Below, piece by piece: positions 1 through 64,000 of a DNA stretch of 64,000 nucleotides. The position numbers and the translations under genes are program-made. Within the stretch, counting starts at the first letter, position 1. Each line of letters starts with the position of its first letter. A model generated the notes under the pieces. It worked only from the letters and a program-made list of their open reading frames with translations. It was not told the origin of the DNA and made no database searches. Source of the stretch: Corynebacterium appendicis CIP 107643 (lineage in GTDB: Bacteria; Actinomycetota; Actinomycetes; Mycobacteriales; Mycobacteriaceae); assembly GCF_030408415.1 (NCBI RefSeq), contig NZ_CP046976.1, positions 1-64,000 on the forward strand, written 5' to 3'.

Positions 1-1656
1 ATGGCACACGACCAACAGAGTTTGAATGCTCTGTGGCAGGACATTGTCGCCGAGCTGCTGAACCTGTCCGAACGCCCGAATTCCCACGTGCCCACCTTCA
101 GCCCGGGGGACCGCGCGTATCTACAGCTCGTCAAACCCGTCATGCTTGTCGACGGATACTGCATTCTCTCCGCCCCCCACGCCGCGGCGAAGAATGTCGT
201 GGAGAACAACCTCGGCCCCTACATCGTGGAGCTGCTCAGCCACCACATGGGCCAGCCGTGCAATCTCGCTGTCTCAGTGAATGCGCCGGCCCCGACTCCC
301 GCGCCTGAACCGCAGCAACCGACACCTCAGGTGCAACAACCCGCCCAGCACACCGATAGCTCCGCCGACGACTGGTACAGCACCTACTCGGAGCCGCAAC
401 GGCAACAACAGCCACAGCAACAGGCACCGGCGCGGCCGGCGAACCCGTCGCCGCTGGCGGGGGAGCAGCTGCCGATGGGGCTGGACGAACTTGCGCGGAT
501 CCATGCGCAGCAGCAGGAGAATCCGGTCGAGGAATCCCCCCGGCAACAGTCGAGCCACCCTATCGTGCCCGCCCCGCAGCGCATTCCGCGCGAGAAGCCG
601 GCACACGACCCGGACCGGGAAATGAGCCTGAACCCGAAGTACACCTTCGAGAATTTCGTCATCGGCTCGTCCAACCGTTTCGCCAACGGTGCCGCGGTCG
701 CCGTTGCGGAGAATCCGGCGCGCGCCTACAACCCGCTGTTCATCTGGGGCGGCTCCGGCCTGGGCAAAACGCACTTGCTCCACGCCGCTGGCAATTACGC
801 ACAGGTGCTGCAGCCGAACCTGCGCATCAAATACGTCTCCTCGGAGGAGTTCACCAACGACTACATCAACTCCGTGCGCGACGACCGGCAGGAAACCTTC
901 AAGCGCCGCTACCGCGACCTCGATATCCTCATGGTCGACGACATTCAGTTCCTAGAGGGCAAGGAAGGTACGCAGGAGGAGTTCTTCCACACCTTCAACG
1001 CCCTGCACCAGGCGAATAAGCAGATCATTCTGTCGTCCGACCGTCCGCCGAAGCAGCTGACCACGCTGGAGGACCGCCTGCGCACGCGCTTCGAGGGCGG
1101 GCTGATCACCGATATTCAGCCGCCGGATTTGGAGACGCGTATCGCGATCCTGATGAAGAAGGCCGCGGCAGACGGCACGCACGTCAGCGAGGACGTGCTC
1201 GAGCTGATTGCGTCGCAATTCGAGTCCTCCATCCGCGAGCTCGAGGGCGCGCTCATCAGGGTTTCGGCGTATTCTTCGCTGATCAACGAGCCGATCACGC
1301 TCGACGTCGCACAAGTCGCACTCCGAGACATTCTCCCGGACGAGGGCGATGTGACCATCACGGCGGAGACCATCAAGGAGGCCGCGGCCGAATTCTTCCG
1401 CGTCCCCATGGACAAGCTCACCGGCGCCGGCAAGACGCGCGTCGTCGCGCACGCCCGCCAGCTGGCCATGTACCTCTGCCGTGAGCTCACCGACCTGTCC
1501 CTGCCAAAGATCGGCCAGGAATTCGGCGGCAAGGACCACACCACGGTCATGTACGCCGACCGCAAGATCCGCAAGGAAATGACGGAGAACAGAGAGACCT
1601 ACGACGAGATCCAGGAGCTCACTCAAATCATCAAAAACCGCGTCCGCTCGAGGTAG
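1..1656 (+). CDS. dnaA: chromosomal replication initiator DnaA
   Basis: DnaA is the AAA+ ATPase that binds DnaA boxes, melts oriC and loads the replicative helicase. The 551-residue product has all four domains: an N-terminal DnaB-interaction domain (about 1-95), a long Pro/Gln-rich linker (about 96-205) typical of actinobacteria, and the AAA+ core with Walker A GGSGLGKT at 250-257 and Walker B MVDD at 311-314. The C-terminal DNA-binding domain carries the signature GGKDHTT at 509-515. The ATG is the first base of the window, so the promoter lies outside it. An intrinsic terminator and then oriC follow directly. Identity is not in doubt. Confidence 0.99.
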
Positions 1657-1662
1657 CAGCCC

Positions 1663-1673
1663 GCTTATCGACG
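1663..1673 (+). repeat. first copy of the dispersed 11-mer GCTTATCGACG
   Basis: This is one of 13 exact copies of GCTTATCGACG found on either strand. Plus-strand copies start at 1663, 7720, 25972, 44198, 50013, 53588, 61390 and 63577. Minus-strand copies start at 7939, 17199, 46606, 49254 and 55680. This copy lies 7 nt after the dnaA stop and just before the dnaA terminator. The base two positions after the 11-mer is C in most copies. No known corynebacterial site of this sequence comes to mind, and the function is unknown. Confidence 0.85.
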
Positions 1674-1681
1674 CCGCGTCC

Positions 1682-1721
1682 GCGCGCCATGGAGGAACAC
1701 CGACTCCATGGCGCGCTTTTT
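1682..1721 (+). terminator. intrinsic terminator of dnaA
   Basis: A perfect 13-bp stem (GCGCGCCATGGAG at 1682-1694 paired with its complement at 1704-1716) encloses a 9-nt loop and is followed by five T residues. It lies 26 nt after the dnaA stop codon. Confidence 0.93.
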
Positions 1722-2234
1722 GTTGTCCATCAATTGCAAGTTTTCACACTGATTCAGTTATCCACAGAGTTGTACACACTTGTGTAATTCCATCGTTGTA
1801 ATTAAGTTGAGTTCGTCACATATACGTTCTCCACAGGATGAAAGCGCTGTCCACAGGCGTGAGAGAAATGTGTGAGTTAGCGGTGGAATGACACGGTGAC
1901 GTTGTGGGAAACGGGATGGGCCGAAAAGTTATCCACACCTAGACCGAGTTATCCACAGAAATTGCACACCTGTGCCCCACAAGCGAAACGCCGCGCCGAC
2001 GTGGCGCAATGGGATGTGATCCACAGACTTCACAGCGCCTACTGTTACTCCCAATCTTTTTCCTAGTATTGAAACCAAGGGAAAGAGAGCGTGGGGACAA
2101 CTCCGCCAGGCCTGCCCGCTGACGCTGACAGCTAGGGGCAGCCTTCCGTTGAGGTGAAACCACGCACCGCTTAAGGTGAGTTGGACATGAGCTCACCTGA
2201 CGAACGGCAGCGCTAGCAAGGAGCAACGAGGACC
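1722..2234. other. oriC: oriC: dnaA-dnaN intergenic region with DnaA boxes
   Basis: This non-coding stretch is the canonical location of the actinobacterial origin. Exact DnaA boxes TTATCCACA lie at 1758-1766, 1929-1937 and 1949-1957. Near matches are at 1827-1835 (TTCTCCACA), 1847-1855 (CTGTCCACA) and 2017-2025 (TGATCCACA), all in the same orientation. The 1735-1830 part is clearly more AT-rich than the surrounding DNA and is a candidate unwinding zone. The dnaN promoter should lie in the right-hand part. The exact unwinding element cannot be placed by eye. Confidence 0.9.
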
Positions 2235-3422
2235 ATGGACGACAACAACGTGTCATTCCGCGTGCACAAGGACGATCTTTCGGATGCCGTCGCATGGGTT
2301 GCACGAAACCTGCCCACGAGGAACACGCAGCCGGTGCTCCGCGCCGTGGTGATCACGGCGGACGACAACGGACTGGAGCTGGCTGGCTTCGACTACGAGG
2401 TCTCCACTCGCGTGCGCATCAGTGCCGAGGTCACTGAGCCGGGCCGGGTAGCTGTCGCCGGCAAACTGATGGCAGACATCGTGTCGAATATGCCGGCTAA
2501 GCCGGTCGAGGTGTCCGTCGATAATTCGCGTCTTCTGCTGCAGGGAGGCTCCGCGCGCTTCGAACTGCCGCTGATGCCTCTCGACGATTACCCGCAGCTG
2601 CCCACCCTGCCGGAAGTCACCGGCACCCTGGACACCTCGACCTTTGTCAATGCTGTCACCCAGGTCGCTTCGGCTGCCGGCCGCGACGACACCCTGCCGA
2701 TGCTCACCGGTGTGCACATGGAGATCGCCGGCAACAAGGTGAACCTGGCCGCCACCGACCGTTTCCGTCTGGCGCTTCGCTCCTTGGAATGGGATCCGGT
2801 CGCAGGCGACGTGCAGGCGAAGCTGCTCGTCCCGGCGAAGACGCTGCTGGATAACGCGCGCACGCTGGATTCCCACCTCCAGGATCCGGTGGAGATCGCG
2901 GTGGGCACCGGTGAGAATGTCGGTGGCGACGGCCTGTTCGGCCTGCACTCGCAGAACCGCGAGACCACGACCCGCATGCTGGACGCTGAATTCCCGAATA
3001 TTCAGCCGCTGCTGCCGAAGACGCACACGTCGATGGCCTCGGTGGAGATCGCGCCGCTGGTGGAGGCGATCCGCCGCGTCAGCCTAGTCGCCGACCGCAA
3101 CGCGCAGCTGCGCATGCACTTCAAGCCGGGCGAGGTCTCGCTGTACGCCTCCGGCGCCGATTCCGGTGAGGCGTCCGAGTCGCTGCAGTGCGCGTTCACC
3201 GGTGCCGACGAGCTGCTCATCGCTTTCAACTCCGGCTACCTCCGCGACGGTCTGAGCGTCATTCCGACCAAGCGCGTCGTCTTTGGATTCACCGAGGCGT
3301 CCCGCCCGGCGATCATGATCCCGGAGCCGGAGGAAATGCCGGAGGCGGGCGCGGACGGCACGTTTGAGACCCCGGCGACGGACTTCACCTACCTGCTCAT
3401 GCCGGTGCGCCTGCCGGGATAG
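2235..3422 (+). CDS. dnaN: DNA polymerase III beta sliding clamp
   Basis: DnaN is the ring-shaped processivity factor that tethers DNA polymerase III and other clamp-binding proteins to DNA. The product has 395 residues, the normal length for actinobacterial clamps, and shows the three repeated clamp folds. Recognisable features are the N-terminal VARNLPTRNTQPVL segment, the central LPMLTGVHMEI strand region and the C-terminal end TYLLMPVRLPG that forms the peptide-binding pocket. The ATG at 2235 follows AAGGAG at 2219-2224. recF starts 3 nt after the stop, so dnaN, recF and the DUF721 gene form one operon downstream of oriC. Confidence 0.98.
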   Translation: MDDNNVSFRVHKDDLSDAVAWVARNLPTRNTQPVLRAVVITADDNGLELAGFDYEVSTRVRISAEVTEPGRVAVAGKLMADIVSNMPAKPVEVSVDNSRLLLQGGSARFELPLMPLDDYPQLPTLPEVTGTLDTSTFVNAVTQVASAAGRDDTLPMLTGVHMEIAGNKVNLAATDRFRLALRSLEWDPVAGDVQAKLLVPAKTLLDNARTLDSHLQDPVEIAVGTGENVGGDGLFGLHSQNRETTTRMLDAEFPNIQPLLPKTHTSMASVEIAPLVEAIRRVSLVADRNAQLRMHFKPGEVSLYASGADSGEASESLQCAFTGADELLIAFNSGYLRDGLSVIPTKRVVFGFTEASRPAIMIPEPEEMPEAGADGTFETPATDFTYLLMPVRLPG

Positions 3423-3425
3423 CAC

Positions 3426-4622
3426 GTGTTTGTCCGTGAACTCGATCTGCGCGATTTCCGCTCCTGGCCGGAGCTGAATCTCGAGCTGGATAAAGGAGTC
3501 ACAGTCTTCTCCGGCCGCAACGGCCACGGCAAGACCAATATCGTCGAGGCGGTCATCTACTCGGCGACGCTGTCCAGCCACCGTGTCTCCAACGACCAGC
3601 CGCTGGTGCGCGCGGGCGCGCAGAATGCCCGGGTGTCGGTGACCACGGTCAACGAGGGCCGCGAGTTGACGACGCACCTGCTGATCAAGCCGAAGGAGGC
3701 GAATCAGGCGCAGATCAACCGCACCCGGCTGAAATCGCCGCGGGAAATTCTCGGCGTCCTGCGCACGGTGGTCTTCGCGCCGGAGGACTTGGCGCTCGTC
3801 GTGGGCGAGCCGGGAGAGCGCCGCCGTTTCCTCGACGGCTTGGCCAGCATCCGCACTCCGCGCTTCGGCGGCGCGAAGGCGGATTACGACAAGGTCCTGC
3901 GCCAGCGCAACGCCCTGTTGAGGTCGCAAAACATGCTGCTGCGCCGCGGCTACAACGACGACCAGGGTGCGAGCGCGCTGTCCACGCTCGACGCCTGGGA
4001 CATGCAGCTCGCGTCGCTCGGCGCGCAGGTGATCGCGGGAAGAAAAAAGCTGGTGGGGGAGCTCTCCCAACCAGTCCACGACGCGTACGCCTCGGTGGCG
4101 CCGGAGTCGCGTCCGGCGAGCATTAATTATGTGTCGACGGTGGATGGGGGCGTCGACAAGCTCGCCGGCGTGGATACCTCCGACCCGGAGATTCTCGAGG
4201 CCGCTTTTCTCACTGAGCTGGCCCGGAGGCGCAGGGAGGAGATCGACCGCGGCACGACGCTGGTCGGCCCGCACCGCGACGACCTTGTGCTGATGCTCGG
4301 CGACCAGCCGGCGAAGGGGTACGCGAGCCACGGCGAGACCTGGTCGTTCGCGCTCTCGCTGCACTTGGCGGAGTACGCGCTGTTGGCGTCCGACGGCGCG
4401 GAACCCGTGCTGATCTTGGACGATGTCTTCGCTGAACTCGACGCTAAGCGGCGTCAGCGCCTCGTGGCCGTTGCGGAGAAGACCGAGCAGGTGCTCATCA
4501 CTGCCGCCGTCGGGGATGACCTGCCTGAAAATCTCGACGACCATGTCTCCGCGCGCTACGGCGTTGTCATGGAGGACAGCGACGACGGGCGGCGCGTGTC
4601 GCGGATCGAGGAAGCCTCGTGA
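3426..4622 (+). CDS. recF: DNA replication and repair protein RecF
   Basis: RecF is an SMC-like ATPase that helps load RecA at single-strand gaps during recombinational repair. The 398-residue product starts [13 protein letters not shown], has the Walker A region [16 protein letters not shown] near residues 30-45, the ABC-type signature region [18 protein letters not shown] and Walker [12 protein letters not shown] near the C-terminus. The start is GTG at 3426, only 3 nt after dnaN, and the stop overlaps the next gene's GTG as GTGA. Both arrangements indicate translational coupling in the dnaN-recF-DUF721 operon. Confidence 0.97.
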
Positions 4623-5278
4623 CGCAGCCGGAAACAAACCGCGAGGAGAACCGCAACGGACCAGACCTTGTCCGTGCCACGTTTGAGAATCTCCGCGCCA
4701 CCGCGAAGCGCCGTGGCGGGAAGGTTCCGCGGCTCTCAGGGCAGGGGAAGAATGTCGTTCCGCGCCGTTCGGTGGGCAAGCTCGCCGTGGCGATGGGCGC
4801 GGACCAACCCGCGGCACCGGAGATCTCCGTGCCGGGCCTGGATCTCGCGCCTGAGCCGGCACAGAAGAGAAGGTTCCAGCGGGGCCGCCCGACTGGGCCC
4901 GACGGGCGCCCGCTGCAGCGGGAGTACTCCGTCGCCGGCTTCGGCTCGCTGCTGAAAAAAGAGATTTCCCAGCGCGAATGGACCGAACCCATCGCCCACG
5001 GCTGGGTGATGGGCAACTGGGAAGCGCTGGTGGGGGAGAAGATCGCTCAGCACACCGAAGTCAGCATGATCAAAGACGGCGAGCTGTTCATCTCCTGCGA
5101 CCAGACCGCCTGGGCGACCAACCTGAAGTACATGCAGTCCACCGTGCTGTCCCAGATCGCGGAGAAGATCGGCCCCGGCGTGATCACCAAGCTCCACGTC
5201 TACCCGCCGAAGACCAAGAACTGGCGGTACGGGCCGCTGCACGTCAAAGGCCGCGGGCCGCGGGACACGTATGGATAA
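4619..5278 (+). CDS. DUF721 (DciA-like) protein
   Basis: This is a 219-residue protein of the DUF721 family that conventionally follows recF in actinobacteria. The DUF721 core is the C-terminal 110 residues, running from [23 protein letters not shown] through the final [12 protein letters not shown]. The N-terminal half is basic and low in complexity, probably disordered. Family members resemble DciA, the ancestral loader or operator of the replicative helicase, so a replication role is likely but is inferred here from family and position. The GTG start overlaps the recF stop by four bases (GTGA), so the start is well fixed. Confidence 0.88.
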
Positions 5279-7710
<2,432 letters not shown>

Positions 7711-7755
7711 CGCATTTTCGCTTATCGACGACCGCGTTCGGCGGAGGTTGGCTGG

Positions 7756-7788
7756 CGGCCGTTCGAGTATGAGCTCGGGCGGCCGTTT
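7756..7788 (+). terminator. probable gyrB terminator hairpin
   Basis: CGGCCG (7756-7761) pairs with CGGCCG (7780-7785), and CGAG pairs with CTCG inside the stem. A short T-run follows. A GCTTATCGACG motif copy lies just upstream at 7720, 9 nt after the gyrB stop. Confidence 0.6.
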
Positions 7789-7825
7789 CCGCTTATCTAG
7801 GTCTGTGATCTGGCACACTATCTTC

Positions 7826-8725
7826 ATGAGCGAAAACAGTCATTCACGCGACTACACCTTCGTCAACGCAGATGTGACATTGCCAGACGAGACGACCTCG
7901 CCGGTGTTCGTGTTTCCGGCACAGGGGGGAGCGGGGATCGTCGATAAGCCATTGGTGGCTATTTGGCCTGGTTTCGGCATGGGCGCGCGGTACTTCCGGC
8001 CCACGGCGCAGGAACTGGCGGACCGCGGCTACCCGGTCGTGATCGGCGAGCTCCGCGGGCAGGGGAGGAGCAACGCCAAGGCGTCGCGTAAGGCGCGTTG
8101 GGGCTACCACGACACCGCCTCGGAGGATTACCCCGCGACGATCCGTGCGGCGAAGGAGGAGCTCGGTCTTCCAGTGGACCACCCGACGGTGCTGTTGACG
8201 CACTCGATGGGCGGCCAGGTGGCATCGCTGTTCCTCGCCCGCCCGGAGGCGAAGGAGCTCAACGTCGTGGGCATGATGGGCGTTGGCACCGGCAGCCCGT
8301 ACAAGGAGAGTTTCGTGGGGGCGGACCGCCGCCGGGTCGCCTACGGCAGCTTGTTCATGACGGCGGTGTCGAAGGTGTTCGGCTACTGGCCTGGGGGGAA
8401 GGTGGATCTTGCCGGGTACGGCCGGCAGTCCGGCGTGCACGTGCAGGAGTGGACGCGGTTCGCGCACTCGAATTCGCTGGCGAATCTGAAGGGCCAGGAC
8501 ATCGACTACGAGGCGGCAATGAAGAAGGTCACCGTCCCGATTCTGCTCACGCGGTTTACTGACGATGACGACTGCACGCTGGCGTCGGCGGCGTATCTGG
8601 CGGACAAATTCGATCCGGATGAAGTCCGCATTGAGCAGCTGATCGGCGGACTCGGCCACACGAAGTGGGCGCGCAATCCGGAGCGGGTCGCCGACCGGCT
8701 AGAGAAGTTCGTGGCGTCGCTTTAA
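7826..8725 (+). CDS. alpha/beta hydrolase
   Basis: This 299-residue protein has the alpha/beta-hydrolase fold. The visible parts are the N-terminal GFGMGARYFRPTAQELADRG region (oxyanion strand and first helix), the nucleophile elbow THSMGG with the presumed catalytic Ser, and a C-terminal His in GGLGHTKWA. The substrate cannot be read from sequence; a lipid or carboxyl-ester substrate is typical of the family. The ATG at 7826 was chosen because the upstream in-frame sequence overlaps the gyrB terminator and is not protein-like. A copy of the GCTTATCGACG motif lies in codons for Val-Asp-Lys (7939-7949). It is convergent with bsaP-bioB. Confidence 0.85.
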   Translation: MSENSHSRDYTFVNADVTLPDETTSPVFVFPAQGGAGIVDKPLVAIWPGFGMGARYFRPTAQELADRGYPVVIGELRGQGRSNAKASRKARWGYHDTASEDYPATIRAAKEELGLPVDHPTVLLTHSMGGQVASLFLARPEAKELNVVGMMGVGTGSPYKESFVGADRRRVAYGSLFMTAVSKVFGYWPGGKVDLAGYGRQSGVHVQEWTRFAHSNSLANLKGQDIDYEAAMKKVTVPILLTRFTDDDDCTLASAAYLADKFDPDEVRIEQLIGGLGHTKWARNPERVADRLEKFVASL

Positions 8726-8758
8726 GTCGGGGTGGCCTGAGTGGGTCGGGCAAAGAAC

Positions 8759-8962
8759 CTAGCGTTGCAGCCACTCTGAGCGGAGAATCCCGTGGCGGGA
8801 GCAGATAGCTTCCCAAGCCACAGGGTTCATTTTCACGACCATCCGGCGCCCGCATAACGGACAGATCCGAGGTGCGTCATAGGGTCGTGCCGGGTCAAAA
8901 GGTAATTGGAGCTCGCCACTCAACACTGCGTCGGCCAATTCCGTCGAATCGGGGATTCTCAC
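8759..8962 (-). CDS. bsaP: biotin synthase auxiliary protein BsaP
   Basis: A 67-residue protein with the pattern CPLCGRRMVVKMNPVAWEAICSRHG, a Cys-rich mini-domain (CxxC and a distal CSRHG) characteristic of the small actinobacterial proteins encoded after bioB. In mycobacteria such a protein is needed for BioB to convert dethiobiotin to biotin, presumably through its metal or Fe-S site. The GTG start shares one base with the bioB stop (TAGTG), so the pair is translationally coupled. The assignment rests on the motif and on the bioB partnership. Confidence 0.85.
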   Translation of the reverse strand: MRIPDSTELADAVLSGELQLPFDPARPYDAPRICPLCGRRMVVKMNPVAWEAICSRHGILRSEWLQR

Positions 8963-10038
8963 TAGAGCGACTTCAACGTGCTGTATAGGATGCCGTGGTC
9001 GGTGCGCTGTTTCTGTCCGACGGGCGTGATGGGAAGGTTTCGCGGGGAATCCATGGCGCGGTCGATCGCGTCACGGTCTTTTTCGATCGGTCGGCCGAAT
9101 GTCGTCAGGTAGTTGCCGCCGATGATGGCGTTAGCCCCGCCAAGGAGGCCAGTTTCTGTGCCGTCATCCCCGAGCGCAAGCTCAGTACCGCCGGCGAACC
9201 GCAGCTGTGTCGACGGCATGGCGAGTCGGAGAGCGGCGACCGCGCGCAGGGCCTCGCCTTGGGGAACGAGGGGCCGGTTGGCGAACGGGGTCCCGGGGCG
9301 GGGGTCGAGGAAGTTTATCGGGGTTTCGTGCGGGTTGATCTCGGCGAGCTGCGCGGCGAATTCGGCGCGCTGCTCGAAAGTCTCGCCGAGACCGATGATC
9401 CCGCCGGAGCACGTCTCCATTCCCTCCGCCAAGACATTCTCCAAGGTGTCCCTACGCTCCTGCCACGTGTGCGTGGTGACGACGTTGGGGAAGAACGACT
9501 TCGCGGTCTCCAGGTTGTGGTTGTAGCGCATGACACCCATCTGCGAGAGCCGGTGGGCATCCTCGCGGGTCAGTGTGCCGAGCGAGGCGGAAATGGATAT
9601 GTCCACCTCGTTGTTGATTGCGACGATCGCCTGGGCGACTTGGTCGAGCAGGGAGTCAGTCGGGCTCTTCACAGCGGCAACGATGCAGAACTCGCTCGCT
9701 CCCATCTTCTCGGATTGCTTCGCGGCCTCGACTAGTTCTGCTGTGTCGAGTGTGACAGAGCGGACGGGGGATTCGAACAGCCCGGACTGGGAGCAGAAGC
9801 TACAGTCCTCCGGGCACCCGCCGGTCTTCAGGGAAATGATGCCTTCGAGGGAGATCTCGACACCGCAGTGCTTGATCCGGACCTGGTGGGCGAGATCGAG
9901 TAGTTCCTGCAACCGTTCATCCTCGATGGTGAGAGCTCGGTAGATCTCACCTTGGGAGAGTCCTTCGCCGTTATCCAGGCATTTCTCTCGGGCGATGTCG
10001 AGGATGTCGGGATCGTTCACTGAAGCGGGTGTAGCCAT
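8962..10038 (-). CDS. bioB: biotin synthase
   Basis: BioB is the radical-SAM enzyme that inserts sulfur into dethiobiotin, the last step of biotin synthesis. From the ATG at 10038 the protein has 358 residues. The SAM-cluster motif C75-x3-C79-x2-C82 (CPEDCSFC) is present, and the auxiliary-cluster region and YNHNLET segment are typical. An earlier in-frame ATG at 10077 overlaps the probable -10 element, so the 10038 start ([12 protein letters not shown]) is preferred; it would be translated from a very short leader. The gene heads a bioB-bsaP operon with a BioQ-type operator over its -35 region. bioA, bioD and bioF are not in this window. Confidence 0.97.
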
Positions 10039-10087
10039 AGCGATAAATGTAGACCACTCACCGTCAAATAGCAGCATAAAGCATGTT

Positions 10088-10102
10088 TTGAACGGTGTTC
10101 AA
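10088..10102 (-). promoter_or_regulatory. BioQ-type operator in the bioB promoter
   Basis: This is a perfect palindrome, TTGAAC-GGT-GTTCAA. It matches the TGAAC-N3-GTTCA form of the site bound by the TetR-family biotin repressor BioQ in corynebacteria and mycobacteria. On the bioB strand TTGAAC also serves as a -35 hexamer, 18 bp from a TATGCT -10, so repressor binding would block RNA polymerase. BioQ itself is not encoded in the window. Confidence 0.8.
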
Positions 10103-10144
10103 CAGCGCCTGGAAGTGGGGTGCACACCCCGGTTAGGGGGTGCG

Positions 10145-10807
10145 TTAGCTGTCGAGCGCCTGCTGCCAGAAGTCGGCCTCGAGGCGGGTCGCCGTGCGGA
10201 AAATGTCCAGCAGGCGCTCGAAGCGTTTCGTGCCCTTGATCTCCTCAGCGGGCACCCCCAGTAGGTCGTCGAGAAGCTTCGTCATGGCTACCGCCTGGTT
10301 CTGGAAATCGTCGCCGGCGTATTCCTGGATCCACTCCGCGTACGGGTGCTCGGCGTTCTCCTTGAGCTTCGGTTCTAAGTAGGTGCCGATTTCCGCGTAG
10401 CCGATCTGGCACGGCGCGAGCGCGATCTGCAGCTCCAGCAGGTCGCCCGCCATGCCCGTGTCGAGCACGTAGCGGGTGTAGGCGACCGTGGACTTCTTCT
10501 CAGGCGCGCGCTCGAGCTCCTCGGTGGAAATGCCCCAGCGCTCCGTCAGGCGGCGGTGGAGATTCGTCTCGTGGATGGTGGCGGACAGGCCCTGCGCCGC
10601 GGATTCGACCTCGGCGAGCGTGCGGGACTTGTACGCAGCGAGCGCATTCGCGCGGGCGTACTGCACGAGGAAGAGGTAATCCTGCACCAGGTAGTCCTGG
10701 AAGACCGGGAGGGGCAGCGTGCCCTCGCCGAGATCCTCGACGAACTTGTGGTGGATGTACGCGTCCCACTCGGGGGAGTCCTGCTTGAGAAGCTCCAGAA
10801 GATTCAT
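10145..10807 (-). CDS. tenA: TenA family aminopyrimidine hydrolase (Cys type)
   Basis: TenA (thiaminase II) hydrolyses aminomethyl-pyrimidine products of thiamine breakdown to HMP for salvage. The 220-residue product has the family landmarks FQDYLVQDYLFL, ETNLHRRL and APCQIGYAEIG, the last holding the presumed catalytic Cys, and the C-terminal Glu-rich helix ATRLEADFWQQAL. It lies 4 nt downstream of a second TenA-family gene, and both are under the TPP riboswitch at 11467-11598. An AGAGGTG sequence precedes its ATG. Thiamine shortage should therefore switch both on. Confidence 0.93.
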   Translation of the reverse strand: MNLLELLKQDSPEWDAYIHHKFVEDLGEGTLPLPVFQDYLVQDYLFLVQYARANALAAYKSRTLAEVESAAQGLSATIHETNLHRRLTERWGISTEELERAPEKKSTVAYTRYVLDTGMAGDLLELQIALAPCQIGYAEIGTYLEPKLKENAEHPYAEWIQEYAGDDFQNQAVAMTKLLDDLLGVPAEEIKGTKRFERLLDIFRTATRLEADFWQQALDS

Positions 10808-10811
10808 GTTT

Positions 10812-11462
10812 TTACACCTCTAGCGGTTGCTCGTAGGAATTGTTGAAGAAGTCCAGCTCGAGGGCGACAGCCCGGCCGAAGTACTCCTCGACGACCTCGC
10901 GGTTGTCCGGGCCGACACGGTCGACCTCGCTGCGGAGGAACTCCACCAGGTCGTGGAACTCCGGGTAATCGTGCAGCTCGATCCATTCGTTGTGGACGAA
11001 GCTCTCCGGGCGCTTCTCCGGGGCGTTGGTGGCCCAGTCGAGGTACAGCCACTCCGCGACGACGAGGACACCGAGGGCGGCGGCGTAGGAGCGGGTCTCG
11101 GCCGCCTCGCGCATCAGGCTCGTGAAACCGGTGCAGGCGGAGGTGTCCGGGGTGTTGTCGCGCTGCTCGACGGTAACACCGAGCTCCTTAAAGGAGCGGA
11201 GGAAATACGTGTTCTCGTCGCCCGCGACCTCGCCGATGAACTGGGAGAGACGCAGACGCGGGGCGAGCTCGTCCGCGGTGGACATTGCCGCACCGAGCAG
11301 CTGCAGGAAGCTGTCCAGGAAGCGGTAGTCCTGCACGAGGTAGCCGGCCATGACACCGTCGTCGATCGTGCCGTCGAAAAGCTCCTGCACGAAGCGGTGA
11401 CCCACTGCGGCGTCCCACTTCTCGCGGTGGGCGTCACGCAGCTCGTCGCTGAATCTAGTCAA
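10812..11462 (-). CDS. TenA family protein (Cys-less, TenA_E-like)
   Basis: This 216-residue TenA paralogue is the first gene after the riboswitch. It shares GYLVQDYRFLDSFLQLLGAAM and the C-terminal ALELDFFNNSYEQPLEV with TenA proteins. At the position of the catalytic Cys of the downstream copy it reads VAEWLYLDWA, the pattern of the TenA_E subgroup, which uses acidic residues and probably acts on a formylated or otherwise modified pyrimidine. That division of labour is inferred. The start is TTG at 11462 with AAGGA seven bases upstream; the AAGGA is within the riboswitch expression hairpin. Confidence 0.85.
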   Translation of the reverse strand: MTRFSDELRDAHREKWDAAVGHRFVQELFDGTIDDGVMAGYLVQDYRFLDSFLQLLGAAMSTADELAPRLRLSQFIGEVAGDENTYFLRSFKELGVTVEQRDNTPDTSACTGFTSLMREAAETRSYAAALGVLVVAEWLYLDWATNAPEKRPESFVHNEWIELHDYPEFHDLVEFLRSEVDRVGPDNREVVEEYFGRAVALELDFFNNSYEQPLEV

Positions 11463-11466
11463 TGTT

Positions 11467-11598
11467 GTGTCCTTCCAGTTGACGTGGAACTAGCGGACAC
11501 GGGGGCCGTTGCAAGACAATCCCTCCGCGAAGATGGCTTCGATCAGGTTCGGCGGGTGTGATCTCAGCCCTGCATGAACAGGGCACCCCGTGTCTTGC
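11467..11598 (-). promoter_or_regulatory. TPP riboswitch controlling the two TenA genes
   Basis: Read on the minus strand, a P1 stem GCAAGACA/TGTCTTGC (11591-11598 with 11511-11518) encloses the THI-box landmarks GGGGTGCC, CTGAGAT and GAACCTGATC. Downstream, GTGTCC (11495-11500) can pair with GGACAC (11467-11472), and TTCCA with TGGAA. This hairpin hides the AAGGA ribosome binding site of the TTG-initiated gene, so translational control is the likely mode. Confidence 0.95.
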
Positions 11599-11656
11599 CC
11601 GCCCACGCTACCAATTTCTGTGAACGGCGGCCGGGGCAGGGTGTAGTGCGCGTTTG

Positions 11657-12094
11657 CTACTTTGCGTGGCGCTCGATGATGTCGCCGAATTCCGGTAGTG
11701 CCGGGGCTACGATCTTGCCCACCTTGCCCCGCATGGAGGAGTAGACCTTCTGCACCGGGGCGGGGGCGCGGCCGGCGAAGGAATCGCCGATCTTGAGCAC
11801 GGACTCGGTGACGCTGTCCTCGTTGTCAGCGAGGTGCGCGCCGAAGCTGCCCGTGCCGGATCCCTCGTAGGACTCCCAGTGCGGCGTGAGCTCCTCGACG
11901 ATGCTCGGCATGAGCTGGTTGATGCCCTTGCTCAGCGCATCCGCGTCCGCCTTCTTTGCCGCACCGACAGCGGACTTCAGGGCCATTCCGGTCAGACCGG
12001 ACTGGTTAGCGATGGTGGTATCCGCCAGCTTGGTCAGGTCGGCGACGACCTCGGTGCGGGTGGGGGCGTTCAGAAGAGAATTCAAGTCAGTCAC
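11657..12094 (-). CDS. conserved actinobacterial protein of unknown function
   Basis: A protein of about 145 residues (VTDLNSLLNAPTRTEVVADLTKLADTTI onward) with no catalytic motif, signal peptide or membrane segment that can be recognised. It is alpha-helical in character and contains a repeated Lys/Ala-rich stretch (AVGAAKKADADALSKG). Small soluble proteins of this type occur in many corynebacteria; a DUF6918-like identity is a guess. The start is placed at GTG 12094 because TAAGAT, a good -10 element, ends 7 nt upstream, which fits a leaderless transcript; GTG at 12100 is the alternative. It stands alone between the TPP riboswitch and the toxin-antitoxin pair. Confidence 0.65.
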   Translation of the reverse strand: MTDLNSLLNAPTRTEVVADLTKLADTTIANQSGLTGMALKSAVGAAKKADADALSKGINQLMPSIVEELTPHWESYEGSGTGSFGAHLADNEDSVTESVLKIGDSFAGRAPAPVQKVYSSMRGKVGKIVAPALPEFGDIIERHAK

Positions 12095-12355
12095 GCGCAC
12101 TATCTTAACTGTCTGCTCGCCGAGTGACCTGCCGTGGAAGCGGAGAAACGGCCCCGCCAGCACCCTCGGTGGTGCGTGCGGGACCGTTGATTCCCATTCG
12201 AGTTGCAGTTCTTCCGCCACAGGTTCACATGAATCACTGCAACCACAACAGCAACAAATGTAACAAACGCTTCAGAACTCCGCTACATAAGGCGGGGGAG
12301 TATCGCGTTTGCCGCTGCTAGCCGGCCGCTACTGGGCCTGGCGCTGTTGCCTGTA

Positions 12356-12628
12356 TCAGTCGCGGTCTGTCCAGCGCAGATAGATCTCCTCGGCGGCGGA
12401 GGCGAAGGGCGCATTGAAATCGGCCAACGGTTCGAGGCGCTCGATGCCGCGGGACAGGGCGGCGGCCGCGGCGGTGGGGGAGTCGAAGACGGGGAGCCCC
12501 TCCAGGCGCGCGCCGGGAATCGCGGCGGCGGCGCAGATGGCCGAATAGCTGCGCACAGTCGTGCCCCATTCCGTGCAGCACTCATCAGCAATGATCAGGA
12601 GTTGCTCAGCCGATAAGGGTTTCATCAC
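12356..12628 (-). CDS. degenerate Doc/Fic-type toxin homologue
   Basis: This 90-residue protein aligns by eye to the compact Doc (death-on-curing) fold. It has the N-terminal PLSAEQLLIIADECC helix, then VRSYSAICAAAA where Doc has the YGLLESALA type segment, then the region that should hold the Fic core HPFxDGNKR. Here that core reads E66-P-L-A-D-F-N-A-P74, so the catalytic His and the GNKR phosphate-binding residues are gone. It should therefore be unable to phosphorylate or AMPylate a target. The ATG overlaps the antitoxin stop (ATGA). Doc ancestry is inferred from alignment, operon position and partner. Confidence 0.6.
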   Translation of the reverse strand: MMKPLSAEQLLIIADECCTEWGTTVRSYSAICAAAAIPGARLEGLPVFDSPTAAAAALSRGIERLEPLADFNAPFASAAEEIYLRWTDRD

Positions 12629-12849
12629 TGTGTCTCATTCGGCCGGGCGCGGCGGATGCTGGCCTGCAAGGCTGCGCGGCCGGGGACGGTGTCGTGGGCG
12701 AGGGAGGCAACGGCGGCGTCGTCAAGCAATCTGCTTGCGGAAATGATTACCGCGCGTTTGGCTGCCTCCTGTTTGCTGCACCCCCATGCGCTGGCGAGCA
12801 GGACGAGCGCGCGGTCTTCCTCCGCGGACAGCCTGAGCGTCATAGCCAT
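12625..12849 (-). CDS. ribbon-helix-helix antitoxin
   Basis: A 74-residue protein with an N-terminal ribbon-helix-helix fold (MTLRLSAEEDRALVLLASAWGCSKQEAAKRAVI) and a C-terminal tail rich in Ala and Arg that would wrap the toxin. RHH proteins of this type are the usual partner of actinobacterial Doc toxins and repress their own operon. A perfect palindrome lies 8 bp upstream of the ATG (12858-12874), which supports this. ATG 12849 is used; an internal ATG two codons on (12843) is equally possible. The transcript may be leaderless. Confidence 0.75.
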   Translation of the reverse strand: MAMTLRLSAEEDRALVLLASAWGCSKQEAAKRAVIISASRLLDDAAVASLAHDTVPGRAALQASIRRARPNETQ

Positions 12850-12857
12850 GCGGCGAT

Positions 12858-12874
12858 GGTATCACTCTGATACC
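12858..12874 (-). promoter_or_regulatory. palindromic operator of the toxin-antitoxin operon
   Basis: This is a perfect inverted repeat, GGTATCA-CTC-TGATACC, immediately upstream of the antitoxin start. Size, symmetry and position fit an autoregulatory site for an RHH dimer pair. It overlaps the likely -10 region. Confidence 0.7.
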
Positions 12875-12949
12875 GCATGGCAGCGGGGGAATGGTTCACG
12901 CGGTGCGTAAACTGCTGTGTGAACTATCTCTAACTGAAAGGCCTCAACT

Positions 12950-15571
<2,622 letters not shown>

Positions 15572-15574
15572 AGC

Positions 15575-15916
15575 ATGGCCTCACGCAATGTCACCGTCAC
15601 CCGCATCCGCCCCGGGAGCGCCTTCAAAGTAGGCATCCTCATGGCGCTCATCGGGTTCGCCGCGTGGCTAATCGCCGTGTCCGTGCTCTACCTCGCCGTC
15701 GACGCCGCCGGTGTCGTGGAGTCCATCAACTCCCTCATCGGCGGCGTGGGCGGGGAGACCATCATCGACTTCCCGCTCGTCATCGCCCTCGCCGCCCTGG
15801 TCGGCGCCATCGGCGTGGTGGCCGTGGCCATCATGGCTCCACTCACAGCGTTCATCTACAACGCCTTGGCTGACCTGGTCGGCGGCCTCGGCATCGAACT
15901 GACCGACTACCTCTAA
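15575..15916 (+). CDS. DUF3566 transmembrane protein
   Basis: A 113-residue membrane protein with two strongly hydrophobic segments (about 18-42 and 64-95) separated by a Gly-rich loop (LIGGVGGETIIDF). This is the DUF3566 protein that follows gyrA in most mycolata. The N-terminus VTVTRIRPGSAFKVG is the family signature. The molecular function is not established; the constant gyrA linkage suggests co-expression rather than a shared pathway. A strong AAGGAG (15563-15568) precedes the ATG and a terminator follows. Confidence 0.9.
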   Translation: MASRNVTVTRIRPGSAFKVGILMALIGFAAWLIAVSVLYLAVDAAGVVESINSLIGGVGGETIIDFPLVIALAALVGAIGVVAVAIMAPLTAFIYNALADLVGGLGIELTDYL

Positions 15917-15947
15917 ACAGCCAGGTCGGCCCGGCCTGGACAGCATG

Positions 15948-15988
15948 CCCCGTCTGGAACGTGTTTGCTCGTGTTCCAGACGGGTTTT
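15948..15988 (+). terminator. intrinsic terminator of gyrA-DUF3566
   Basis: CCCGTCTGGAAC (15949-15960) pairs perfectly with GTTCCAGACGGG (15973-15984) and is followed by TTTT. Confidence 0.93.
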
Positions 15989-16076
15989 CATTTCTTTACA
16001 CCATCTTGAATACGCAAATGACCAGGCGATTTGGTTTTAAAGCAGTCTCGTGGGTAATGTTCTAACAGTTCCGAGC

Positions 16077-16153
16077 GGGCCTATAGCTCAGTCGGTTAGA
16101 GCGCATCGCTGATAACGATGAGGTCGCAAGTTCGATTCTTGCTAGGCCCACCA
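16077..16153 (+). tRNA. tRNA-Ile (GAU)
   Basis: A 77-nt tRNA with acceptor stem GGGCCTA/TAGGCCC, D-loop AGCTCAGTCGGTTAGAGC, anticodon GAT in the loop CTGATAA, T-arm GTTCGATTC and an encoded CCA end. It is followed after 12 nt by tRNA-Ala, the gyrA-linked pair typical of corynebacteria. Confidence 0.98.
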
Positions 16154-16165
16154 GTTCGGAACAAA

Positions 16166-16238
16166 GGGGCATTAGCTCAATTGGTAGAGCGCCTCCCTTG
16201 CAAGGAGGAGGTCAGGAGTTCGATTCTCCTATGCTCCA
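16166..16238 (+). tRNA. tRNA-Ala (UGC)
   Basis: A 73-nt tRNA with acceptor stem GGGGCAT/ATGCTCC (one G-U pair), D-arm TAGCTCAATTGGTAGAGC and anticodon TGC in the loop CTTGCAA. The CCA end is not encoded. It is probably cotranscribed with tRNA-Ile; a terminator follows. Confidence 0.97.
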
Positions 16239-16255
16239 CGGCATAACCTCAGATC

Positions 16256-16298
16256 AGACCCTCTTTCCGTATCAGGAGAGAGGGTCTTCTGTTTTCTT
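16256..16298 (+). terminator. terminator of the tRNA-Ile/tRNA-Ala unit
   Basis: AGACCCTCT (16256-16264) pairs with AGAGGGTCT (16279-16287), followed by the T-rich run TCTGTTTTCTTT. Confidence 0.88.
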
Positions 16299-16749
16299 TG
16301 TGCACACCGGATGCGCATGGGTATTGCTTAGCCCGCAAAGTCTGACTTCGATTCGCAGTTTGGCGGTTAGACTCATAAACCGCAGTTCAGCAAAGTGTGA
16401 AACTGAGAAAATGGTTCCTTAAATTCACACTTCGTTGTTTAAGTGCGAGATTCAGTGGTGCGACAGATTCAACTGTCTGCGTTACCCGCGCCGTCCATGG
16501 AGAGCCAGCGGTGAATCTGTTTACATTTCGTGCTCTTCCACTTTTGAGAGAAAACGCGTTGACCTCGGTGTATAAGAGGTGCCGAATGTGGTGAGTGTAA
16601 ACAGATTCATTCCTGGCCTCGGCTAGCTTTGCCTGGCGATCGACTCGGTCCTTTAGGGGTGTCGAACTTTCGCAGCTTGGATTCGCACTTTCACAGTGCG
16701 ATTTCCAACTTTCGCGGTTTGAGTGTGAGTTTCAGCCGTCGTGCGGATG
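16299..16749. other. AT-richer intergenic region with inverted repeat
   Basis: No gene can be supported in these 450 bases, which lie between a tRNA terminator and the 3' end of a minus-strand gene. They hold a 13-bp perfect inverted repeat (GAATCTGTTTACA at 16513-16525 and its complement at 16596-16608) and several short repeats of the type AACTTTCGC and GATTCGCA. Composition is less GC-rich than the flanks. Confidence 0.55.
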
Positions 16750-17619
16750 TCAAAGGTCGTCGGGAGCGGTGCCGTCGACGAAGACGAAGCGGTGGGTGCC
16801 GCCGCGCATCTGCTCGAGGGCGGTGCGGACGCCGGCGGCGGTGCCGGATGAGGGCTGGTTCATGTGCGCGAGGACGATCGCACCGTCGGGGGCGTTCATG
16901 ATTGCCGCGGCGACCTGGTTTGCGGGCGCGGTCGCACCGTAGTCGGCGTTGACGGTGAAGCCGGCGATCTTCACGCCGTAGTCGTGGGCGATCTGCACCG
17001 CGACATCGTCGTAGTGAGCGGTGCCGGAACGGAACCAGTCGGACTCGGCGCCGTAGGTGCGCAGCAATTCGCGGTTGCCCTCTATTTCAGCGATCGCCGC
17101 GGCAGGATCCTTCGTGCCGGCAATTCCATAGGCGGATTGGCCGGTGACAGATAACGGGGCATGCAGGGTGCCGTGGTTGTGGAGGAGGAAGAGGGGGTCG
17201 TCGATAAGCGATTGCGTGCTGGACGGGTTTGCTTCGATCCAACGGGAATTGAGGAAAAGCGTCGCAGGGACGCGAAATTCGCGGAGCGTATCGACGAGGG
17301 TCTGGTCCACCCCTGAGCCCGCCGGCCCGCCACAAGCGTCGAATGTGAGCGCAACGGTGGTGACCCCGGGCGTGGTGGGGACGGTGTCGACGATGCCGTC
17401 CATGTGCATGCCGAAAGTGTGCGGTGTGCGGCCGGCGTAGGACTCTGCTGGCGGTGGTGGGGGTGCGGTTGACGGCGTAGTTGTGCTCAGGGTGGTGCTC
17501 GCACTGGTGGTTGTCTTTGGTTGCTCCCGTGTCGGTGCGGTGCAGGCGCCGAGCGCGGCGGAACTTGCGACGGCGAGTGCGCCGGCAAGGAACTGTGTGC
17601 GGGTGAGGTGGTGGGCCAC
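16750..17619 (-). CDS. polysaccharide deacetylase family lipoprotein
   Basis: This is a 289-residue exported protein. The N-terminus is a Sec signal with lipobox LGAC (C26), then a Thr/Pro-rich linker (about 30-60), then a carbohydrate-esterase-4/NodB-like domain. The first catalytic motif reads TFDACGG near residue 92, in place of the classic TFDDG, which is common in an actinobacterial subgroup. A HNHGTLHAP segment supplies the metal-binding His residues, and the C-terminal VLAHMNQPSSGT matches the last motif. It likely deacetylates a cell-wall sugar polymer at the outer membrane face. Residues 138-143 contain a GCTTATCGACG motif copy (17199-17209). It is monocistronic. Confidence 0.88.
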   Translation of the reverse strand: MAHHLTRTQFLAGALAVASSAALGACTAPTREQPKTTTSASTTLSTTTPSTAPPPPPAESYAGRTPHTFGMHMDGIVDTVPTTPGVTTVALTFDACGGPAGSGVDQTLVDTLREFRVPATLFLNSRWIEANPSSTQSLIDDPLFLLHNHGTLHAPLSVTGQSAYGIAGTKDPAAAIAEIEGNRELLRTYGAESDWFRSGTAHYDDVAVQIAHDYGVKIAGFTVNADYGATAPANQVAAAIMNAPDGAIVLAHMNQPSSGTAAGVRTALEQMRGGTHRFVFVDGTAPDDL

Positions 17620-17755
17620 GCGACGTATCGTCCCGCGTCACGCGAGACGTCGCAACAGGAAGCTCTGGCGAAAGCTTGTACATGAATGGGCGTCGAGGCA
17701 GTTTGGTGCGTGCGAGTGACAGGCGTAACGTCAAAGAAGTCCCGAAAGACCTTGA

Positions 17756-17828
17756 GGGGCATTAGCTCAGTTGGTAGAGCGTCGCGTTCGCAATGCGAAG
17801 GTCAGGGGTTCGATTCCCCTATGCTCCA
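17756..17828 (+). tRNA. tRNA-Ala (CGC)
   Basis: A 73-nt tRNA almost identical to the upstream tRNA-Ala in its acceptor and D-arm, with anticodon CGC in the loop TTCGCAA. CCA is not encoded. A strong terminator follows. Confidence 0.96.
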
Positions 17829-17866
17829 CAAAAGAAAATCGATTTATCATGCGGTTTGAATGCTTT

Positions 17867-17900
17867 CCGGGTCCGTTCTTCGCGACGGGTCCGGTTTTTA
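17867..17900 (+). terminator. terminator of tRNA-Ala
   Basis: CCGGGTCCGT (17867-17876) pairs with ACGGGTCCGG (17885-17894) with two wobble pairs, followed by TTTTT. Confidence 0.88.
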
Positions 17901-17980
17901 TATAGAGTCCAGGCCATTTCTTCGTCGAGAAGCGGAAGTCCCACAGAACCTTGTTACAACCCTGGTATACCCTTAGAGGC

Positions 17981-18090
17981 GTGACACGGGGTGCCACCGT
18001 GGCTGCGTGAGGCAGGTGCGGCGCCGGGAGGCGATGGCTGAGATGACACCCGTTGAACCTGATCCAGTTAGCACTGGCGGAGGGATGGTC
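17981..18090 (+). promoter_or_regulatory. TPP riboswitch of the ThiYXZ-type importer
   Basis: The THI-box elements are in order: GACACGGGGTGCC, a GC-rich variable P3 arm, CTGAGATGACACCC, GAACCTGATCCAGTT and GCGGAGGGA. The region up to the ATG at 18139 contains CCTC (18112-18115) complementary to the GAGG ribosome binding site (18131-18134), so translation initiation is the probable control point. Confidence 0.95.
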
Positions 18091-18138
18091 GCGAGAACGC
18101 GTGCGCTCATGCCTCCGCCCGGAGAAAGGCCGAGGTAA

Positions 18139-19161
18139 ATGGGCATTAGCAAGAAAATCGCCGTTTTTCTGACCGCTCTGGCATCGACGATGATGCTTGC
18201 GGCGTGCAGTGGAGGAACCGATGATTCGGACGGCATGACTAAGGTCCGTTTCGCGCTCGACTGGACTCCGAACACAAACCACACGGGTCTGTATGTCGCC
18301 ATGAACAAGGGCTACTTCGAGGAAGCGGGCCTGGACGTGGAGGTCGTGCCGTACAACGACAGTAACCCGATTCTGCTGACGGACTCGGGGAATGCAGAAT
18401 TCGCCGTCGATACGCAGGACCGTATGACGATGGCGAAGGCGGCTGGCGCGGACGTGCGCTCCGTGCTGGCGATCCAGCAGAGCTGGACCACCGAGGTCAG
18501 CGTGCTGGCTGACCGCGACGATATCCAGAGTCCGGCTGACCTGGACGGAAAGACGTTCGGCGGCTTCGGCTCGCCGGCGGACCACGCGATCCTGAAGGGC
18601 GTCATCCGCGGCGCCGGCGGCGAGGGCGAATTCGAGGAAGTCACCCTGGGCACGTCGGCGTATGAAGCGCTGTACAACAAGGATGTCGACTTCACCGTCC
18701 CGTACGTCGCGTGGGAAGGCATTGAGGCCGCGGACCGCGGAGTCGAGCTGAAGAACTTCGCCTACACCGACTACGGCTTCCCGGACAGTTACCAGATGCT
18801 CGTCGTGGGCAGCAATAAGTGGATGGAGGAGCACCCGGAGGAGACCAAGAAGTTCGTCCAGGCCATCCAGCGTGGATTCCAGGATGCAGTGGATAACCCG
18901 GACGAGGCAGCGGAGATCCTGCAGCAGGAGAACGCGGAGATCCTCACCGACCTTGAACTCCTGAAGAAGAGCCAGCGCATGCTCTCCGAGAATTACATGC
19001 TTGACGACGAGGGCAAGTTCGGTCGCCAGACCGAGAAGCAGTGGGCTGACCTGGGCCAGTTCCTCTTCGACAACGAGCTCCTTGTCGACGGCGCGAATAA
19101 CCCCTTGAGCGAGGCCCCGGACTGGAATACTTATTTCACTAATGAGTACATCTCCGAATAG
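18139..19161 (+). CDS. thiY: ABC transporter substrate-binding lipoprotein, thiamine pyrimidine precursor (ThiY/NMT1 family)
   Basis: This 340-residue lipoprotein has signal and lipobox LAAC (C23) followed by an NMT1/THI5-like domain. It opens with VRFALDWTPNTNHTGLYVAMNKGYFEEAGLDVEVVPY, the hallmark of the ThiY family that binds formylaminopyrimidine or HMP-type precursors. The TPP riboswitch directly upstream and the TenA genes at 10-11 kb support uptake of thiamine pyrimidine precursors. The gene overlaps the permease by 20 nt. The exact ligand is inferred from the family. Confidence 0.92.
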   Translation: MGISKKIAVFLTALASTMMLAACSGGTDDSDGMTKVRFALDWTPNTNHTGLYVAMNKGYFEEAGLDVEVVPYNDSNPILLTDSGNAEFAVDTQDRMTMAKAAGADVRSVLAIQQSWTTEVSVLADRDDIQSPADLDGKTFGGFGSPADHAILKGVIRGAGGEGEFEEVTLGTSAYEALYNKDVDFTVPYVAWEGIEAADRGVELKNFAYTDYGFPDSYQMLVVGSNKWMEEHPEETKKFVQAIQRGFQDAVDNPDEAAEILQQENAEILTDLELLKKSQRMLSENYMLDDEGKFGRQTEKQWADLGQFLFDNELLVDGANNPLSEAPDWNTYFTNEYISE

Positions 19162-19963
19162 TCCCGCCGCCGGTGAAGCAGCCGAACGTGCCCGCGGTCT
19201 GAGCGTTAACCTGTGGGTGCCGCTGCTCTTCGTCATCGCCGGCCTCGCCGTGTGGGAGATCGCCGTGCGCGTCACGGGCGTGCGCCCGCAGGTCCTTCCC
19301 GCGCCATCGCAGGTTGCGCGCGCTGGCTGGGCGCAGCGGGAGGTGCTGGGCACCCACGCACTGGCCACGCTGCAGGTCACACTGATCGGTTTCGCCTTGT
19401 CGCTAGTGTGCGCGTGGATCATCGCCATCGCGATCGATTTCTCCCCGACGCTCAAGCGCGGGCTCACACCACTCTTGGTGGCGTCGCAGACGATCCCGGT
19501 CGTGGCCATCGCCCCGCTGATGATCATTTGGTTCGGCTTCGGCCTGCTGCCGAAGACGCTGGTGGTCTCCCTGGTGACCTTCTTCCCGATCTCCATCGGA
19601 CTGATCGAGGGATTCGCCCGCACCGACCGCGAGGCATCGAACCTGCTGCGCAGCATGGGGGCGTCGAAATGGCGCGAATTCTGGATGGTGCGCCTGCCGT
19701 CGGCCATGCCGGAATTCTTCACCGCGCTGCGCATCGGCATTACGTACGCCGTGACGGGCGCGATCTTCGCCGAGTACGTCGGCGCAAAGAAAGGCCTGGG
19801 CATCTACATGAGCGTGCAGAAGAACGCCTTCCGCACCGACCTTGTGCTCGCCGCTGTGGTGGTCACGGCCATTATCAGCGTGCTGTTGTACCTGTCCACC
19901 TACCTCATCGAGCGCGCGGTCATTCCGTGGCACATCAAGGAAAGGAAGACCGAGCGTGCTTGA
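19142..19963 (+). CDS. thiX: ABC transporter permease (ThiX type)
   Basis: A 273-residue inner-membrane permease with six predicted membrane segments (first near 24-45). The EAA loop reads EGFARTDREASNLLRSMGASKWREFWMVRLPSAMPEFF, which docks on the ATPase. It belongs to the SsuC/ThiX group of taurine- and pyrimidine-type permeases. It starts inside the end of thiY (20-nt overlap) and its stop overlaps the ATPase start, so the three proteins are made together as one importer. Confidence 0.92.
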   Translation: MSTSPNSPAAGEAAERARGLSVNLWVPLLFVIAGLAVWEIAVRVTGVRPQVLPAPSQVARAGWAQREVLGTHALATLQVTLIGFALSLVCAWIIAIAIDFSPTLKRGLTPLLVASQTIPVVAIAPLMIIWFGFGLLPKTLVVSLVTFFPISIGLIEGFARTDREASNLLRSMGASKWREFWMVRLPSAMPEFFTALRIGITYAVTGAIFAEYVGAKKGLGIYMSVQKNAFRTDLVLAAVVVTAIISVLLYLSTYLIERAVIPWHIKERKTERA

Positions 19964-20669
19964 GCTCAACCAGATCAGTCGCGCCTTCGGCGACCGCCAG
20001 GTGCTCGACGGCGTGAGCTTCGACGTGGCGGCTGGCGAGTTCGTCTCGCTCATCGGCCCCTCGGGCGCGGGCAAGTCGACGCTGTTCAACATCATCGCCG
20101 GGCTGGACAAACCGGACTCGGGCGAGCTGCGTTTCGACGGCACTACCGCCTACATGCCGCAGAAAGACCTGCTTTTTCCGTGGCGCACCATCGAAGCCAA
20201 CGCGGCGCTCGGCCTCGAAGTTCAGGGGGTGCACAAGAAAGAAGCGCGGGCCCGCGCACGCGAATGGTTCCCGCAATTCGGGCTAGAAGGCTTCGAAGAA
20301 GCTCTACCGTTCCAGCTTTCCGGCGGCATGCGCCAACGCGCCGCGCTGTTGCGCACCGTCGTGCAGGAGAAGAGCACATTGCTTCTCGACGAGCCGTTCG
20401 GCGCCCTCGACTCCCTCACCCGCTCCGAATTGCAGACGTGGCTGCAGGGCATGTGGGCCGAGCACGACTGGACCGCGATGCTCATCACCCACGACGTGCG
20501 TGAGGCGATCATGCTCTCGGACCGGATCGTGGTGCTCAACCCCCGGCCGACCAGCGTGCGCGAGATCATCGACGTGAGTCTGCCGCGCCCACGCGGAACC
20601 GAGGTGCTCAGTTCACCCGAGTTCGGCGAGCTGGAGCGCCGGATCCTGGAGCACCTCCAGACCCGGTAG
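19956..20669 (+). CDS. thiZ: ABC transporter ATP-binding protein (ThiZ type)
   Basis: This 237-residue ATPase powers the importer. Walker A is LIGPSGAGKSTLF near residues 35-47, the signature is LSGGMRQRAALLR, Walker B is LLLDEPFGALD and the H-loop is ITHDVREA. The GTG at 19956 overlaps the permease stop by 8 nt, with AAGGAAAG upstream; the longer in-frame extension is not protein-like. The 3' end runs 57 nt past the end of a convergent pseudogene frame. Confidence 0.92.
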   Translation: MLELNQISRAFGDRQVLDGVSFDVAAGEFVSLIGPSGAGKSTLFNIIAGLDKPDSGELRFDGTTAYMPQKDLLFPWRTIEANAALGLEVQGVHKKEARARAREWFPQFGLEGFEEALPFQLSGGMRQRAALLRTVVQEKSTLLLDEPFGALDSLTRSELQTWLQGMWAEHDWTAMLITHDVREAIMLSDRIVVLNPRPTSVREIIDVSLPRPRGTEVLSSPEFGELERRILEHLQTR

Positions 20670-21277
20670 TCGGGGTGCGGGGTCGCAGCCGCTAGACGTC
20701 GAGTTCGGGTGGATGTCCTTCTCCATGAGCACGCGCTCCTTCCAGAAGCCGAGCATGGCCAGCAGGAAGGATGCCACGCCCAAGGCACCGAGAACTGCCA
20801 CGGCGACCTCCACGCGGTTGTCGCCCGGCAGGGTGCCGAAGAACGTGTGGCGCATCAGGTCGACCGAGAAGCGCATCGGGCCCCAGGAGTGGACCCACTG
20901 GATGAACTCCGGCTGCACCTCCGGCGGGTAGAGGCCGTTGGAGGCCACCAGCTGCAACGACATTAGGACCATCGTGATCAAGCGGCCCACGGACGGTCCG
21001 AAGAGCGAGTAGATCGCCAGAATCGCGGTGTTGAACACAGCGGCGATGAAGCCCAGCGCCAGCAGCATCTGGATCGGGTGCTCCGGGTTCACATCCAGCA
21101 CGAAGTGCTGCACCGCCCACAGGTTGAACGCCTGCGCTAGGCCGACCAGGACGGCGGGGATCCAGGAGCCCATCACCACGCGCGCGGGGTTGGTGCCCGA
21201 GTCGATGGCGCGGCGGGAGATCGGGTTGAAGATCATGAACAGGATGAGGCCGCCGAACCACAGGGACAGCGACAGGA
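20613..21277 (-). pseudogene. 3' fragment of a YhgE/Pip-type membrane protein gene
   Basis: The frame reads GFPFFLSLSLWFGGLILFMIFNPISRRAI and then four more hydrophobic segments, which is the C-terminal membrane domain of a YhgE/Pip (phage-infection-protein-like) family protein. It has no start: two codons upstream of GFPFF is an in-frame TGA belonging to the inserted plasmid. The matching upstream half lies at 25133-25832 on the same strand. The last about 30 residues (after MEKDI) look non-native and overlap the thiZ 3' end. This is a disrupted gene and almost certainly not functional. Confidence 0.82.
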
Positions 21278-21354
21278 AGAACGGGAAGCCTAATCAGGTG
21301 TGGGGCCTTCTGGGCCGGATTTAGTTCCTTCCTGCGCGAGCGCAGCGAGCTCCT

Positions 21355-21750
21355 TCACACCCGGGTTCCCGGCTTCCCCGCCTTCCGGTCCGCCCTCCTC
21401 CGATCTCGTCTACCCATAGGCTGCGCTTTCCGCTCTGCGGCTTGCACCAGCCTTCGTGCGGCCTCCAGCACTGGTTCCACCGTGCGGGATACCTGCCCTC
21501 GGTCCTCGACGATGCGGGCCGCGGCGTTTAGCTCCTGGACGACCTCGTTGATGACTTCGTCTGGTCGGCGTAGCTGGATGGTCGTTTGCGATCGTGCGGC
21601 TTCGAGCTCGGCGGTGTGCTGGCGACGGTTGCGGTCGCGGGTGGCTGCGGCTCGGCAAGCGTCCGAGCAGTACTTCGCCCGGCGTCCACGGGGGTCAAGG
21701 CGCGGCGGAATCGGGTTACCGCACCACTCGCATGCTCCCTGGTCGCTCAT
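21355..21750 (-). CDS. small plasmid-borne zinc-ribbon-like protein
   Basis: A 131-residue protein whose first 35 residues hold a treble-clef/zinc-ribbon-like pattern, CEWCGNPIPPRLDPRG then RAKYCSDACR (CxxC and CxxxC), followed by a long helical, Arg-rich region. The pattern resembles small corynebacterial plasmid and phage proteins that bind nucleic acid; no function is established. Its ATG overlaps the upstream gene stop (ATGA), so both are coexpressed under the palindrome at 22003-22018. Confidence 0.65.
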   Translation of the reverse strand: MSDQGACEWCGNPIPPRLDPRGRRAKYCSDACRAAATRDRNRRQHTAELEAARSQTTIQLRRPDEVINEVVQELNAAARIVEDRGQVSRTVEPVLEAARRLVQAAERKAQPMGRRDRRRADRKAGKPGTRV

Positions 21751-21992
21751 AGGCCAAGCATCTTCCGGGCGGTGGCCTCGGCCTGTTCGGTGGCGCGGGT
21801 CTGTGACTCGAGGACGTCGACCAGGGCGCGTTGCTCGGCGGCATCGAGGGCGTCGAACTCGGCTGCCAGGGCGGTTATGACGGTGGCGAGTGCTTGTTCA
21901 CTGCCGCTGAGTGTGGCGTCGTCGGGGTTCCATTGGGCGGCTCGGGCCAGGGTTGGGTGGGCGGCGATCTGCTGGCCGGTTGTCTCAGGCAT
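21747..21992 (-). CDS. small plasmid-borne protein of unknown function
   Basis: This is an 81-residue protein (MPETTGQQIAAHPTLARAAQ to ATARKMLGL), Ala/Glu-rich and predicted helical, with no recognisable motif. Start ATG 21992 is chosen because the longer in-frame extension is not protein-like and a perfect 16-bp palindrome lies 11 bp upstream. It is translationally coupled to the zinc-ribbon gene. Together they could be a copy-control or maintenance pair; that is speculation. Confidence 0.6.
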   Translation of the reverse strand: MPETTGQQIAAHPTLARAAQWNPDDATLSGSEQALATVITALAAEFDALDAAEQRALVDVLESQTRATEQAEATARKMLGL

Positions 21993-22002
21993 GGCTTCAA
22001 TA

Positions 22003-22018
22003 TATCGAACGTTCGATA
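22003..22018 (-). promoter_or_regulatory. perfect 16-bp palindrome upstream of the small plasmid operon
   Basis: TATCGAACGTTCGATA is fully symmetric and sits at the expected promoter position for the gene starting at 21992. It contains TCGAACGTTCGA but lacks the 4-base spacer of a corynebacterial or mycobacterial LexA box, so a plasmid-specific repressor is more likely. Confidence 0.6.
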
Positions 22019-22197
22019 AAACTTCAGCGGATCCGGGAAATTTTCTGCGCGGACCGACCTTGCTCCTGCAGAACTCGCAGCAGAGCTTGGGGTGTCCATG
22101 AGACGCGTTAGGCAGGCCTGAAGGCACTCGGAATGGAAACGAAAAGAGGCCGTCCGAAGAAAAGGGAAACGCCCTAAGCGGTACACGGTTCCCGCCT

Positions 22198-22431
22198 TTG
22201 GGTGAGCTTTTTCGGAGGTCTCGGGAGGGGGCAGACAAATGCAAGAGGTGTGTCGTTGTGGAGCGGTTTTCGAGGGGCATATTTGGACACAGCGAGGGCG
22301 CGACGAGTGCGGGGTTCTTCCGGCGTCAGATGATCTGCCAACGGTGTGTTGCTGTAGGGGCAGAAGTCAGGGCCGGGCGGAGTGACCCGGATACTGCTGA
22401 GCAAGCGAGCGCGTCAGCGGTCGCGCGGTAG
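22198..22431 (+). repeat. left arm of a plasmid inverted repeat, possibly coding
   Basis: CCGGCGTCAGATGATCTGC at 22320-22338 recurs inverted at 23835-23853, and similarity continues for about 70 bp on the far side (GGTGTGTTGCTGT and GAAGTCAG are shared). Read in the open frame spanning 22198-22431, the arm gives RRQMICQRCVAV; the opposite arm gives RRQMICNRCVAV in its own orientation. The substitutions keep the residues similar, so this could be two diverged small genes with a CxxC motif, or a non-coding origin or recombination site. The coding status is uncertain. Confidence 0.45.
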
Positions 22432-22446
22432 CCGAGGGGAACAGGA

Positions 22447-22569
22447 ATGGGCGACCAGGAACACGACGACGGTCGGACGAGGCTTGTGGCCGACGTGGAG
22501 CGGCTCTCTGAGGCCGTCAGAGACGTCGAGATGCCCGAAGGTGACACCGGGCCGCTTCAACGCTTCTAA
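22447..22569 (+). CDS. possible 40-residue acidic small protein
   Basis: A short frame, MGDQEHDDGRTRLVADVERL and onward to PLQRF, has a good GAGGGG ribosome binding site (22434-22439) 7 nt before the ATG. Its composition is protein-like (amphipathic helix LVADVERLSEAVRDVEM). It lies just after the open frame of the inverted-repeat arm, within the plasmid insert. There is no homologue that I recognise; it may be real or chance. Confidence 0.35.
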   Translation: MGDQEHDDGRTRLVADVERLSEAVRDVEMPEGDTGPLQRF

Positions 22570-22820
22570 GCGATCTGAGGGGAGTTCTGACACGCTCTGA
22601 GGTGCCCGCATCACGACTGGGTGGTGTGCTCGACGCTCAGAAGCGTGCACAGTGTCCCGGGCGGCCAGCTGGACGGGAATGGCGGGCCGGCTGGCGCTAG
22701 GGGAGTACATCATCACTGTTCTGCGTCTAGAAAAGGAATCCCTAACAGAAACACGTCCCCTTCGATGTAGATCAAAGGAGACGTGATCGCCGCAGGTCCA
22801 GAGGCCTTCCTGCTTATCTT

Positions 22821-23117
22821 CTAGCGCTGCTTCCGTTCTTGGAAGCGGACAACTAGTTTTCGGATATTAGCCAGGGCCGCCCGAAAGAACATGAGCGGGA
22901 CAAATGTCACGAGAGTTTTTGCCATCGCTTTTCCTCCCTCCACCAGGGACGGGAGCCCTTGATCCGCTAGCACTTTGTCGATTTCTTCTCGCGAAAGATC
23001 AGAATGCGCATCAATGACTTCCCTGCTGGCCATGAGATCTTTGCGATAGGCAGGAGTGCGGCGCCAGCGCCGTTCTGCTTTTTTCTCCAGTGAATCGATC
23101 ATTCTCAAAATGTTCAT
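22821..23117 (-). CDS. small membrane-associated protein next to a secreted peptide gene
   Basis: A 98-residue protein with a basic N-terminal helix (RMIDSLEKKAERRWRRTPAYRKDLM), a central acidic helix and one hydrophobic segment near residues 66-85 (AKTLVTFVPLMFFRAALANI) ending in a basic tail. It lies 24 nt downstream of the secreted-peptide gene on the same strand. Size, single membrane anchor and position would suit an immunity or partner protein of a bacteriocin-like peptide, but there is no family match that I can name. The local GC content is lower than that of the core genes. Confidence 0.55.
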   Translation of the reverse strand: MNILRMIDSLEKKAERRWRRTPAYRKDLMASREVIDAHSDLSREEIDKVLADQGLPSLVEGGKAMAKTLVTFVPLMFFRAALANIRKLVVRFQERKQR

Positions 23118-23141
23118 TCTTTCTCCATCGCTGAGGGAGCC

Positions 23142-23520
23142 TTAACGGCCACGGACGCAAGCCAGCGCAGCTGTTCCAAAGAGAGTGGCGACTGCTGCCC
23201 AATTTCCAGTTACGGCCAGGTCCGCGAGCTGAAGTAATTGCTGTCCACGGATACCGAGACCAGCTAAACAGCGAATAACGACGAAAGGCAACGCTGCAGG
23301 TTGAATAAGCTCCTCGTCAGCATCATCTGTGGCCGGGATGCTCGGTTCCGCAACCAAGTCGGCAGCAGGGGTGTCAGTAGTGGACGGAGTGGGTTCCGCT
23401 TCAGTCGATACAGCTACTGCAGGGGTGGAGATTTCCTCAGCCTGTACAGCCGGCAACGCGGTGAGGGGGAGCAATTGTCAGAGTTACGGCTGCAAAACGG
23501 GTAGCAAGTCGATTTCTCAT
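23142..23520 (-). pseudogene. secreted bacteriocin-like peptide gene with a frameshift in its signal peptide
   Basis: GGGAGGAT precedes an ATG at 23520 that reads MRNRLATRFAAVTLT, then the frame must shift by one base to continue LLPLTALPAVQA, AEEISTPAV and so on. Joined, this is an ideal Sec signal peptide with an AVQA cleavage site. The mature part (about 95 residues) has an acidic Pro/Thr-rich leader and a hydrophobic C-terminal core, with two Cys in VIRCLAG and ALACVRG. One extra A around 23473-23476 would explain the shift; otherwise translation would start at the TTG (23474) without a full signal. It is either a pseudogene or a sequencing error. Function unknown; a bacteriocin-like role is inferred from architecture only. 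Confidence 0.5.
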
Positions 23521-23956
23521 AGCGATCCTCCCGTGATCATTTCTGAAGGCGAGACAGAACAGTAAACGTCGGAGAATAATTCCCTTAGTATTCATGATTA
23601 TCACGCTGAAGATCGTCTCGCAGGACTAAGTAAATATTTTCTTTCCCTCTTAGGTTTTCTGCGCTATCAGCGGATGCGACGGGGCTGCACGCTTGCCCCT
23701 GGCGCTGCCGCGCGCACGGCTACGCCGCACGCTTGCCCCTGAATTTCTCGTGCCCGACAGCCGTGCCCTGTGCCCGCGTTTTCCGAGTGCGCTCCAGCCG
23801 GCCTGACTTCGCCCCTCACAGCAACACACCTATTGCAGATCATCTGACGCCGGTAAAAGCCCTCGATCCCCACGCCCGTTCGCGAGCGCCAGACGCTCGC
23901 TTTTCTACCGATTCAATTTTGATCCTCGGTACATTGGCAGTAAACATGCCCGCTGG
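23521..23956. other. plasmid intergenic region, right arm of the inverted repeat
   Basis: This region contains an AT-rich stretch (about 23570-23660) probably holding the promoter of the secreted-peptide gene. It also has a 15-bp direct repeat GCACGCTTGCCCCTG (23687-23701 and 23727-23741) and the right arm of the large inverted repeat (about 23775-23855). No gene can be supported with confidence. An open frame on the minus strand reads GFYRRQMICNRCVAV through the arm. Confidence 0.45.
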
Positions 23957-24211
23957 TCAGACGGTGCGGTCCTCATGGACATAGCGGTGGACGAGACCCA
24001 CTGAACATCCGACTTCTTCGGCGATGGAGCGCATGCTCTTGCCCTGGCTGCGAAGCTCTCGGATCCGCTCGCGTCTTTCGTCGGCGCGGGCGAGGTATTT
24101 CTTCCGTGGTTCGGAAGTCCAAGAGATAATCGTGCTTTTTGACAGCCCCGTCATTTCAGCCACTTCACGCACGGTTCGGCCATTGCGGGGGATTCGTTCG
24201 AGCTGGTTCAC
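23957..24211 (-). CDS. repB: plasmid replication protein RepB (helix-turn-helix)
   Basis: An 84-residue basic protein with two HTH-like units: TVREVAEMTGLSKSTIISWTS near the start and KSMRSIAEEVGCSVGLVHRYVHE at the end. It is the size and type of the RepB protein that accompanies RepA in pAL5000-family plasmids, where it binds the origin together with RepA. The GTG at 24211 overlaps the repA stop as GTGA, with GGAGG 7 nt upstream, so the two are translationally coupled. The upstream in-frame extension overlaps repA in another frame and is discarded. Confidence 0.8.
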   Translation of the reverse strand: MNQLERIPRNGRTVREVAEMTGLSKSTIISWTSEPRKKYLARADERRERIRELRSQGKSMRSIAEEVGCSVGLVHRYVHEDRTV

Positions 24212-25080
24212 TTCAACACCTCCGAAAGTTGAGTACGCGCAGCATTGCGCTTCTCCCGCCGTTTCTCGCCCGACTTCTTGCCGCCCTTGGTTCCTCGGGC
24301 GGTCTGCTGTGCCCGGAATCCTTCTTCGGTGATGTGTTGGGCGGTCCACTTGGCGATGGAGCGGGCGATGGAGCGAACTTCATTCAGGGGTAGCGGCCCG
24401 CCTGCCTCGGGAGCCATGCCGCCGTTGAGATCGAGCAGGTGGGAGATCATTGCGCGGTAGAGCGGGTCAGCCCCGGGCCAGCCCATCTGTTTGTACAGGC
24501 TATAGGCGGTAGTCCTTCCACTGTGGAAGAGTGAACAGTTTCGTCCCAGGTCAGCGCGCGTGTTTTCCGGTTTTCTCGGCAGCTGACGGGGCATGGCCGG
24601 GGTGGGCATTTCGTGCAGGCCGTAGAGGTGGTCAGTCCCCCAGATCACCTCGCCTGCGATCAGGCCAGGGTAGATCGGGTTGCGGGTGATGAAGCCGCTG
24701 TAGGCGGGGTCAGCGCCCAGGGAACGGCACAGCCCTTCCTGGACGCGGGCGAGGTAGCGCAGGGGCTTTTCGTGGGCGGCTTCGGTACGGGTGACCGGAT
24801 CCGCCAGCCACCAACCGACATGCGCCCCGTGGGCGGTCTCGATGATCCAGGAAGGGTCAGGGTGGTCGTGCGGGCGCTCCAGGGCGTCCATGACGGCGCT
24901 GGGACGATCGATATCCATGACGACAGCCGAGACCATGGCTCGGGGATTGGCTTGGATGAAGCGACGCTTGAGCGCTGTCTGCCCGTACTCGCGGCGGACC
25001 TGTTTGGTGTCGCCCGCGTAGGCACTCACGCCCTCCAGGCCCCATCTCTCGCGCCAGTCGTCGGCGTCCATCATCGTCAT
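24208..25080 (-). CDS. repA: plasmid replication initiator RepA (pAL5000/ColE2 type)
   Basis: A 290-residue replicase-type initiator. The region YGQTALKRRFIQANPRAMVSAVVMDIDRP, then SWIIETAHGAHVGWWLADPV and YSGFITRNPIYPG, is the conserved catalytic core of RepA proteins of the ColE2/pAL5000/pCASE1 group, which prime their own origin. A PriCT-like helical region (EVRSIARSIAKWTAQHITEEGF) and a very basic C-terminus follow. It appears intact, so the integrated plasmid may still be able to initiate, or it may disturb chromosomal replication. The start ATG 25080 lies close to the right border of the insert. Confidence 0.88.
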   Translation of the reverse strand: MTMMDADDWRERWGLEGVSAYAGDTKQVRREYGQTALKRRFIQANPRAMVSAVVMDIDRPSAVMDALERPHDHPDPSWIIETAHGAHVGWWLADPVTRTEAAHEKPLRYLARVQEGLCRSLGADPAYSGFITRNPIYPGLIAGEVIWGTDHLYGLHEMPTPAMPRQLPRKPENTRADLGRNCSLFHSGRTTAYSLYKQMGWPGADPLYRAMISHLLDLNGGMAPEAGGPLPLNEVRSIARSIAKWTAQHITEEGFRAQQTARGTKGGKKSGEKRREKRNAARTQLSEVLK

Positions 25081-25132
25081 GAGCTCACACTCGCATGACT
25101 CGGTGGGCGGTCAAGGGATTTCTTTCGGCGTG

Positions 25133-25832
25133 TTCAAAGTTACCAACGACAGGCCCTGGCCGAAGGTCGTCAGGTCGTCGCCGGTGTTCTGCAGGCACAC
25201 AGGCGCGCCGGCCACGTCGGACGCCTCGTCGAGGTTACTGCCCTTGAAGCTGGGCACCTGCTCGGAGCCCTCGGTGATTTTCAGGGCCAGTTCGCCGGAA
25301 CCGTCGTCGAGCTGGACCAGGCCGTCGTTAAGCTCGTCCATGCCAACGACGAGCTGCTCGGAGCCGTCGGCGAGCTGGGTGGTGCCGTCGGCGAGCGTTC
25401 GTGCGCCGACGACGAGCTTGGATGTGCCGTCGGTGAGGCGCGTGGTACCCGCGACGAGCTGACCCGAGCCGTCGTGCAGCAGGTGCAGGGCGTCAGAGAG
25501 ACGCTCCGCGCCGTCGGCCGCGTCGTTGATGCCGGTGACGAACTGGGCGGCCGGGTTATTCAGCTCGTCCGCGAGTTTGGCCGCGCCGTCGCGCAATTCG
25601 TTGAGCTGGTCGATCGTGGCCGGGTCCAGCGCAGTGTCGATCATCTGCTGAGTCTCCGGGTCGACCACGGAGATGCCCGCCTCGTCCTGGATCTGGCGCA
25701 GGCGGTCCACCAGGTCGCGTGCCGCGGGGCCGCCGACATTCTCCAGATCCGAAATAGCCTGGTCGATCGAGGAGTTGAGGCGGTCGTTCGCCGCCTGGAT
25801 CTCCTCCAGCACGACACCGGAATCTTTAGTTA
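25133..25832 (-). pseudogene. middle fragment of a YhgE/Pip-type gene, 5' truncated
   Basis: From about 25832 leftwards the minus strand encodes VTKDSGVVLEEIQAANDRL and then a long extracytoplasmic region with tandem DGxxxLxxG heptad-like repeats (DGSGQLVAG, DGTSKLVVG, DGTTQLADG, DGSEQLVVG), the hallmark of YhgE/Pip family proteins. It stops at FGQGLS, where the plasmid begins. The N-terminal membrane helix and the family's N-terminal domain are missing, and upstream sequence is antisense to a tetR fragment. It is therefore truncated at both ends. Confidence 0.82.
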
Positions 25833-26356
25833 CGTTAGAAAGTGTGGCGGCGCGCGCCGGCGTCGGCATCGCCACCTTGTACCGCAATTTTCCCACCCGT
25901 TCCGATCTCGACGTCGCCTGCGGCTTACGCCTGCCGCGCATCTTGGGGGAGAGGATCGAGCAAACACGCAGGCTTATCGACGCCGACCCCACAACCCACT
26001 GGGACCACTTCGTCTGGGGCCTCCTCGACTACGGAGTCGGGCCTTTGGTCAACGCCATCACCGCCGAACACTGGCACGACAATCCTGAACTGTCCGCAAA
26101 GCGAGAAGAGACCATCGAGGCCTTCCAATCACTTCTGGACAAGGCTGCCCCCGCCGGTCTCGTGCCGCAGGAGCTTAGCCCCCTCGACTTCGCCGCGGAG
26201 GTCTTCGTGGTCACCCGACCCCTCGACGGCAAGCTCGTCCAGCACGCCCCCGATGTTCAGCGACGCCTCCTCGGCCGACTGCTCACCGCCTGGCGGCGCC
26301 AAAGCGAACGCGAACTGGCTGGTCTTCCTGGAGCTGTTTGCAGCTCCGAGGCGTAG
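25826..26356 (+). pseudogene. 5'-truncated TetR family regulator
   Basis: The plus strand reads LVTLESVAARAGVGIATLYRNFPTRSDL, the second half of a TetR HTH, followed by a full ligand-binding domain to the stop at 26354-26356. The first helix and the start codon are absent; the upstream frame is antisense to the YhgE fragment. TetR genes often lie divergent to the exporter or membrane gene they control, so a single deletion appears to have removed both 5' ends and the shared promoter. Codons at 25972-25982 contain the GCTTATCGACG motif. Confidence 0.75.
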
Positions 26357-26365
26357 GGCTGAGTT

Positions 26366-27067
26366 CTAGCGCTGGTCGGCGCCGCCACGCTGATCGTCGT
26401 CAAGCGTGTCCAGCGTGGACAGCTGCTCGTCGATGGAGCTCAGCAGCTCCTCGTCGCGCTCGGCCGGCTCCTCGCTCAGCGGGCCGTGGTCGTTCGTGTT
26501 GGGGGTGCTGCTTGCGTTGGTCGCATTCACCGTGGTCACGCGCGTCGAACCCTTTGTCGGCGGCTGTGTGCGCTGGACGGTCGGCGGGGCCGGCTGCTTC
26601 GGCGCGGTGCCCTTCTTGGCCTTTGTGGAGGCGGTGGGGGAGTCCGAGCCGAAGATGAAAAAATAGACGGCGCCGGCAGCGGCGGCGAGCAGGGCCAGGA
26701 TCAGTGCACTGAGCGCGATGCCGCCCTTCTTCTTGTTCTTGGCGGCCTTCTGCCGCTTCTTCAGAGCCTTCTCCAGCTCCTTCTTCTCCTTCTTGTCCAG
26801 TTGCTCGGCGTCAAACAGCGCGCGGCGGCGGTCCAGGCGGGCGTGGGCGGCGCGCGTGACGTCGCCTGCCTTCAGGCGGGCTTCGCTGAAGTTCGAGGTG
26901 TCCTCTTCCTCGGCGTTGGTGCCGTTTCCGTCCTCGCCGTCGCCGCCGCGCGCCATGATGCGGACGGCTTCGTACACGTCGCGCTGCTGCTCGTTATTCA
27001 GCTCGCGGAATCGGTTGAACAGGGTGCCGGCCACCTTGGAGGCGACGCGGATATTGCGGAGATTCAT
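26366..27067 (-). CDS. single-pass membrane protein of unknown function
   Basis: A 233-residue protein. The N-terminal about 40 residues form a helical domain (MNLRNIRVASKVAGTLFNRFRELNNEQQRDVYEAV), followed by an acidic linker and a very Lys-rich coiled-coil-like segment (about 89-114). One transmembrane helix lies near 116-139, and the outside tail is Thr/Pro-rich with an acidic end. The start ATG 27067 is preferred to a longer frame because an AAAGG site precedes it and the extension is not protein-like. No family or function is recognised; the topology would be cytoplasmic N-terminus, surface-exposed C-terminus. Confidence 0.7.
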   Translation of the reverse strand: MNLRNIRVASKVAGTLFNRFRELNNEQQRDVYEAVRIMARGGDGEDGNGTNAEEEDTSNFSEARLKAGDVTRAAHARLDRRRALFDAEQLDKKEKKELEKALKKRQKAAKNKKKGGIALSALILALLAAAAGAVYFFIFGSDSPTASTKAKKGTAPKQPAPPTVQRTQPPTKGSTRVTTVNATNASSTPNTNDHGPLSEEPAERDEELLSSIDEQLSTLDTLDDDQRGGADQR

Positions 27068-27475
27068 GGTGCGTTCAGGCCTTTCTTGTCGGGTCCAGGT
27101 CGGTTCCGTGCAGGTCCATGCAGGGCTTCGTGCCACCCACAGTAGTGAAGTGAGCGCGTGCTGGCGCGGGGTTTCCGGTGGCATCGGGGCGCGGCTCACC
27201 GCTTTGTCCGTCGCCGCTCGCCAAAAGTGGACAGCTCGGTTCATTTTCTCCGAATTTTTCGGCTTTATATTCATTCTGTGAACCGTTTTGAGCTGCATTA
27301 ATACTCCACGAAGCGGTGTCGGTCATTGATCGTTCAAACGCGCCCTGGTTACATTCCAACCAGTTTCCAAGTGCTGAGCCCAGCCAGCCGGACAGCGACG
27401 AGTCTGATGATTCTGACGACTCCGAAGCTCCCCGGCACACGATCACTGAACCGACGAGACGAAAGGACTCCTTCG
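27068..27475. promoter_or_regulatory. divergent promoter region between a membrane protein gene and metF
   Basis: About 400 bases contain no supportable gene. An AT-rich block at 27235-27305 (with TTTATATT at 27264-27271) is the likely promoter area for one or both divergent genes. No McbR-type AGAC-N6-GTCT site and no SAM riboswitch could be found here by eye. Confidence 0.4.
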
Positions 27476-28444
27476 TTGACTGAAGGACACTTTTCGTCGA
27501 GGCTGTCGGCGTCTGCGCCCTTGGACCACCTCGACGAAGCACCCGAAGACGGTGCCCGCCGCGCTGTGAAGCGGCAGCAGAGGACCGCTCTGAGCTTCGA
27601 GCTCATCCCGCCCCGCCACGACGCGGACGAAGCGAAGCTGAAAGATCTCATCACCGGCCTGATCGCCTACAAGCCGGACTATTTCGCCGTGACCAGCTCC
27701 CGCCGTTCCGGCTGGCTGCAGGGCACCGCGGACTTCATCGCGCGACTGAGCGAGTGCACCAACCTGCCCACTATCGCGCACTTGGCGTGCACCGCCGGAC
27801 CCGTCGATGAGCTGGCAGACTGGATCCGCACCCTCATCGACTCCGGCGTACGCGGCTTCCTCGCCCTGCGCGGCGACCTCCCGGAGGGGGAGACCAGCCT
27901 GCCGGAGGGCTACCTCCAGTACGCCACCGAGCTTCTCACCCTCATCCGCGAGATCGAGGACGAGAACGCTTTCCGCCTCGCTGCGGGCAAGCTCGCCCTG
28001 TCCGTGGCGTGCTACCCGTCCGGCCACGCTGAATCGCCCACGCCGGACCTGGACTTGGACGTGTTGCTGTCCAAGCAGCGGCTCGGCGCAGATTTCGCCA
28101 TCACGCAGCTGTTCTTCGAGGCGGAGGACTACCTGCGCTTCGCGGAGCAGTCGCGGATGGCGGGCGTGCGCATTCCCCTGATCCCCGGCATCATGCCTAT
28201 GACGAGCCTGAAGCGGGCCCAGCGCATGGGCGTGCTGTCGGGGATCGAGGTGCCGCAGCGTGTCGCCGATAAGCTCTCGGCGGCGAGCGACCCCGACGAG
28301 GAATACGAGGTGGGCATGCAGCTCACCGCGGAACTCGCCGGCAAGCTTCTCGACGCCGGCGTCGGCGGCCTGCACATCTACACCCACAACAATCTGGCGG
28401 TGACGCAAGACCTGCTGTCGCGGCTCGGAATAGAACCGAAATAA
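27476..28444 (+). CDS. metF: methylenetetrahydrofolate reductase
   Basis: MetF reduces 5,10-methylene-THF to 5-methyl-THF, the methyl donor for MetE. The 322-residue product has the TIM-barrel flavoprotein landmarks SFELIPPRHDADEAKL (start of the barrel), YFAVTSSRRSG, IAHLACTAG, FLALRGDLPEG, ITQLFFEAEDYLRF, IPLIPGIMPMTS and GLHIYTHNN. The start is TTG at 27476 with GAAAGGA upstream; no ATG occurs near the N-terminus and the upstream frame is not protein-like. It is followed by metE after 19 nt, so the folate methyl group and its acceptor enzyme are made together. Confidence 0.95.
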   Translation: MTEGHFSSRLSASAPLDHLDEAPEDGARRAVKRQQRTALSFELIPPRHDADEAKLKDLITGLIAYKPDYFAVTSSRRSGWLQGTADFIARLSECTNLPTIAHLACTAGPVDELADWIRTLIDSGVRGFLALRGDLPEGETSLPEGYLQYATELLTLIREIEDENAFRLAAGKLALSVACYPSGHAESPTPDLDLDVLLSKQRLGADFAITQLFFEAEDYLRFAEQSRMAGVRIPLIPGIMPMTSLKRAQRMGVLSGIEVPQRVADKLSAASDPDEEYEVGMQLTAELAGKLLDAGVGGLHIYTHNNLAVTQDLLSRLGIEPK

Positions 28445-28463
28445 CAAACCTCAAGGAGAAACT

Positions 28464-30719
28464 GTGAGTACTTTCCCCAAGGCCACGATCGAGGGCTACC
28501 CGCGCATCGGCGCGAACCGCGAGCTCAAGCGTGCGCTGGAGTCCTACTGGGCCGGCCGCATCGACGCCGAGACCTTCCGCAGCACCACCCGTGCCCTGCG
28601 GATTGACACCTACAACCACCTCCGCGACCTCGGCCTGACCGAGGACTACGCCATCCCGGCGGATGTCGCGTACTACGACCAGGTGCTCGAGACCGGCCTG
28701 ACCGTCGGCCTCATCGCCGGCGGCACCGACCTCGACGAGGAATTCGCGCTCGCCCGCGGCAACGACACCCGCGTGCCGCTCGAGATGACCAAGTGGTTCG
28801 ACACCAACTACCACTACCTCGTGCCCGAGGTCGAGGCCGGCCAGGACATCACCCCGGCGCCGGAACGCATCGTTCGCCTGGTCGAGGAAGCACGCGAGGC
28901 TGGCCACGCGGTCCGCCCGGCACTCGTCGGCCCGGTCACCCTGCTCGCCCTGTCCAAGCCGGTCGAGTGGTCCCTGCTGGATAAGCTTGTCGACGCTTAC
29001 GCGACCGTCTTCGCCGCCCTCAAGGACGCCGGTGTGGAGTGGGTCCAGGTCGCTGAGCCGGCACTGGTCGCCGACCTGTCCACCCCGGACGCTGAGCTGG
29101 CCAAGTACACCGAGCAGGCATGGTCCAAGCTCCTGGGCGCCGAGAACCGCCCGAACGTGTACGTGACCACCCCGTACGGCTCCGCGCGCGAGGGCCTGAA
29201 CGCCCTGGCTAAGGTCGCTCCGGAGGCCGTCCACGTCGACCTGTCTCCGTGGACTCTCGATGCCGATGCCGAGTACCCGGCACGCGTCGCCGCCGCCTTC
29301 GACGGCAAGGACACCACCCTGGTCGCCGGCCTCATCGACGGCCGCAACGTCTGGGCCGCCAACCTGCGCGAGAAGGTCGAGGTGCTGAACAAGCTCGGCA
29401 CCGCCGACGCACCGCACGTGTCCACCTCCACCTCCCTGCAGCACGTGCCGCACACCCTGAACGCTGAGAAGAACATCCCGGTCGACGTTGCACCGTGGCT
29501 CTCCTTTGCTGATGAGAAGATCGAGGAGATCACGGCCCTCGTCGCTGGTGAGGAGAACGCACCGGAGGCCTTCGGCCGTTCCGACCGCGCCGTGCGCACC
29601 CGTGCCGAGTCCACCCGCATCCACAACTCCGCTGTCACCGACCGCGTCGCCGCACTGCCGGTGGGCGCTGTTCAGCGCCAGCCGGAATTCGCCGAGCGCC
29701 AGGAAGCTCAGAAGGAGCTCGGCCTGCCGCAGCTGCCGACCACCACGATCGGTTCCTTCCCGCAGACCACCGAGATCCGCAAGGCTCGAGCCGACCACCG
29801 CAACGGCGAACTCACCGACGAGCAGTACAACGAGGCGCTCAAGACCGAGATCAAGCAGGTCATCGAGCTGCAGGAGCGCCTCGGCCTCGACGTGCTCGTT
29901 CACGGCGAGCCGGAGCGCAACGACATGGTCCAGTACTTCGCCGAGCTTCTCGACGGCTTCGTCGTCACCGAGAACGGCTGGGTCCAGTCCTACGGCTCCC
30001 GCTGCACCCGTCCGCCGATCGTCGTCGGCGACGTCTCCCGCCCGGAGGCCATGACCACCGAGTGGTCCGCCTACGCGCAGTCCCTGTCCAACAAGCCGGT
30101 CAAGGGCATGCTCACCGGCCCGGTCACCATCCTGGCCTGGTCCTTCAAGCGTGACGACGTCCCGCTGTCCGTCTCCGCCGACCAGATCGGTGTGGCGCTG
30201 GCCGACGAGGTCGCCGACCTGGAGAAGACCGGCATCAAGGTCATCCAGATCGACGAGCCGGCTCTCCGCGAGCTCCTCCCGCTGCGTGCCGACGACCGCC
30301 CGGCCTACCTCGACTGGGCCGTCCGCGCCTTCCGCCTCGTGGCCCTGGAGGCCCAGCCGACCACGCAGATCCACACCCACCTCTGCTACTCGGAGTTCGG
30401 CCAGATCATCGACGCCGTCGCCGGCCTGGATGCCGACGTCACCTCCATCGAGGCCGCACGCTCCAAGATGGAGCTGCTCGAGGACATCGACGAGACCTTC
30501 CACGCAGAGATCGGCCCGGGTGTCTACGACATTCACTCCCCGCGCGTGCCGTCCAAGGAAGAGATGGCCGAGCTCATCAAGGCCGCCCTGGAGAACGTCC
30601 CCGCCGACCGCCTCTGGGTCAACCCGGACTGCGGCCTGAAGACGCGCGGCTACGCCGAGGTCGAACCGGCCTTGGCCAACATGGTCGCCGCCCGCGACGA
30701 GGTCACCGAAAGCCTCTAA
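28464..30719 (+). CDS. metE: cobalamin-independent methionine synthase
   Basis: MetE transfers the methyl group of 5-methyl-THF-polyglutamate to homocysteine, the last step of methionine synthesis. The 751-residue length is standard for the two-barrel enzyme. The N-terminal barrel begins ATIEGYPRIGANRELKRALESYW. The C-terminal barrel has TTTIGSFPQTTEIRKAR, the zinc ligands in IHTHLCYSEF and NPDCGLKTRGY, and DVLVHGEPERNDMVQYF. GTG 28464 follows AAGGAG. A strong terminator lies downstream. Confidence 0.99.
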   Translation: MSTFPKATIEGYPRIGANRELKRALESYWAGRIDAETFRSTTRALRIDTYNHLRDLGLTEDYAIPADVAYYDQVLETGLTVGLIAGGTDLDEEFALARGNDTRVPLEMTKWFDTNYHYLVPEVEAGQDITPAPERIVRLVEEAREAGHAVRPALVGPVTLLALSKPVEWSLLDKLVDAYATVFAALKDAGVEWVQVAEPALVADLSTPDAELAKYTEQAWSKLLGAENRPNVYVTTPYGSAREGLNALAKVAPEAVHVDLSPWTLDADAEYPARVAAAFDGKDTTLVAGLIDGRNVWAANLREKVEVLNKLGTADAPHVSTSTSLQHVPHTLNAEKNIPVDVAPWLSFADEKIEEITALVAGEENAPEAFGRSDRAVRTRAESTRIHNSAVTDRVAALPVGAVQRQPEFAERQEAQKELGLPQLPTTTIGSFPQTTEIRKARADHRNGELTDEQYNEALKTEIKQVIELQERLGLDVLVHGEPERNDMVQYFAELLDGFVVTENGWVQSYGSRCTRPPIVVGDVSRPEAMTTEWSAYAQSLSNKPVKGMLTGPVTILAWSFKRDDVPLSVSADQIGVALADEVADLEKTGIKVIQIDEPALRELLPLRADDRPAYLDWAVRAFRLVALEAQPTTQIHTHLCYSEFGQIIDAVAGLDADVTSIEAARSKMELLEDIDETFHAEIGPGVYDIHSPRVPSKEEMAELIKAALENVPADRLWVNPDCGLKTRGYAEVEPALANMVAARDEVTESL

Positions 30720-30761
30720 GGTTTCGAAGGCTTCTAAAGCTCACACACCCTCGAAACGACT

Positions 30762-30798
30762 AACCCCCGCCAACCATGTGGATGGTTGCCGGGGGTTT
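30762..30798 (+). terminator. intrinsic terminator of metF-metE
   Basis: AACCCCCGCCAACCAT pairs with ATGGTTGCCGGGGGTT around a 4-nt loop, with one C mispaired, followed by a short T-run. Confidence 0.9.
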
Positions 30799-30972
30799 CG
30801 TCGACAGGCGAGTGCTCTGGCCCGAGCTGGTGGGTGCCCAGTTGCGAGATGCAGATCCAACTAGCTGGATTTGGAGGGGCCCGGGGCACCGCCGGGGGGG
30901 GGAGGCCGAGGCACCGCTAGGGAAGGGGGAGAGCCGGTCGTTCCGTGGATCTCGATTGAATCTTGCCGCGCG

Positions 30973-31525
30973 CCGGCCGCAAAACCCCTGGTCAGTTTTG
31001 GTTGCTATAGCAACGATGCAATCTAGATCCAGCGGCTGTGCCGAGCCCTACGCGAACGCGCCGATGCCGGTCATCTTCTGGCCGAGGATTAGGGTGTCCA
31101 TCTCGTCGGTACGCACGAATTAGAGATTTGTGGCATGGCGGATGGGGGGAGTAGTCGTGGGTGACTCCGCTGCTGCTGAGAGGACGTCGATGAACGCGTA
31201 GCCTGCTTTTCGTGGCGGGCCGTCGGGCGAACCCGAAATTGTCGATCGGCACGTCTGCCCGGCCGATGATCGCGTACGCCGTGTCCAGGTCGTCCGAGTC
31301 CTTCAAGTTGAGCTTGATGAGAGTCTTGTTGCGTTTGATGGACAAGTAGTGGGTGCCATCATCGCCGCGCTTCGGCGGCACCCACCCGTGGGTGTCATCG
31401 CCATTCGGCCCGGCGGGCGCTCACGAAAAGTCTGCGACGACGACGCCTTTTGTACTGAGGTGCTGGTGGATCTAGATTGACCGGTTGTCAGCTCAAGCAA
31501 AACTGACCTGGGGATTTGTGGCCGG
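30973..31525. mobile_element. 553-bp MITE-like element with 59-bp terminal inverted repeats
   Basis: The left arm 30973-31031 and the reverse complement of 31467-31525 match at 46 of 59 positions. Both begin CCGGCC and end CAATCTAGATCCA. A further TCTAGATCCA lies just outside at 31543-31552. Inside, the minus strand holds broken coding pieces: a stretch with GTHYLSIKRNKTLIKLNL, resembling the end of a DUF5655-type domain, and a short tail TDEMDTLILGQKMTGIGAFA ending at a stop near 31048. No intact transposase is present. The rest of 30800-31587 carries no supportable gene. Confidence 0.6.
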
Positions 31526-31587
31526 GGCTGGGGCAGTCTGGAATCTAGATCCACTAGATCCTCGACTCCTTAGCTATGACTACCTCT

Positions 31588-32274
31588 CTACGCCCGCGCG
31601 CGGCGGGCGAGCGTGTTGCCCACGGACTGGATGGCCTGGACGATGATGATCAGGAGAACCACCGTCGTGAGCATCGCGATGGAGTCGAACTGCTGGTAGC
31701 CGTAGGAGATGGCCAGGTCGCCGACACCGCCGCCGCCGATCGTGCCGGCCATGGCTGTGGCGGAGATGAGGCCGATCGTCGCCGTGGTGACGGCGAGGAT
31801 GATGGAGGACTTCGCCTCCGGCAGGAGGAAGTACCTGATGGTCTGGAACAAGCTGGCGCCCATGGAGTCGGCGGCCTCGGTGATGCCGGGGTTGACCTCC
31901 AGCAGGGACTGCTCGATCAGGCGGGCGATGAACGGGGCGATGTACAAGGTCAGCGGGACAAGCGCCGCGGTGGTGCCGATGGCGGTTCCCGCGATCACGC
32001 GGGTGAACGGCGAAATAGCCACCAGCAGGATGATGAACGGCAGCGAACGGATGATGTTCACGACCACGTTGAGAACGCTGTAGACGACCTTGTTGGGCTT
32101 CAAGCCGCCCGGCCGGGTGATCACGAAGGCAAGCGCCAGCGGGATGCCCAGCAATGCGCCGAGGAACAGGGAAATCCCCACCATGTAGAGGGTCTCGCCG
32201 AAGGAGTCGATGTACATCTCCGGTGTGACACGGGAGCCGGTGGTGTCGCGCCACCACGAGTTGAGCTGGTTCAT
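31588..32274 (-). CDS. metI: methionine ABC transporter permease
   Basis: MetI is the membrane channel of the methionine importer. The 228-residue protein has five hydrophobic segments and the family EAA loop EAADSMGASLFQTIRYFLLPEAKSSI. The VVNIIRSLPFIILLVAI segment is highly typical of MetI. It follows metN after 4 nt and ends the metQ-metN-metI operon. Confidence 0.95.
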   Translation of the reverse strand: MNQLNSWWRDTTGSRVTPEMYIDSFGETLYMVGISLFLGALLGIPLALAFVITRPGGLKPNKVVYSVLNVVVNIIRSLPFIILLVAISPFTRVIAGTAIGTTAALVPLTLYIAPFIARLIEQSLLEVNPGITEAADSMGASLFQTIRYFLLPEAKSSIILAVTTATIGLISATAMAGTIGGGGVGDLAISYGYQQFDSIAMLTTVVLLIIIVQAIQSVGNTLARRARA

Positions 32275-32278
32275 GCTG

Positions 32279-33091
32279 TTACACCTCGCTGTTCTTCACC
32301 AGTGCGCGGGAGAGGGCCTCGCGCGCGGCAGCATCGAGTTCGGGCGGGATCACGGTGTCCACGAATTTCTGGGTCAGTTCGTGCTGCGGGTTCGCGAACA
32401 CCTTCGCTACCGGGCCGGATTCCACGAGACGGCCCTCGGAGAGCACCGCCACATTGTCGGCCAACCGCGCAATCACGTCGATCTGGTGGGTGATGATCAA
32501 AATCGTCACGCCCAGTTCTTCGTTGATATTGCGGAGCAGATCGAGGATCTGGCTGGTGGTGATGGGGTCGAGGGCGGAGGTGGGCTCGTCGCAAAGCAGC
32601 ATTGTGGGATCCGTGACGAGAGCGCGGGCGATGCCCACGCGCTGACGCTGGCCGCCGGAGAGCTGCCGCGGCTTGTGCTGGGCGCGGTCGGTGAGGCCGA
32701 CCAGCTCAAGCACCTCGGCGGTACGGCGTTCGATCTCGCTCTTCGGCGTCTTGGTCAGCTTCAACGGGGTGGCCACGTTTTCCGCGACCGTCTTCGTTTC
32801 CAAGAGGTTGACGCTCTGGAAGACCATGGCGACTTTCCGGCGGAGCTCGCGCAGCTCGGACGTGCTCAAGGAGGCCGGCTGCTGTCCGTGCACGGTGACG
32901 GTGCCGGAGCTTGGGGTCTCCAACCCGTTCACCATCCGGATCAGCGTTGATTTGCCAGCGCCCGAGGTGCCCACGACACCGGTGACACTGCCTTCGGGGA
33001 CAGTGAAACTGATGTCGTCGAGGGCCGCGAAGGAACTATCCCGCGTCGGGAACACCTTGCCAACATGGTCGAATACGACAGCGTCAGTCAT
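32279..33091 (-). CDS. metN: methionine ABC transporter ATP-binding protein
   Basis: MetN is the ATPase of the importer. The 270-residue product has Walker A VVGTSGAGKSTLIR near residues 36-49, signature LSGGQRQRVGIAR, Walker B LLCDEPTSALD and switch ITHQID. The C-terminal part after residue 235 is short, so the methionine-sensing NIL/C2 domain of longer MetN proteins (about 340 residues) is absent and allosteric inhibition by methionine is not expected. It lies 14 nt downstream of metQ. Confidence 0.95.
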   Translation of the reverse strand: MTDAVVFDHVGKVFPTRDSSFAALDDISFTVPEGSVTGVVGTSGAGKSTLIRMVNGLETPSSGTVTVHGQQPASLSTSELRELRRKVAMVFQSVNLLETKTVAENVATPLKLTKTPKSEIERRTAEVLELVGLTDRAQHKPRQLSGGQRQRVGIARALVTDPTMLLCDEPTSALDPITTSQILDLLRNINEELGVTILIITHQIDVIARLADNVAVLSEGRLVESGPVAKVFANPQHELTQKFVDTVIPPELDAAAREALSRALVKNSEV

Positions 33092-33105
33092 GGAAAACAG
33101 CCCAC

Positions 33106-33933
33106 TTACTTCAGGGAATCGGGCAGGAACCAGTAGTCGTTCTCGTTCTGGGAGTCGAAGTACTCCTTGAACTCGTCAGAACGATACGCGTCTGCGACAG
33201 CCTTCGCCCACGGAGCGTCCTTCTTGTCCTCGGTGGTGACCGCGACGAGGATCAGCTCAGGGCGCAGCTCCTCCTGGAAGAGCTGCAGGTTCGGGTCGAG
33301 CTTGGCGGAGTAGCTCATCGAACCCGGAATGACTGCCCAGTCGAGATCGGGCAGGGAGCGGGACAGGTTCGCGGAGTCCATCGGCTTGATCTCGAGGTTG
33401 TGCGGGTTCTCGGCGATGTCCGATTCGGCCAGCAGTGCCTCGTCGGCGTCGTCGCGGAGGGTGATCCAGCCAGCGTCGACAAGCACGTGGAGTGCGCGCG
33501 ACTTATTCGAGCCGTCGAGCGGGATGCCGACAGTCTGGCCGTCAGCGACCTCGTCCAAGGACTTGTGCTTCTCCGAGTACAGGCCCGCCGGTACCGTCGG
33601 AACCTCGGTGATGGAGGTGAGGTTCGCGCCCTTCTCCTCGTTGAACACGTTCATCCACGCGGTGTGCTGCTCGACGTTGAGGTCGGCGGAGCCCTCCGCG
33701 AGAGCTGTATCGGCCTGGGTGAGGTCGGTGAAGTTCTGTACGTCGACCGTGTAGCCCTCTTCCTCGAGGATGGGGGCGACGCCTTCCTGGAAGAGCTCGG
33801 AGTACGGGCCCGGGGAGGTGGCGACGCGGATGGTCGTGTCGTCGCCCCCGTCGTTGCTCTCGCTGGAGCCGCATGCGGTGAGGCCGAGAACGAGGGAGCC
33901 AGCTGCTACGGCGGCCGCGATCTTCTTGAACAT
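33106..33933 (-). CDS. metQ: methionine-binding lipoprotein
   Basis: MetQ is the substrate-binding lipoprotein for D/L-methionine. The 275-residue protein has a lipobox LTAC (C21) after a short signal, then an NlpA family domain starting TIRVATSPGPYSELFQEGVAPILEEEGYTVDVQNFTD. The central LDGSNKSRALHVLVDAGWITL motif is typical of MetQ. It is the first gene of metQNI; an McbR-type operator lies about 75 bp upstream of its ATG, in the intergenic region shared with the cyclophilin gene. Confidence 0.95.
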   Translation of the reverse strand: MFKKIAAAVAAGSLVLGLTACGSSESNDGGDDTTIRVATSPGPYSELFQEGVAPILEEEGYTVDVQNFTDLTQADTALAEGSADLNVEQHTAWMNVFNEEKGANLTSITEVPTVPAGLYSEKHKSLDEVADGQTVGIPLDGSNKSRALHVLVDAGWITLRDDADEALLAESDIAENPHNLEIKPMDSANLSRSLPDLDWAVIPGSMSYSAKLDPNLQLFQEELRPELILVAVTTEDKKDAPWAKAVADAYRSDEFKEYFDSQNENDYWFLPDSLK

Positions 33934-34005
33934 TCTAAGGTCCTTTCACGTTTCTAAAAATGCTGTAGTTGAATGTTAATACTAAACCGTCCGGTATGCC
34001 TAAAC

Positions 34006-34021
34006 AAGACAGGTCAGTCTA
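34006..34021 (-). promoter_or_regulatory. McbR-type operator upstream of metQ
   Basis: AAGAC-AGGTCA-GTCTA fits the consensus TAGAC-N6-GTCTA of McbR, the corynebacterial methionine-cysteine repressor that responds to S-adenosylhomocysteine. It lies upstream of a TAGTAT-like -10 for metQ. One base departs from the consensus. Confidence 0.65.
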
Positions 34022-34068
34022 GCCTGGTGCTGGCGCGGGCGCCCGCCCCGACGCGTATCCTGGACCGC

Positions 34069-34593
34069 ATGACTCAGAAGACTCAGACCATCACCTTCCA
34101 CACCAACCACGGCGACATCGTCGTCGACCTGTTCGGCAACCACGCCCCGAACACCGTCGAGGTCATCACCGGCCTTGCCAAGGGCACCCAGGAGTACTCC
34201 ACGAAGAACGCGTCCGGCTCGACCGAGGGCCCGTTCTACGACGGCGCGATCTTCCACCGCATCATCCCGGGCTTCATGATTCAGGGCGGCGACCCGACCG
34301 GCACTGGCACCGGCGGCCCGGGCTTCCAGTTCGCCGACGAGTTCCACCCGGAGCTCCAGTTCGACCGCCCGTACCTGCTGGCTATGGCTAACGCCGGCCC
34401 GGGCACCAACGGTTCCCAGTTCTTCATCACCGTCGCGCAGACTCCGCACCTGAACAACCGCCACACCATTTTCGGCGAGGTCACCGACGAGGCATCGCGC
34501 AAGGTCGTCGACGAGATCGCGAACGTGCAGACCGGCCGTATGGACCGCCCGGTCGAGGACGTCGTGATCAACTCCGTCACGGTGTCCGATTAA
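34069..34593 (+). CDS. ppiA: cyclophilin-type peptidyl-prolyl isomerase
   Basis: A 174-residue cytoplasmic cyclophilin that isomerises Xaa-Pro bonds. The core motifs are [51 protein letters not shown] and [11 protein letters not shown], including the catalytic Arg and Phe/Gln residues. The ATG at 34069 is preferred; TATCCT ends 7 nt upstream, suggesting a leaderless mRNA. No signal peptide is present. The rhomboid gene starts directly at its stop codon. Confidence 0.95.
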
Positions 34594-35241
34594 TTGAACC
34601 GCGTCCTCTACGGCGCCCCCGCCACGGCGACCATCGCGTCGCTGTGCGTGGGGGCGTTCCTCGTCGCGGCGTTCCAAGCACATTCGCTTATGGACGTCAT
34701 CTGGTCCTCTCCGACCGGCACCTCCACCGTCTTGTGGGGCCCTTTCGTCGCGAGTGAACCCAACGGCCTGTTCCGGGCTGTGACCTCCGGGTTCATGCAC
34801 CTGGACATCACCCACCTGGCGGTGAATGTGCTCATGCTCGTCGTGGTCGGTGCCGCAGTGGAGCGCGCTGTCGGGACCGGCCCGTTCGTGCTTGCCTACA
34901 TCGCCGGCGTGCTCGGTGGGTCAGCGGCCGTGCTGATCTTCGACTTCGACCAGCCCACCGCCGGTGCTTCCGGTGCGCTGTACGCCGTGATGGCGCTGCT
35001 CGTCGCCGTCGCCGCCCGCAGTAACGCTGATCTGCGCGCCCCGCTCGTGCTGGTCGGCGGAAACCTGGTGTTCACCCTGATCACGCCAAATGTGAGCCTG
35101 TGGGGCCACCTCGGAGGACTCCTTGCTGGTGCTCTCATGGCTGCCCCACTCACCTCGGATAAGATGCGCGTCCGGTGGGGAGGAGCCGCGGCGGCAGTGG
35201 CGGTCGCCGCTGCGGCGACCACCGTTCCTCTCTGGGCATAA
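34594..35241 (+). CDS. rhomboid family intramembrane serine protease
   Basis: A 215-residue protein with six hydrophobic segments. The catalytic Ser is in GASGALYAVM (GxSG, residues about 127-130) and the His is in WGHLGGLLAG (about residue 172). The upstream HLDITHLAVNVL helix carries the His/Asn oxyanion residues. It cleaves substrates within the membrane; the target is unknown. The TTG start directly abuts the ppiA stop codon with no intervening base, so expression depends on ppiA translation. This ppiA-rhomboid pairing is common in actinobacteria. Confidence 0.92.
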   Translation: MNRVLYGAPATATIASLCVGAFLVAAFQAHSLMDVIWSSPTGTSTVLWGPFVASEPNGLFRAVTSGFMHLDITHLAVNVLMLVVVGAAVERAVGTGPFVLAYIAGVLGGSAAVLIFDFDQPTAGASGALYAVMALLVAVAARSNADLRAPLVLVGGNLVFTLITPNVSLWGHLGGLLAGALMAAPLTSDKMRVRWGGAAAAVAVAAAATTVPLWA

Positions 35242-35288
35242 ATAAAAATTTATAGCGTGCTGCCCGCAACGTCCGTACCGTGGGGTAC

Positions 35289-36683
35289 ATGCCAAAGAAA
35301 TTTCGAGTACAGAATCCGAAAACAAACGAGATTGTCGAAAGCTTTGACTTCATCACCGACGACGAGTTAGAGCAGGCGCTCGCCACGGCGGACGAAACGT
35401 TCAAGCAGTGGCGTGAGAAGAGCTTCGAGGAGCGAGCCGAGGTGCTCCACAAGGTGGCATCGCTTTTCGACGAGCAGCGTGACGAGCTCTCCCGCATCAT
35501 TGCTGAGGAAATGGGCAAGTCCGTGACTGAGGGCGACGGCGAGGTCGACGATGTCGTCGATATCTTCAATTACTACGCCGCTAACGGCGCCGAGTTCGGT
35601 GCCGACGAGGAGATCCCGAACGACCAGGGTGGCACCTCCGTCATGCGCAAGGTTCCGCTCGGGGTCATCGTGGGTGTCATGCCGTGGAACTTCCCCTACT
35701 ACCAGGTCGCTCGCTTCGCGGCACCGGCGATCATGGCCGGCAACGTGGTGATGGTCAAGCACGCGGAGATCTGTCCGCGCTCCGCCGCGGCGATCGAGAA
35801 GATCTTCGATCAAGCCGGGGCACCGAAGGGGTTGTACACGAACATGTACGCTCAGCATTCGCAGATCTCCACCATGATCGAGGACGACCGCGTTCAGGGT
35901 GTTTCCCTGACGGGCTCCGAGACCGCTGGCCGCTCCATCGCATCCCAGGCAGGGCAGGCACTGAAGAAGTGCGTGCTGGAGCTCGGCGGCACCGACGCAT
36001 ACCTGGTGCTGGACTCCAACGATGTGAAGGCCGCGGCGAAGACTGCGTGGGAAAAGCGCGTCGGCAACACCGGCCAGGCATGCACGGCGAACAAGCGCAT
36101 CATCGTCATGGAGGACATTTACGACGAGTTTGTCGAGGCACTGGTGGACCTTGCCTCCGGGTACACCGAGGGCGACCCGCTCAACCCGGGCGAGGGCAAG
36201 GAGTTCTACCCGTTGTCCTCCCGCGACGCCGCTGAGATGCTCGCTCAGCAGCTGAAGATAGCTGTCGAGGAAGGCGCCAACCTACGCATCGGCGGTGACG
36301 TCACCGGCAAGGGCGCCTACATCACCCCGGCAGTGATCACCGACATCCCGGTTGGTTCGGGCTCCTTCTACGAGGAGTTCTTTGGCCCGGTGGCCGAGGT
36401 ATACAAGGCCTCTTCTGAGGAGGAAGCCATCGAGCTGGCCAACGACTCCCGCTACGGCCTCGGTGGCGCCGTGATGTCCGAGGACGAGGAGCGCGCCAAG
36501 AAGGTGGCCGCGAAGATCGACACCGGCATGATCCACGTGAACATCCCGCAGGCTCGCGGTGCGGAGCTGCCGTTCGGCGGCGTGAAAGCATCCGGCTTGG
36601 GTCGCGAGCTCGGTCCGCTGGGCATGGATGAGTTTGTGAACAAGCAGCGTTACTACGTCGCTGGTTCCGACTCCAAGGTCTAA
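35289..36683 (+). CDS. NAD(P)-dependent aldehyde dehydrogenase, succinate-semialdehyde dehydrogenase type
   Basis: A 464-residue aldehyde dehydrogenase. The cofactor-binding motifs are VMPWNFPYYQVARFAAPAIMAGN and SLTGSETAGR. The catalytic Glu is in LELGGTDAYLVL and the catalytic Cys in NTGQACTANKR; EEFFGPVAEVYK and PFGGVKASGLGRELG complete the fold. The short N-terminus without an extension fits the GabD/Sad-like semialdehyde dehydrogenase subgroup; the substrate is inferred. ATG 35289 is chosen over GTG 35280. It is monocistronic with its own terminator. Confidence 0.88.
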   Translation: MPKKFRVQNPKTNEIVESFDFITDDELEQALATADETFKQWREKSFEERAEVLHKVASLFDEQRDELSRIIAEEMGKSVTEGDGEVDDVVDIFNYYAANGAEFGADEEIPNDQGGTSVMRKVPLGVIVGVMPWNFPYYQVARFAAPAIMAGNVVMVKHAEICPRSAAAIEKIFDQAGAPKGLYTNMYAQHSQISTMIEDDRVQGVSLTGSETAGRSIASQAGQALKKCVLELGGTDAYLVLDSNDVKAAAKTAWEKRVGNTGQACTANKRIIVMEDIYDEFVEALVDLASGYTEGDPLNPGEGKEFYPLSSRDAAEMLAQQLKIAVEEGANLRIGGDVTGKGAYITPAVITDIPVGSGSFYEEFFGPVAEVYKASSEEEAIELANDSRYGLGGAVMSEDEERAKKVAAKIDTGMIHVNIPQARGAELPFGGVKASGLGRELGPLGMDEFVNKQRYYVAGSDSKV

Positions 36684-36701
36684 GAGTTTCCAGGCTTTCA
36701 G

Positions 36702-36746
36702 CCTCGGGTCGCCCACCTCATTGCGGTGTGGTGGCCCGGGGTTTTT
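36702..36746 (+). terminator. terminator of the aldehyde dehydrogenase gene
   Basis: CTCGGG and an inner CCACC segment pair with GGTGG and CCCGGGG across a loop, followed by TTTTT. Confidence 0.75.
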
Positions 36747-36792
36747 GTGCGTGCGGACGTGCGCGTCTGGTTCCACACCAGCTGCAACGAAG

Positions 36793-36969
36793 TTATCCAC
36801 AGGGTGTGGAAGAACTTGTGCATAAGTCACTTCTGCACCACCTTTCACAAGCTGTGGAAAAGCGTCATTCACCGCTGTGAACAGTACTTTTCACAAAGAT
36901 TGACCGAGGTTGTGCACAGGTCTGTGGAAACTCTCCTGCGGGTGTAGCGCTGGGGATAGTTGGGGATAA
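36793..36969. promoter_or_regulatory. secondary cluster of DnaA-box-like sequences
   Basis: A non-coding stretch within 36747-37044 holds one exact DnaA box, TTATCCACA (36793-36801), and three one-mismatch boxes on the other strand: TGTGCATAA (36817-36825), TGTGGAAAA (36853-36861) and TGGGGATAA (36961-36969). Weaker matches occur between them, such as TGTGGAAAC at 36923. The region is AT-rich and has no coding frame. It resembles oriC in texture and could titrate DnaA or regulate initiation; this is inference. Confidence 0.6.
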
Positions 36970-37044
36970 CTACGTGAACAACACGCCGTGATTTCCACAC
37001 GTTCCACAACACGCAGGGTGGGGGGCAGCTGGGTCGGGAGGACA

Positions 37045-37082
37045 TAAAAAAGCCAGCGCCCGCAATGGTGCGGAGCGCTGGT
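37045..37082 (-). terminator. intrinsic terminator of crgA
   Basis: On the minus strand CCAGCGCTCCGC pairs with GCGGGCGCTGG (one bulge), followed by six T residues. Confidence 0.9.
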
Positions 37083-37109
37083 GCGTCTAGCTGGCGGGGG
37101 CTGGGGGGC

Positions 37110-37388
37110 TTAACGCCAGCCCATTGTCATGAGCAGACCGATGACCAGGCCGCCGAAGCCGATCGCGTAGTTCCACGGGCCGATCTCGTTCATGAACGGG
37201 ATCTGCGGGCCAGCGAGGTAGTTGACCACGAGCCAGAGCAGTCCGACGATCATGAAGCCGAACATGAGGATCTTGTACCAGAGCGGGGTGCCGCCGGTGT
37301 TGATCTTCACCGGGGTGCGGGTGGTGCCGGTGGAGGTGGTGGTCGACGTTGTGCTGACGGTGTCCTTAGTGACCTTAGCCTTAGGCAT
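37110..37388 (-). CDS. crgA: cell division protein CrgA
   Basis: CrgA is a small divisome membrane protein that links FtsZ, penicillin-binding proteins and Wag31/DivIVA in actinobacteria. The 92-residue product has a Thr/Lys-rich cytoplasmic N-terminus and two transmembrane helices (about 39-58 and 73-90). The [22 protein letters not shown] and [22 protein letters not shown] patterns are those of the family. It lies beside the pknB cluster, its usual location, in the same direction but with its own terminator. Confidence 0.93.
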
Positions 37389-37547
37389 GTTGCACGTCCT
37401 TCATCGTGTGCTCCTCCGCGTGATTCGGACGACGCCTGGCTGGCGGCGTGGGGGAGCGGAATTTTCAACGGTTTCTTCTGTGCGGTGACTTTACCAGCAG
37501 GCACGCGAGGCTCCTAGGCGGAACTTGCGCGCCGGGCGACTGGAGCG

Positions 37548-39467
37548 CTAGGGGGCGGGCAGGAAACTCTCCACGCCCTCGCGCAGGGCGTTTTTCCAGA
37601 TATCGACGGTGATGTCGGCATCCTTGCGGATCTCCTCGCCCTCGGCGGGGCGGTGGCCGGCGACGAGACCATGGTCGTTGAGGTCCGGGGTGTCCACCGA
37701 ATGGCCGGTTTTCAGATTGCCGGTCCAGCCCTCCTTGCGCAGGGTCGCTTCGGCCTGCTGCGGGTTCTGGCGGACGAGCTTCGGCATCGTCATCAGCATG
37801 CCGTTGGAAACGCGCAATTCAATGGTGGTGCCGCGGTCGACTTCCTCGCCCTGGCCGGCGACAGCGAGGACTTCGTCCTTCGGCTTCAAGGAATCAACCT
37901 CGACAGTGGTGGACTCCAGCCCCAGCGAGGACAAAACGGACTCGGCCTGGCTGACATTCATGCCCTCCAGGGACGGCACTTTGACCTTCTCGCGGCCGTT
38001 GGATACGGTCACGCTCACCTTCGACCCCTTCGACAACTGGGAGCCGGCGGCGGGCTGCTGAGACATGATCACGCCTTCGGGAACAGTGTCGGAGTGCTCG
38101 CGCTTGATGTCGTCGTCAAGCTTCAGCCCGGCTTTTTCGAGCTCGGCGGCGGCGTCCTGCGGGCTCAAGTTGCTCACATCTGGAACGTCGGTGACTTCGC
38201 GGCCCGACGACACAGTGACCGTGATCGGCGTGCCCTTCTGCAGCTGCGAACCCTCGGTCGGATTCGTGCTGAGCACCTCGCCGCGTGGTACATCCGGGTG
38301 CGGAGCCTCGTTCACCGTGACCAGTAAGCCCAGTTTCTCCAGCTCTTGGACAGCCTCCTCGCGCTTCTTGCCCACGACCTTCGGGACGAAGACCATGTCG
38401 TTGGCCGCCTCCTCCTCGGGGTCGTTGCGCACCTTGTTGAACGCGAACGCGCCGCCGCCGAGCAGCATGACCGCCGCCATCAAAATGGCGAGAATCTTCA
38501 TGCCCGTGTTGCCGGTCTTCTGCGTCTTCTGGCGGTGCTGCTCGTAGCGGCTTTGCTCGGCGACGGGCGCAGCATCGTCAGGGAGCTCCGTTTCGTCGAG
38601 GTGGCTGCGGGCAGCCTCCGTGACCGCGCCGTGCTCGAGGCGTTCCAGGTCGTCCGCCATCTCCAAAGCGGACTGGTAGCGGTCCGCCGGGTGCTTCGCC
38701 ATCGCCGTGAGAATCACCGAGTCGACATTGACCGCCTCCGATTCCGAAAGATCCGCGATGCGCGCGCTCGGCGGCTCCGGATCCTCCTGGACATGCTGGT
38801 ACGCCACCGCGAACGGCGTTTCACCTTCGAACGGCGGGGTGCCCGTGACCACCTCGTACATCACGCAGCCCAGCGCGTAGATGTCGCTGCGGGCGTCGGC
38901 GCTCTTGCCGCGAGCTTGCTCCGGGGACAGGTACTGGGCCGTGCCGATCACCGCGGACGTCTGCGTCATCGCCGCCGTCGAATCATCCAGCGCACGCGCG
39001 ATGCCGAAGTCCATCACCTTCACTTCGCCGGTGCTGGTGACCATGATGTTCGCCGGCTTCACATCGCGGTGAATGATCCCCGACTCGTGGCTGGCTTCCA
39101 GCGCCAACGTCACCGGGAACAGCAGCTCCGCCGCCTTCTCCGGACGCAGAGGACCTTCTTCGCGCACGATCGCGCGCAGATCGCGGCCTTTGATGTGCTC
39201 CATGACGATGTACGGGATCGAAATGCCCTCGACGAGGGTTTCGCCCGTGTCGTACACGGCGACGATATTCGGATGGTTCAGCCGCGCCGAGTTCTGCGCC
39301 TCTTTGCGGAACCGCTGCCTGAAGTTCTCGTCGCGGGCCATGTCGATCTTGAGCATCTTGACCGCCACTTCGCGGCCGAGAAGGGTGTCCGTGGCCACGT
39401 ATACGTCGGACATGCCGCCGGTGCCGATGGAATTACCGAGCTGGTAACGATCGCCGATGAGAGTCAT
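37548..39467 (-). CDS. pknB: serine/threonine protein kinase PknB with PASTA repeats
   Basis: PknB senses cell-wall intermediates and phosphorylates division and wall-synthesis proteins. The 639-residue protein has an N-terminal kinase domain (P-loop GTGGMS at 15-20, VAVK at 34-37, HRD at 133-135, DFG near 153). A juxtamembrane linker and one transmembrane helix (about 329-347) follow, then four extracellular PASTA repeats (for example VPKVVGKKREEAVQELEKLGL), which bind muropeptides. It is the last gene of the fhaA-to-pknB operon, 21 nt after pknA. Confidence 0.97.
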   Translation of the reverse strand: MTLIGDRYQLGNSIGTGGMSDVYVATDTLLGREVAVKMLKIDMARDENFRQRFRKEAQNSARLNHPNIVAVYDTGETLVEGISIPYIVMEHIKGRDLRAIVREEGPLRPEKAAELLFPVTLALEASHESGIIHRDVKPANIMVTSTGEVKVMDFGIARALDDSTAAMTQTSAVIGTAQYLSPEQARGKSADARSDIYALGCVMYEVVTGTPPFEGETPFAVAYQHVQEDPEPPSARIADLSESEAVNVDSVILTAMAKHPADRYQSALEMADDLERLEHGAVTEAARSHLDETELPDDAAPVAEQSRYEQHRQKTQKTGNTGMKILAILMAAVMLLGGGAFAFNKVRNDPEEEAANDMVFVPKVVGKKREEAVQELEKLGLLVTVNEAPHPDVPRGEVLSTNPTEGSQLQKGTPITVTVSSGREVTDVPDVSNLSPQDAAAELEKAGLKLDDDIKREHSDTVPEGVIMSQQPAAGSQLSKGSKVSVTVSNGREKVKVPSLEGMNVSQAESVLSSLGLESTTVEVDSLKPKDEVLAVAGQGEEVDRGTTIELRVSNGMLMTMPKLVRQNPQQAEATLRKEGWTGNLKTGHSVDTPDLNDHGLVAGHRPAEGEEIRKDADITVDIWKNALREGVESFLPAP

Positions 39468-39488
39468 GTGTCGATGGTCCTTAGTGGT

Positions 39489-40925
39489 CTACGGATTGGG
39501 GAGGCCCGGAAGGTCCAGTCCTGGGAGAGGGTCGTCGTCAGACGGCGGCTGCTGCGTCTCCGGGGGTTCCGTCGGCTGCTGCGTGGGGCGCGTCGGCTGC
39601 TGCGTGGGGCGTGTCGGCTGCTCCTGCGTCGGTTCTGGCTGCTCCCTGGTCGGCCGCTCGGGTTCCGGCGAATTGTACAGGGTCGACGGCGAGGATTGTG
39701 TCTGGCGGTCACGCGATGACGCCGTTTCTTCCGCGGAGCGGGTCTCGGTGACGGTCTCCGTCGGGGGAGAAGACTCGGGCGCCGTGGTGGTCGTCGCCGG
39801 GGTGGTGGTCTCCTTGCCGCCGCCGGTCAGATCGTCGAAGAGGCCGGAGGTGTAGGCCCACACGGCGGCGGCTCCGAAGAGCAAGACCAGCAGGGCTACG
39901 AGCACGCCAGTGCCGAAGCCGCCGCTGCCGGATTTCTTCTTCTCGGGAGCGGGGCGCGGCTCCTGCAGCGGGGCCTCCGGATGCAAGGTGGTCGCCTCGG
40001 TGACGGAAGCGAGCTGCGCAGTGGATTCCTGCGGGGTCGGTTCTACGGGCACGGCGCGCGTGGCGGTGGTGACCGGGCGCTTGCCTTCGCGGGCGTCGGC
40101 GATCGCGTGCTGGAATTCGGCGCCGTCGGTGAACCGGGTGTTCGGGTCCTTGCGCAGGGCGATGCCGATGAGCTCGCGAGTCGGGGCGGAAATCGAGGTG
40201 GACATCGGCGGGACTTCGCTGGACACGTGGGCCAGGGCGACCGAGACCGACGAATCGCCGGTGAACGGGCGTTGGCCGGTGAGCAGCTCGTAACCGACGA
40301 CAGCCAGGGAGTACACGTCGGAGGCGGCGGTGACCTCGAGGCCTTGCGCCTGCTCCGGGGAGACGTACTGGGCGGTGCCGACGACCATGCCGGTGCGGGT
40401 GAGCGGAGCTGCGGCGGCGGCCTTGGCGATGCCGAAGTCAGTGATCTTCACCTTGCCGTTCTGCGTGATCATGAGGTTGCCCGGCTTGATGTCGCGGTGC
40501 ACCAGGCCCAGCTGGTGAATCACGGACAGGCCGTGGGCGGCCTGCTCGAGCACGTCGAGCGCCATCGGCTCGTCGAGCTTTCCTTCGCGGGCGATGAGGT
40601 CCGCCAGGGACTCGCCGCGGATGTACTCCATGACGATGAAGCAGACGTTGAAGCCTTCGCGGGAGGGGATCTCGCGGTAGTCGTAGGTGGCCACGACGTT
40701 GGCGGAATTGATGCCCTTCGCGGCGTGGGCTTCGTTGCGGAAGCGGGTGAGGAATTCCTCGGTGCCGGAGAATTCGGGGCGCAGCACCTTGACGGCGACT
40801 TCGCGGTCGTTGGCGGGGTCGTCGGCAAGCCAGACGGTGGACATGCCGCCGTGCCCGATGATCCACTGGAGCTGGTAGTCGGGACCGATGAGCTCCTGGA
40901 GTTCAGCGCGATTGTCGGTGTGCAT
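39489..40925 (-). CDS. pknA: serine/threonine protein kinase PknA
   Basis: PknA is the partner kinase of PknB in growth and septation. The 478-residue protein has a Hanks kinase domain (GHGGMS at 24-29, VAVK with K46, HRD at 143-145), a linker, one transmembrane helix (GTGVLVALLVLLFGAAAVWAY) and a long Thr/Pro/Gln-rich extracellular tail lacking PASTA repeats. The tail contains tandem near-identical units of TRPTQQP, visible as a short repeat array. Its start shares one base with the pbpA stop (TAATG). Confidence 0.97.
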   Translation of the reverse strand: MHTDNRAELQELIGPDYQLQWIIGHGGMSTVWLADDPANDREVAVKVLRPEFSGTEEFLTRFRNEAHAAKGINSANVVATYDYREIPSREGFNVCFIVMEYIRGESLADLIAREGKLDEPMALDVLEQAAHGLSVIHQLGLVHRDIKPGNLMITQNGKVKITDFGIAKAAAAAPLTRTGMVVGTAQYVSPEQAQGLEVTAASDVYSLAVVGYELLTGQRPFTGDSSVSVALAHVSSEVPPMSTSISAPTRELIGIALRKDPNTRFTDGAEFQHAIADAREGKRPVTTATRAVPVEPTPQESTAQLASVTEATTLHPEAPLQEPRPAPEKKKSGSGGFGTGVLVALLVLLFGAAAVWAYTSGLFDDLTGGGKETTTPATTTTAPESSPPTETVTETRSAEETASSRDRQTQSSPSTLYNSPEPERPTREQPEPTQEQPTRPTQQPTRPTQQPTEPPETQQPPSDDDPLPGLDLPGLPNP

Positions 40926-42400
40926 TACTCAGCGCCTCCTGCGGTGTTCGTCTCCTGCTTGTCCTTGTCGTCTTTCGCGGGTGCCGGGGCCGTGTTCAAG
41001 ATGGTCCGGCCGACGGGTGCGGAGACCCGCCCCCCGGTGGCTCCCTGGCCGAGCCCGCCGCCGTCCTTGACCACGACAGCCACGGCGACGTCCTTATCGG
41101 GGTCGAACGCGACGTACCAGGTGTGCGGCGGGAGGTCCTCGCCGTGTTCGGCGGTGCCGGTCTTGGAGGCGAAGCCGTTGCCGTTGTAGCCGTAGGTGTT
41201 GCGCTCCGAGTTGAACATCAGGTCGGTGATGGTCTCGGCTTCTTCCTTGTTCAGCGCCTCGGCGGCCTGGCGGGGGCGGATCTCGCGGACGGTCTTCATC
41301 TGCGGGCTGACCACGCGGGAGACCACGTGGGGCTCCATGCGGCGGCCCTCGTTGGCGACGGTGGCGGCCATGACGGCGGCCTGCAGCGCGGTCATGGTGA
41401 CGTCGCGCTGACCGATGGCGGACATGCCGACGGCTGCGAGGTCCTCGAGGTCGCCGAGGGAGCCAGCGGCATTCGGCAGGCCCAGGTCGTAGCGCTCGCC
41501 GACACCGAAGGCGGTGGAGACTTCACGCAGCGGCTCGTCGCCGATCTCGGTGGCCATCTGCACGAAAGCGGTGTTGCACGACAGGGCGAACGCGGTGCGC
41601 AGCGTGGTCGAGGAGCTGCCGCCGCAGGAGTTGCCACCGTAATTGGTCAGCTGCACTTCGGTGCCGGGCAGGGTGATCGCGGATTCGCCGGTCAGGGGTG
41701 AGTCGGGCGTGTAGCCGTTTTTCAGGCCGGCGGCGGTGGTGATGATCTTGAAGATCGAACCGGGCGGAAGCTGCTCCTGGGTGGCGTGGTTGAGAAGGGG
41801 CTGGCCGGCGGCGTCGTTAAGCTGCTGCCATGTTTCTTCGGCTGTGTCGTCGTTGACGACGGCATTCGGGTCGTACGACGGGCTCGAGGCCATGGCGAGC
41901 ACTTCGCCTGTCGACGGACGCAGCGCCACCACCGCGCCCTTGTAGCCGCGGCTTTCCAGCTGGTCGTAGGCGGCGGCCTGAGTCTTCGGGTCGAGGGTCA
42001 GCTCGACGGAGTCGCCGACGCGGCCGTCCTTGCTGGTGCGCAGGAAGCGGTTGCCCTTCGCGCTCGACTCGCCGTTGAGGTCGGCGTTGAAGCCGGACTC
42101 GATGCCGGCTGCGCCGTAGCGGTCGGACAGGTAGCCGACGACCGGGGCGAAGGAATACGGCATATTCGGGTAGCTGCGGGCGTAAAAACCGTCGCCGACC
42201 GGAGTGGACTCGGCGAGGATCTGGCCGCCGGCGTTGATCTGGCCGCGCTCGACCTTCTTGGCTTCGACGAAGTTTCGGGCGTTGAGCGGGTTGCGCGCGT
42301 AGTCCTCCTCATGGAAGCCCTGCACCCAGGTGAAATTCGCGAGCAGCAGGACGGTGAGCAGGATGGAGCCGAAAGCGCCCCAGCGTATCGACGTATTCAT
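40925..42400 (-). CDS. pbpA: class B penicillin-binding protein PbpA
   Basis: PbpA is a monofunctional peptidoglycan transpeptidase of septal or polar growth, paired with RodA. The 491-residue protein has one N-terminal membrane anchor (about 10-26), a dimerisation region, and the penicillin-binding domain with SIFK (S215-K218), SCN (274-276) and KTG (413-415). The gene overlaps or abuts both neighbours, in line with cotranslation of the RodA-PbpA glycosyltransferase-transpeptidase pair. Such proteins are the targets of beta-lactams. Confidence 0.97.
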   Translation of the reverse strand: MNTSIRWGAFGSILLTVLLLANFTWVQGFHEEDYARNPLNARNFVEAKKVERGQINAGGQILAESTPVGDGFYARSYPNMPYSFAPVVGYLSDRYGAAGIESGFNADLNGESSAKGNRFLRTSKDGRVGDSVELTLDPKTQAAAYDQLESRGYKGAVVALRPSTGEVLAMASSPSYDPNAVVNDDTAEETWQQLNDAAGQPLLNHATQEQLPPGSIFKIITTAAGLKNGYTPDSPLTGESAITLPGTEVQLTNYGGNSCGGSSSTTLRTAFALSCNTAFVQMATEIGDEPLREVSTAFGVGERYDLGLPNAAGSLGDLEDLAAVGMSAIGQRDVTMTALQAAVMAATVANEGRRMEPHVVSRVVSPQMKTVREIRPRQAAEALNKEEAETITDLMFNSERNTYGYNGNGFASKTGTAEHGEDLPPHTWYVAFDPDKDVAVAVVVKDGGGLGQGATGGRVSAPVGRTILNTAPAPAKDDKDKQETNTAGGAE

Positions 42401-43732
42401 CTAGCGCACCCCCACGAGTTCAGGCTGGCTGGCGCCCTCGGTGTCCTCGACTGGACGGTTAGCGTTGTTGGAGATGCGCAGCAGCAGGCCGAGCAGGATG
42501 TAGTTCGCCATGATGGCGGAACCGCCCGCGGACATGAACGGCGTGGTCAGACCCGTCATGGGCAGCATCGCGGAGACGCCGCCGGCGACGACGAAGATCT
42601 GCACGGCGAGCGTCAGCGACAGGCCCGACGCGACGAGCTTGCCGTAAGTGTCGCGCACGGCGAGCGCGGTGCGGAACCCGCGGGTGATCAAGACAGCGAA
42701 GATGATGAGCACCGCCGCCAGCCCAACGAGGCCGAGTTCCTCGCCGATGGCGGCGAGAATGTAGTCGGCGTGCGCGACGGGCACCATCTGCGGGTGTCCG
42801 AAACCCAGGCCGGTGCCTGTGATGCCGCCCCAGCTCAGACCGAACAGGGCCTGGGAGGGCTGGTAGCCCGTGGTGTCGTAGTTGGCCAGCGGGTCGAGGA
42901 AATTGGCCACGCGGTCCTGGATCTTCGAAGAGACCTTGTACACCGCGAGGCCGCCGACGGCGACCAGGCCCAGCCCGATGACGAGCCAGCTTGTGCGTCC
43001 GGTGGCGAAGTAGACCATGCCCAGCACGGTGGCGAAGAGCAGCAGCGCGGGGCCGAAGTCGTTGGACACGCCCATGATCACGATTGCGATGGCCCACACC
43101 ATCAGGATCGGCGCGAGGTCGCGCAGGCGCGGGAACGTCATGCCGAGGAAGCGGTAGCCCGCCACTGTGAACAGGGAGCGCTTCTGCGCCAGAAGCTGGG
43201 CGAAGAAGAGCAGCAGGAGGATCTTCGAGAATTCGCCGGGCTGGATCGAAAACGGCCCGAGCCAGATCCAGATGCGCGCTTCAGCGTCGGGCGGCTGCGG
43301 CCACACGAGCGGGAGTGCGAGCAGGATGAGCCCGAGAAGCCCAAGCAGGTACGAGTAGCGGGTGAGTTCCCGGTGGTCGCGCACGATAAGCAGAGTGGCC
43401 ACGAGGAACAAGATTCCCACCAGGGACCACATCATCTGGCGCGGGGCGAGCCCGAAATCCGTCTCGAGGTCGAGGCGGTAGATCATCACCAGGCCGATCG
43501 CGTTAAGCGTCGCGGCCAGCGGCAGCATCACCTGGTCGGCGTGCGGCGCGGCGTAGCACATGGCCACGTGCGCGATCGCGTAGACGCCGATGAACCCACC
43601 GACGAGCCACAGCATGTCCACCGTCAGCGCGTTGCCCTGCGACAGTTCCAGCCCAACGAGCATGAGCAGCAGCAGGGCTGCCGAGAGCACGAGCAGGAAG
43701 AGTTCGCGGCCGCGGGAGAAGAGCTGGCGCAT
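42401..43732 (-). CDS. rodA: FtsW/RodA/SpoVE family peptidoglycan glycosyltransferase
   Basis: A 443-residue SEDS-family membrane enzyme with about twelve membrane segments that polymerises lipid II into glycan strands. The motif WIWLGPFSIQPGEFSKILLLLFFAQLLA contains the conserved PxE region, and GFGHPQMVPVAHADYILAAIGEELGLVG is the signature loop. Its stop codon and the pbpA ATG are adjacent, as are its ATG and the pstP stop. The C-terminal hydrophilic tail is short. Confidence 0.97.
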   Translation of the reverse strand: MRQLFSRGRELFLLVLSAALLLLMLVGLELSQGNALTVDMLWLVGGFIGVYAIAHVAMCYAAPHADQVMLPLAATLNAIGLVMIYRLDLETDFGLAPRQMMWSLVGILFLVATLLIVRDHRELTRYSYLLGLLGLILLALPLVWPQPPDAEARIWIWLGPFSIQPGEFSKILLLLFFAQLLAQKRSLFTVAGYRFLGMTFPRLRDLAPILMVWAIAIVIMGVSNDFGPALLLFATVLGMVYFATGRTSWLVIGLGLVAVGGLAVYKVSSKIQDRVANFLDPLANYDTTGYQPSQALFGLSWGGITGTGLGFGHPQMVPVAHADYILAAIGEELGLVGLAAVLIIFAVLITRGFRTALAVRDTYGKLVASGLSLTLAVQIFVVAGGVSAMLPMTGLTTPFMSAGGSAIMANYILLGLLLRISNNANRPVEDTEGASQPELVGVR

Positions 43733-45064
43733 CTACTTCACCTCCCGGCAGTTGCCGTCGTCGGTGGAGTCGACGCAGGCGGGCAGGGCTTCGTCGGCAA
43801 GCGAATTGAGCTGGTCCGTGACCTCCGCGTACGACCCGCTGCCGAGGTTGTCGACGCGGCTCTGCGTCGATTCAGGCAGGTCGCGCACAGCGAAGACATG
43901 GCAGTCGTCCGGCACGTCGCCAATTCCGACGAGGCGAATTTGGTTGTCGTTGTTGATGCACACCTGCTGGACGGGTTCGTGCATGTCACGGCCGAAAATG
44001 GTGGCGTCCATGCCTTGCTCGATGACGAATTCTTCGCGGTCGTTGACGGCCACGAAATACGTGTCGCCGCGCGCGGAATCGAACCACCACAGCCCACCGA
44101 GCGCCGCCAGCGCGAGCGCGAGAACGCCGATCACCCACGGCCACGCGGAGCGGCGCCGGTGATCATCCTCGTCGTCGGACGCGGGCTCCTCTTTCTTGCT
44201 TATCGACGACTCCCCCTTGTCCCTTTTCGCCCCCATCAGCTTCGCAGCGCGGCCCGCAGCGGTGTCCGGGTGCGTCGGCTCTTCGCCGGTGATCAGGGCG
44301 CCGGCTATGGCGGGAGCGGTGGGAAGCTCGGGGCTGTCCGCGTCGTCCGTGTCGACGACATCGGCGACGACGACCGTGACATTGTCCGGTCCGCCGGAGC
44401 GCAGCGCCAGCTCGATGAGGCGCGCGGCCGCTTCCTCTGGGGTGCCCTCCGCGAGGGTCGCTTCCATCGTGGAGTGGGTGACCGGGTCCGACAGCCCGTC
44501 GGAACACAGCATGAAGCGGTCGCCCGCCTTGACCGGCAGCAGCTCCAGGTACGGCTCGACCGGCCGGCCCGTGTAGGCCTTCAGGATGAGCGATTTCTGC
44601 GGGTGGGAAGAAACGTCCTCCGGCTGCAGCTTGCCGTCGTTGACTAGGGACTGGACGAAAGTGTCGTCTTCGGTGATCTGTGTCAACTCACCGTCGCGGA
44701 GGCGGTAGCCGCGGGAATCGCCGACGTGGATGAGCCCCATGTTCTCGCCGTCGAACATCAGCGCGGTGAGCGTGGTGCCCATGCCGTCCTGCTCTGGGTG
44801 CTCGGAGATGGAGTCGGAGATGGACGCGTTCGCGTCGTCGGCGGCCGCGCCGAGCAGCGCCAACGTGTCGGCGTCTGCCGGCTCGCGGTCGAGGTGCTCC
44901 ATGTGCTCGACCATCAACTGGGAGGCGATTTCGCCCGCGGCGTGGCCGCCCATGCCGTCTGCGAGCAGCAGCAGGTGCGGGCCCGCGTAGGCAGAGTCCT
45001 CGTTGTTGTCGCGCACCAGCCCCCGGTCGGAGGCCGTGTGGAAGTTGAGCTTCAGGTTCGTCAT
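43733..45064 (-). CDS. pstP: PP2C-type serine/threonine phosphatase PstP
   Basis: PstP dephosphorylates the PknA/PknB substrates and the kinases. The 443-residue protein has an N-terminal PPM phosphatase domain with metal-binding motifs RDNNEDSAYAG, LLADGMGGHAAGE and LCSDGLSDPV and a distal GGPDNVTVVV. A linker, one transmembrane helix (AWPWVIGVLALALAALGGLWW) and an extracellular region follow. Within the linker a copy of GCTTATCGACG is encoded with a rare ATA Ile codon (SSISKK). The gene overlaps fhaB by 4 nt. Confidence 0.97.
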   Translation of the reverse strand: MTNLKLNFHTASDRGLVRDNNEDSAYAGPHLLLLADGMGGHAAGEIASQLMVEHMEHLDREPADADTLALLGAAADDANASISDSISEHPEQDGMGTTLTALMFDGENMGLIHVGDSRGYRLRDGELTQITEDDTFVQSLVNDGKLQPEDVSSHPQKSLILKAYTGRPVEPYLELLPVKAGDRFMLCSDGLSDPVTHSTMEATLAEGTPEEAAARLIELALRSGGPDNVTVVVADVVDTDDADSPELPTAPAIAGALITGEEPTHPDTAAGRAAKLMGAKRDKGESSISKKEEPASDDEDDHRRRSAWPWVIGVLALALAALGGLWWFDSARGDTYFVAVNDREEFVIEQGMDATIFGRDMHEPVQQVCINNDNQIRLVGIGDVPDDCHVFAVRDLPESTQSRVDNLGSGSYAEVTDQLNSLADEALPACVDSTDDGNCREVK

Positions 45065-45516
45065 GGCATCAACCTCACAATCGTGCGCCCCATTTTGATG
45101 TCGGTACCCACCTGGACGCGCTCAGGTTGGTCAATGCGGATTCCGCCGACAAACGTGCCGTTTCGCGAATCCAAGTCTTCCACGAACCAGTCGGATCCGC
45201 GGCGGAATAGGCGGGCGTGGCGCGAAGAAGCGAAATCGTCGCCCAGAACGAAATCGTTGTCGTCAGCTCGGCCCAGCGAGAGGTCCTCCACCGTGGAAAT
45301 ATTCATGTGGGAGCCGCGCAGCGGGCCCTCCACCACGACGACCTCGTGCGCCTTCTCGCGGCGCGTCGACGCCGGCACGGGTGCTCCACCGCTGCGGCGC
45401 TGCGCCACCTCCGCGGACTTGATGTCGCGGCGCTGCACAGCCAGCACCACGAAGATGAACAGCCACAGAAGAATGAGGAGGCCGAAGCGCGCTCCGAGCA
45501 TCAGTGCAGAATCCAT
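45061..45516 (-). CDS. fhaB: FHA-domain membrane protein FhaB (FipA-like)
   Basis: A 151-residue protein with one N-terminal transmembrane helix (LMLGARFGLLILLWLFIFVVLAV) and a C-terminal forkhead-associated domain (LSLGRADDNDFVLGDDFASSRHARLFRRGSDWFVEDLDSRNGTFV). The domain binds phosphothreonine made by PknA and PknB, recruiting division proteins to the membrane. It lies 16 nt after fhaA; its stop overlaps the pstP ATG (ATGA). Confidence 0.95.
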   Translation of the reverse strand: MDSALMLGARFGLLILLWLFIFVVLAVQRRDIKSAEVAQRRSGGAPVPASTRREKAHEVVVVEGPLRGSHMNISTVEDLSLGRADDNDFVLGDDFASSRHARLFRRGSDWFVEDLDSRNGTFVGGIRIDQPERVQVGTDIKMGRTIVRLMP

Positions 45517-45532
45517 GAGTCAGCTAGCCCCC

Positions 45533-46348
45533 TTACTGTTCGGCCTGCCCAGCAGGGTAGGGGCGCGGGCCCGCGATGCGCACCTCGATATTCGAGTGAC
45601 CCACCGTGATCACGTCGCCGTCGGCGAGCTCCCAGTTCTCCACCGGCTGGTCGTTGACAGTGGTTCCGTTCGTGGACTGCAGGTCCACAAGAAACGCCGT
45701 GGTGCCGTCCCAGATGATCTCGGCGTGCTGGCGGGACACGCCTGTGTCCGGGAGGCGGAAATCGCAGTCGTTGGAGCGGCCGAGAATAGTCGAGCCCTCG
45801 TGCACCGGGTACGTGCGGGAGGTCCCGTCCAGCAGGAGCAGACTTACCGCGGCGCTGCCGTCGGGGGCACCGTGAGCGTCTGTCGCGTATGGCTGGTTCA
45901 TGGCGTGCGCCTCCTGGTGGTGTGGGGAACGGTCGGGCAAAATCGCGTCGAACCCGCTATCGACGTCCGGCTCCTCGTCGACGTACGACGACACGCGCAG
46001 CTGCCCGGTCCGCAGACCTGACTCCTCCGCGACGCGCACGACGACAGGACCGTACAAGCCGATGTTCTGGTTGCGGATGAAACGGGTGAGCTGGCCTGCG
46101 AGGTTGGTGGGCAGGTCCGGGTCCTGCGACAAATTCTCCAAGTCCTTGCTGGACACTCCGATCGCGAACACGTTCGGCGTGATCAGCTCGTCGTACTCGT
46201 TGTTGAACAGTCCGTCGTGCATTTCCTGCTTCAGCAGCTCTTCCAGCTCCGCCGGAACAACGCGCCCGCCGAAAACAGCGGCGAAACCGTTATCCAGGCC
46301 GCGCTGCAACGAACTGTCCACTTTGGCCAACCGGTCCATCAGGCCCAT
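45533..46348 (-). CDS. fhaA: FHA-domain protein FhaA (DUF3662)
   Basis: A 271-residue cytoplasmic protein with an N-terminal DUF3662 domain (MGLMDRLAKVDSSLQRGLDNGFAAVFGG, about 1-120) and a C-terminal FHA domain (STILGRSNDCDFRLPDTGVSRQHAEIIW to STNGTTVNDQPV). In mycobacteria FhaA is a PknB substrate that binds the pseudokinase domain of MviN/MurJ to control lipid II export. ATG 46348 follows AGGAGG with 9-nt spacing; an earlier in-frame ATG would precede that site. It is the first gene of the fhaA-fhaB-pstP-rodA-pbpA-pknA-pknB operon. Confidence 0.95.
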   Translation of the reverse strand: MGLMDRLAKVDSSLQRGLDNGFAAVFGGRVVPAELEELLKQEMHDGLFNNEYDELITPNVFAIGVSSKDLENLSQDPDLPTNLAGQLTRFIRNQNIGLYGPVVVRVAEESGLRTGQLRVSSYVDEEPDVDSGFDAILPDRSPHHQEAHAMNQPYATDAHGAPDGSAAVSLLLLDGTSRTYPVHEGSTILGRSNDCDFRLPDTGVSRQHAEIIWDGTTAFLVDLQSTNGTTVNDQPVENWELADGDVITVGHSNIEVRIAGPRPYPAGQAEQ

Positions 46349-46508
46349 CCGCCCACACCTCCTCTCAGCGTGCACTCCCAGCAGTAATGTTTCGACAGAT
46401 AGTATAGGGTTCCAGGTTCCAACAACATAGCTGCAAAGCCGAAAACCGCTCTCTGCCAGTCAATTTGGAGTTTCCCGGAGTGCGCGTGCTATGTTTACTT
46501 AGTCGCCC

Positions 46509-46592
46509 GCCCGGGTGGCGGAATTGGCAGACGCGCTGGCTTCAGGTGCCAGTGTTCGCAAGAACGTGGGGGTTCAAGTCCCCCCCCGGGCA
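46509..46592 (+). tRNA. tRNA-Leu (CAG)
   Basis: An 84-nt class II tRNA with acceptor stem GCCCGGG/CCCGGGC, a long variable arm (TGTTCGCAAGAACGT), T-arm GGTTCAAGTC and anticodon CAG in the loop TTCAGGT. CCA is not encoded. A terminator follows. Confidence 0.97.
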
Positions 46593-46599
46593 CGAACGC

Positions 46600-46640
46600 A
46601 AGGCCCGTCGATAAGCGAAATGCTCCTATCGGCGGGCCTT
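46600..46640 (+). terminator. tRNA-Leu terminator overlapping a GCTTATCGACG copy
   Basis: AAGGCCCGTCGATA (46600-46613) pairs with TATCGGCGGGCCTT (46627-46640), a 14-bp stem with one wobble pair. The reverse-complement motif CGTCGATAAGC (46606-46616) forms the upper stem and part of the loop. Confidence 0.85.
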
Positions 46641-46659
46641 TCGCTTTAGACTGGCGCGC

Positions 46660-48231
46660 ATGCCGACTACCCCCATCCCCGGATATCTGAATGCCATCCT
46701 CGACGAGGTCCGCGATATCACCGACGGCGAGAACGCGGGCTATATCGAGACGCTGCGCAACGCCGACCCCGACAAGCTTGCACTCGCGCTGTGCACGCGC
46801 AGCGGCAACGTCTACTCGGTGGGGGACGACGACTACGAGTTCTCCATCCAGTCCATCTCCAAACCCTTCGTCTACGCCATCGCGCTCGACCAGGGCGGGG
46901 TGGAAAACGTCCACAGCGTCGTGGGCATGGAGCCGTCCGGCGAGGCATTCAACGAGCTGTCGCTCGATGACGACACGAAGCGCCCCACCAACCCCATGAT
47001 CAACGCCGGCGCCATCGCCGTGAACCAACTCGTGGCCGGCACCGATGCCCCGGTCGAGGAGCGCTCCGCCATGGTCTTGGAAGTTTTCTCCAAGCTGGCG
47101 GGGCGCCAGCTGCGTTTCAACGAGGAGATCATTTCCGCTGAGCTCGACACCGCCGACCGAAATATGGCGCTCGCTCACATGCTGCGCGTCTACGGCATTA
47201 TCGAAGACGATGTCGACGACGCTGTGACCAGTTATATCCGGCAGTGCTCCATCATGGTCACCGTTAAAGACCTGGCGGCCATGGCCGCAACGCTCGCGAA
47301 CGGCGGCGTGCAGCCTGTCACCGGCGAAAAGGTGCTCAGCTCCGACGCCTGCCGTCTCACCCAGTCCGTCATGGCGTCCGCCGGAATGTACAACGGCTCC
47401 GGCAAGTGGATGAGCACCGTCGGCATCCCCGCCAAGTCCGGCGTGGCCGGCGGCCTGATCGGAACCCTGCCCGGCCAGCTCGGCGCCGCGTCGCTGTCTC
47501 CGCGCCTGAACGAGAAGGGCAATTCCGTCCGCGGCGTGGAGATCTTCCGCCGGATGTCCAAGTCGCTCGGCCTGCACATGATGGGCTCGCACTATTACTC
47601 CGCGCCGGGCATCCGGTCGGTGCGCCGGGAGGGCGAGACTCACGTCGTGCGACTGCAGGGCATGATCAACTTCACCGCCGCCGAGCAGATCCTGCACGAG
47701 CTCGTCGAGCGTGAACTCGTCGGCGACGAGCTTGTCTTGGATTTCTCCCACGTGACCTCGTTCAACCTGGCTGGCCGCCGCCTGATCAAGGAGGGCCTGC
47801 GCCAATTTCGCGAGGACGGCTTCGACGTCGCCGTCTACGACCCGGACAACGCCATGCCGGACTATGAGTTTTCCGACGGCACCACCGTCGAGTCCATCCA
47901 GGACTTTTCCGATTCCTTCACCGTTTCCGCCTCCAGCAAGGACGCGTACAGCGTCGTGTCGCAGCCGCAGGAGTGGTGGGAGGACGACGAGGCGGGCGAG
48001 TTCGACGCCGCCGAGTTCACCGTCGACCAGGACGACGACGCCCAGCGCGTTGTCCTGCACAGCGAACCCATGGGGGAGGACTTCATCTTCGACTTCGACG
48101 AGGAGGAGGACGGCAGCACCCGCGTGCGCCTCACGCACCGCGGTCTGCGCCCCAATTTCGAGGAGGCCGCCGAGCGCTGGCACGAGCGCATCCGGAACCG
48201 CCTCGAACCGCTGATCAACAAGGAGGACTAA
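46660..48231 (+). CDS. glsA: glutaminase with STAS and SRPBCC-like C-terminal domains
   Basis: The enzyme hydrolyses glutamine to glutamate and ammonia. The glutaminase domain (about 1-310) has the serine-hydrolase motif S65-ISK68, NPMINAGAIA, NEEIISAEL and the KSGVAGG loop. A STAS domain follows (about 325-405; DELVLDFSHVTSFNLAGRRLIKEGL), as in some actinobacterial and animal glutaminases. Unusually, about 110 more residues follow (410-523): FTVSASSKDAYSVVSQPQEWW and then FDFDEEEDGSTRVRLTHRGL and EEAAERWHERIRNRL. These resemble the start and end of an AHSA1/SRPBCC domain. The role of the extension is unknown. The start is ATG at 46660, 19 nt after the tRNA-Leu terminator. Confidence 0.88.
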   Translation: MPTTPIPGYLNAILDEVRDITDGENAGYIETLRNADPDKLALALCTRSGNVYSVGDDDYEFSIQSISKPFVYAIALDQGGVENVHSVVGMEPSGEAFNELSLDDDTKRPTNPMINAGAIAVNQLVAGTDAPVEERSAMVLEVFSKLAGRQLRFNEEIISAELDTADRNMALAHMLRVYGIIEDDVDDAVTSYIRQCSIMVTVKDLAAMAATLANGGVQPVTGEKVLSSDACRLTQSVMASAGMYNGSGKWMSTVGIPAKSGVAGGLIGTLPGQLGAASLSPRLNEKGNSVRGVEIFRRMSKSLGLHMMGSHYYSAPGIRSVRREGETHVVRLQGMINFTAAEQILHELVERELVGDELVLDFSHVTSFNLAGRRLIKEGLRQFREDGFDVAVYDPDNAMPDYEFSDGTTVESIQDFSDSFTVSASSKDAYSVVSQPQEWWEDDEAGEFDAAEFTVDQDDDAQRVVLHSEPMGEDFIFDFDEEEDGSTRVRLTHRGLRPNFEEAAERWHERIRNRLEPLINKED

Positions 48232-48818
48232 CCCCAGTCGCCGAGCGCGCCCTCCAGCGCCCCCAGCGCGGCCGCGGCGATCGGCTCCCTCGCCTCATTC
48301 GGGCAGCCCGCGTCCACCCAGTCCAAGCACACCGCCTCGACGAACCCCAGGAAGCCGGACACAGCGATCGGACGGTCCCCGACCACGCCAAGCAGCTTGT
48401 CGACGACCCCGTCCCTCCTCTCAATCCCCACGAACTGCGCCTCAGCCGGGGTGTCTCCCCGCGTGACCGCCGCCCACGACAGCGGGTCCGCCGCGATGTG
48501 GTCGAGGTAGCTCACAAGCAGCGCCCGCACCGTGTCCCGTCTCGGCGAATTCGGCGGCAACTGGGCCGCCGCCCTCCCCATCTCTTCGTCCAGACGGTCC
48601 AAACGGCGCTCCACCACCGCCGCGTAGATCTCCGCCTTCGACGGGAAGTGGTGGAACAAGAGCCCCTCGGAGACCCCGCATGCCTGCGCCACTGCGTGCG
48701 TGGAGACACCGTTGTATCCATGCTCCGCGAACATAGCGCCCGCGACATCCAGGATCTGCGCCCGCCGCTGCACGACCGGCAACCTGCGCCTGAGAGCCCG
48801 CGCTTCCTGTTCAACCAT
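48228..48818 (-). CDS. TetR family transcriptional regulator
   Basis: A 196-residue repressor-type protein. The N-terminal HTH reads ILDVAGAMFAEHGYNGVSTHAVAQACGVSEGLLFHHFPSKAEIYAAVV (about 22-69), followed by a helical ligand domain. It is convergent with glsA (4-nt overlap of 3' ends) and divergent from the GH13 glycosidase, separated by 91 bp. Either the glycosidase or its own gene is the most plausible target; no clear palindrome was seen in that gap. Confidence 0.85.
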   Translation of the reverse strand: MVEQEARALRRRLPVVQRRAQILDVAGAMFAEHGYNGVSTHAVAQACGVSEGLLFHHFPSKAEIYAAVVERRLDRLDEEMGRAAAQLPPNSPRRDTVRALLVSYLDHIAADPLSWAAVTRGDTPAEAQFVGIERRDGVVDKLLGVVGDRPIAVSGFLGFVEAVCLDWVDAGCPNEAREPIAAAALGALEGALGDWG

Positions 48819-48909
48819 GGTCAGAACACTAACATCGGGTTGGTACCATCGAGACCATTATTGAGCTGCGCTCAGTACGCGCTCGGTACAGCTAGAGGCA
48901 GGAGGATTC

Positions 48910-50127
48910 ATGCTCGACAGCACGACCGGAACGATCTGGTGGCACGTCTACCCCCTCGGCGCGACTGGGGCCCCGATCCGCGGACGCACCGGGGACGGCT
49001 CCGATGCCGCGCCCCGCCTGCGCCAGCTCGAGCCCTGGCTCGACTACCTCATCGAGCTCGGTTGCGACGGCCTGCTTCTCGGCCCCATTTTCGAATCCGT
49101 CGCCCACGGCTACGACACCCTTGACCACTACCGCATCGACGCACGCCTGGGCACCAACGAGGACTTCGACTGGCTCATGGGCGCCTGCCGGCAGCGCGGC
49201 ATCAAAGTGATGCTCGACGGGGTGTTCAACCATGTGTCGGCGACGCACGCGGCCGTCGATAAGCAACTTGCTGGCAGCACGAACTGGGAAGGCCATGACG
49301 AGCTGGCTACATTGCACCACGACGATGAACGCGTGCGCGACATGGTCGCCGACATCATGAAGTTCTGGCTCGCGCGCGGTATCGCCGGCTGGCGCCTCGA
49401 CGTCGCGTACTCGGTCCCGCCCGAATTCTGGTCCGACGTGCTCGGCCGTGTCCGCGCCGACTACCCCGACGCGCTCATCCTCGGCGAAGTCATCCACGGC
49501 GACTACGCCCAGATTGCGCACGACGGCACCCTCGACGCCGTCACCCAGTACGAGCTGTGGAAAGGAATCTGGAGCTCGCTTCACGACACCAATTTCTGGG
49601 AACTCGACCACGCCCTTGAGCGCCACCGCGACGTGTCCGCCCAGCTGCTCACCAACACATTCATCGGCAACCACGATGTCGACCGGATCGCCAGCAAAAT
49701 CGGCCAGGACAAAGAAATCCTCGCGCTGGCCATCCTGCTGACCCTGCCCGGCATGCCCAGCATCTACTGCGGCGACGAACAAGGCTTCGAAGGCGTCCGC
49801 GGCGAAGGATTCAGCGCTGACGACGCCGTCCGCCCGCCGCTTCCCGCCACCCCCGGCGAGCTCTCCGACCTCGGTGCTTGGATCTTCCGCGAACACCAAG
49901 CGCTCATCGGCCTACGCCGCCGCAACCCGTGGCTCACCGGCGCCGACCTGGAAGTTCTCGACAAAACCAACGAGACCATCAGCTACCGCGTCTTCGCCGA
50001 CAACGAGCAATTGCTTATCGACGCCTGGCTCACCCCCGCCCCCGGCATCCGCATCCGCTCCGCCGCTGATGCCGTCGACGGGGCAGCCGACACCTCCGCC
50101 GAGACCGTCTACGAATGGACCCCTTAA
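48910..50127 (+). CDS. GH13 (alpha-amylase family) glycosidase
   Basis: A 405-residue (beta/alpha)8-barrel enzyme acting on alpha-glucosidic bonds. The four GH13 regions are present: DGVFNHV, GWRLDVA (nucleophile Asp), ILGEVIHG (acid/base Glu) and FIGNHDVDRI (transition-state Asp). There is no signal peptide and no starch-binding domain, and the protein is short, so an intracellular oligosaccharide or trehalose-related role is more likely than secreted amylase. It contains two copies of GCTTATCGACG (49254 reversed, 50013 forward). GGAGG precedes the ATG. Confidence 0.88.
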   Translation: MLDSTTGTIWWHVYPLGATGAPIRGRTGDGSDAAPRLRQLEPWLDYLIELGCDGLLLGPIFESVAHGYDTLDHYRIDARLGTNEDFDWLMGACRQRGIKVMLDGVFNHVSATHAAVDKQLAGSTNWEGHDELATLHHDDERVRDMVADIMKFWLARGIAGWRLDVAYSVPPEFWSDVLGRVRADYPDALILGEVIHGDYAQIAHDGTLDAVTQYELWKGIWSSLHDTNFWELDHALERHRDVSAQLLTNTFIGNHDVDRIASKIGQDKEILALAILLTLPGMPSIYCGDEQGFEGVRGEGFSADDAVRPPLPATPGELSDLGAWIFREHQALIGLRRRNPWLTGADLEVLDKTNETISYRVFADNEQLLIDAWLTPAPGIRIRSAADAVDGAADTSAETVYEWTP

Positions 50128-50349
50128 ACCTCGCTTTCGCGACTTACGAAGCGCCCCGGCGCCTTCCACCCTCCGGGTATCCCTGCCCGGTGTATTGCTG
50201 CACAGTGCTCACAATCTTCCTTCAACGAATCCGACTGTAGGACTGCGTTCGAACACCACGATCAACCGATCCGGTGACCAACAGAAAATTTTCGCTTTTA
50301 TGGAACCGCAGGTTGAACCACCTTTTTGCGCGCTAGCTCTGCGCTGAAT

Positions 50350-50373
50350 TGTGGATAACTCGGGTTATCCACA
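50350..50373. promoter_or_regulatory. inverted pair of DnaA boxes upstream of an HNH gene
   Basis: TGTGGATAA (50350-50358) and TTATCCACA (50365-50373) are two exact DnaA boxes in head-to-head arrangement with a 6-bp spacer, 54 bp upstream of the ATG at 50427. The remaining 50128-50349 sequence has no gene. The pair may let DnaA regulate the HNH gene. Confidence 0.65.
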
Positions 50374-50426
50374 GGCATTTTCGTCGCCTATGTCGTTTTT
50401 CCTTGACTCCGTTTAGCGTGTGGGGC

Positions 50427-51503
50427 ATGAGCGATTTTGACGCGTTTCTTGGAACTCTTGGTAGCCCGATGGTTATCCTGGCTGGTTTCGACCGTCAGGC
50501 TGCTCGTGCTGCCGGCGTCAAGCCCACCACGTATGTCGAGTGGGAAAAGGCTTATGAGGTCTACTTCGGTGCGACCCGGTTTCGCCGCCAGCAAGCCAAT
50601 GCCGTTCGTGTTGCTAGGCAGACGGGGAAGTCTCTGGATCAGATCCTGTTCATTGAGCAGCAAGTGCGTGCTGTGTCTTCCGACCGGGAGACATGGAAAC
50701 TCCGCCTCGCCCTGCTATCCGTGCGGGGCGACTACAAGACGCTGCAGCGCCGCGCCAAAGACATCGTCCCCGACCCGGACGCCGATAAACCCGCCCCGGA
50801 GTCCACGGTCCGGTTTGGCCGGACGCGGAAAGGCAAACGCACGGTCATCGCCACCGGCGCCGAACGCGTTATCGCCGACCTGGAACACGCCCTGCGGGCA
50901 AAGCTCGACCCTGACCGCCCTGAGGGCCCGCAAATGTATGAGGCGTTCGCGGAGTTGCTGCGCGGCGGTGCCGGGGTTGCGGAGTCTGTGCCGCGGCCGT
51001 TGATCCAGGTCCCGCTTTCCGAGCACATCAGGATCCTGGCAGGCGAGGGGGATGAGACGATCCTGGGCCTGTCGGATGGCACCACGATGACTGGTGCGGA
51101 GTATCTGACTCACTATTACTCGAAGGATTTGGAGGTGGCGTTGTTCCACCCGCAGGCAGGTGCAGTGAACCTGTACCACGCGAAGCGGTTCGCCAACGCC
51201 AAGCAACGCGACCTGGCCCGTGCGACGTTGACGACGTGTCCGGTGCCGGATTGCCGGCACGCGGCGGATAATTGCGAGGTCCACCACATCACACCGTGGG
51301 CGCGTGGCGGGCCGACGAACATGGACAACCTGTCGGTGTTGTGCAGGTACCACAACCGCACCAACGACGACGACCCCCACAGACACCACCGGGGTCGAAT
51401 ACACATCCGCAACGGCACCCCGACATGGGTCTCCCCGCGCGGAACACCAGTACCGAACACCACCCACCAATACGGTGCCATGCACCTGTTATTCGGAAAC
51501 TAG
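50427..51503 (+). CDS. HNH endonuclease family protein
   Basis: A 358-residue protein of the large actinobacterial HNH/DUF222-like group. The HNH nuclease core is C-terminal: CPVPDCRHAADNCEVHHITPWARGGPTNMDNLSVLCRYHNRTND, with two CxxC-type zinc ligands and the HH...N...H catalytic residues. The N-terminal 250 residues are helical and of unknown role. ATG 50427 is used; a longer frame would run through the DnaA-box pair. Such genes are multicopy and strain-variable, and their natural function is unclear. A GC hairpin with no strong T-run follows. Confidence 0.85.
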   Translation: MSDFDAFLGTLGSPMVILAGFDRQAARAAGVKPTTYVEWEKAYEVYFGATRFRRQQANAVRVARQTGKSLDQILFIEQQVRAVSSDRETWKLRLALLSVRGDYKTLQRRAKDIVPDPDADKPAPESTVRFGRTRKGKRTVIATGAERVIADLEHALRAKLDPDRPEGPQMYEAFAELLRGGAGVAESVPRPLIQVPLSEHIRILAGEGDETILGLSDGTTMTGAEYLTHYYSKDLEVALFHPQAGAVNLYHAKRFANAKQRDLARATLTTCPVPDCRHAADNCEVHHITPWARGGPTNMDNLSVLCRYHNRTNDDDPHRHHRGRIHIRNGTPTWVSPRGTPVPNTTHQYGAMHLLFGN

Positions 51504-51584
51504 CTCGGAACCTGACTCACACCACCAGGCCGAGGGCGAAACAGCCCTGCGGCCATATCGGTGTGCCCAAAAAGAAACGACAAA

Positions 51585-51614
51585 ACCGGGCCCCGAAACA
51601 TCGGAACCCGGTTC
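51585..51614. terminator. possible bidirectional hairpin between convergent genes
   Basis: AACCGGG and CCCGGTT (51585-51591 and 51608-51614) form a stem between the convergent HNH and aldehyde dehydrogenase genes. Confidence 0.55.
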
Positions 51615-51672
51615 GATCGGCGTGGGCTTTTAGTACATGCTCATGTAGCCCTATAGGCGCGCCTGATTGTGC

Positions 51673-53175
51673 TTAGCGCATGAGGTCGCGGCCGTACTTG
51701 AGGGCGAAGGTCAGAGCCTGCGCCCACCGCTCGGGAGCGATGCCGTCGGGGCCGGCGATGGGGACGATGCGCTGCTCGGCGACGGTGCGGGACTCGGTGT
51801 ACTTGAGCAGTCCGCCGTCGCCGTGGCGCCGGCCGACGCCGGAGCGCTTCCAGCCGCCCATCGGAGCACCAACGGAGGACCAGCCCGCGCCGTAGCCTTC
51901 GTTGATGTTCACGGTGCCTGCCTGCAGCTGCGACGCGATCTTGTGGGCGGTGGACGGCTTGCCGAACACCGACGCATTCAGGCCGTAATCCGTGTCGTTG
52001 GCCTTGGCGATAGCTTCCTCGTGGGAGTCGACGACCTCGATGTAGACGACGGGGCCGAAGACCTCCTCGCGGTACAGCCGGGCATCTTCGGGCACGTTGA
52101 GCAGTACGGTCGGAGCGTAGAACGCGGGGCCGAGGTCGGTGAGACGCTTGCCGCCGGTGGCGACGGTCGCGCCCTTGCTCACCGCGTCTTCGACGAATTC
52201 GGCGACGGTGTCGGCCTGGTCTTCGTTGATGAGGGAGCCCATGTCGATGTCCCAATCGTGGCCGCCGCCAATGCGCATCTTTTCGACGCAGCGCACGAAA
52301 GCCGGAATGAACTCGTCGGCCACAGCGCGGTGGACGTACATGCGCTCGATGGAGATGCACAGCTGGCCGGTGTTGGAGAAGCAGGCGTGGCGGACGCCGC
52401 TGACGACCTTGTCCACGTCGGCATCGGCGGTGACGATCAGCGGGTTCTTTCCGCCGAGCTCGCCGGAGAAGCCGATGAGGCGCTCGCCGGCCTGGGAAGC
52501 GAGCTTCGCGCCGGTCTCGGAGGAGCCGGTGAACATGAGATAGTCGGCTTCCTGCACGAGCAGCTGCCCGACTTCGCGGCCGGAGCCGGGGACGACGTTC
52601 AGTACGTCCTTCGGCAGGCCGGCTTCGGCGAAGAGCTCGGCGGCGCGCAGCGCGGTCAGCGGGGTGGAGGAGTCGGGCTTGAGCACGACGGTGTTGCCGG
52701 CGAGGATAGCGGGGATCGCATCGGAAAGCGCGAGCACGAGCGGGTAATTCCACGGTGCGATGATGCCGACAACGCCGACAGGGGCGTGCTCGACGCGGGT
52801 CTTCGTCGCGATCGGCAGCGCGACCTTGGCGCGGTCGCTTCTCAGCAGCTTCCCGGCGCGGTACGCGTAGTGGCGGGCGGTCAGCGCGCTGTCGAGCACC
52901 TCTTCGAAGGCGGAGCGGCGGTTTTTGCCGTTCTCGTCCTGGATGAGGTCGAGCAGCTCCTTTTGGTGCTTCAGCACGAGGTCGTGGTAGCGCAGCATGA
53001 TTTTTTTGCGCTCTTTGACCGGGGTGGCGGCCCATTCGGGCTGTTTGGCGCGGGCGCGCTCGATGTACTCGCGGGCGGTGTCCGCAGAGTGGTAGTTCGT
53101 GGTGCCGACGATGGTGCCGTCAGCAGGGTTTTTGATGGTCTTGGTCGAATTGTCCTGGTTAAGCAGCGTCGTCAT
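51673..53175 (-). CDS. succinate-semialdehyde dehydrogenase type aldehyde dehydrogenase (GabD2-like)
   Basis: A 500-residue enzyme of the NADP-dependent semialdehyde dehydrogenase subgroup. Motifs are IIAPWNYPLVLALSDAIPAILAGN and FTGSSETG for the cofactor, catalytic Glu in SGELGGKNPLIV, catalytic Cys in NTGQLCIS and EEVFGPVVYIEV. Similarity is strongest to mycobacterial GabD2-type enzymes. ATG 53175 is favoured because TATCTT ends 7 nt upstream, fitting a leaderless transcript; the longer frame adds 12 unlikely residues. A second, different aldehyde dehydrogenase lies at 35289. Confidence 0.88.
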   Translation of the reverse strand: MTTLLNQDNSTKTIKNPADGTIVGTTNYHSADTAREYIERARAKQPEWAATPVKERKKIMLRYHDLVLKHQKELLDLIQDENGKNRRSAFEEVLDSALTARHYAYRAGKLLRSDRAKVALPIATKTRVEHAPVGVVGIIAPWNYPLVLALSDAIPAILAGNTVVLKPDSSTPLTALRAAELFAEAGLPKDVLNVVPGSGREVGQLLVQEADYLMFTGSSETGAKLASQAGERLIGFSGELGGKNPLIVTADADVDKVVSGVRHACFSNTGQLCISIERMYVHRAVADEFIPAFVRCVEKMRIGGGHDWDIDMGSLINEDQADTVAEFVEDAVSKGATVATGGKRLTDLGPAFYAPTVLLNVPEDARLYREEVFGPVVYIEVVDSHEEAIAKANDTDYGLNASVFGKPSTAHKIASQLQAGTVNINEGYGAGWSSVGAPMGGWKRSGVGRRHGDGGLLKYTESRTVAEQRIVPIAGPDGIAPERWAQALTFALKYGRDLMR

Positions 53176-53231
53176 AGTCCCCAAAGATAATGCACGGGCA
53201 CCGCCCCGCACAGGTGCTTTGGCGAGAAAAA

Positions 53232-54602
53232 TTAAACGCCCAGGAAGCGCCGCACGAGGCTGCGGTATGCGCGGGCGGTGAGCTCGACGTCTTCGACGTG
53301 GACGAATTCGTCGTGGGAGTGGAGTTGGTCGAGCACTTCGCCGAATCCGCGTCCGGCGGCGTGCAGCGCGAATCCGTAGCCGACCCCGCCCAGCCGTCGC
53401 CCGAAGCGCAGGTCGGAGCCGCCGGCAGCGATGGTGGGCACGATGTCGGCGTCGGGGAAAAATTCGCGGTAGGTGTCCACGATGGCGTCGTAAAGCGGGC
53501 CCGATGCGGGCGAGACGGTCGCTTCTTCGGTGATCAAATGCTCGACGTGGACGCGTTCGGCCAGGTCGCCCAGAGCTTCAAGCAGCAGCTTATCGACGTC
53601 CTCCTGCCCCTGCCCCGGCAGCGGCCTGATATCCAGCTCCACGTATGCCGTGGACGGGAGCACGTTGATCGCGCCGCCGGCGCGCAGGACAGTGGGGGAG
53701 ACGGTGAGGTGGCTCATGGCGTGCGAGTAGCGGGCGAGCGGGCCGAATGCCTCGTAGTTCTCGCCGGCGATGAGCGCCGCCTCGGTCTCCGGGTCGAAGC
53801 GGAAGGAGCGGACGTAGCCCTGCCAGATATCGTCGGACACGACGTCCGGTTCAATCGCTGCGAGGCGCCGTGCGACTTCGCCGATGAGACCGACCGTGAT
53901 TTCCCGGCCGTACGGCGCTGAGCCGTGACCCGCGTCCCCGTGAATGGTGATGCGTCGCTGAGCTGCGCCTTTCTCGCCGACGACGACCACGATCGCGTCG
54001 CCGCCGCCCGAACCTTGCACCGGGATATGCGACCCGCCCGTCTCCGAGAGGCAGTTGCGCCAGCTGAACGCCTCGGGCTCGTTCTTCGCGATCCAGCCCG
54101 CGCCCAGACCTCCGCGCGCCTCCTCGTCGGCGCAGGCGACGAAGGTAAGGGTGCCGCGCGGCGGGTTCCCGTCCTGCGCCGCGAGTGCGACGTCCCTGGT
54201 CACGGCGGCCATCGCCGCGGTGATGAACAGCATGTCGGTGGCGCCGCGGCCGTAGATGCGCGCGCCGTCCTCCGCTTCCACGACGTCGGCGCCGAAGGGG
54301 TCTTTAGTCCACTTCTCCTCGTCGACGGGCACGACGTCGGTGTGGCCCAGAAGCGTCAGCGGCTCGGCGTCCGGGTCGGTGCCCGGCACCGTGAACGCGA
54401 CGGAGACGCGTCCCGGGTGCGGCTCGAAGCGGCGCACTTCAACACTGTCGCCGACGTCCGCGAAGAACTCCTCGAGGGTCTCCGCGTTGCGCACTTCGTC
54501 GCCGGAATCCGCGGTCAAGTCGTTGACGCAGGCGTTGCGGATGAGCTGCTGCAGCAGCTTGATCGTCGTCTGTTCCAGGGTGCGCTCGGGCGTTTGGGTC
54601 AC
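53232..54602 (-). CDS. M20 family metallopeptidase
   Basis: A 456-residue dinuclear-zinc amidohydrolase. Metal and catalytic motifs are LLGHTDVVPVDEEKW (His and Asp), YGRGATDM (bridging Asp), CADEEARGGLG (catalytic Glu and ligand Glu) and LHSHDEFVHVED (C-terminal His). The dimerisation or lid domain lies about 215-360. The substrate is probably a peptide or N-acyl amino acid. There is no signal sequence. Its start overlaps the upstream lipoprotein gene (ATGA), coupling an enzyme with a surface protein. DVDKLL codons carry a GCTTATCGACG copy (53588). Confidence 0.88.
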   Translation of the reverse strand: MTQTPERTLEQTTIKLLQQLIRNACVNDLTADSGDEVRNAETLEEFFADVGDSVEVRRFEPHPGRVSVAFTVPGTDPDAEPLTLLGHTDVVPVDEEKWTKDPFGADVVEAEDGARIYGRGATDMLFITAAMAAVTRDVALAAQDGNPPRGTLTFVACADEEARGGLGAGWIAKNEPEAFSWRNCLSETGGSHIPVQGSGGGDAIVVVVGEKGAAQRRITIHGDAGHGSAPYGREITVGLIGEVARRLAAIEPDVVSDDIWQGYVRSFRFDPETEAALIAGENYEAFGPLARYSHAMSHLTVSPTVLRAGGAINVLPSTAYVELDIRPLPGQGQEDVDKLLLEALGDLAERVHVEHLITEEATVSPASGPLYDAIVDTYREFFPDADIVPTIAAGGSDLRFGRRLGGVGYGFALHAAGRGFGEVLDQLHSHDEFVHVEDVELTARAYRSLVRRFLGV

Positions 54603-55591
54603 TGGTTCTCCTCGTTTTCCTCGTCCTTGACCATCGGCATGTCGTGCATGTCCTCGCCGATCTTCGGTTCGCTGGCGCTCTCGGAATCCTCGGTGTCCGG
54701 TTGGCCAACTTGGCCAGCGTGGTCGGCCTGGTCGGCTTGCTCAGCCTGCTCCGCCTTCAATTGCAGCTCAGCGGATGACTCCGCAAGCAGCGCGGCAATT
54801 TGGTCGAGGGCGTCCTGGCAGTCCTGCTCGGAGCCGTCGAGGGAGCGGGCAGCGATGGCGACGCCGTAGTCGGTATCGCCGGCGGTGAAGAAGCCGAGCT
54901 GTCGGACATGGAAAGAACCGTCGTCGGCGTCGGACCAGCCGCCCTTGAACGGCAGGTCGTCAATGGTGCCCAGGCCGTAGCTGTGCTCGGCGTCGATCTT
55001 GTGCATCTCCTGGATGACGGGGTTGTCGGCGGGCACGGACGCCAAGTGCTGGGCGTAGCGGGCTTGGGCGGGGATGGGCCAGTTGGTCATGCCGAAGGCG
55101 GGCTCGACATGGACAGACACGCCTGCCTTGGCGATCTCGTCGCCGACGAGCTGGCTAGCTTCCGCGTCGGAGCCGAGGCAGCGCCAGAGGTAGTAAGCGG
55201 CGTCGTTGTCCGACCACTCGATGGCTGCGGTGGTCTGCTCGACGACGAAGTCCTTGTCGTCGCAGTGCTCCCAGGCAGTCAGGGCGATGGGGACCTTGAT
55301 GGTGGACCAGGCAGGCAGGACGCCGCCAGAGCCGGAGTTGGTGGGGGGAGTGGAGCCGTCGAAAAGCGAGAAGCTTGCTTGCGTGTTGGTGGCGGCCTCA
55401 ATCTCGGCGATCTTTCCGTCGAGCCCCTCGAAGTGCGGTGCGGCGGACTCGGGCGCTTCGCTGTCGGCGGGGGCGGAGGGCGGAGCCGGATCGGCGGGCT
55501 CGGGCGCAGGCCCGGAACACGAGGAAAGAGCCAGGGGAAACAGCGCGAGCAGAGCCGCTAGACGACGCTTCCCGGATGCGGTGTTGATCAC
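54599..55591 (-). CDS. beta-lactamase-fold lipoprotein
   Basis: A 330-residue lipoprotein with lipobox LSSC (C25), a Pro/Ala/Glu-rich linker and a domain carrying all three serine beta-lactamase/transpeptidase motifs in correct order and spacing: S96-TIK99 (SxxK), S127-DN (SDN) and K215-GG. A class A beta-lactamase-like or peptidoglycan-modifying fold is therefore likely, but an EPxxN-type omega-loop Glu was not recognised, so activity is uncertain. After about residue 270 comes an acidic tail with repeats of EQAEQADQADHA. It is coupled by ATGA to the M20 gene. Confidence 0.75.
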   Translation of the reverse strand: MINTASGKRRLAALLALFPLALSSCSGPAPEPADPAPPSAPADSEAPESAAPHFEGLDGKIAEIEAATNTQASFSLFDGSTPPTNSGSGGVLPAWSTIKVPIALTAWEHCDDKDFVVEQTTAAIEWSDNDAAYYLWRCLGSDAEASQLVGDEIAKAGVSVHVEPAFGMTNWPIPAQARYAQHLASVPADNPVIQEMHKIDAEHSYGLGTIDDLPFKGGWSDADDGSFHVRQLGFFTAGDTDYGVAIAARSLDGSEQDCQDALDQIAALLAESSAELQLKAEQAEQADQADHAGQVGQPDTEDSESASEPKIGEDMHDMPMVKDEENEENQ

Positions 55592-55641
55592 AGCATTGCA
55601 CTTTAGCTCGTCGGTTTCTGTGTTTCAGTAGGGTTGGGCGC

Positions 55642-57024
55642 ATGGGAGCGTTAGAGCTTGTGGGAAGCGTTGACGGGGCCGTCGATAAGCTGATCGAGCT
55701 ATACACTGCTGCCTGCGATGTCGCGCGCGACGGCGGGGACTACGCGCAGGTGTTGTACCCCAAAATCGCGGTGGACATCAAGGAATGGAAGCCGATCGAC
55801 CGCTCCCAGCCCTTCGGCTACGTCGACGAGGCCGGGGTGTATTCGGCGGCGGTGTCGCGCCCGGACCTCATGTCGGACTACCTGCGCCACCAGTTGCGCT
55901 GCCTGACGGACAACTACGACGCGGAAATCTCCGTCGGCTACTCCGACATCGGGATCGCGCCAGAGTACATCCGCGGCGCACAGCGCAGGCCGGACGCGAA
56001 AACTCCGCGCCCCACGCTCGACGACGTGCACGACGCGATTATCGACGGCGACTGGGACGCCTTTCACGGTCCCGAGAAGCCGCTGTTCCACTTCGGGCCG
56101 CAACGTTTCGACATCGCCTGCGCGCGCATCGAGCACTACACCGGCATCGAGGTCGACTCGGTCCAGAAATTCATCCTGTTCACGAACTACGAGATGCACA
56201 CGCGCGAATTCGTGAAATTCGGGCTGAGCCAGCTTGCCGACGACGCCACGCGCTACAACGCGCTAATCCTCCCCAACGGGACCCGCATCGAGCGCGGCGA
56301 CGTGGACGACATCGACGCGCTGGCGATGAACCTCGCCTCGAAGTACCAGATGCCGCGCTTCGATCTCGTAGCCGACGGCAACAACGGCGTGACCATGATC
56401 AACATCGGCGTCGGCCCGTCGAACGCGAAGACGATCACGGACTGTCTGGCTGTCCTGCGCCCCGAATGCTGGATCATGATCGGCCACTGCGCCGGCCTGG
56501 ACGCCCGCATGCGCATCGGCGACCTCATCCTGGGCAACGCGTACGAGCGCCGCGACCACGTCCTGCACAGCCACATCGACCCCGAAACGCCCATTCCCGC
56601 CGTGCCGGAAATCCAGCGGACGCTGGAGAAATCCGTGAAGAAGATCTACGGCGAGGAAGAGCAGTCGCTCATGCGCACCGGTACGGTGCTGTCCACCGAC
56701 GACCGTAACTGGGAGTGGCAGGCCCCGCGCGATCTGTGGGAATGGCTGCGGAATTCGACGGCGGCGGCGGTGGACATGGAGTCCTGCACCATCGCCGCGA
56801 ACGGCTACCGCTACCGAGTGCCTTACGGCACTCTGCTTGCCGTGTCCGACCTGCCGCTGCACGCCGTGCCGAAGCTGCCGGCCGCCGCGCAGGCCTTCTA
56901 CTCCAACTCGAAGGAAGCCCACGTCATGTGTGCGGTGCGTGCCGTGGAGCGCCTGGCCAAGAACCCGGAGCGACTGCGCACCCGCAAGCTGCGTCACGCG
57001 CTGGGCGAGGTTCCGTTCCGGTGA
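55642..57024 (+). CDS. amn: AMP nucleosidase
   Basis: Amn splits AMP to adenine and ribose 5-phosphate and so buffers the adenylate pool. The 460-residue protein has the N-terminal Amn domain (about 1-170) and the C-terminal nucleoside-phosphorylase-like domain with GVGPSNAKTITDCLAVLRPECWIMIGHCAGLD, VDMESCTIAANGYRYRVPYGTLLAVSDLPLH and the conserved MES substrate motif. Its stop overlaps the sirtuin start (GTGA). A GCTTATCGACG copy is at residues 14-17 (AVDK). Downstream coupling to an NAD-consuming enzyme suggests shared control of adenylate or NAD metabolism. Confidence 0.95.
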   Translation: MGALELVGSVDGAVDKLIELYTAACDVARDGGDYAQVLYPKIAVDIKEWKPIDRSQPFGYVDEAGVYSAAVSRPDLMSDYLRHQLRCLTDNYDAEISVGYSDIGIAPEYIRGAQRRPDAKTPRPTLDDVHDAIIDGDWDAFHGPEKPLFHFGPQRFDIACARIEHYTGIEVDSVQKFILFTNYEMHTREFVKFGLSQLADDATRYNALILPNGTRIERGDVDDIDALAMNLASKYQMPRFDLVADGNNGVTMINIGVGPSNAKTITDCLAVLRPECWIMIGHCAGLDARMRIGDLILGNAYERRDHVLHSHIDPETPIPAVPEIQRTLEKSVKKIYGEEEQSLMRTGTVLSTDDRNWEWQAPRDLWEWLRNSTAAAVDMESCTIAANGYRYRVPYGTLLAVSDLPLHAVPKLPAAAQAFYSNSKEAHVMCAVRAVERLAKNPERLRTRKLRHALGEVPFR

Positions 57025-57974
57025 CATCCAGCTTCCCCGAGCCAGAATTCACCGACCCGGCGGTCGAGCTCGCCCACCGCAGCGCGATCCGCTCCATCGA
57101 GCGCGTGGTGCACGAGACCGCGACGCCGACGCCGCCAGACCAGGCGCTCGACTACGTCGCAGACCTGTTGCGGAACGGTCCGGCGCTCATCGTCACGGGT
57201 GCAGGGGTGTCAACAGCTTCAGGCATCCCGGACTACCGCTCGCCGGGCGGCCGCTTGTCCAAGGGCCGCCCGATGACGTACCAGGAGTTCGCGCACTCGC
57301 GTGCTGCGGTCCGCCGCTACTGGGCGCGCGCGTACGTGGGCATCCGGCAGATGCGCGCCACGTCGCCGAACCGCACGCATTTCGCGCTCGTGGAGCTGGA
57401 GCGAGCCGGGCTGATCAGCGGAATCATCACCCAAAACGTTGACGGGCTCCACGCGGAAGCCGGCTCCCGCAACGTCATCGCCCTCCATGGGGACATGGAG
57501 CACGTCGTGTGCCTCGATTGCGGTTTCAAGGAAGCACGCTCGCTTTTCGACGCCCGCCTCGAGCAGGCCAACCCCGGCTACCTGCAATCAGTCCTGGTGG
57601 ACGAGTCTATGATCAACCCCGACGGCGACGTCGAACTGCCGGAGCAGGCTGTCCAGTCCTTCACCATGGTCGACTGCACGCAGTGCGGGGGCTGGCGCAT
57701 GAAGCCGGACGTGGTCTATTTCGGGGAGAACGTGCCGGGGGAGCGTCGAAAAGCGGCCGCTGAGTGGCTGGATGCCTCGACGTCCCTGATCGCGGTGGGC
57801 ACTTCGCTGGCTGTGATGAGCGGATACCGCCTGGTCCTCGACGCGCGCGGCGCAGGCAAACCCGTCGCCGTGATCAACGGCGGGCCCGGGCGCGCCGACA
57901 CGAAAGCCGCGGCCGTGTGGCGCACCGACGTCGGCGACGCCCTCGACGCGATTTTGGATGCCCTCGACATCTAG
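57021..57974 (+). CDS. sirtuin (Sir2 family NAD-dependent protein deacylase)
   Basis: A 317-residue Sir2 protein that would use NAD to remove acyl groups from lysines. Motifs are TGAGVSTASGIPDYRSPGG (NAD), TQNVDGLH and LHGDMEHVVC (catalytic His), the zinc Cys pairs CLDC and CTQC, and GTSLAVMSGYRLV. The region between the zinc pairs is unusually long (about 60 residues). GTG 57021 overlaps the amn stop by four bases. A Sir2 coupled to AMP nucleosidase is unusual and worth noting. Confidence 0.9.
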   Translation: MTSSFPEPEFTDPAVELAHRSAIRSIERVVHETATPTPPDQALDYVADLLRNGPALIVTGAGVSTASGIPDYRSPGGRLSKGRPMTYQEFAHSRAAVRRYWARAYVGIRQMRATSPNRTHFALVELERAGLISGIITQNVDGLHAEAGSRNVIALHGDMEHVVCLDCGFKEARSLFDARLEQANPGYLQSVLVDESMINPDGDVELPEQAVQSFTMVDCTQCGGWRMKPDVVYFGENVPGERRKAAAEWLDASTSLIAVGTSLAVMSGYRLVLDARGAGKPVAVINGGPGRADTKAAAVWRTDVGDALDAILDALDI

Positions 57975-58021
57975 CGCGCCGACCGCACACAACGGGCCTT
58001 GAGCGGGGTAGCGTTCAATGC

Positions 58022-59287
58022 GTGAAACAGCTGGCAGGACGTACGACCGTAATCGCAAGCCTAAGTGTGCTTGTGGTGCTCATCGCGCTGCGCTACGCGG
58101 CCAACTACGAGTCCCTGAACAGCGTGTTCAAGACTGATGTGCCGCTCGACCTGTGGATCTACATGCGCGGCGGCGAGCGCGTCACCGACGGGGTGAACCT
58201 CTACGAAGGCGCCATCTACAACGACCTGCCGTTCACGTACCCGCCGTTCGCGGGCATGATCTTCGCGTGGGTGAGCATGCTTGACGACGCCTCCGTCACC
58301 GCCATCTGGCACACCACCACCATTGCGTGTGTCATGGTCGTCGTCTGGCTGTGCCTGCGGCGGATGAAAGTCGACGTGAACCCGATGTCCTTCCTGCTGA
58401 TCATCCCGCTGCTCGCCGCGTTCTTCCTGCTCGGCACCGAGCCCCTTCACGCCACGATGTTCTGGGGGCAGATCAACGTGGTGCTCATGCTGCTCGTGTG
58501 CCTCGACTTCCTGCCGCTGAAATACCGGCTGCCCGGCATCGGCGTCGGATTGGCCGCCGGGTTGAAACTGACGCCCGCGTTCTTCGGCATCCTGTTCCTC
58601 ATCCAGCGCCGCTGGTGGGCCGCTGCCGGCAGCTTCCTGACGTTCCTGGTCACCGTCGGTCTCGGATTCCTGGCGGTCCCCGATGCGAAGGCTTTCTGGT
58701 CCGACGCCATTTTCAACTCCGGCCGCGTCGGCGACCACACCAACCCCGGCGCCCAGTCCTTGAAATCCGTGCTGGTGCGCAACCTCGGTGTTGAATCCGC
58801 CGACATGTGGATGCTCGCCGTGATCGCCGCCGTCGCCGTCGTCGCGTACGCCGCCTGGCTGGCCGTCAAGCTCGACTGCATTCCGGCCGCCGTCGGCATC
58901 ACCGGCTTCGGAGCGTGCCTCGTTTCCCCATTCACCTGGTACCACCACTGGGTGTGGATCATCCCCGTCGCCGTGACCGTCTTCGTCGCCGCGAACCAGG
59001 CTGCAGCCCATTTTGCCTGTGGAAACGCCGCGCGATGGCAGTTCGCTGGGCTGCTGTCCGTCGGCGCGCTCGTCTTGGTGTCGGCGCCGTTCGTGGGCAT
59101 CAGCGTCGCCGCTAACCTGTTGATGGAATGGAACCCCGACCGGGGCTTCTCCTGGATGTACGTGCCGGGTGCGCTGGTGTTCCTCGCGGTCTTCCTCATC
59201 TACGCCCTGGTGGAACGACGCCGTATCGCGCTCGCGCGAGACCGCAGGTGGCTAGAGCTGCAGCGCGCTGAACTCGGTGTGGGGTAG
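58022..59287 (+). CDS. GT87 family polyprenyl-phosphomannose mannosyltransferase
   Basis: A 421-residue membrane glycosyltransferase with about ten to eleven hydrophobic segments. The periplasmic loop DLWIYMRGGERVTDGVNLYEG carries the catalytic Asp region, and FTYPPFAGMIF and TWYHHWVWIIP are the GT87 signatures. Family members such as MptC/MptD add alpha-1,2-mannose branches to lipomannan and lipoarabinomannan, consistent with a corynebacterial envelope. GTG 58022 is the start, probably leaderless or with a very short leader. It lies 47 nt after the sirtuin. Confidence 0.88.
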   Translation: MKQLAGRTTVIASLSVLVVLIALRYAANYESLNSVFKTDVPLDLWIYMRGGERVTDGVNLYEGAIYNDLPFTYPPFAGMIFAWVSMLDDASVTAIWHTTTIACVMVVVWLCLRRMKVDVNPMSFLLIIPLLAAFFLLGTEPLHATMFWGQINVVLMLLVCLDFLPLKYRLPGIGVGLAAGLKLTPAFFGILFLIQRRWWAAAGSFLTFLVTVGLGFLAVPDAKAFWSDAIFNSGRVGDHTNPGAQSLKSVLVRNLGVESADMWMLAVIAAVAVVAYAAWLAVKLDCIPAAVGITGFGACLVSPFTWYHHWVWIIPVAVTVFVAANQAAAHFACGNAARWQFAGLLSVGALVLVSAPFVGISVAANLLMEWNPDRGFSWMYVPGALVFLAVFLIYALVERRRIALARDRRWLELQRAELGVG

Positions 59288-59323
59288 CGCGCGGAGATGC
59301 CGGGCGGTGCGCCCGGGCAAGAG

Positions 59324-60403
59324 CTAGGGTAGCTGGACGGCCAGAGGCTCACGCAGCACGAGGTCGAGAGCGACCGCGCGGGCGATGTCGCGCACCATCT
59401 CGCGGTGGGTGGGGATCATGCGGAGGCGGGCGTCGGCACCATTGGGGAGCGTCTGGCGGACGGTGCGGGCGAAAATGGCGGGGGCCTTGGAGTCGTCGAT
59501 GAAGGCGGAGCCGGCGACGACGAGCGTGGAGGCGCCGTTTGCGGCCATCAACCGCGCGGCGACAGTGCCGAGGTTCGCGGCGCGGCGGTCCAGGGCAGTA
59601 CGGATGGGGGGTTGGGTGTGGGAGAGGGAGACGGCGTCGTTAAGCGATTGCCCGTGTTTGCCGATGCTTGCGAGCAGACCGTGCGTTGTGAGGTCCTCGC
59701 GGTCGACGGCGATGGGCACGACGCGTTTGTCTTCCGTGACGGCGGCGCCGATGGAGTCGTCGGCGAAGATCGCCATGATGGGTGCGTCGCCGATAATCTC
59801 GCCGGACTGGATTTCGGAGCCGATGATCGCGGCGACCGCGGACGAGACGGTGACGGGCACCGCGAATTGCTCGCTGAGCTGAGCGCCGATATTGACGTCG
59901 TGCCACCCGAGGTTCGGCGCGCTGACGACGCCGTCCGGGCTGACCGCGCCGGACGTGGTCACGCCGACGGTCGCGAGCGGGCGGTCGAGGTCGGCCATGA
60001 GGCGGTTGAGTCCCGCCATGATGTGCTGGATGAAGTCGTCCTGGCTGAGATTCGCGACGGGCAGGTCGACGTCGGCGTCGCGGATCGTGCGGCCTTTAAT
60101 GTCGAAGAGCGCGATGTACGTCGCGGTGGTGCCCACGGAGATGCCGGCGAAGACGGGCTCGAGTTCGGCGAGCTCGAGCGGGATGATGGGGCGGCCGCGG
60201 CCCTGCGATTTCGACAGGTCCATGCGTTCGTTGACGAAGCCGGCGGACATGAGCGCGGCGATAGCGCGCGTCACGGTGGGCTGCGAGAGACCGGTTGCCG
60301 CGACGAGCTCGCTGCGCGAGGTCACGGAGTTCAACCTCACCAAGTGCAAGCACTTCGCGGCAGGGTTCTGGGGGCGTGAGAACGCAGACCACGAGGATTT
60401 CAT
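59324..60403 (-). CDS. ROK family transcriptional regulator
   Basis: A 359-residue protein with an N-terminal winged HTH (HLVRLNSVTSRSELVAATGLSQPTVTRAIAALMSAGFV, about 20-57) and a degenerate ROK sugar-kinase domain. The ROK zinc-binding Cys cluster is absent and the phosphate-loop region (GISVGTTATYIALFD) is modified, so it is unlikely to phosphorylate sugar. Regulation by a sugar ligand without catalysis is likely. The target is unknown. It lies convergent with the GT87 gene and divergent from DUF885. Confidence 0.82.
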   Translation of the reverse strand: MKSSWSAFSRPQNPAAKCLHLVRLNSVTSRSELVAATGLSQPTVTRAIAALMSAGFVNERMDLSKSQGRGRPIIPLELAELEPVFAGISVGTTATYIALFDIKGRTIRDADVDLPVANLSQDDFIQHIMAGLNRLMADLDRPLATVGVTTSGAVSPDGVVSAPNLGWHDVNIGAQLSEQFAVPVTVSSAVAAIIGSEIQSGEIIGDAPIMAIFADDSIGAAVTEDKRVVPIAVDREDLTTHGLLASIGKHGQSLNDAVSLSHTQPPIRTALDRRAANLGTVAARLMAANGASTLVVAGSAFIDDSKAPAIFARTVRQTLPNGADARLRMIPTHREMVRDIARAVALDLVLREPLAVQLP

Positions 60404-60549
60404 GCATCCTATCTTAGAACGCGACTAGACCATGTTGTCCATTCGGGGCCTGATTCACTGAACCAAGCGGACTATTTCGCGTCTCTGGGCCGGGTCCCGG
60501 CTGCTTCCCGAATGCAGAAACCGCCCCGACACGGTTAGACTCTGCACTC

Positions 60550-62202
60550 ATGAGTGAACGCGCCCCATCGCTCCTAGACGCGACGTGCGAGGATTTCGTG
60601 TACGATCTCGCCGAGCTCTCGCCGACGCTCGCGACGGAGCTCGGCATTGCCGGCCACGACGACCAGCTGCAGGACTTCAGCCCGCAGCACTGGAACGACA
60701 TCGCGGACCGCATCCGCGACCTCATCGCGGACGTCGACGCGCTTCACGACGGCACCGACGCCTCCGACGACGACGACGATTTCGACGAGGTCGATTACGT
60801 CACCGGCGCGATCCTGCGTGACCGCATGCTGGTGGAGCTGGAGCTGCACCACCGCGGCGAGAATCTGCGCATGCTCAACAACGTCACGTCGCCGGTGCAG
60901 ATCATCCGCAACGCTTTGCGGGTCATGCCGAAGGAGACGGCGGAGGACCTGGACAATCTAGCGGAGCGCATGCTGCATGTGCGGCGGTCGCTGGCGGGCT
61001 ACCGTGAGTCGTTGGCGGAGGCGGCGGGGCAGGGCGATGTGGCCTCGCAACGCCAGATCGATGCTGTGATCAGCCAGTGCGAGGCGCTCGCGGAAGACGG
61101 CTCGTTGCTTGAGTCGATGGGGCTGGCGATTGATTCGGAGCCGGTGTCGCAGGCGAAGAATGCGTTCGCCGAGATGGCGGATTGGCTTTCGACTGAGCTC
61201 GCGCCGCTGGCCTCCCACGAGGATTCGGTGGGGCGCGACCGCTACGAGCTCTTCTCCCAGTTCTTCCTGGGCCGCGAGATCGACCTCGATGAGGCGTATG
61301 CGTGGTCGCTGGATGCGCTGGCACAGATCGTCGAGAGGCAGCAGAAGGTCGCGCACGAGCTGTTCAGCGAGGAATGCACAGCGCGCGGCGCTTATCGACG
61401 GCTCGATGAAGACCCCCACTACACCCTCACCGACAACGACGTCCTGGTGGAGTGGATGCAGAAAGTCTCCGACCAGATGATCGAACGCCTCGACGGCGAA
61501 ATGTTCACGCTGCCGGAAGAGGTCAAGCACCTGGACTGCCGCGTCGACGCCGCTGGCACCGGCGGAATGATGTACACTGCCCCGTCCGAGGACCTCGCGC
61601 GCCCCGGCATCCTGTGGTGGTCGGTCCCGCAAGGCCAGGACGGCTTTCACGCGTGGCACGAGCTTGCCCGCATCTGCCATGAGGGCGTGCCCGGTCACCA
61701 CGTGCAGCAGAGCATCGCGATGGCGCAGCGCTCCACACTGAACCTGTGGCGCCGCACCCTGAACTGGAATGCCGCCCACGGCGAAGGCTGGGCCGTCTAC
61801 GCCGAGACCCTCATGGAAGACTTGGGCTATTTCGACGACCCCGGCTACCGCATGGGCCTGCTCGACTCGCTGCGGATGCGTCTCGCGCGCGTTGCCGTCG
61901 ACATCGGCGTCCACCTGGGCAAGAAGACTCCCGACGGCACCGGCCACTGGGACGCCTCCTACGCCAAGGCCTTCCTGCGCGACAACACGGCTATGAACGA
62001 GCAGAACCTGAGCTTCGAGCTCGACCGCTACATGGGCTGGCCGGGTCAGGCGACTTCGTACGCCCTCGGTTACCGCGACTGGATGGACCTGCGCGAAAAG
62101 GCGCGCGAGCAGGGCATGACTCTGCGCGAATTCCACGACAAGGCGCTGCGCCTGGGCTCCATGCCGATGGACATGCTCGCGCGCGAGGTGCTCTGCCGTT
62201 AG
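60550..62202 (+). CDS. DUF885 family putative metallopeptidase
   Basis: A 550-residue protein of the DUF885 family. The zinc-site-like motif HEGVPGHH is at residues 377-384 (HExxxGHH), followed by NAAHGEGWAVYAETLM and a C-terminal YALGYRDWMDLREKAR, both characteristic of the family. There is no signal peptide, so it acts in the cytoplasm; a carboxypeptidase-like or amidase-like activity is presumed. A GCTTATCGACG copy lies in AYRRL codons (61390). Confidence 0.82.
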   Translation: MSERAPSLLDATCEDFVYDLAELSPTLATELGIAGHDDQLQDFSPQHWNDIADRIRDLIADVDALHDGTDASDDDDDFDEVDYVTGAILRDRMLVELELHHRGENLRMLNNVTSPVQIIRNALRVMPKETAEDLDNLAERMLHVRRSLAGYRESLAEAAGQGDVASQRQIDAVISQCEALAEDGSLLESMGLAIDSEPVSQAKNAFAEMADWLSTELAPLASHEDSVGRDRYELFSQFFLGREIDLDEAYAWSLDALAQIVERQQKVAHELFSEECTARGAYRRLDEDPHYTLTDNDVLVEWMQKVSDQMIERLDGEMFTLPEEVKHLDCRVDAAGTGGMMYTAPSEDLARPGILWWSVPQGQDGFHAWHELARICHEGVPGHHVQQSIAMAQRSTLNLWRRTLNWNAAHGEGWAVYAETLMEDLGYFDDPGYRMGLLDSLRMRLARVAVDIGVHLGKKTPDGTGHWDASYAKAFLRDNTAMNEQNLSFELDRYMGWPGQATSYALGYRDWMDLREKAREQGMTLREFHDKALRLGSMPMDMLAREVLCR

Positions 62203-62219
62203 GGAATAGACGCTAAGCC

Positions 62220-63284
62220 CTAGCGCTTCCCGCGCCTGTCGATCGCCCGCAGAATCTTCGGTAGCGACCCCGCGAACAGCAGGATGCAGATCAGGCGGAT
62301 CAGCTGAAGCGCCACGACGGCCGGCCCGCCGCCACCTTCGGAGGACAGCGCCAGCACGGTCTCGATCGCGCCGGGGCTGGTGGCCAGGTAGCCCTCGAAG
62401 AACGTGATGTCCAGCCACACCGACACGACGGCGCCCATCGCGGCGCACGACACCATGACCACCACGATGAACGTGATGGTGGCGGGCAGCAGTGTGGCGA
62501 ACCGTTTCAGCGCCGGCACGCTCAGTCCGCCGCCGCAGACCCAGCCGATGGACATGAACGCCGTGACGGCGAGCGGCTCCGGCGGGGCGATGGGCACGGG
62601 AAGCAGCGTCGCAATCACGGCGGTGAGGATCAGCGGCCCGAACACCGCCGGTGCCGGAAGGTGGACCTTGCGGGCGATGGGCTCGCCGATCAACGCGATG
62701 GCGATGACGAGCAGCCACATCCACCAAGTCACCTCCAGCCCGGCGGAGTGGTTCTCGCCGGGGTGGGTGAGAAACGACGCAACGAGGGGCAGGGTCATTG
62801 AGACAGCGAGCAACCGCAGGTACTGGGTGAGGGCGACGTAGCGCATGTCGGCGCCGAGTTCGTCGGCAAGCGTCATCATGATGGACGCGCCGCCCGACAG
62901 CATGGACAGGACGCCGGTCTCGCGGCTGACGGTGAGCTCGTCGCCGTGGCTTTTGCGCGCGGAGTATTGCGCAAGCGTGAGCCCGCCGACGAAGCCGATG
63001 CCGATGATCACGGCCGCTGAGACGAGCCCGGGTAGCAGGTAGTGCAGCAGTTCCGCGGGCGGGACCCCGGCGAGCGGCAGGGCGGCGAGCACGCCGATGA
63101 TGCCGCGGCAGAAATTGTAGAACTTCGCGTTGACCTTTAGCTCGCGGCCTGTTCCCAGCGCTGAGATGCCGGACACCACGATCGCGCCGAGGATCCAGGC
63201 GGCGGGCACGTGGAGCCGGGCGAGCACGAATCCGAGGAGCACCGAGAGCGGTGCGACAATCATCCATCGGTTGCGTTGTTCCAC
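62220..63284 (-). CDS. AbrB family membrane protein
   Basis: A 354-residue membrane protein with about ten hydrophobic segments in two related halves. It belongs to the AbrB/ammonia-monooxygenase-like family (Pfam PF05145). The loops LHVPAAWILGAIVVSGI and LSGGASIMMTLADELGADMRYVALTQYLRL and the C-terminal ATSPGAIETVLALSSEGGGG repeats are typical. The transported molecule is unknown. It is convergent with DUF885 and divergent from the TSUP gene (26 bp between start codons). Confidence 0.82.
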   Translation of the reverse strand: MEQRNRWMIVAPLSVLLGFVLARLHVPAAWILGAIVVSGISALGTGRELKVNAKFYNFCRGIIGVLAALPLAGVPPAELLHYLLPGLVSAAVIIGIGFVGGLTLAQYSARKSHGDELTVSRETGVLSMLSGGASIMMTLADELGADMRYVALTQYLRLLAVSMTLPLVASFLTHPGENHSAGLEVTWWMWLLVIAIALIGEPIARKVHLPAPAVFGPLILTAVIATLLPVPIAPPEPLAVTAFMSIGWVCGGGLSVPALKRFATLLPATITFIVVVMVSCAAMGAVVSVWLDITFFEGYLATSPGAIETVLALSSEGGGGPAVVALQLIRLICILLFAGSLPKILRAIDRRGKR

Positions 63285-63310
63285 GGTTGGTCATAGTAGC
63301 GTGGGGGTTC

Positions 63311-64000
63311 ATGTTCGCTTTGTTGGTCGCCGCTGCAGCTCTCGCGGGCTGGGTCGATGCGGTGATCGGGGGCGGCGGGCTCGTCCTCATTCCGGTGCTG
63401 ATGGCAGGCACGTCGATGCCGCCGGCGGCGATCTTGGCGACGAATAAAGTGGCGGCGGTCTTCGGCACGGCGTCCGCGGCCGTCACGCTCGTCCGCCGCG
63501 TGGGCGTGCCCCGCCAGACGTGGGGTTACGCGCTCATCGCCGGGGCACTGTCAGCAGTGGGTGCGCTTCTCGCGTCGCTTATCGACGCCTCCCTTCTCCG
63601 CCCCCTCATCCTCGTCCTCCTCATCGCCGTGGGCGTGTTCGTGGCGCTGAAACCGGAATTCGGCACGAGGCAGTCGCTGGAGGATCAACCGGTGCTCACC
63701 CCGCGCCGGGTTCTCGCCGCCGCTGGTTTGGTTGCCGTGATCGGGTTTTACGACGGAACCTTCGGCCCCGGCACCGGCATGTTCCTCATCATGGGATTCA
63801 CGGCGCTGTTCGCCCAGAACTTCCTGCGCTCCGCCGCGATGGCCAAAGTGATCAACACCGCGACGAATCTCGGTGCACTGGCGGTGTTCATCGCAGGCGG
63901 GTTCGTCGACTGGCCGTTGGCTATCGCACTCGCCGTGGCCAATATCGTCGGCGCACAGATCGGAGCCCGCACAGTGCTGGGCGGCGGTGCGAAACTGGTG
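63311..64000 (+). CDS. TauE/SafE (TSUP) family membrane protein, incomplete at window end
   Basis: The visible 230 residues start MFALLVAAAALAGWVDAVIGGGGLVLIPVLMAGTSMPPAAILATNKVAAVFGTASAA, the first TSUP repeat. Later FYDGTFGPGTGMFLIMGFTALF begins the second. Family members export sulfite, sulfonates or organic acids. A GCTTATCGACG copy encodes LIDA (63577). The window ends before the stop codon; about 20-25 residues are missing. Confidence 0.88.
   Translation, partial: MFALLVAAAALAGWVDAVIGGGGLVLIPVLMAGTSMPPAAILATNKVAAVFGTASAAVTLVRRVGVPRQTWGYALIAGALSAVGALLASLIDASLLRPLILVLLIAVGVFVALKPEFGTRQSLEDQPVLTPRRVLAAAGLVAVIGFYDGTFGPGTGMFLIMGFTALFAQNFLRSAAMAKVINTATNLGALAVFIAGGFVDWPLAIALAVANIVGAQIGARTVLGGGAKLV

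What the first reader, a model, noticed from the sequence alone, without database searches (positions are those of the whole stretch)
1663..63587. Strongly over-represented 11-mer GCTTATCGACG across the whole window
Thirteen exact copies on the two strands (plus strand 1663, 7720, 25972, 44198, 50013, 53588, 61390, 63577; reversed 7939, 17199, 46606, 49254, 55680), where random expectation for an 11-mer in 64 kb is well below one. Ten are inside genes but in different readings (LID, VDK, AYR, SIS). They force uncommon codons for this GC-rich genome, such as ATA, TAT, CTT and GAT. Three sit just after gene 3' ends. A one-mismatch form CGTCGTTAAGC occurs at 25323, 41812 and 59635. This points to selection on DNA, for example a DNA uptake, segregation, recombination or methylation signal. 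I know of no such signal in corynebacteria.
Basis: seen in the sequence. Interest (0 to 1): 0.78.

Follow-up and report, generated by a model that had tools for sequence, protein, structure and literature searches.

The report
Corynebacterium genome-wide DNA uptake signal
A short DNA word repeated hundreds of times across this Corynebacterium chromosome, present in several "dialects" in most species of the genus, looks like a self-recognition tag for taking up DNA, which until now was known only from two families of Gram-negative bacteria.

Summary
The chromosome holds 585, against 1 for the reversed word, about half on each strand. In a 22% sample of the genome, 100 copies stand in genes where synonymous-codon shuffles give 3.9. 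There is no leading-strand bias (65:67).

The word is the core of a larger asymmetric element. It is followed by a C-rich, G-poor tract of about 30-40 nt, in genes on either strand and between genes. The genus-level core GCTTNNCGAYG has 1387 copies here and is at least 4-fold over its reversed control in 184 of 242 Corynebacterium genomes, median about 1130 copies. It comes in nearly exclusive dialects: GCTTATCGACG (30 or more copies in 160 of 242) and GCTTGCCGATG (133-478 copies in 14). The window's form is at background in 140 other genomes of the family.

ComEA/ComEC, Tad-pilus, prepilin-peptidase and DprA genes are present. Best reading: a DNA uptake sequence, as in Neisseriaceae and Pasteurellaceae but unrelated in sequence, in a mycomembrane actinobacterium. 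No receptor was found and no uptake assay exists, so function is inferred.

The parts
1663..1706 (+). core GCTTATCGACG (1663-1673) plus 33 nt downstream; 6 nt after dnaA stop
   Evidence: C14 G10 downstream
7720..7763 (+). core (7720-7730) plus 33 nt downstream; 9 nt after gyrB stop; no C tract here
   Evidence: C9 G15
7906..7949 (-). core (7939-7949) plus C-rich tract, between genes (my gene calls)
   Evidence: C16 G6
17166..17209 (-). core (17199-17209) plus C-rich tract, in a polysaccharide-deacetylase-like gene, read SLIDD
   Evidence: C20 G2
25972..26015 (+). core (25972-25982) plus C-rich tract, read RLIDA in my gene call 25844-26356
   Evidence: C16 G5
44198..44241 (+). core (44198-44208) plus C-rich tract, antisense in a PP2C phosphatase gene, read SSISK
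   Evidence: C17 G3
46573..46616 (-). core (46606-46616); the downstream 33 nt run into tRNA-Leu; no C tract
   Evidence: C8 G15
49221..49264 (-). core (49254-49264), antisense in an alpha-amylase-family gene, read AVDKQ; weak tract
   Evidence: C12 G10
50013..50056 (+). core (50013-50023) plus C-rich tract, same gene, read LLIDA
   Evidence: C20 G6
53588..53631 (+). core (53588-53598) plus C-rich tract, antisense in my gene call 53232-54602, read DVDKL
   Evidence: C16 G8
55647..55690 (-). core (55680-55690) plus C-rich tract, antisense in an AMP nucleoside phosphorylase-like gene, read AVDKL
   Evidence: C15 G5
61390..61433 (+). core (61390-61400) plus C-rich tract, read AYRR in my gene call 60598-62202
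   Evidence: C15 G5
63577..63620 (+). core (63577-63587) plus C-rich tract
   Evidence: C21 G2
144..154 (+). variant core GCTTGTCGACG
4151..4161 (-). variant core GCTTGTCGACG
10267..10277 (-). variant core GCTTCTCGACG
11372..11382 (-). variant core GCTTTTCGACG
12717..12727 (-). variant core GCTTGACGACG
13987..13997 (+). variant core GCTTGTCGACG
14215..14225 (+). variant core GCTTCTCGACG
17923..17933 (-). variant core GCTTCTCGACG
18999..19009 (+). variant core GCTTGACGACG
20381..20391 (+). variant core GCTTCTCGACG
26395..26405 (-). variant core GCTTGACGACG
28345..28355 (+). variant core GCTTCTCGACG
28985..28995 (+). variant core GCTTGTCGACG
29945..29955 (+). variant core GCTTCTCGACG
32587..32597 (-). 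variant core GCTTTGCGACG
33474..33484 (-). variant core GCTTGTCGACG
35462..35472 (+). variant core GCTTTTCGACG
38111..38121 (-). variant core GCTTGACGACG
40820..40830 (-). variant core GCTTGCCGACG
43792..43802 (-). variant core GCTTGCCGACG
48395..48405 (+). variant core GCTTGTCGACG
52719..52729 (-). variant core GCTTTCCGATG
53486..53496 (-). variant core GCTTTACGACG
55357..55367 (-). variant core GCTTTTCGACG
56232..56242 (+). variant core GCTTGCCGACG
57542..57552 (+). variant core GCTTTTCGACG
57744..57754 (-). variant core GCTTTTCGACG
58279..58289 (+). variant core GCTTGACGACG
60741..60751 (+). variant core GCTTCACGACG
62861..62871 (-). variant core GCTTGCCGACG

Best explanation
GCTTATCGACG is the core of a DNA uptake sequence. 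It is a non-palindromic 11-bp core (genus consensus GCTTNNCGAYG) followed on its 3' side by about 30-40 bp of C-rich, G-poor DNA. Shown here: the enrichment, the anatomy, the lack of strand bias, the dialects, the background counts in a sample of other genera of the family, and the presence of competence genes. Inferred: a surface receptor belonging to the Tad (Flp) pilus / ComEA-ComEC transformation machine binds the element on free double-stranded DNA. DNA carrying it is then preferentially pulled through the mycomembrane and cell wall. Each round of uptake and recombination favours alleles that carry the sequence, so copies accumulate by molecular drive wherever the protein sequence permits (LID, VDK) or between genes. 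When the receptor's preference shifts, the genome converts to a new dialect.
For: 585 copies vs 1 reversed in the own genome; codon shuffles 100 vs 3.9. The degenerate core has 1387 copies vs 118 for its reversed control here, and is at least 4x its control in 184 of 242 Corynebacterium genomes, 153-2032 copies; PMC7811141 gives 1,465 USS cores for H. influenzae and 1,892 DUS for N. meningitidis (passage). Equal strands: 65:67 against replication in 504 kb; 17016:17059 over the 160 genomes with 30 or more copies. Core-plus-flank anatomy independent of coding: C 0.49-0.50 in the 30 nt downstream in noncoding, sense and antisense copies against 0.30-0.34 background, gone by about +50; dialect B has the same tract. 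Dialects: an unbiased k-mer scan of 160 kb of a species poor in the window's form gives GCTTGCCGATG (22 copies, 0.68 expected); genus-wide it reaches 133-478 copies in 14 of 242 genomes, 13 of which have 13 or fewer of the window's form, and two sister clades joined at 100 support (SH-aLRT, quick tree) carry different forms. Orthologous copies are kept in 25 of 50 aligned comparisons (overlapping, not independent) against 17.7% of all 11-mers. ComEC in 241/242, Tad ATPase in 239/242; own Tad locus, ComEA, prepilin peptidase and DprA. In Micrococcus luteus, another actinobacterium, Tad genes are required for transformation (PMC4322843, abstract and passages).
Against: No uptake experiment. The listings of 7 literature searches show no report of natural transformation or an uptake sequence in Corynebacterium (titles and abstract starts only; one search listed 15 of 23). 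ComEA, ComEC and Tad genes are just as present in motif-poor species, so gene presence does not track the motif. A residue-dialect test on Tad proteins did not single out a receptor. There is no excess of close-spaced copies such as Neisseria's inverted pairs (gaps under 200 nt 6 vs 7.0 random; under 500 nt 11 vs 16.8). Copies just after genes favour the gene's own strand 16:2, which uptake alone does not explain. Not every copy has the C tract: in 4 of 13 window copies C exceeds G by 4 or less, or is below it. The weaker tract of variant cores (C 0.42-0.43) is no stronger in the frequent variants than in the rare ones.
Confidence: 0.75

Rival explanations
1. A recombination or replication-fork signal (Chi-like, or KOPS/AIMS-like polarity marks) read by a moving enzyme.
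For: Short, asymmetric, genome-wide and lineage-specific; Chi-like words also differ between lineages (recalled).
Against: Such signals are strand-biased along the replichore (recalled); here 65 leading vs 67 lagging, and forward and reverse copies are equal over 160 genomes. An 11-bp core with a 30-40 bp flanking tract is longer than known Chi words (recalled).
Confidence: 0.07
2. Binding sites of a chromosome-organising or segregation protein (nucleoid-associated, SMC- or Noc-like) spread over the chromosome.
For: Genome-wide, both strands, roughly random spacing (CV 0.98 vs 0.99 random).
Against: Hundreds to 2000 copies per genome with wholesale dialect switches between sister clades call for a drive mechanism that a binding protein does not obviously provide; all 22 sampled 20-kb stretches hold 2-11 copies, without an obvious regional domain.
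Confidence: 0.1
3. A methylation or restriction-avoidance mark, or a highly iterated word such as cyanobacterial HIP1, of unknown function.
For: HIP1 shows that iterated words of unsettled function exist (recalled); methylation could not be tested here.
Against: HIP1 and type II sites are palindromic (recalled), this is not; restriction sites are usually depleted (recalled); a compositional tract on one side is not expected.
Confidence: 0.05
4. RNA-level element (terminator or Rho-utilisation-like C-rich tract) or codon/peptide preference.
For: 16 of 18 copies within 60 nt after a gene end lie in the gene's direction; the tract is C-rich and G-poor.
Against: 46 of 100 coding copies are antisense with the same tract; codon shuffles exclude amino-acid or codon usage as the cause.
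Confidence: 0.03

Closest known systems
DNA uptake sequence (DUS) of Neisseriaceae, with dialects
   Same: 10-bp word (GCCGTCTGAA), 1,892 copies in N. meningitidis, inside genes in permissive regions and between genes, species-conserved dialects congruent with phylogeny (PMC3630211 abstract and passages; PMC7811141 passages).
   Different: Unrelated sequence; long one-sided C tract; no excess of close-spaced copies; actinobacterium with a Tad pilus locus instead of the neisserial type IV pilus; receptor unknown (the minor pilin ComP in Neisseria, PMC12061091 abstract start in the listing).
Uptake signal sequence (USS) of Pasteurellaceae
   Same: 9-bp core with flanking AT-rich segments that contribute to uptake, 1,465 copies in H. 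influenzae, two versions described (passages).
   Different: Flanks there are AT-rich, here C-rich; sequence unrelated; receptor predicted there to be the minor pilin PpdA/ComN (PMC12616744 abstract).
Tad/Flp-pilus-dependent natural transformation of Micrococcus luteus
   Same: Same kinds of parts (TadA-B-C, Flp, TadE/F, ComEA/ComEC) in an actinobacterium (PMC4322843 abstract and passages).
   Different: That text holds no occurrence of 'uptake sequence' or of 'Corynebact'; there two tad clusters are needed, here I looked at one locus only.

Membership tests
DNA uptake sequences (DUS/USS) | Short word at hundreds to thousands of copies, far above codon-aware expectation | tested here: met
   585 exact and 1387 degenerate copies; 100 vs 3.9 in codon shuffles of a 22% sample
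DNA uptake sequences (DUS/USS) | Both orientations alike, no replication-strand bias (recalled as a DUS/USS feature) | tested here: met
   65:67 in 504 kb; 17016:17059 over 160 genomes
DNA uptake sequences (DUS/USS) | Lineage dialects, one main form per genome, following phylogeny | tested here: met
   A and B nearly exclusive (one genome, G023, has both), clustered on a 38-genome tree
DNA uptake sequences (DUS/USS) | Competence machinery in the same genome | tested here: met
   ComEA, ComEC, Tad genes, prepilin peptidase, DprA; but ComEA, ComEC and Tad genes are also in motif-poor species
DNA uptake sequences (DUS/USS) | Preferential uptake of DNA that carries the word | not testable with these tools
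   needs an uptake or transformation assay
DNA uptake sequences (DUS/USS) | Sequence-specific surface receptor (a minor pilin in Neisseria) | tested here: inconclusive
   residue-dialect association in 8 Tad-locus proteins (33 of 40 loci labelled) singled out none of the pilins; ComEA alignment read by eye only
DUS of Neisseriaceae in particular | Inverted close pairs at terminators | tested here: not met
   6 of 109 gaps under 200 nt, 7.0 expected at random; orientation of pairs not scored
Chi / KOPS / AIMS | Strand bias along the replichore | tested here: not met
   65:67
HIP1-like iterated palindromes | Palindromic word | tested here: not met
   GCTTATCGACG and its reverse complement CGTCGATAAGC differ (seen in sequence)
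Dispersed repeats (REP, MITE) | Repeated unit longer than the word, with conserved flanks | tested here: not met
   Flanks show composition bias but no near-invariant letters; none of the 4 direct and 6 inverted repeat groups of 30 nt or more overlaps an exact copy

The most novel reading that the evidence does not exclude
Corynebacterium has a genus-wide, independently evolved DNA-uptake-sequence system, the first outside the Gram-negative Neisseriaceae and Pasteurellaceae. It would work through a Tad pilus across a mycomembrane, use a core plus a one-sided C-rich tract, and show repeated dialect switches, perhaps including wholesale replacement by an unrelated word (CGCGRCGTCAT, 644 copies) in one species.
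Probability: 0.65. Interest if true: 0.92.

Novelty: new variant of a known kind. Interest (0 to 1): 0.86.

Why it matters
Sequence-specific DNA uptake has been described as unique to two Gram-negative families (PMC3630211 introduction passage). A third, unrelated case in a genus with an outer mycomembrane would show that self-recognition in transformation arises repeatedly, perhaps wherever DNA must cross an outer barrier. It would predict that most Corynebacterium species, including commensals, are naturally transformable. It would give a practical tag for genetic manipulation, and the many species with different dialects would let the receptor be found by comparison.

Tried and rejected
Presence or absence of ComEC and of the Tad ATPase as the cause of motif presence: both are nearly universal in the genus, so uninformative. 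Gene content of the Tad locus: a gene beside it (279 aa; HAD-phosphatase-like by recall, no family search made) is missing at that place in six dialect-B genomes, but two other dialect-B genomes have it, so it was dropped. Residue-dialect association as a receptor screen: TadZ (13 of 339 columns), TadB (12 of 173), TadC (7 of 154) and TadA (9 of 365) gave a larger share of high-scoring columns than the MrfA helicase control (7 of 772), but they are also more variable; TadE 1 of 96, TadF 0 of 98, Flp 0 of 51; inconclusive. Seven of 40 loci without a clear A or B form were left out of it, and G031 and G185 were counted with B. Regular spacing as a sign of chromosome organisation: spacing is close to random. 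Phage depletion: only one phage record was read (BFK20, one copy in 42.9 kb), whose host's motif status I do not know; no conclusion. Dialect search in G042, G010, G131 and G206 gave no comparable word; the best in G131, AGGTTCGACG, has 7 copies in 160 kb, 0.46 expected. The word D (TGGTGGCGTCG) found in G048 is weaker (235 copies there, 137 in G230, 82-98 in four more), so its link to the same system is a guess. The counts summed were transcribed by hand from the tables, with the 14 high values. The gene calls are my own simple caller, not an annotation.


Full report
Check. GCTTATCGACG occurs 13 times in the window, at exactly the stated places; shuffles give 0.05. In the complete 2,284,440-bp chromosome, whose first base is the start of dnaA, it occurs 585 times (303 forward, 282 reverse) while the reversed word occurs once. 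GyrB is 91-96% identical to the six nearest loci found, all Corynebacterium, among them C. urinipleomorphum and C. tuscaniense, so the organism is a Corynebacterium. I read 504 kb of the chromosome (window plus 22 stretches of 20 kb). In it, codon shuffles that keep every protein and each gene's codon usage give 3.9 copies in genes (maximum 9 of 100 shuffles); 100 are seen. 87 of these 100 use the two readings LID (48, sense) and VDK (39, antisense). Density is 0.24 per kb in genes and 0.35 between genes.

Anatomy. In the first 464 kb examined, 114 copies are exact. Position 5 is loose (C 24, G 25, T 24); the other single changes give 0-11 copies (two over 5); the two-letter variants GCTTGACGACG and GCTTGCCGACG have 21 each. 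On the 3' side of the core lies a C-rich, G-poor tract: C 46, 56, 47 and 37% in successive 10-nt bins, G down to 16%, back to background by about +50; nothing comparable upstream. It is equally strong in noncoding (32), sense (54) and antisense (46) copies (C 0.49-0.50 against 0.30-0.34 background), and nearly absent from a control set of 45 LID-like words (C 0.35). It is thus a property of the DNA, not of codons. Variant cores have a weaker tract, C 0.42-0.43, whether the variant is frequent or rare. In 4 of the 13 window copies C exceeds G by 4 or less, or is below it.

Distribution in the genome. No replication-strand bias (65:67, taking the terminus at mid-genome), spacing close to random (CV 0.98 vs 0.99; gaps under 500 nt 11 vs 16.8 expected), 2-11 copies in each of the 22 stretches. 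Aligned orthologous copies in relatives are intact in 25 of 50 comparisons, against 17.7% for all 11-mers; the comparisons overlap and are not independent. Of 18 copies within 60 nt after a gene end, 16 point the gene's way; this is unexplained.

Distribution in the genus. Of 242 Corynebacterium genomes (own included), 160 have at least 30 exact copies (maximum 782) and 77 have 13 or fewer. Of 21 named Corynebacterium genomes checked (21 of the 28 Corynebacterium loci that I had), examples are C. urinipleomorphum 529, C. glaucum 499, C. aurimucosum 128, C. mastitidis 44, C. phocae 2 and C. mendelii 0; five genomes from other genera have 1-7. In 140 other genomes of the same family (30 genera besides Corynebacterium) the counts are 0-7 in 1.9-8.5 Mb.

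Dialects. An unbiased k-mer scan of 160 kb of G001, which has 8 copies of the window's word, gives GCTTGCCGATG as the top 11-mer (22 copies, 0.68 expected by an order-4 Markov model), with GCTTGTCGATG and GCTTACCGATG at 7 each. Genus-wide this form reaches 133-478 copies in 14 of 242 genomes and 0-37 in the rest, 8 in the own genome. 13 of the 14 have 13 or fewer copies of form A; G023 has both (45 A, 210 B). Form B has the same C tract. The degenerate core GCTTNNCGAYG covers both: 1387 copies here against 118 reversed, at least 4-fold over the reversed control in 184 of 242 genomes (153-2032 copies, median about 1130), 2-4-fold in 13, under 2-fold in 45. Six genomes with 4 or fewer copies of A and little B have 1495-1973 copies of the degenerate core, so further dialects exist. 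On a 38-genome tree of MrfA+TadA the A/B/neither labels need 9 changes against 17.3 for shuffled labels, and two sister clades joined at 100 support (SH-aLRT, quick tree) carry different forms; in the A-labelled one of these the commonest variant in five Tad loci is GCTTGCCGACG, not GCTTATCGACG.

Outliers. G011 has a different word, CGCGRCGTCAT, 644 copies (315 forward, 329 reverse), 42 or fewer in the other 241 genomes, with few one-letter variants except at the last position (A 12 copies against T 29 in 120 kb) and no C tract. It may be a replaced uptake word or another system. G048 has TGGTGGCGTCG, 235 copies. G042, G010, G131 and G206 gave nothing comparable.

Machinery. The own genome has ComEA-ComEC; a Tad locus with TadZ-, TadA-, TadB- and TadC-like genes (the name TadZ rests on position, as the protein has no Pfam match) and three small pilin-like genes. 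The first of these has the G/XXXXEY processing site (GMSTIEY) named in PMC4322843; the names TadE and TadF rest on position and on recall. A prepilin peptidase and DprA are present. ComEC is in 241 of 242 and the Tad ATPase in 239 of 242 Corynebacterium genomes, motif-poor ones included. ComEA was found in all 39 loci examined. In M. luteus the Tad genes are required for transformation and the authors think it likely also in other actinobacteria (abstract and passages).

Reading. Copy number, permissive readings, core plus flanking tract, and clade-specific nearly exclusive dialects are together the profile of DUS/USS. The two Gram-negative families are described as unique in requiring such words (PMC3630211). 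Wholesale dialect conversion at hundreds of sites is hard to explain without a drive such as uptake plus recombination (for the drive model see the passage). Chi/KOPS-like signals fail on strand bias; RNA or codon explanations fail on the antisense copies and shuffles. What is missing is function: no uptake data, no receptor (inconclusive), and the listings of my searches show no report for Corynebacterium in the open-access library held (titles and abstract starts only). The four papers used were seen as abstract and/or passages, not whole. Statements marked recalled come from no call.

Noticed in passing
G011 (L205-L209, L174): A species-specific word CGCGRCGTCAT, 644 copies on both strands, few one-letter variants except at the last position, no C tract; 42 or fewer copies in the other 241 Corynebacterium genomes.
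   Followed up: partly
G048 (L200-L204): TGGTGGCGTCG, 235 copies, T-rich before CGACGCCACC and C-rich after it; 137 copies in G230 and 82-98 in four more genomes.
   Followed up: partly
own genome, 504 kb sample: 16 of 18 copies lying within 60 nt after a gene's 3' end point in the gene's direction, as at dnaA (1663) and gyrB (7720); perhaps reused in transcript ends.
   Followed up: no
G023: The one genome with both forms (45 GCTTATCGACG, 210 GCTTGCCGATG): a possible dialect transition.
   Followed up: no
L148 (G131, near comEC): A 10-bp word (CGCACGCGGA and overlapping words) 20 times in 20 kb, probably a tandem repeat.
   Followed up: no
L164-L169 against L155: A 279-aa gene beside the Tad locus (HAD-phosphatase-like by recall) is not found at that place in six dialect-B genomes.
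   Followed up: partly
G123, G183, G060: ComEC matches with stop codons inside the match; only noted.
   Followed up: no
window: AGTTATCCACA occurs 5 times in the window, a DnaA-box-like word (recalled), in keeping with an origin near dnaA.
   Followed up: no
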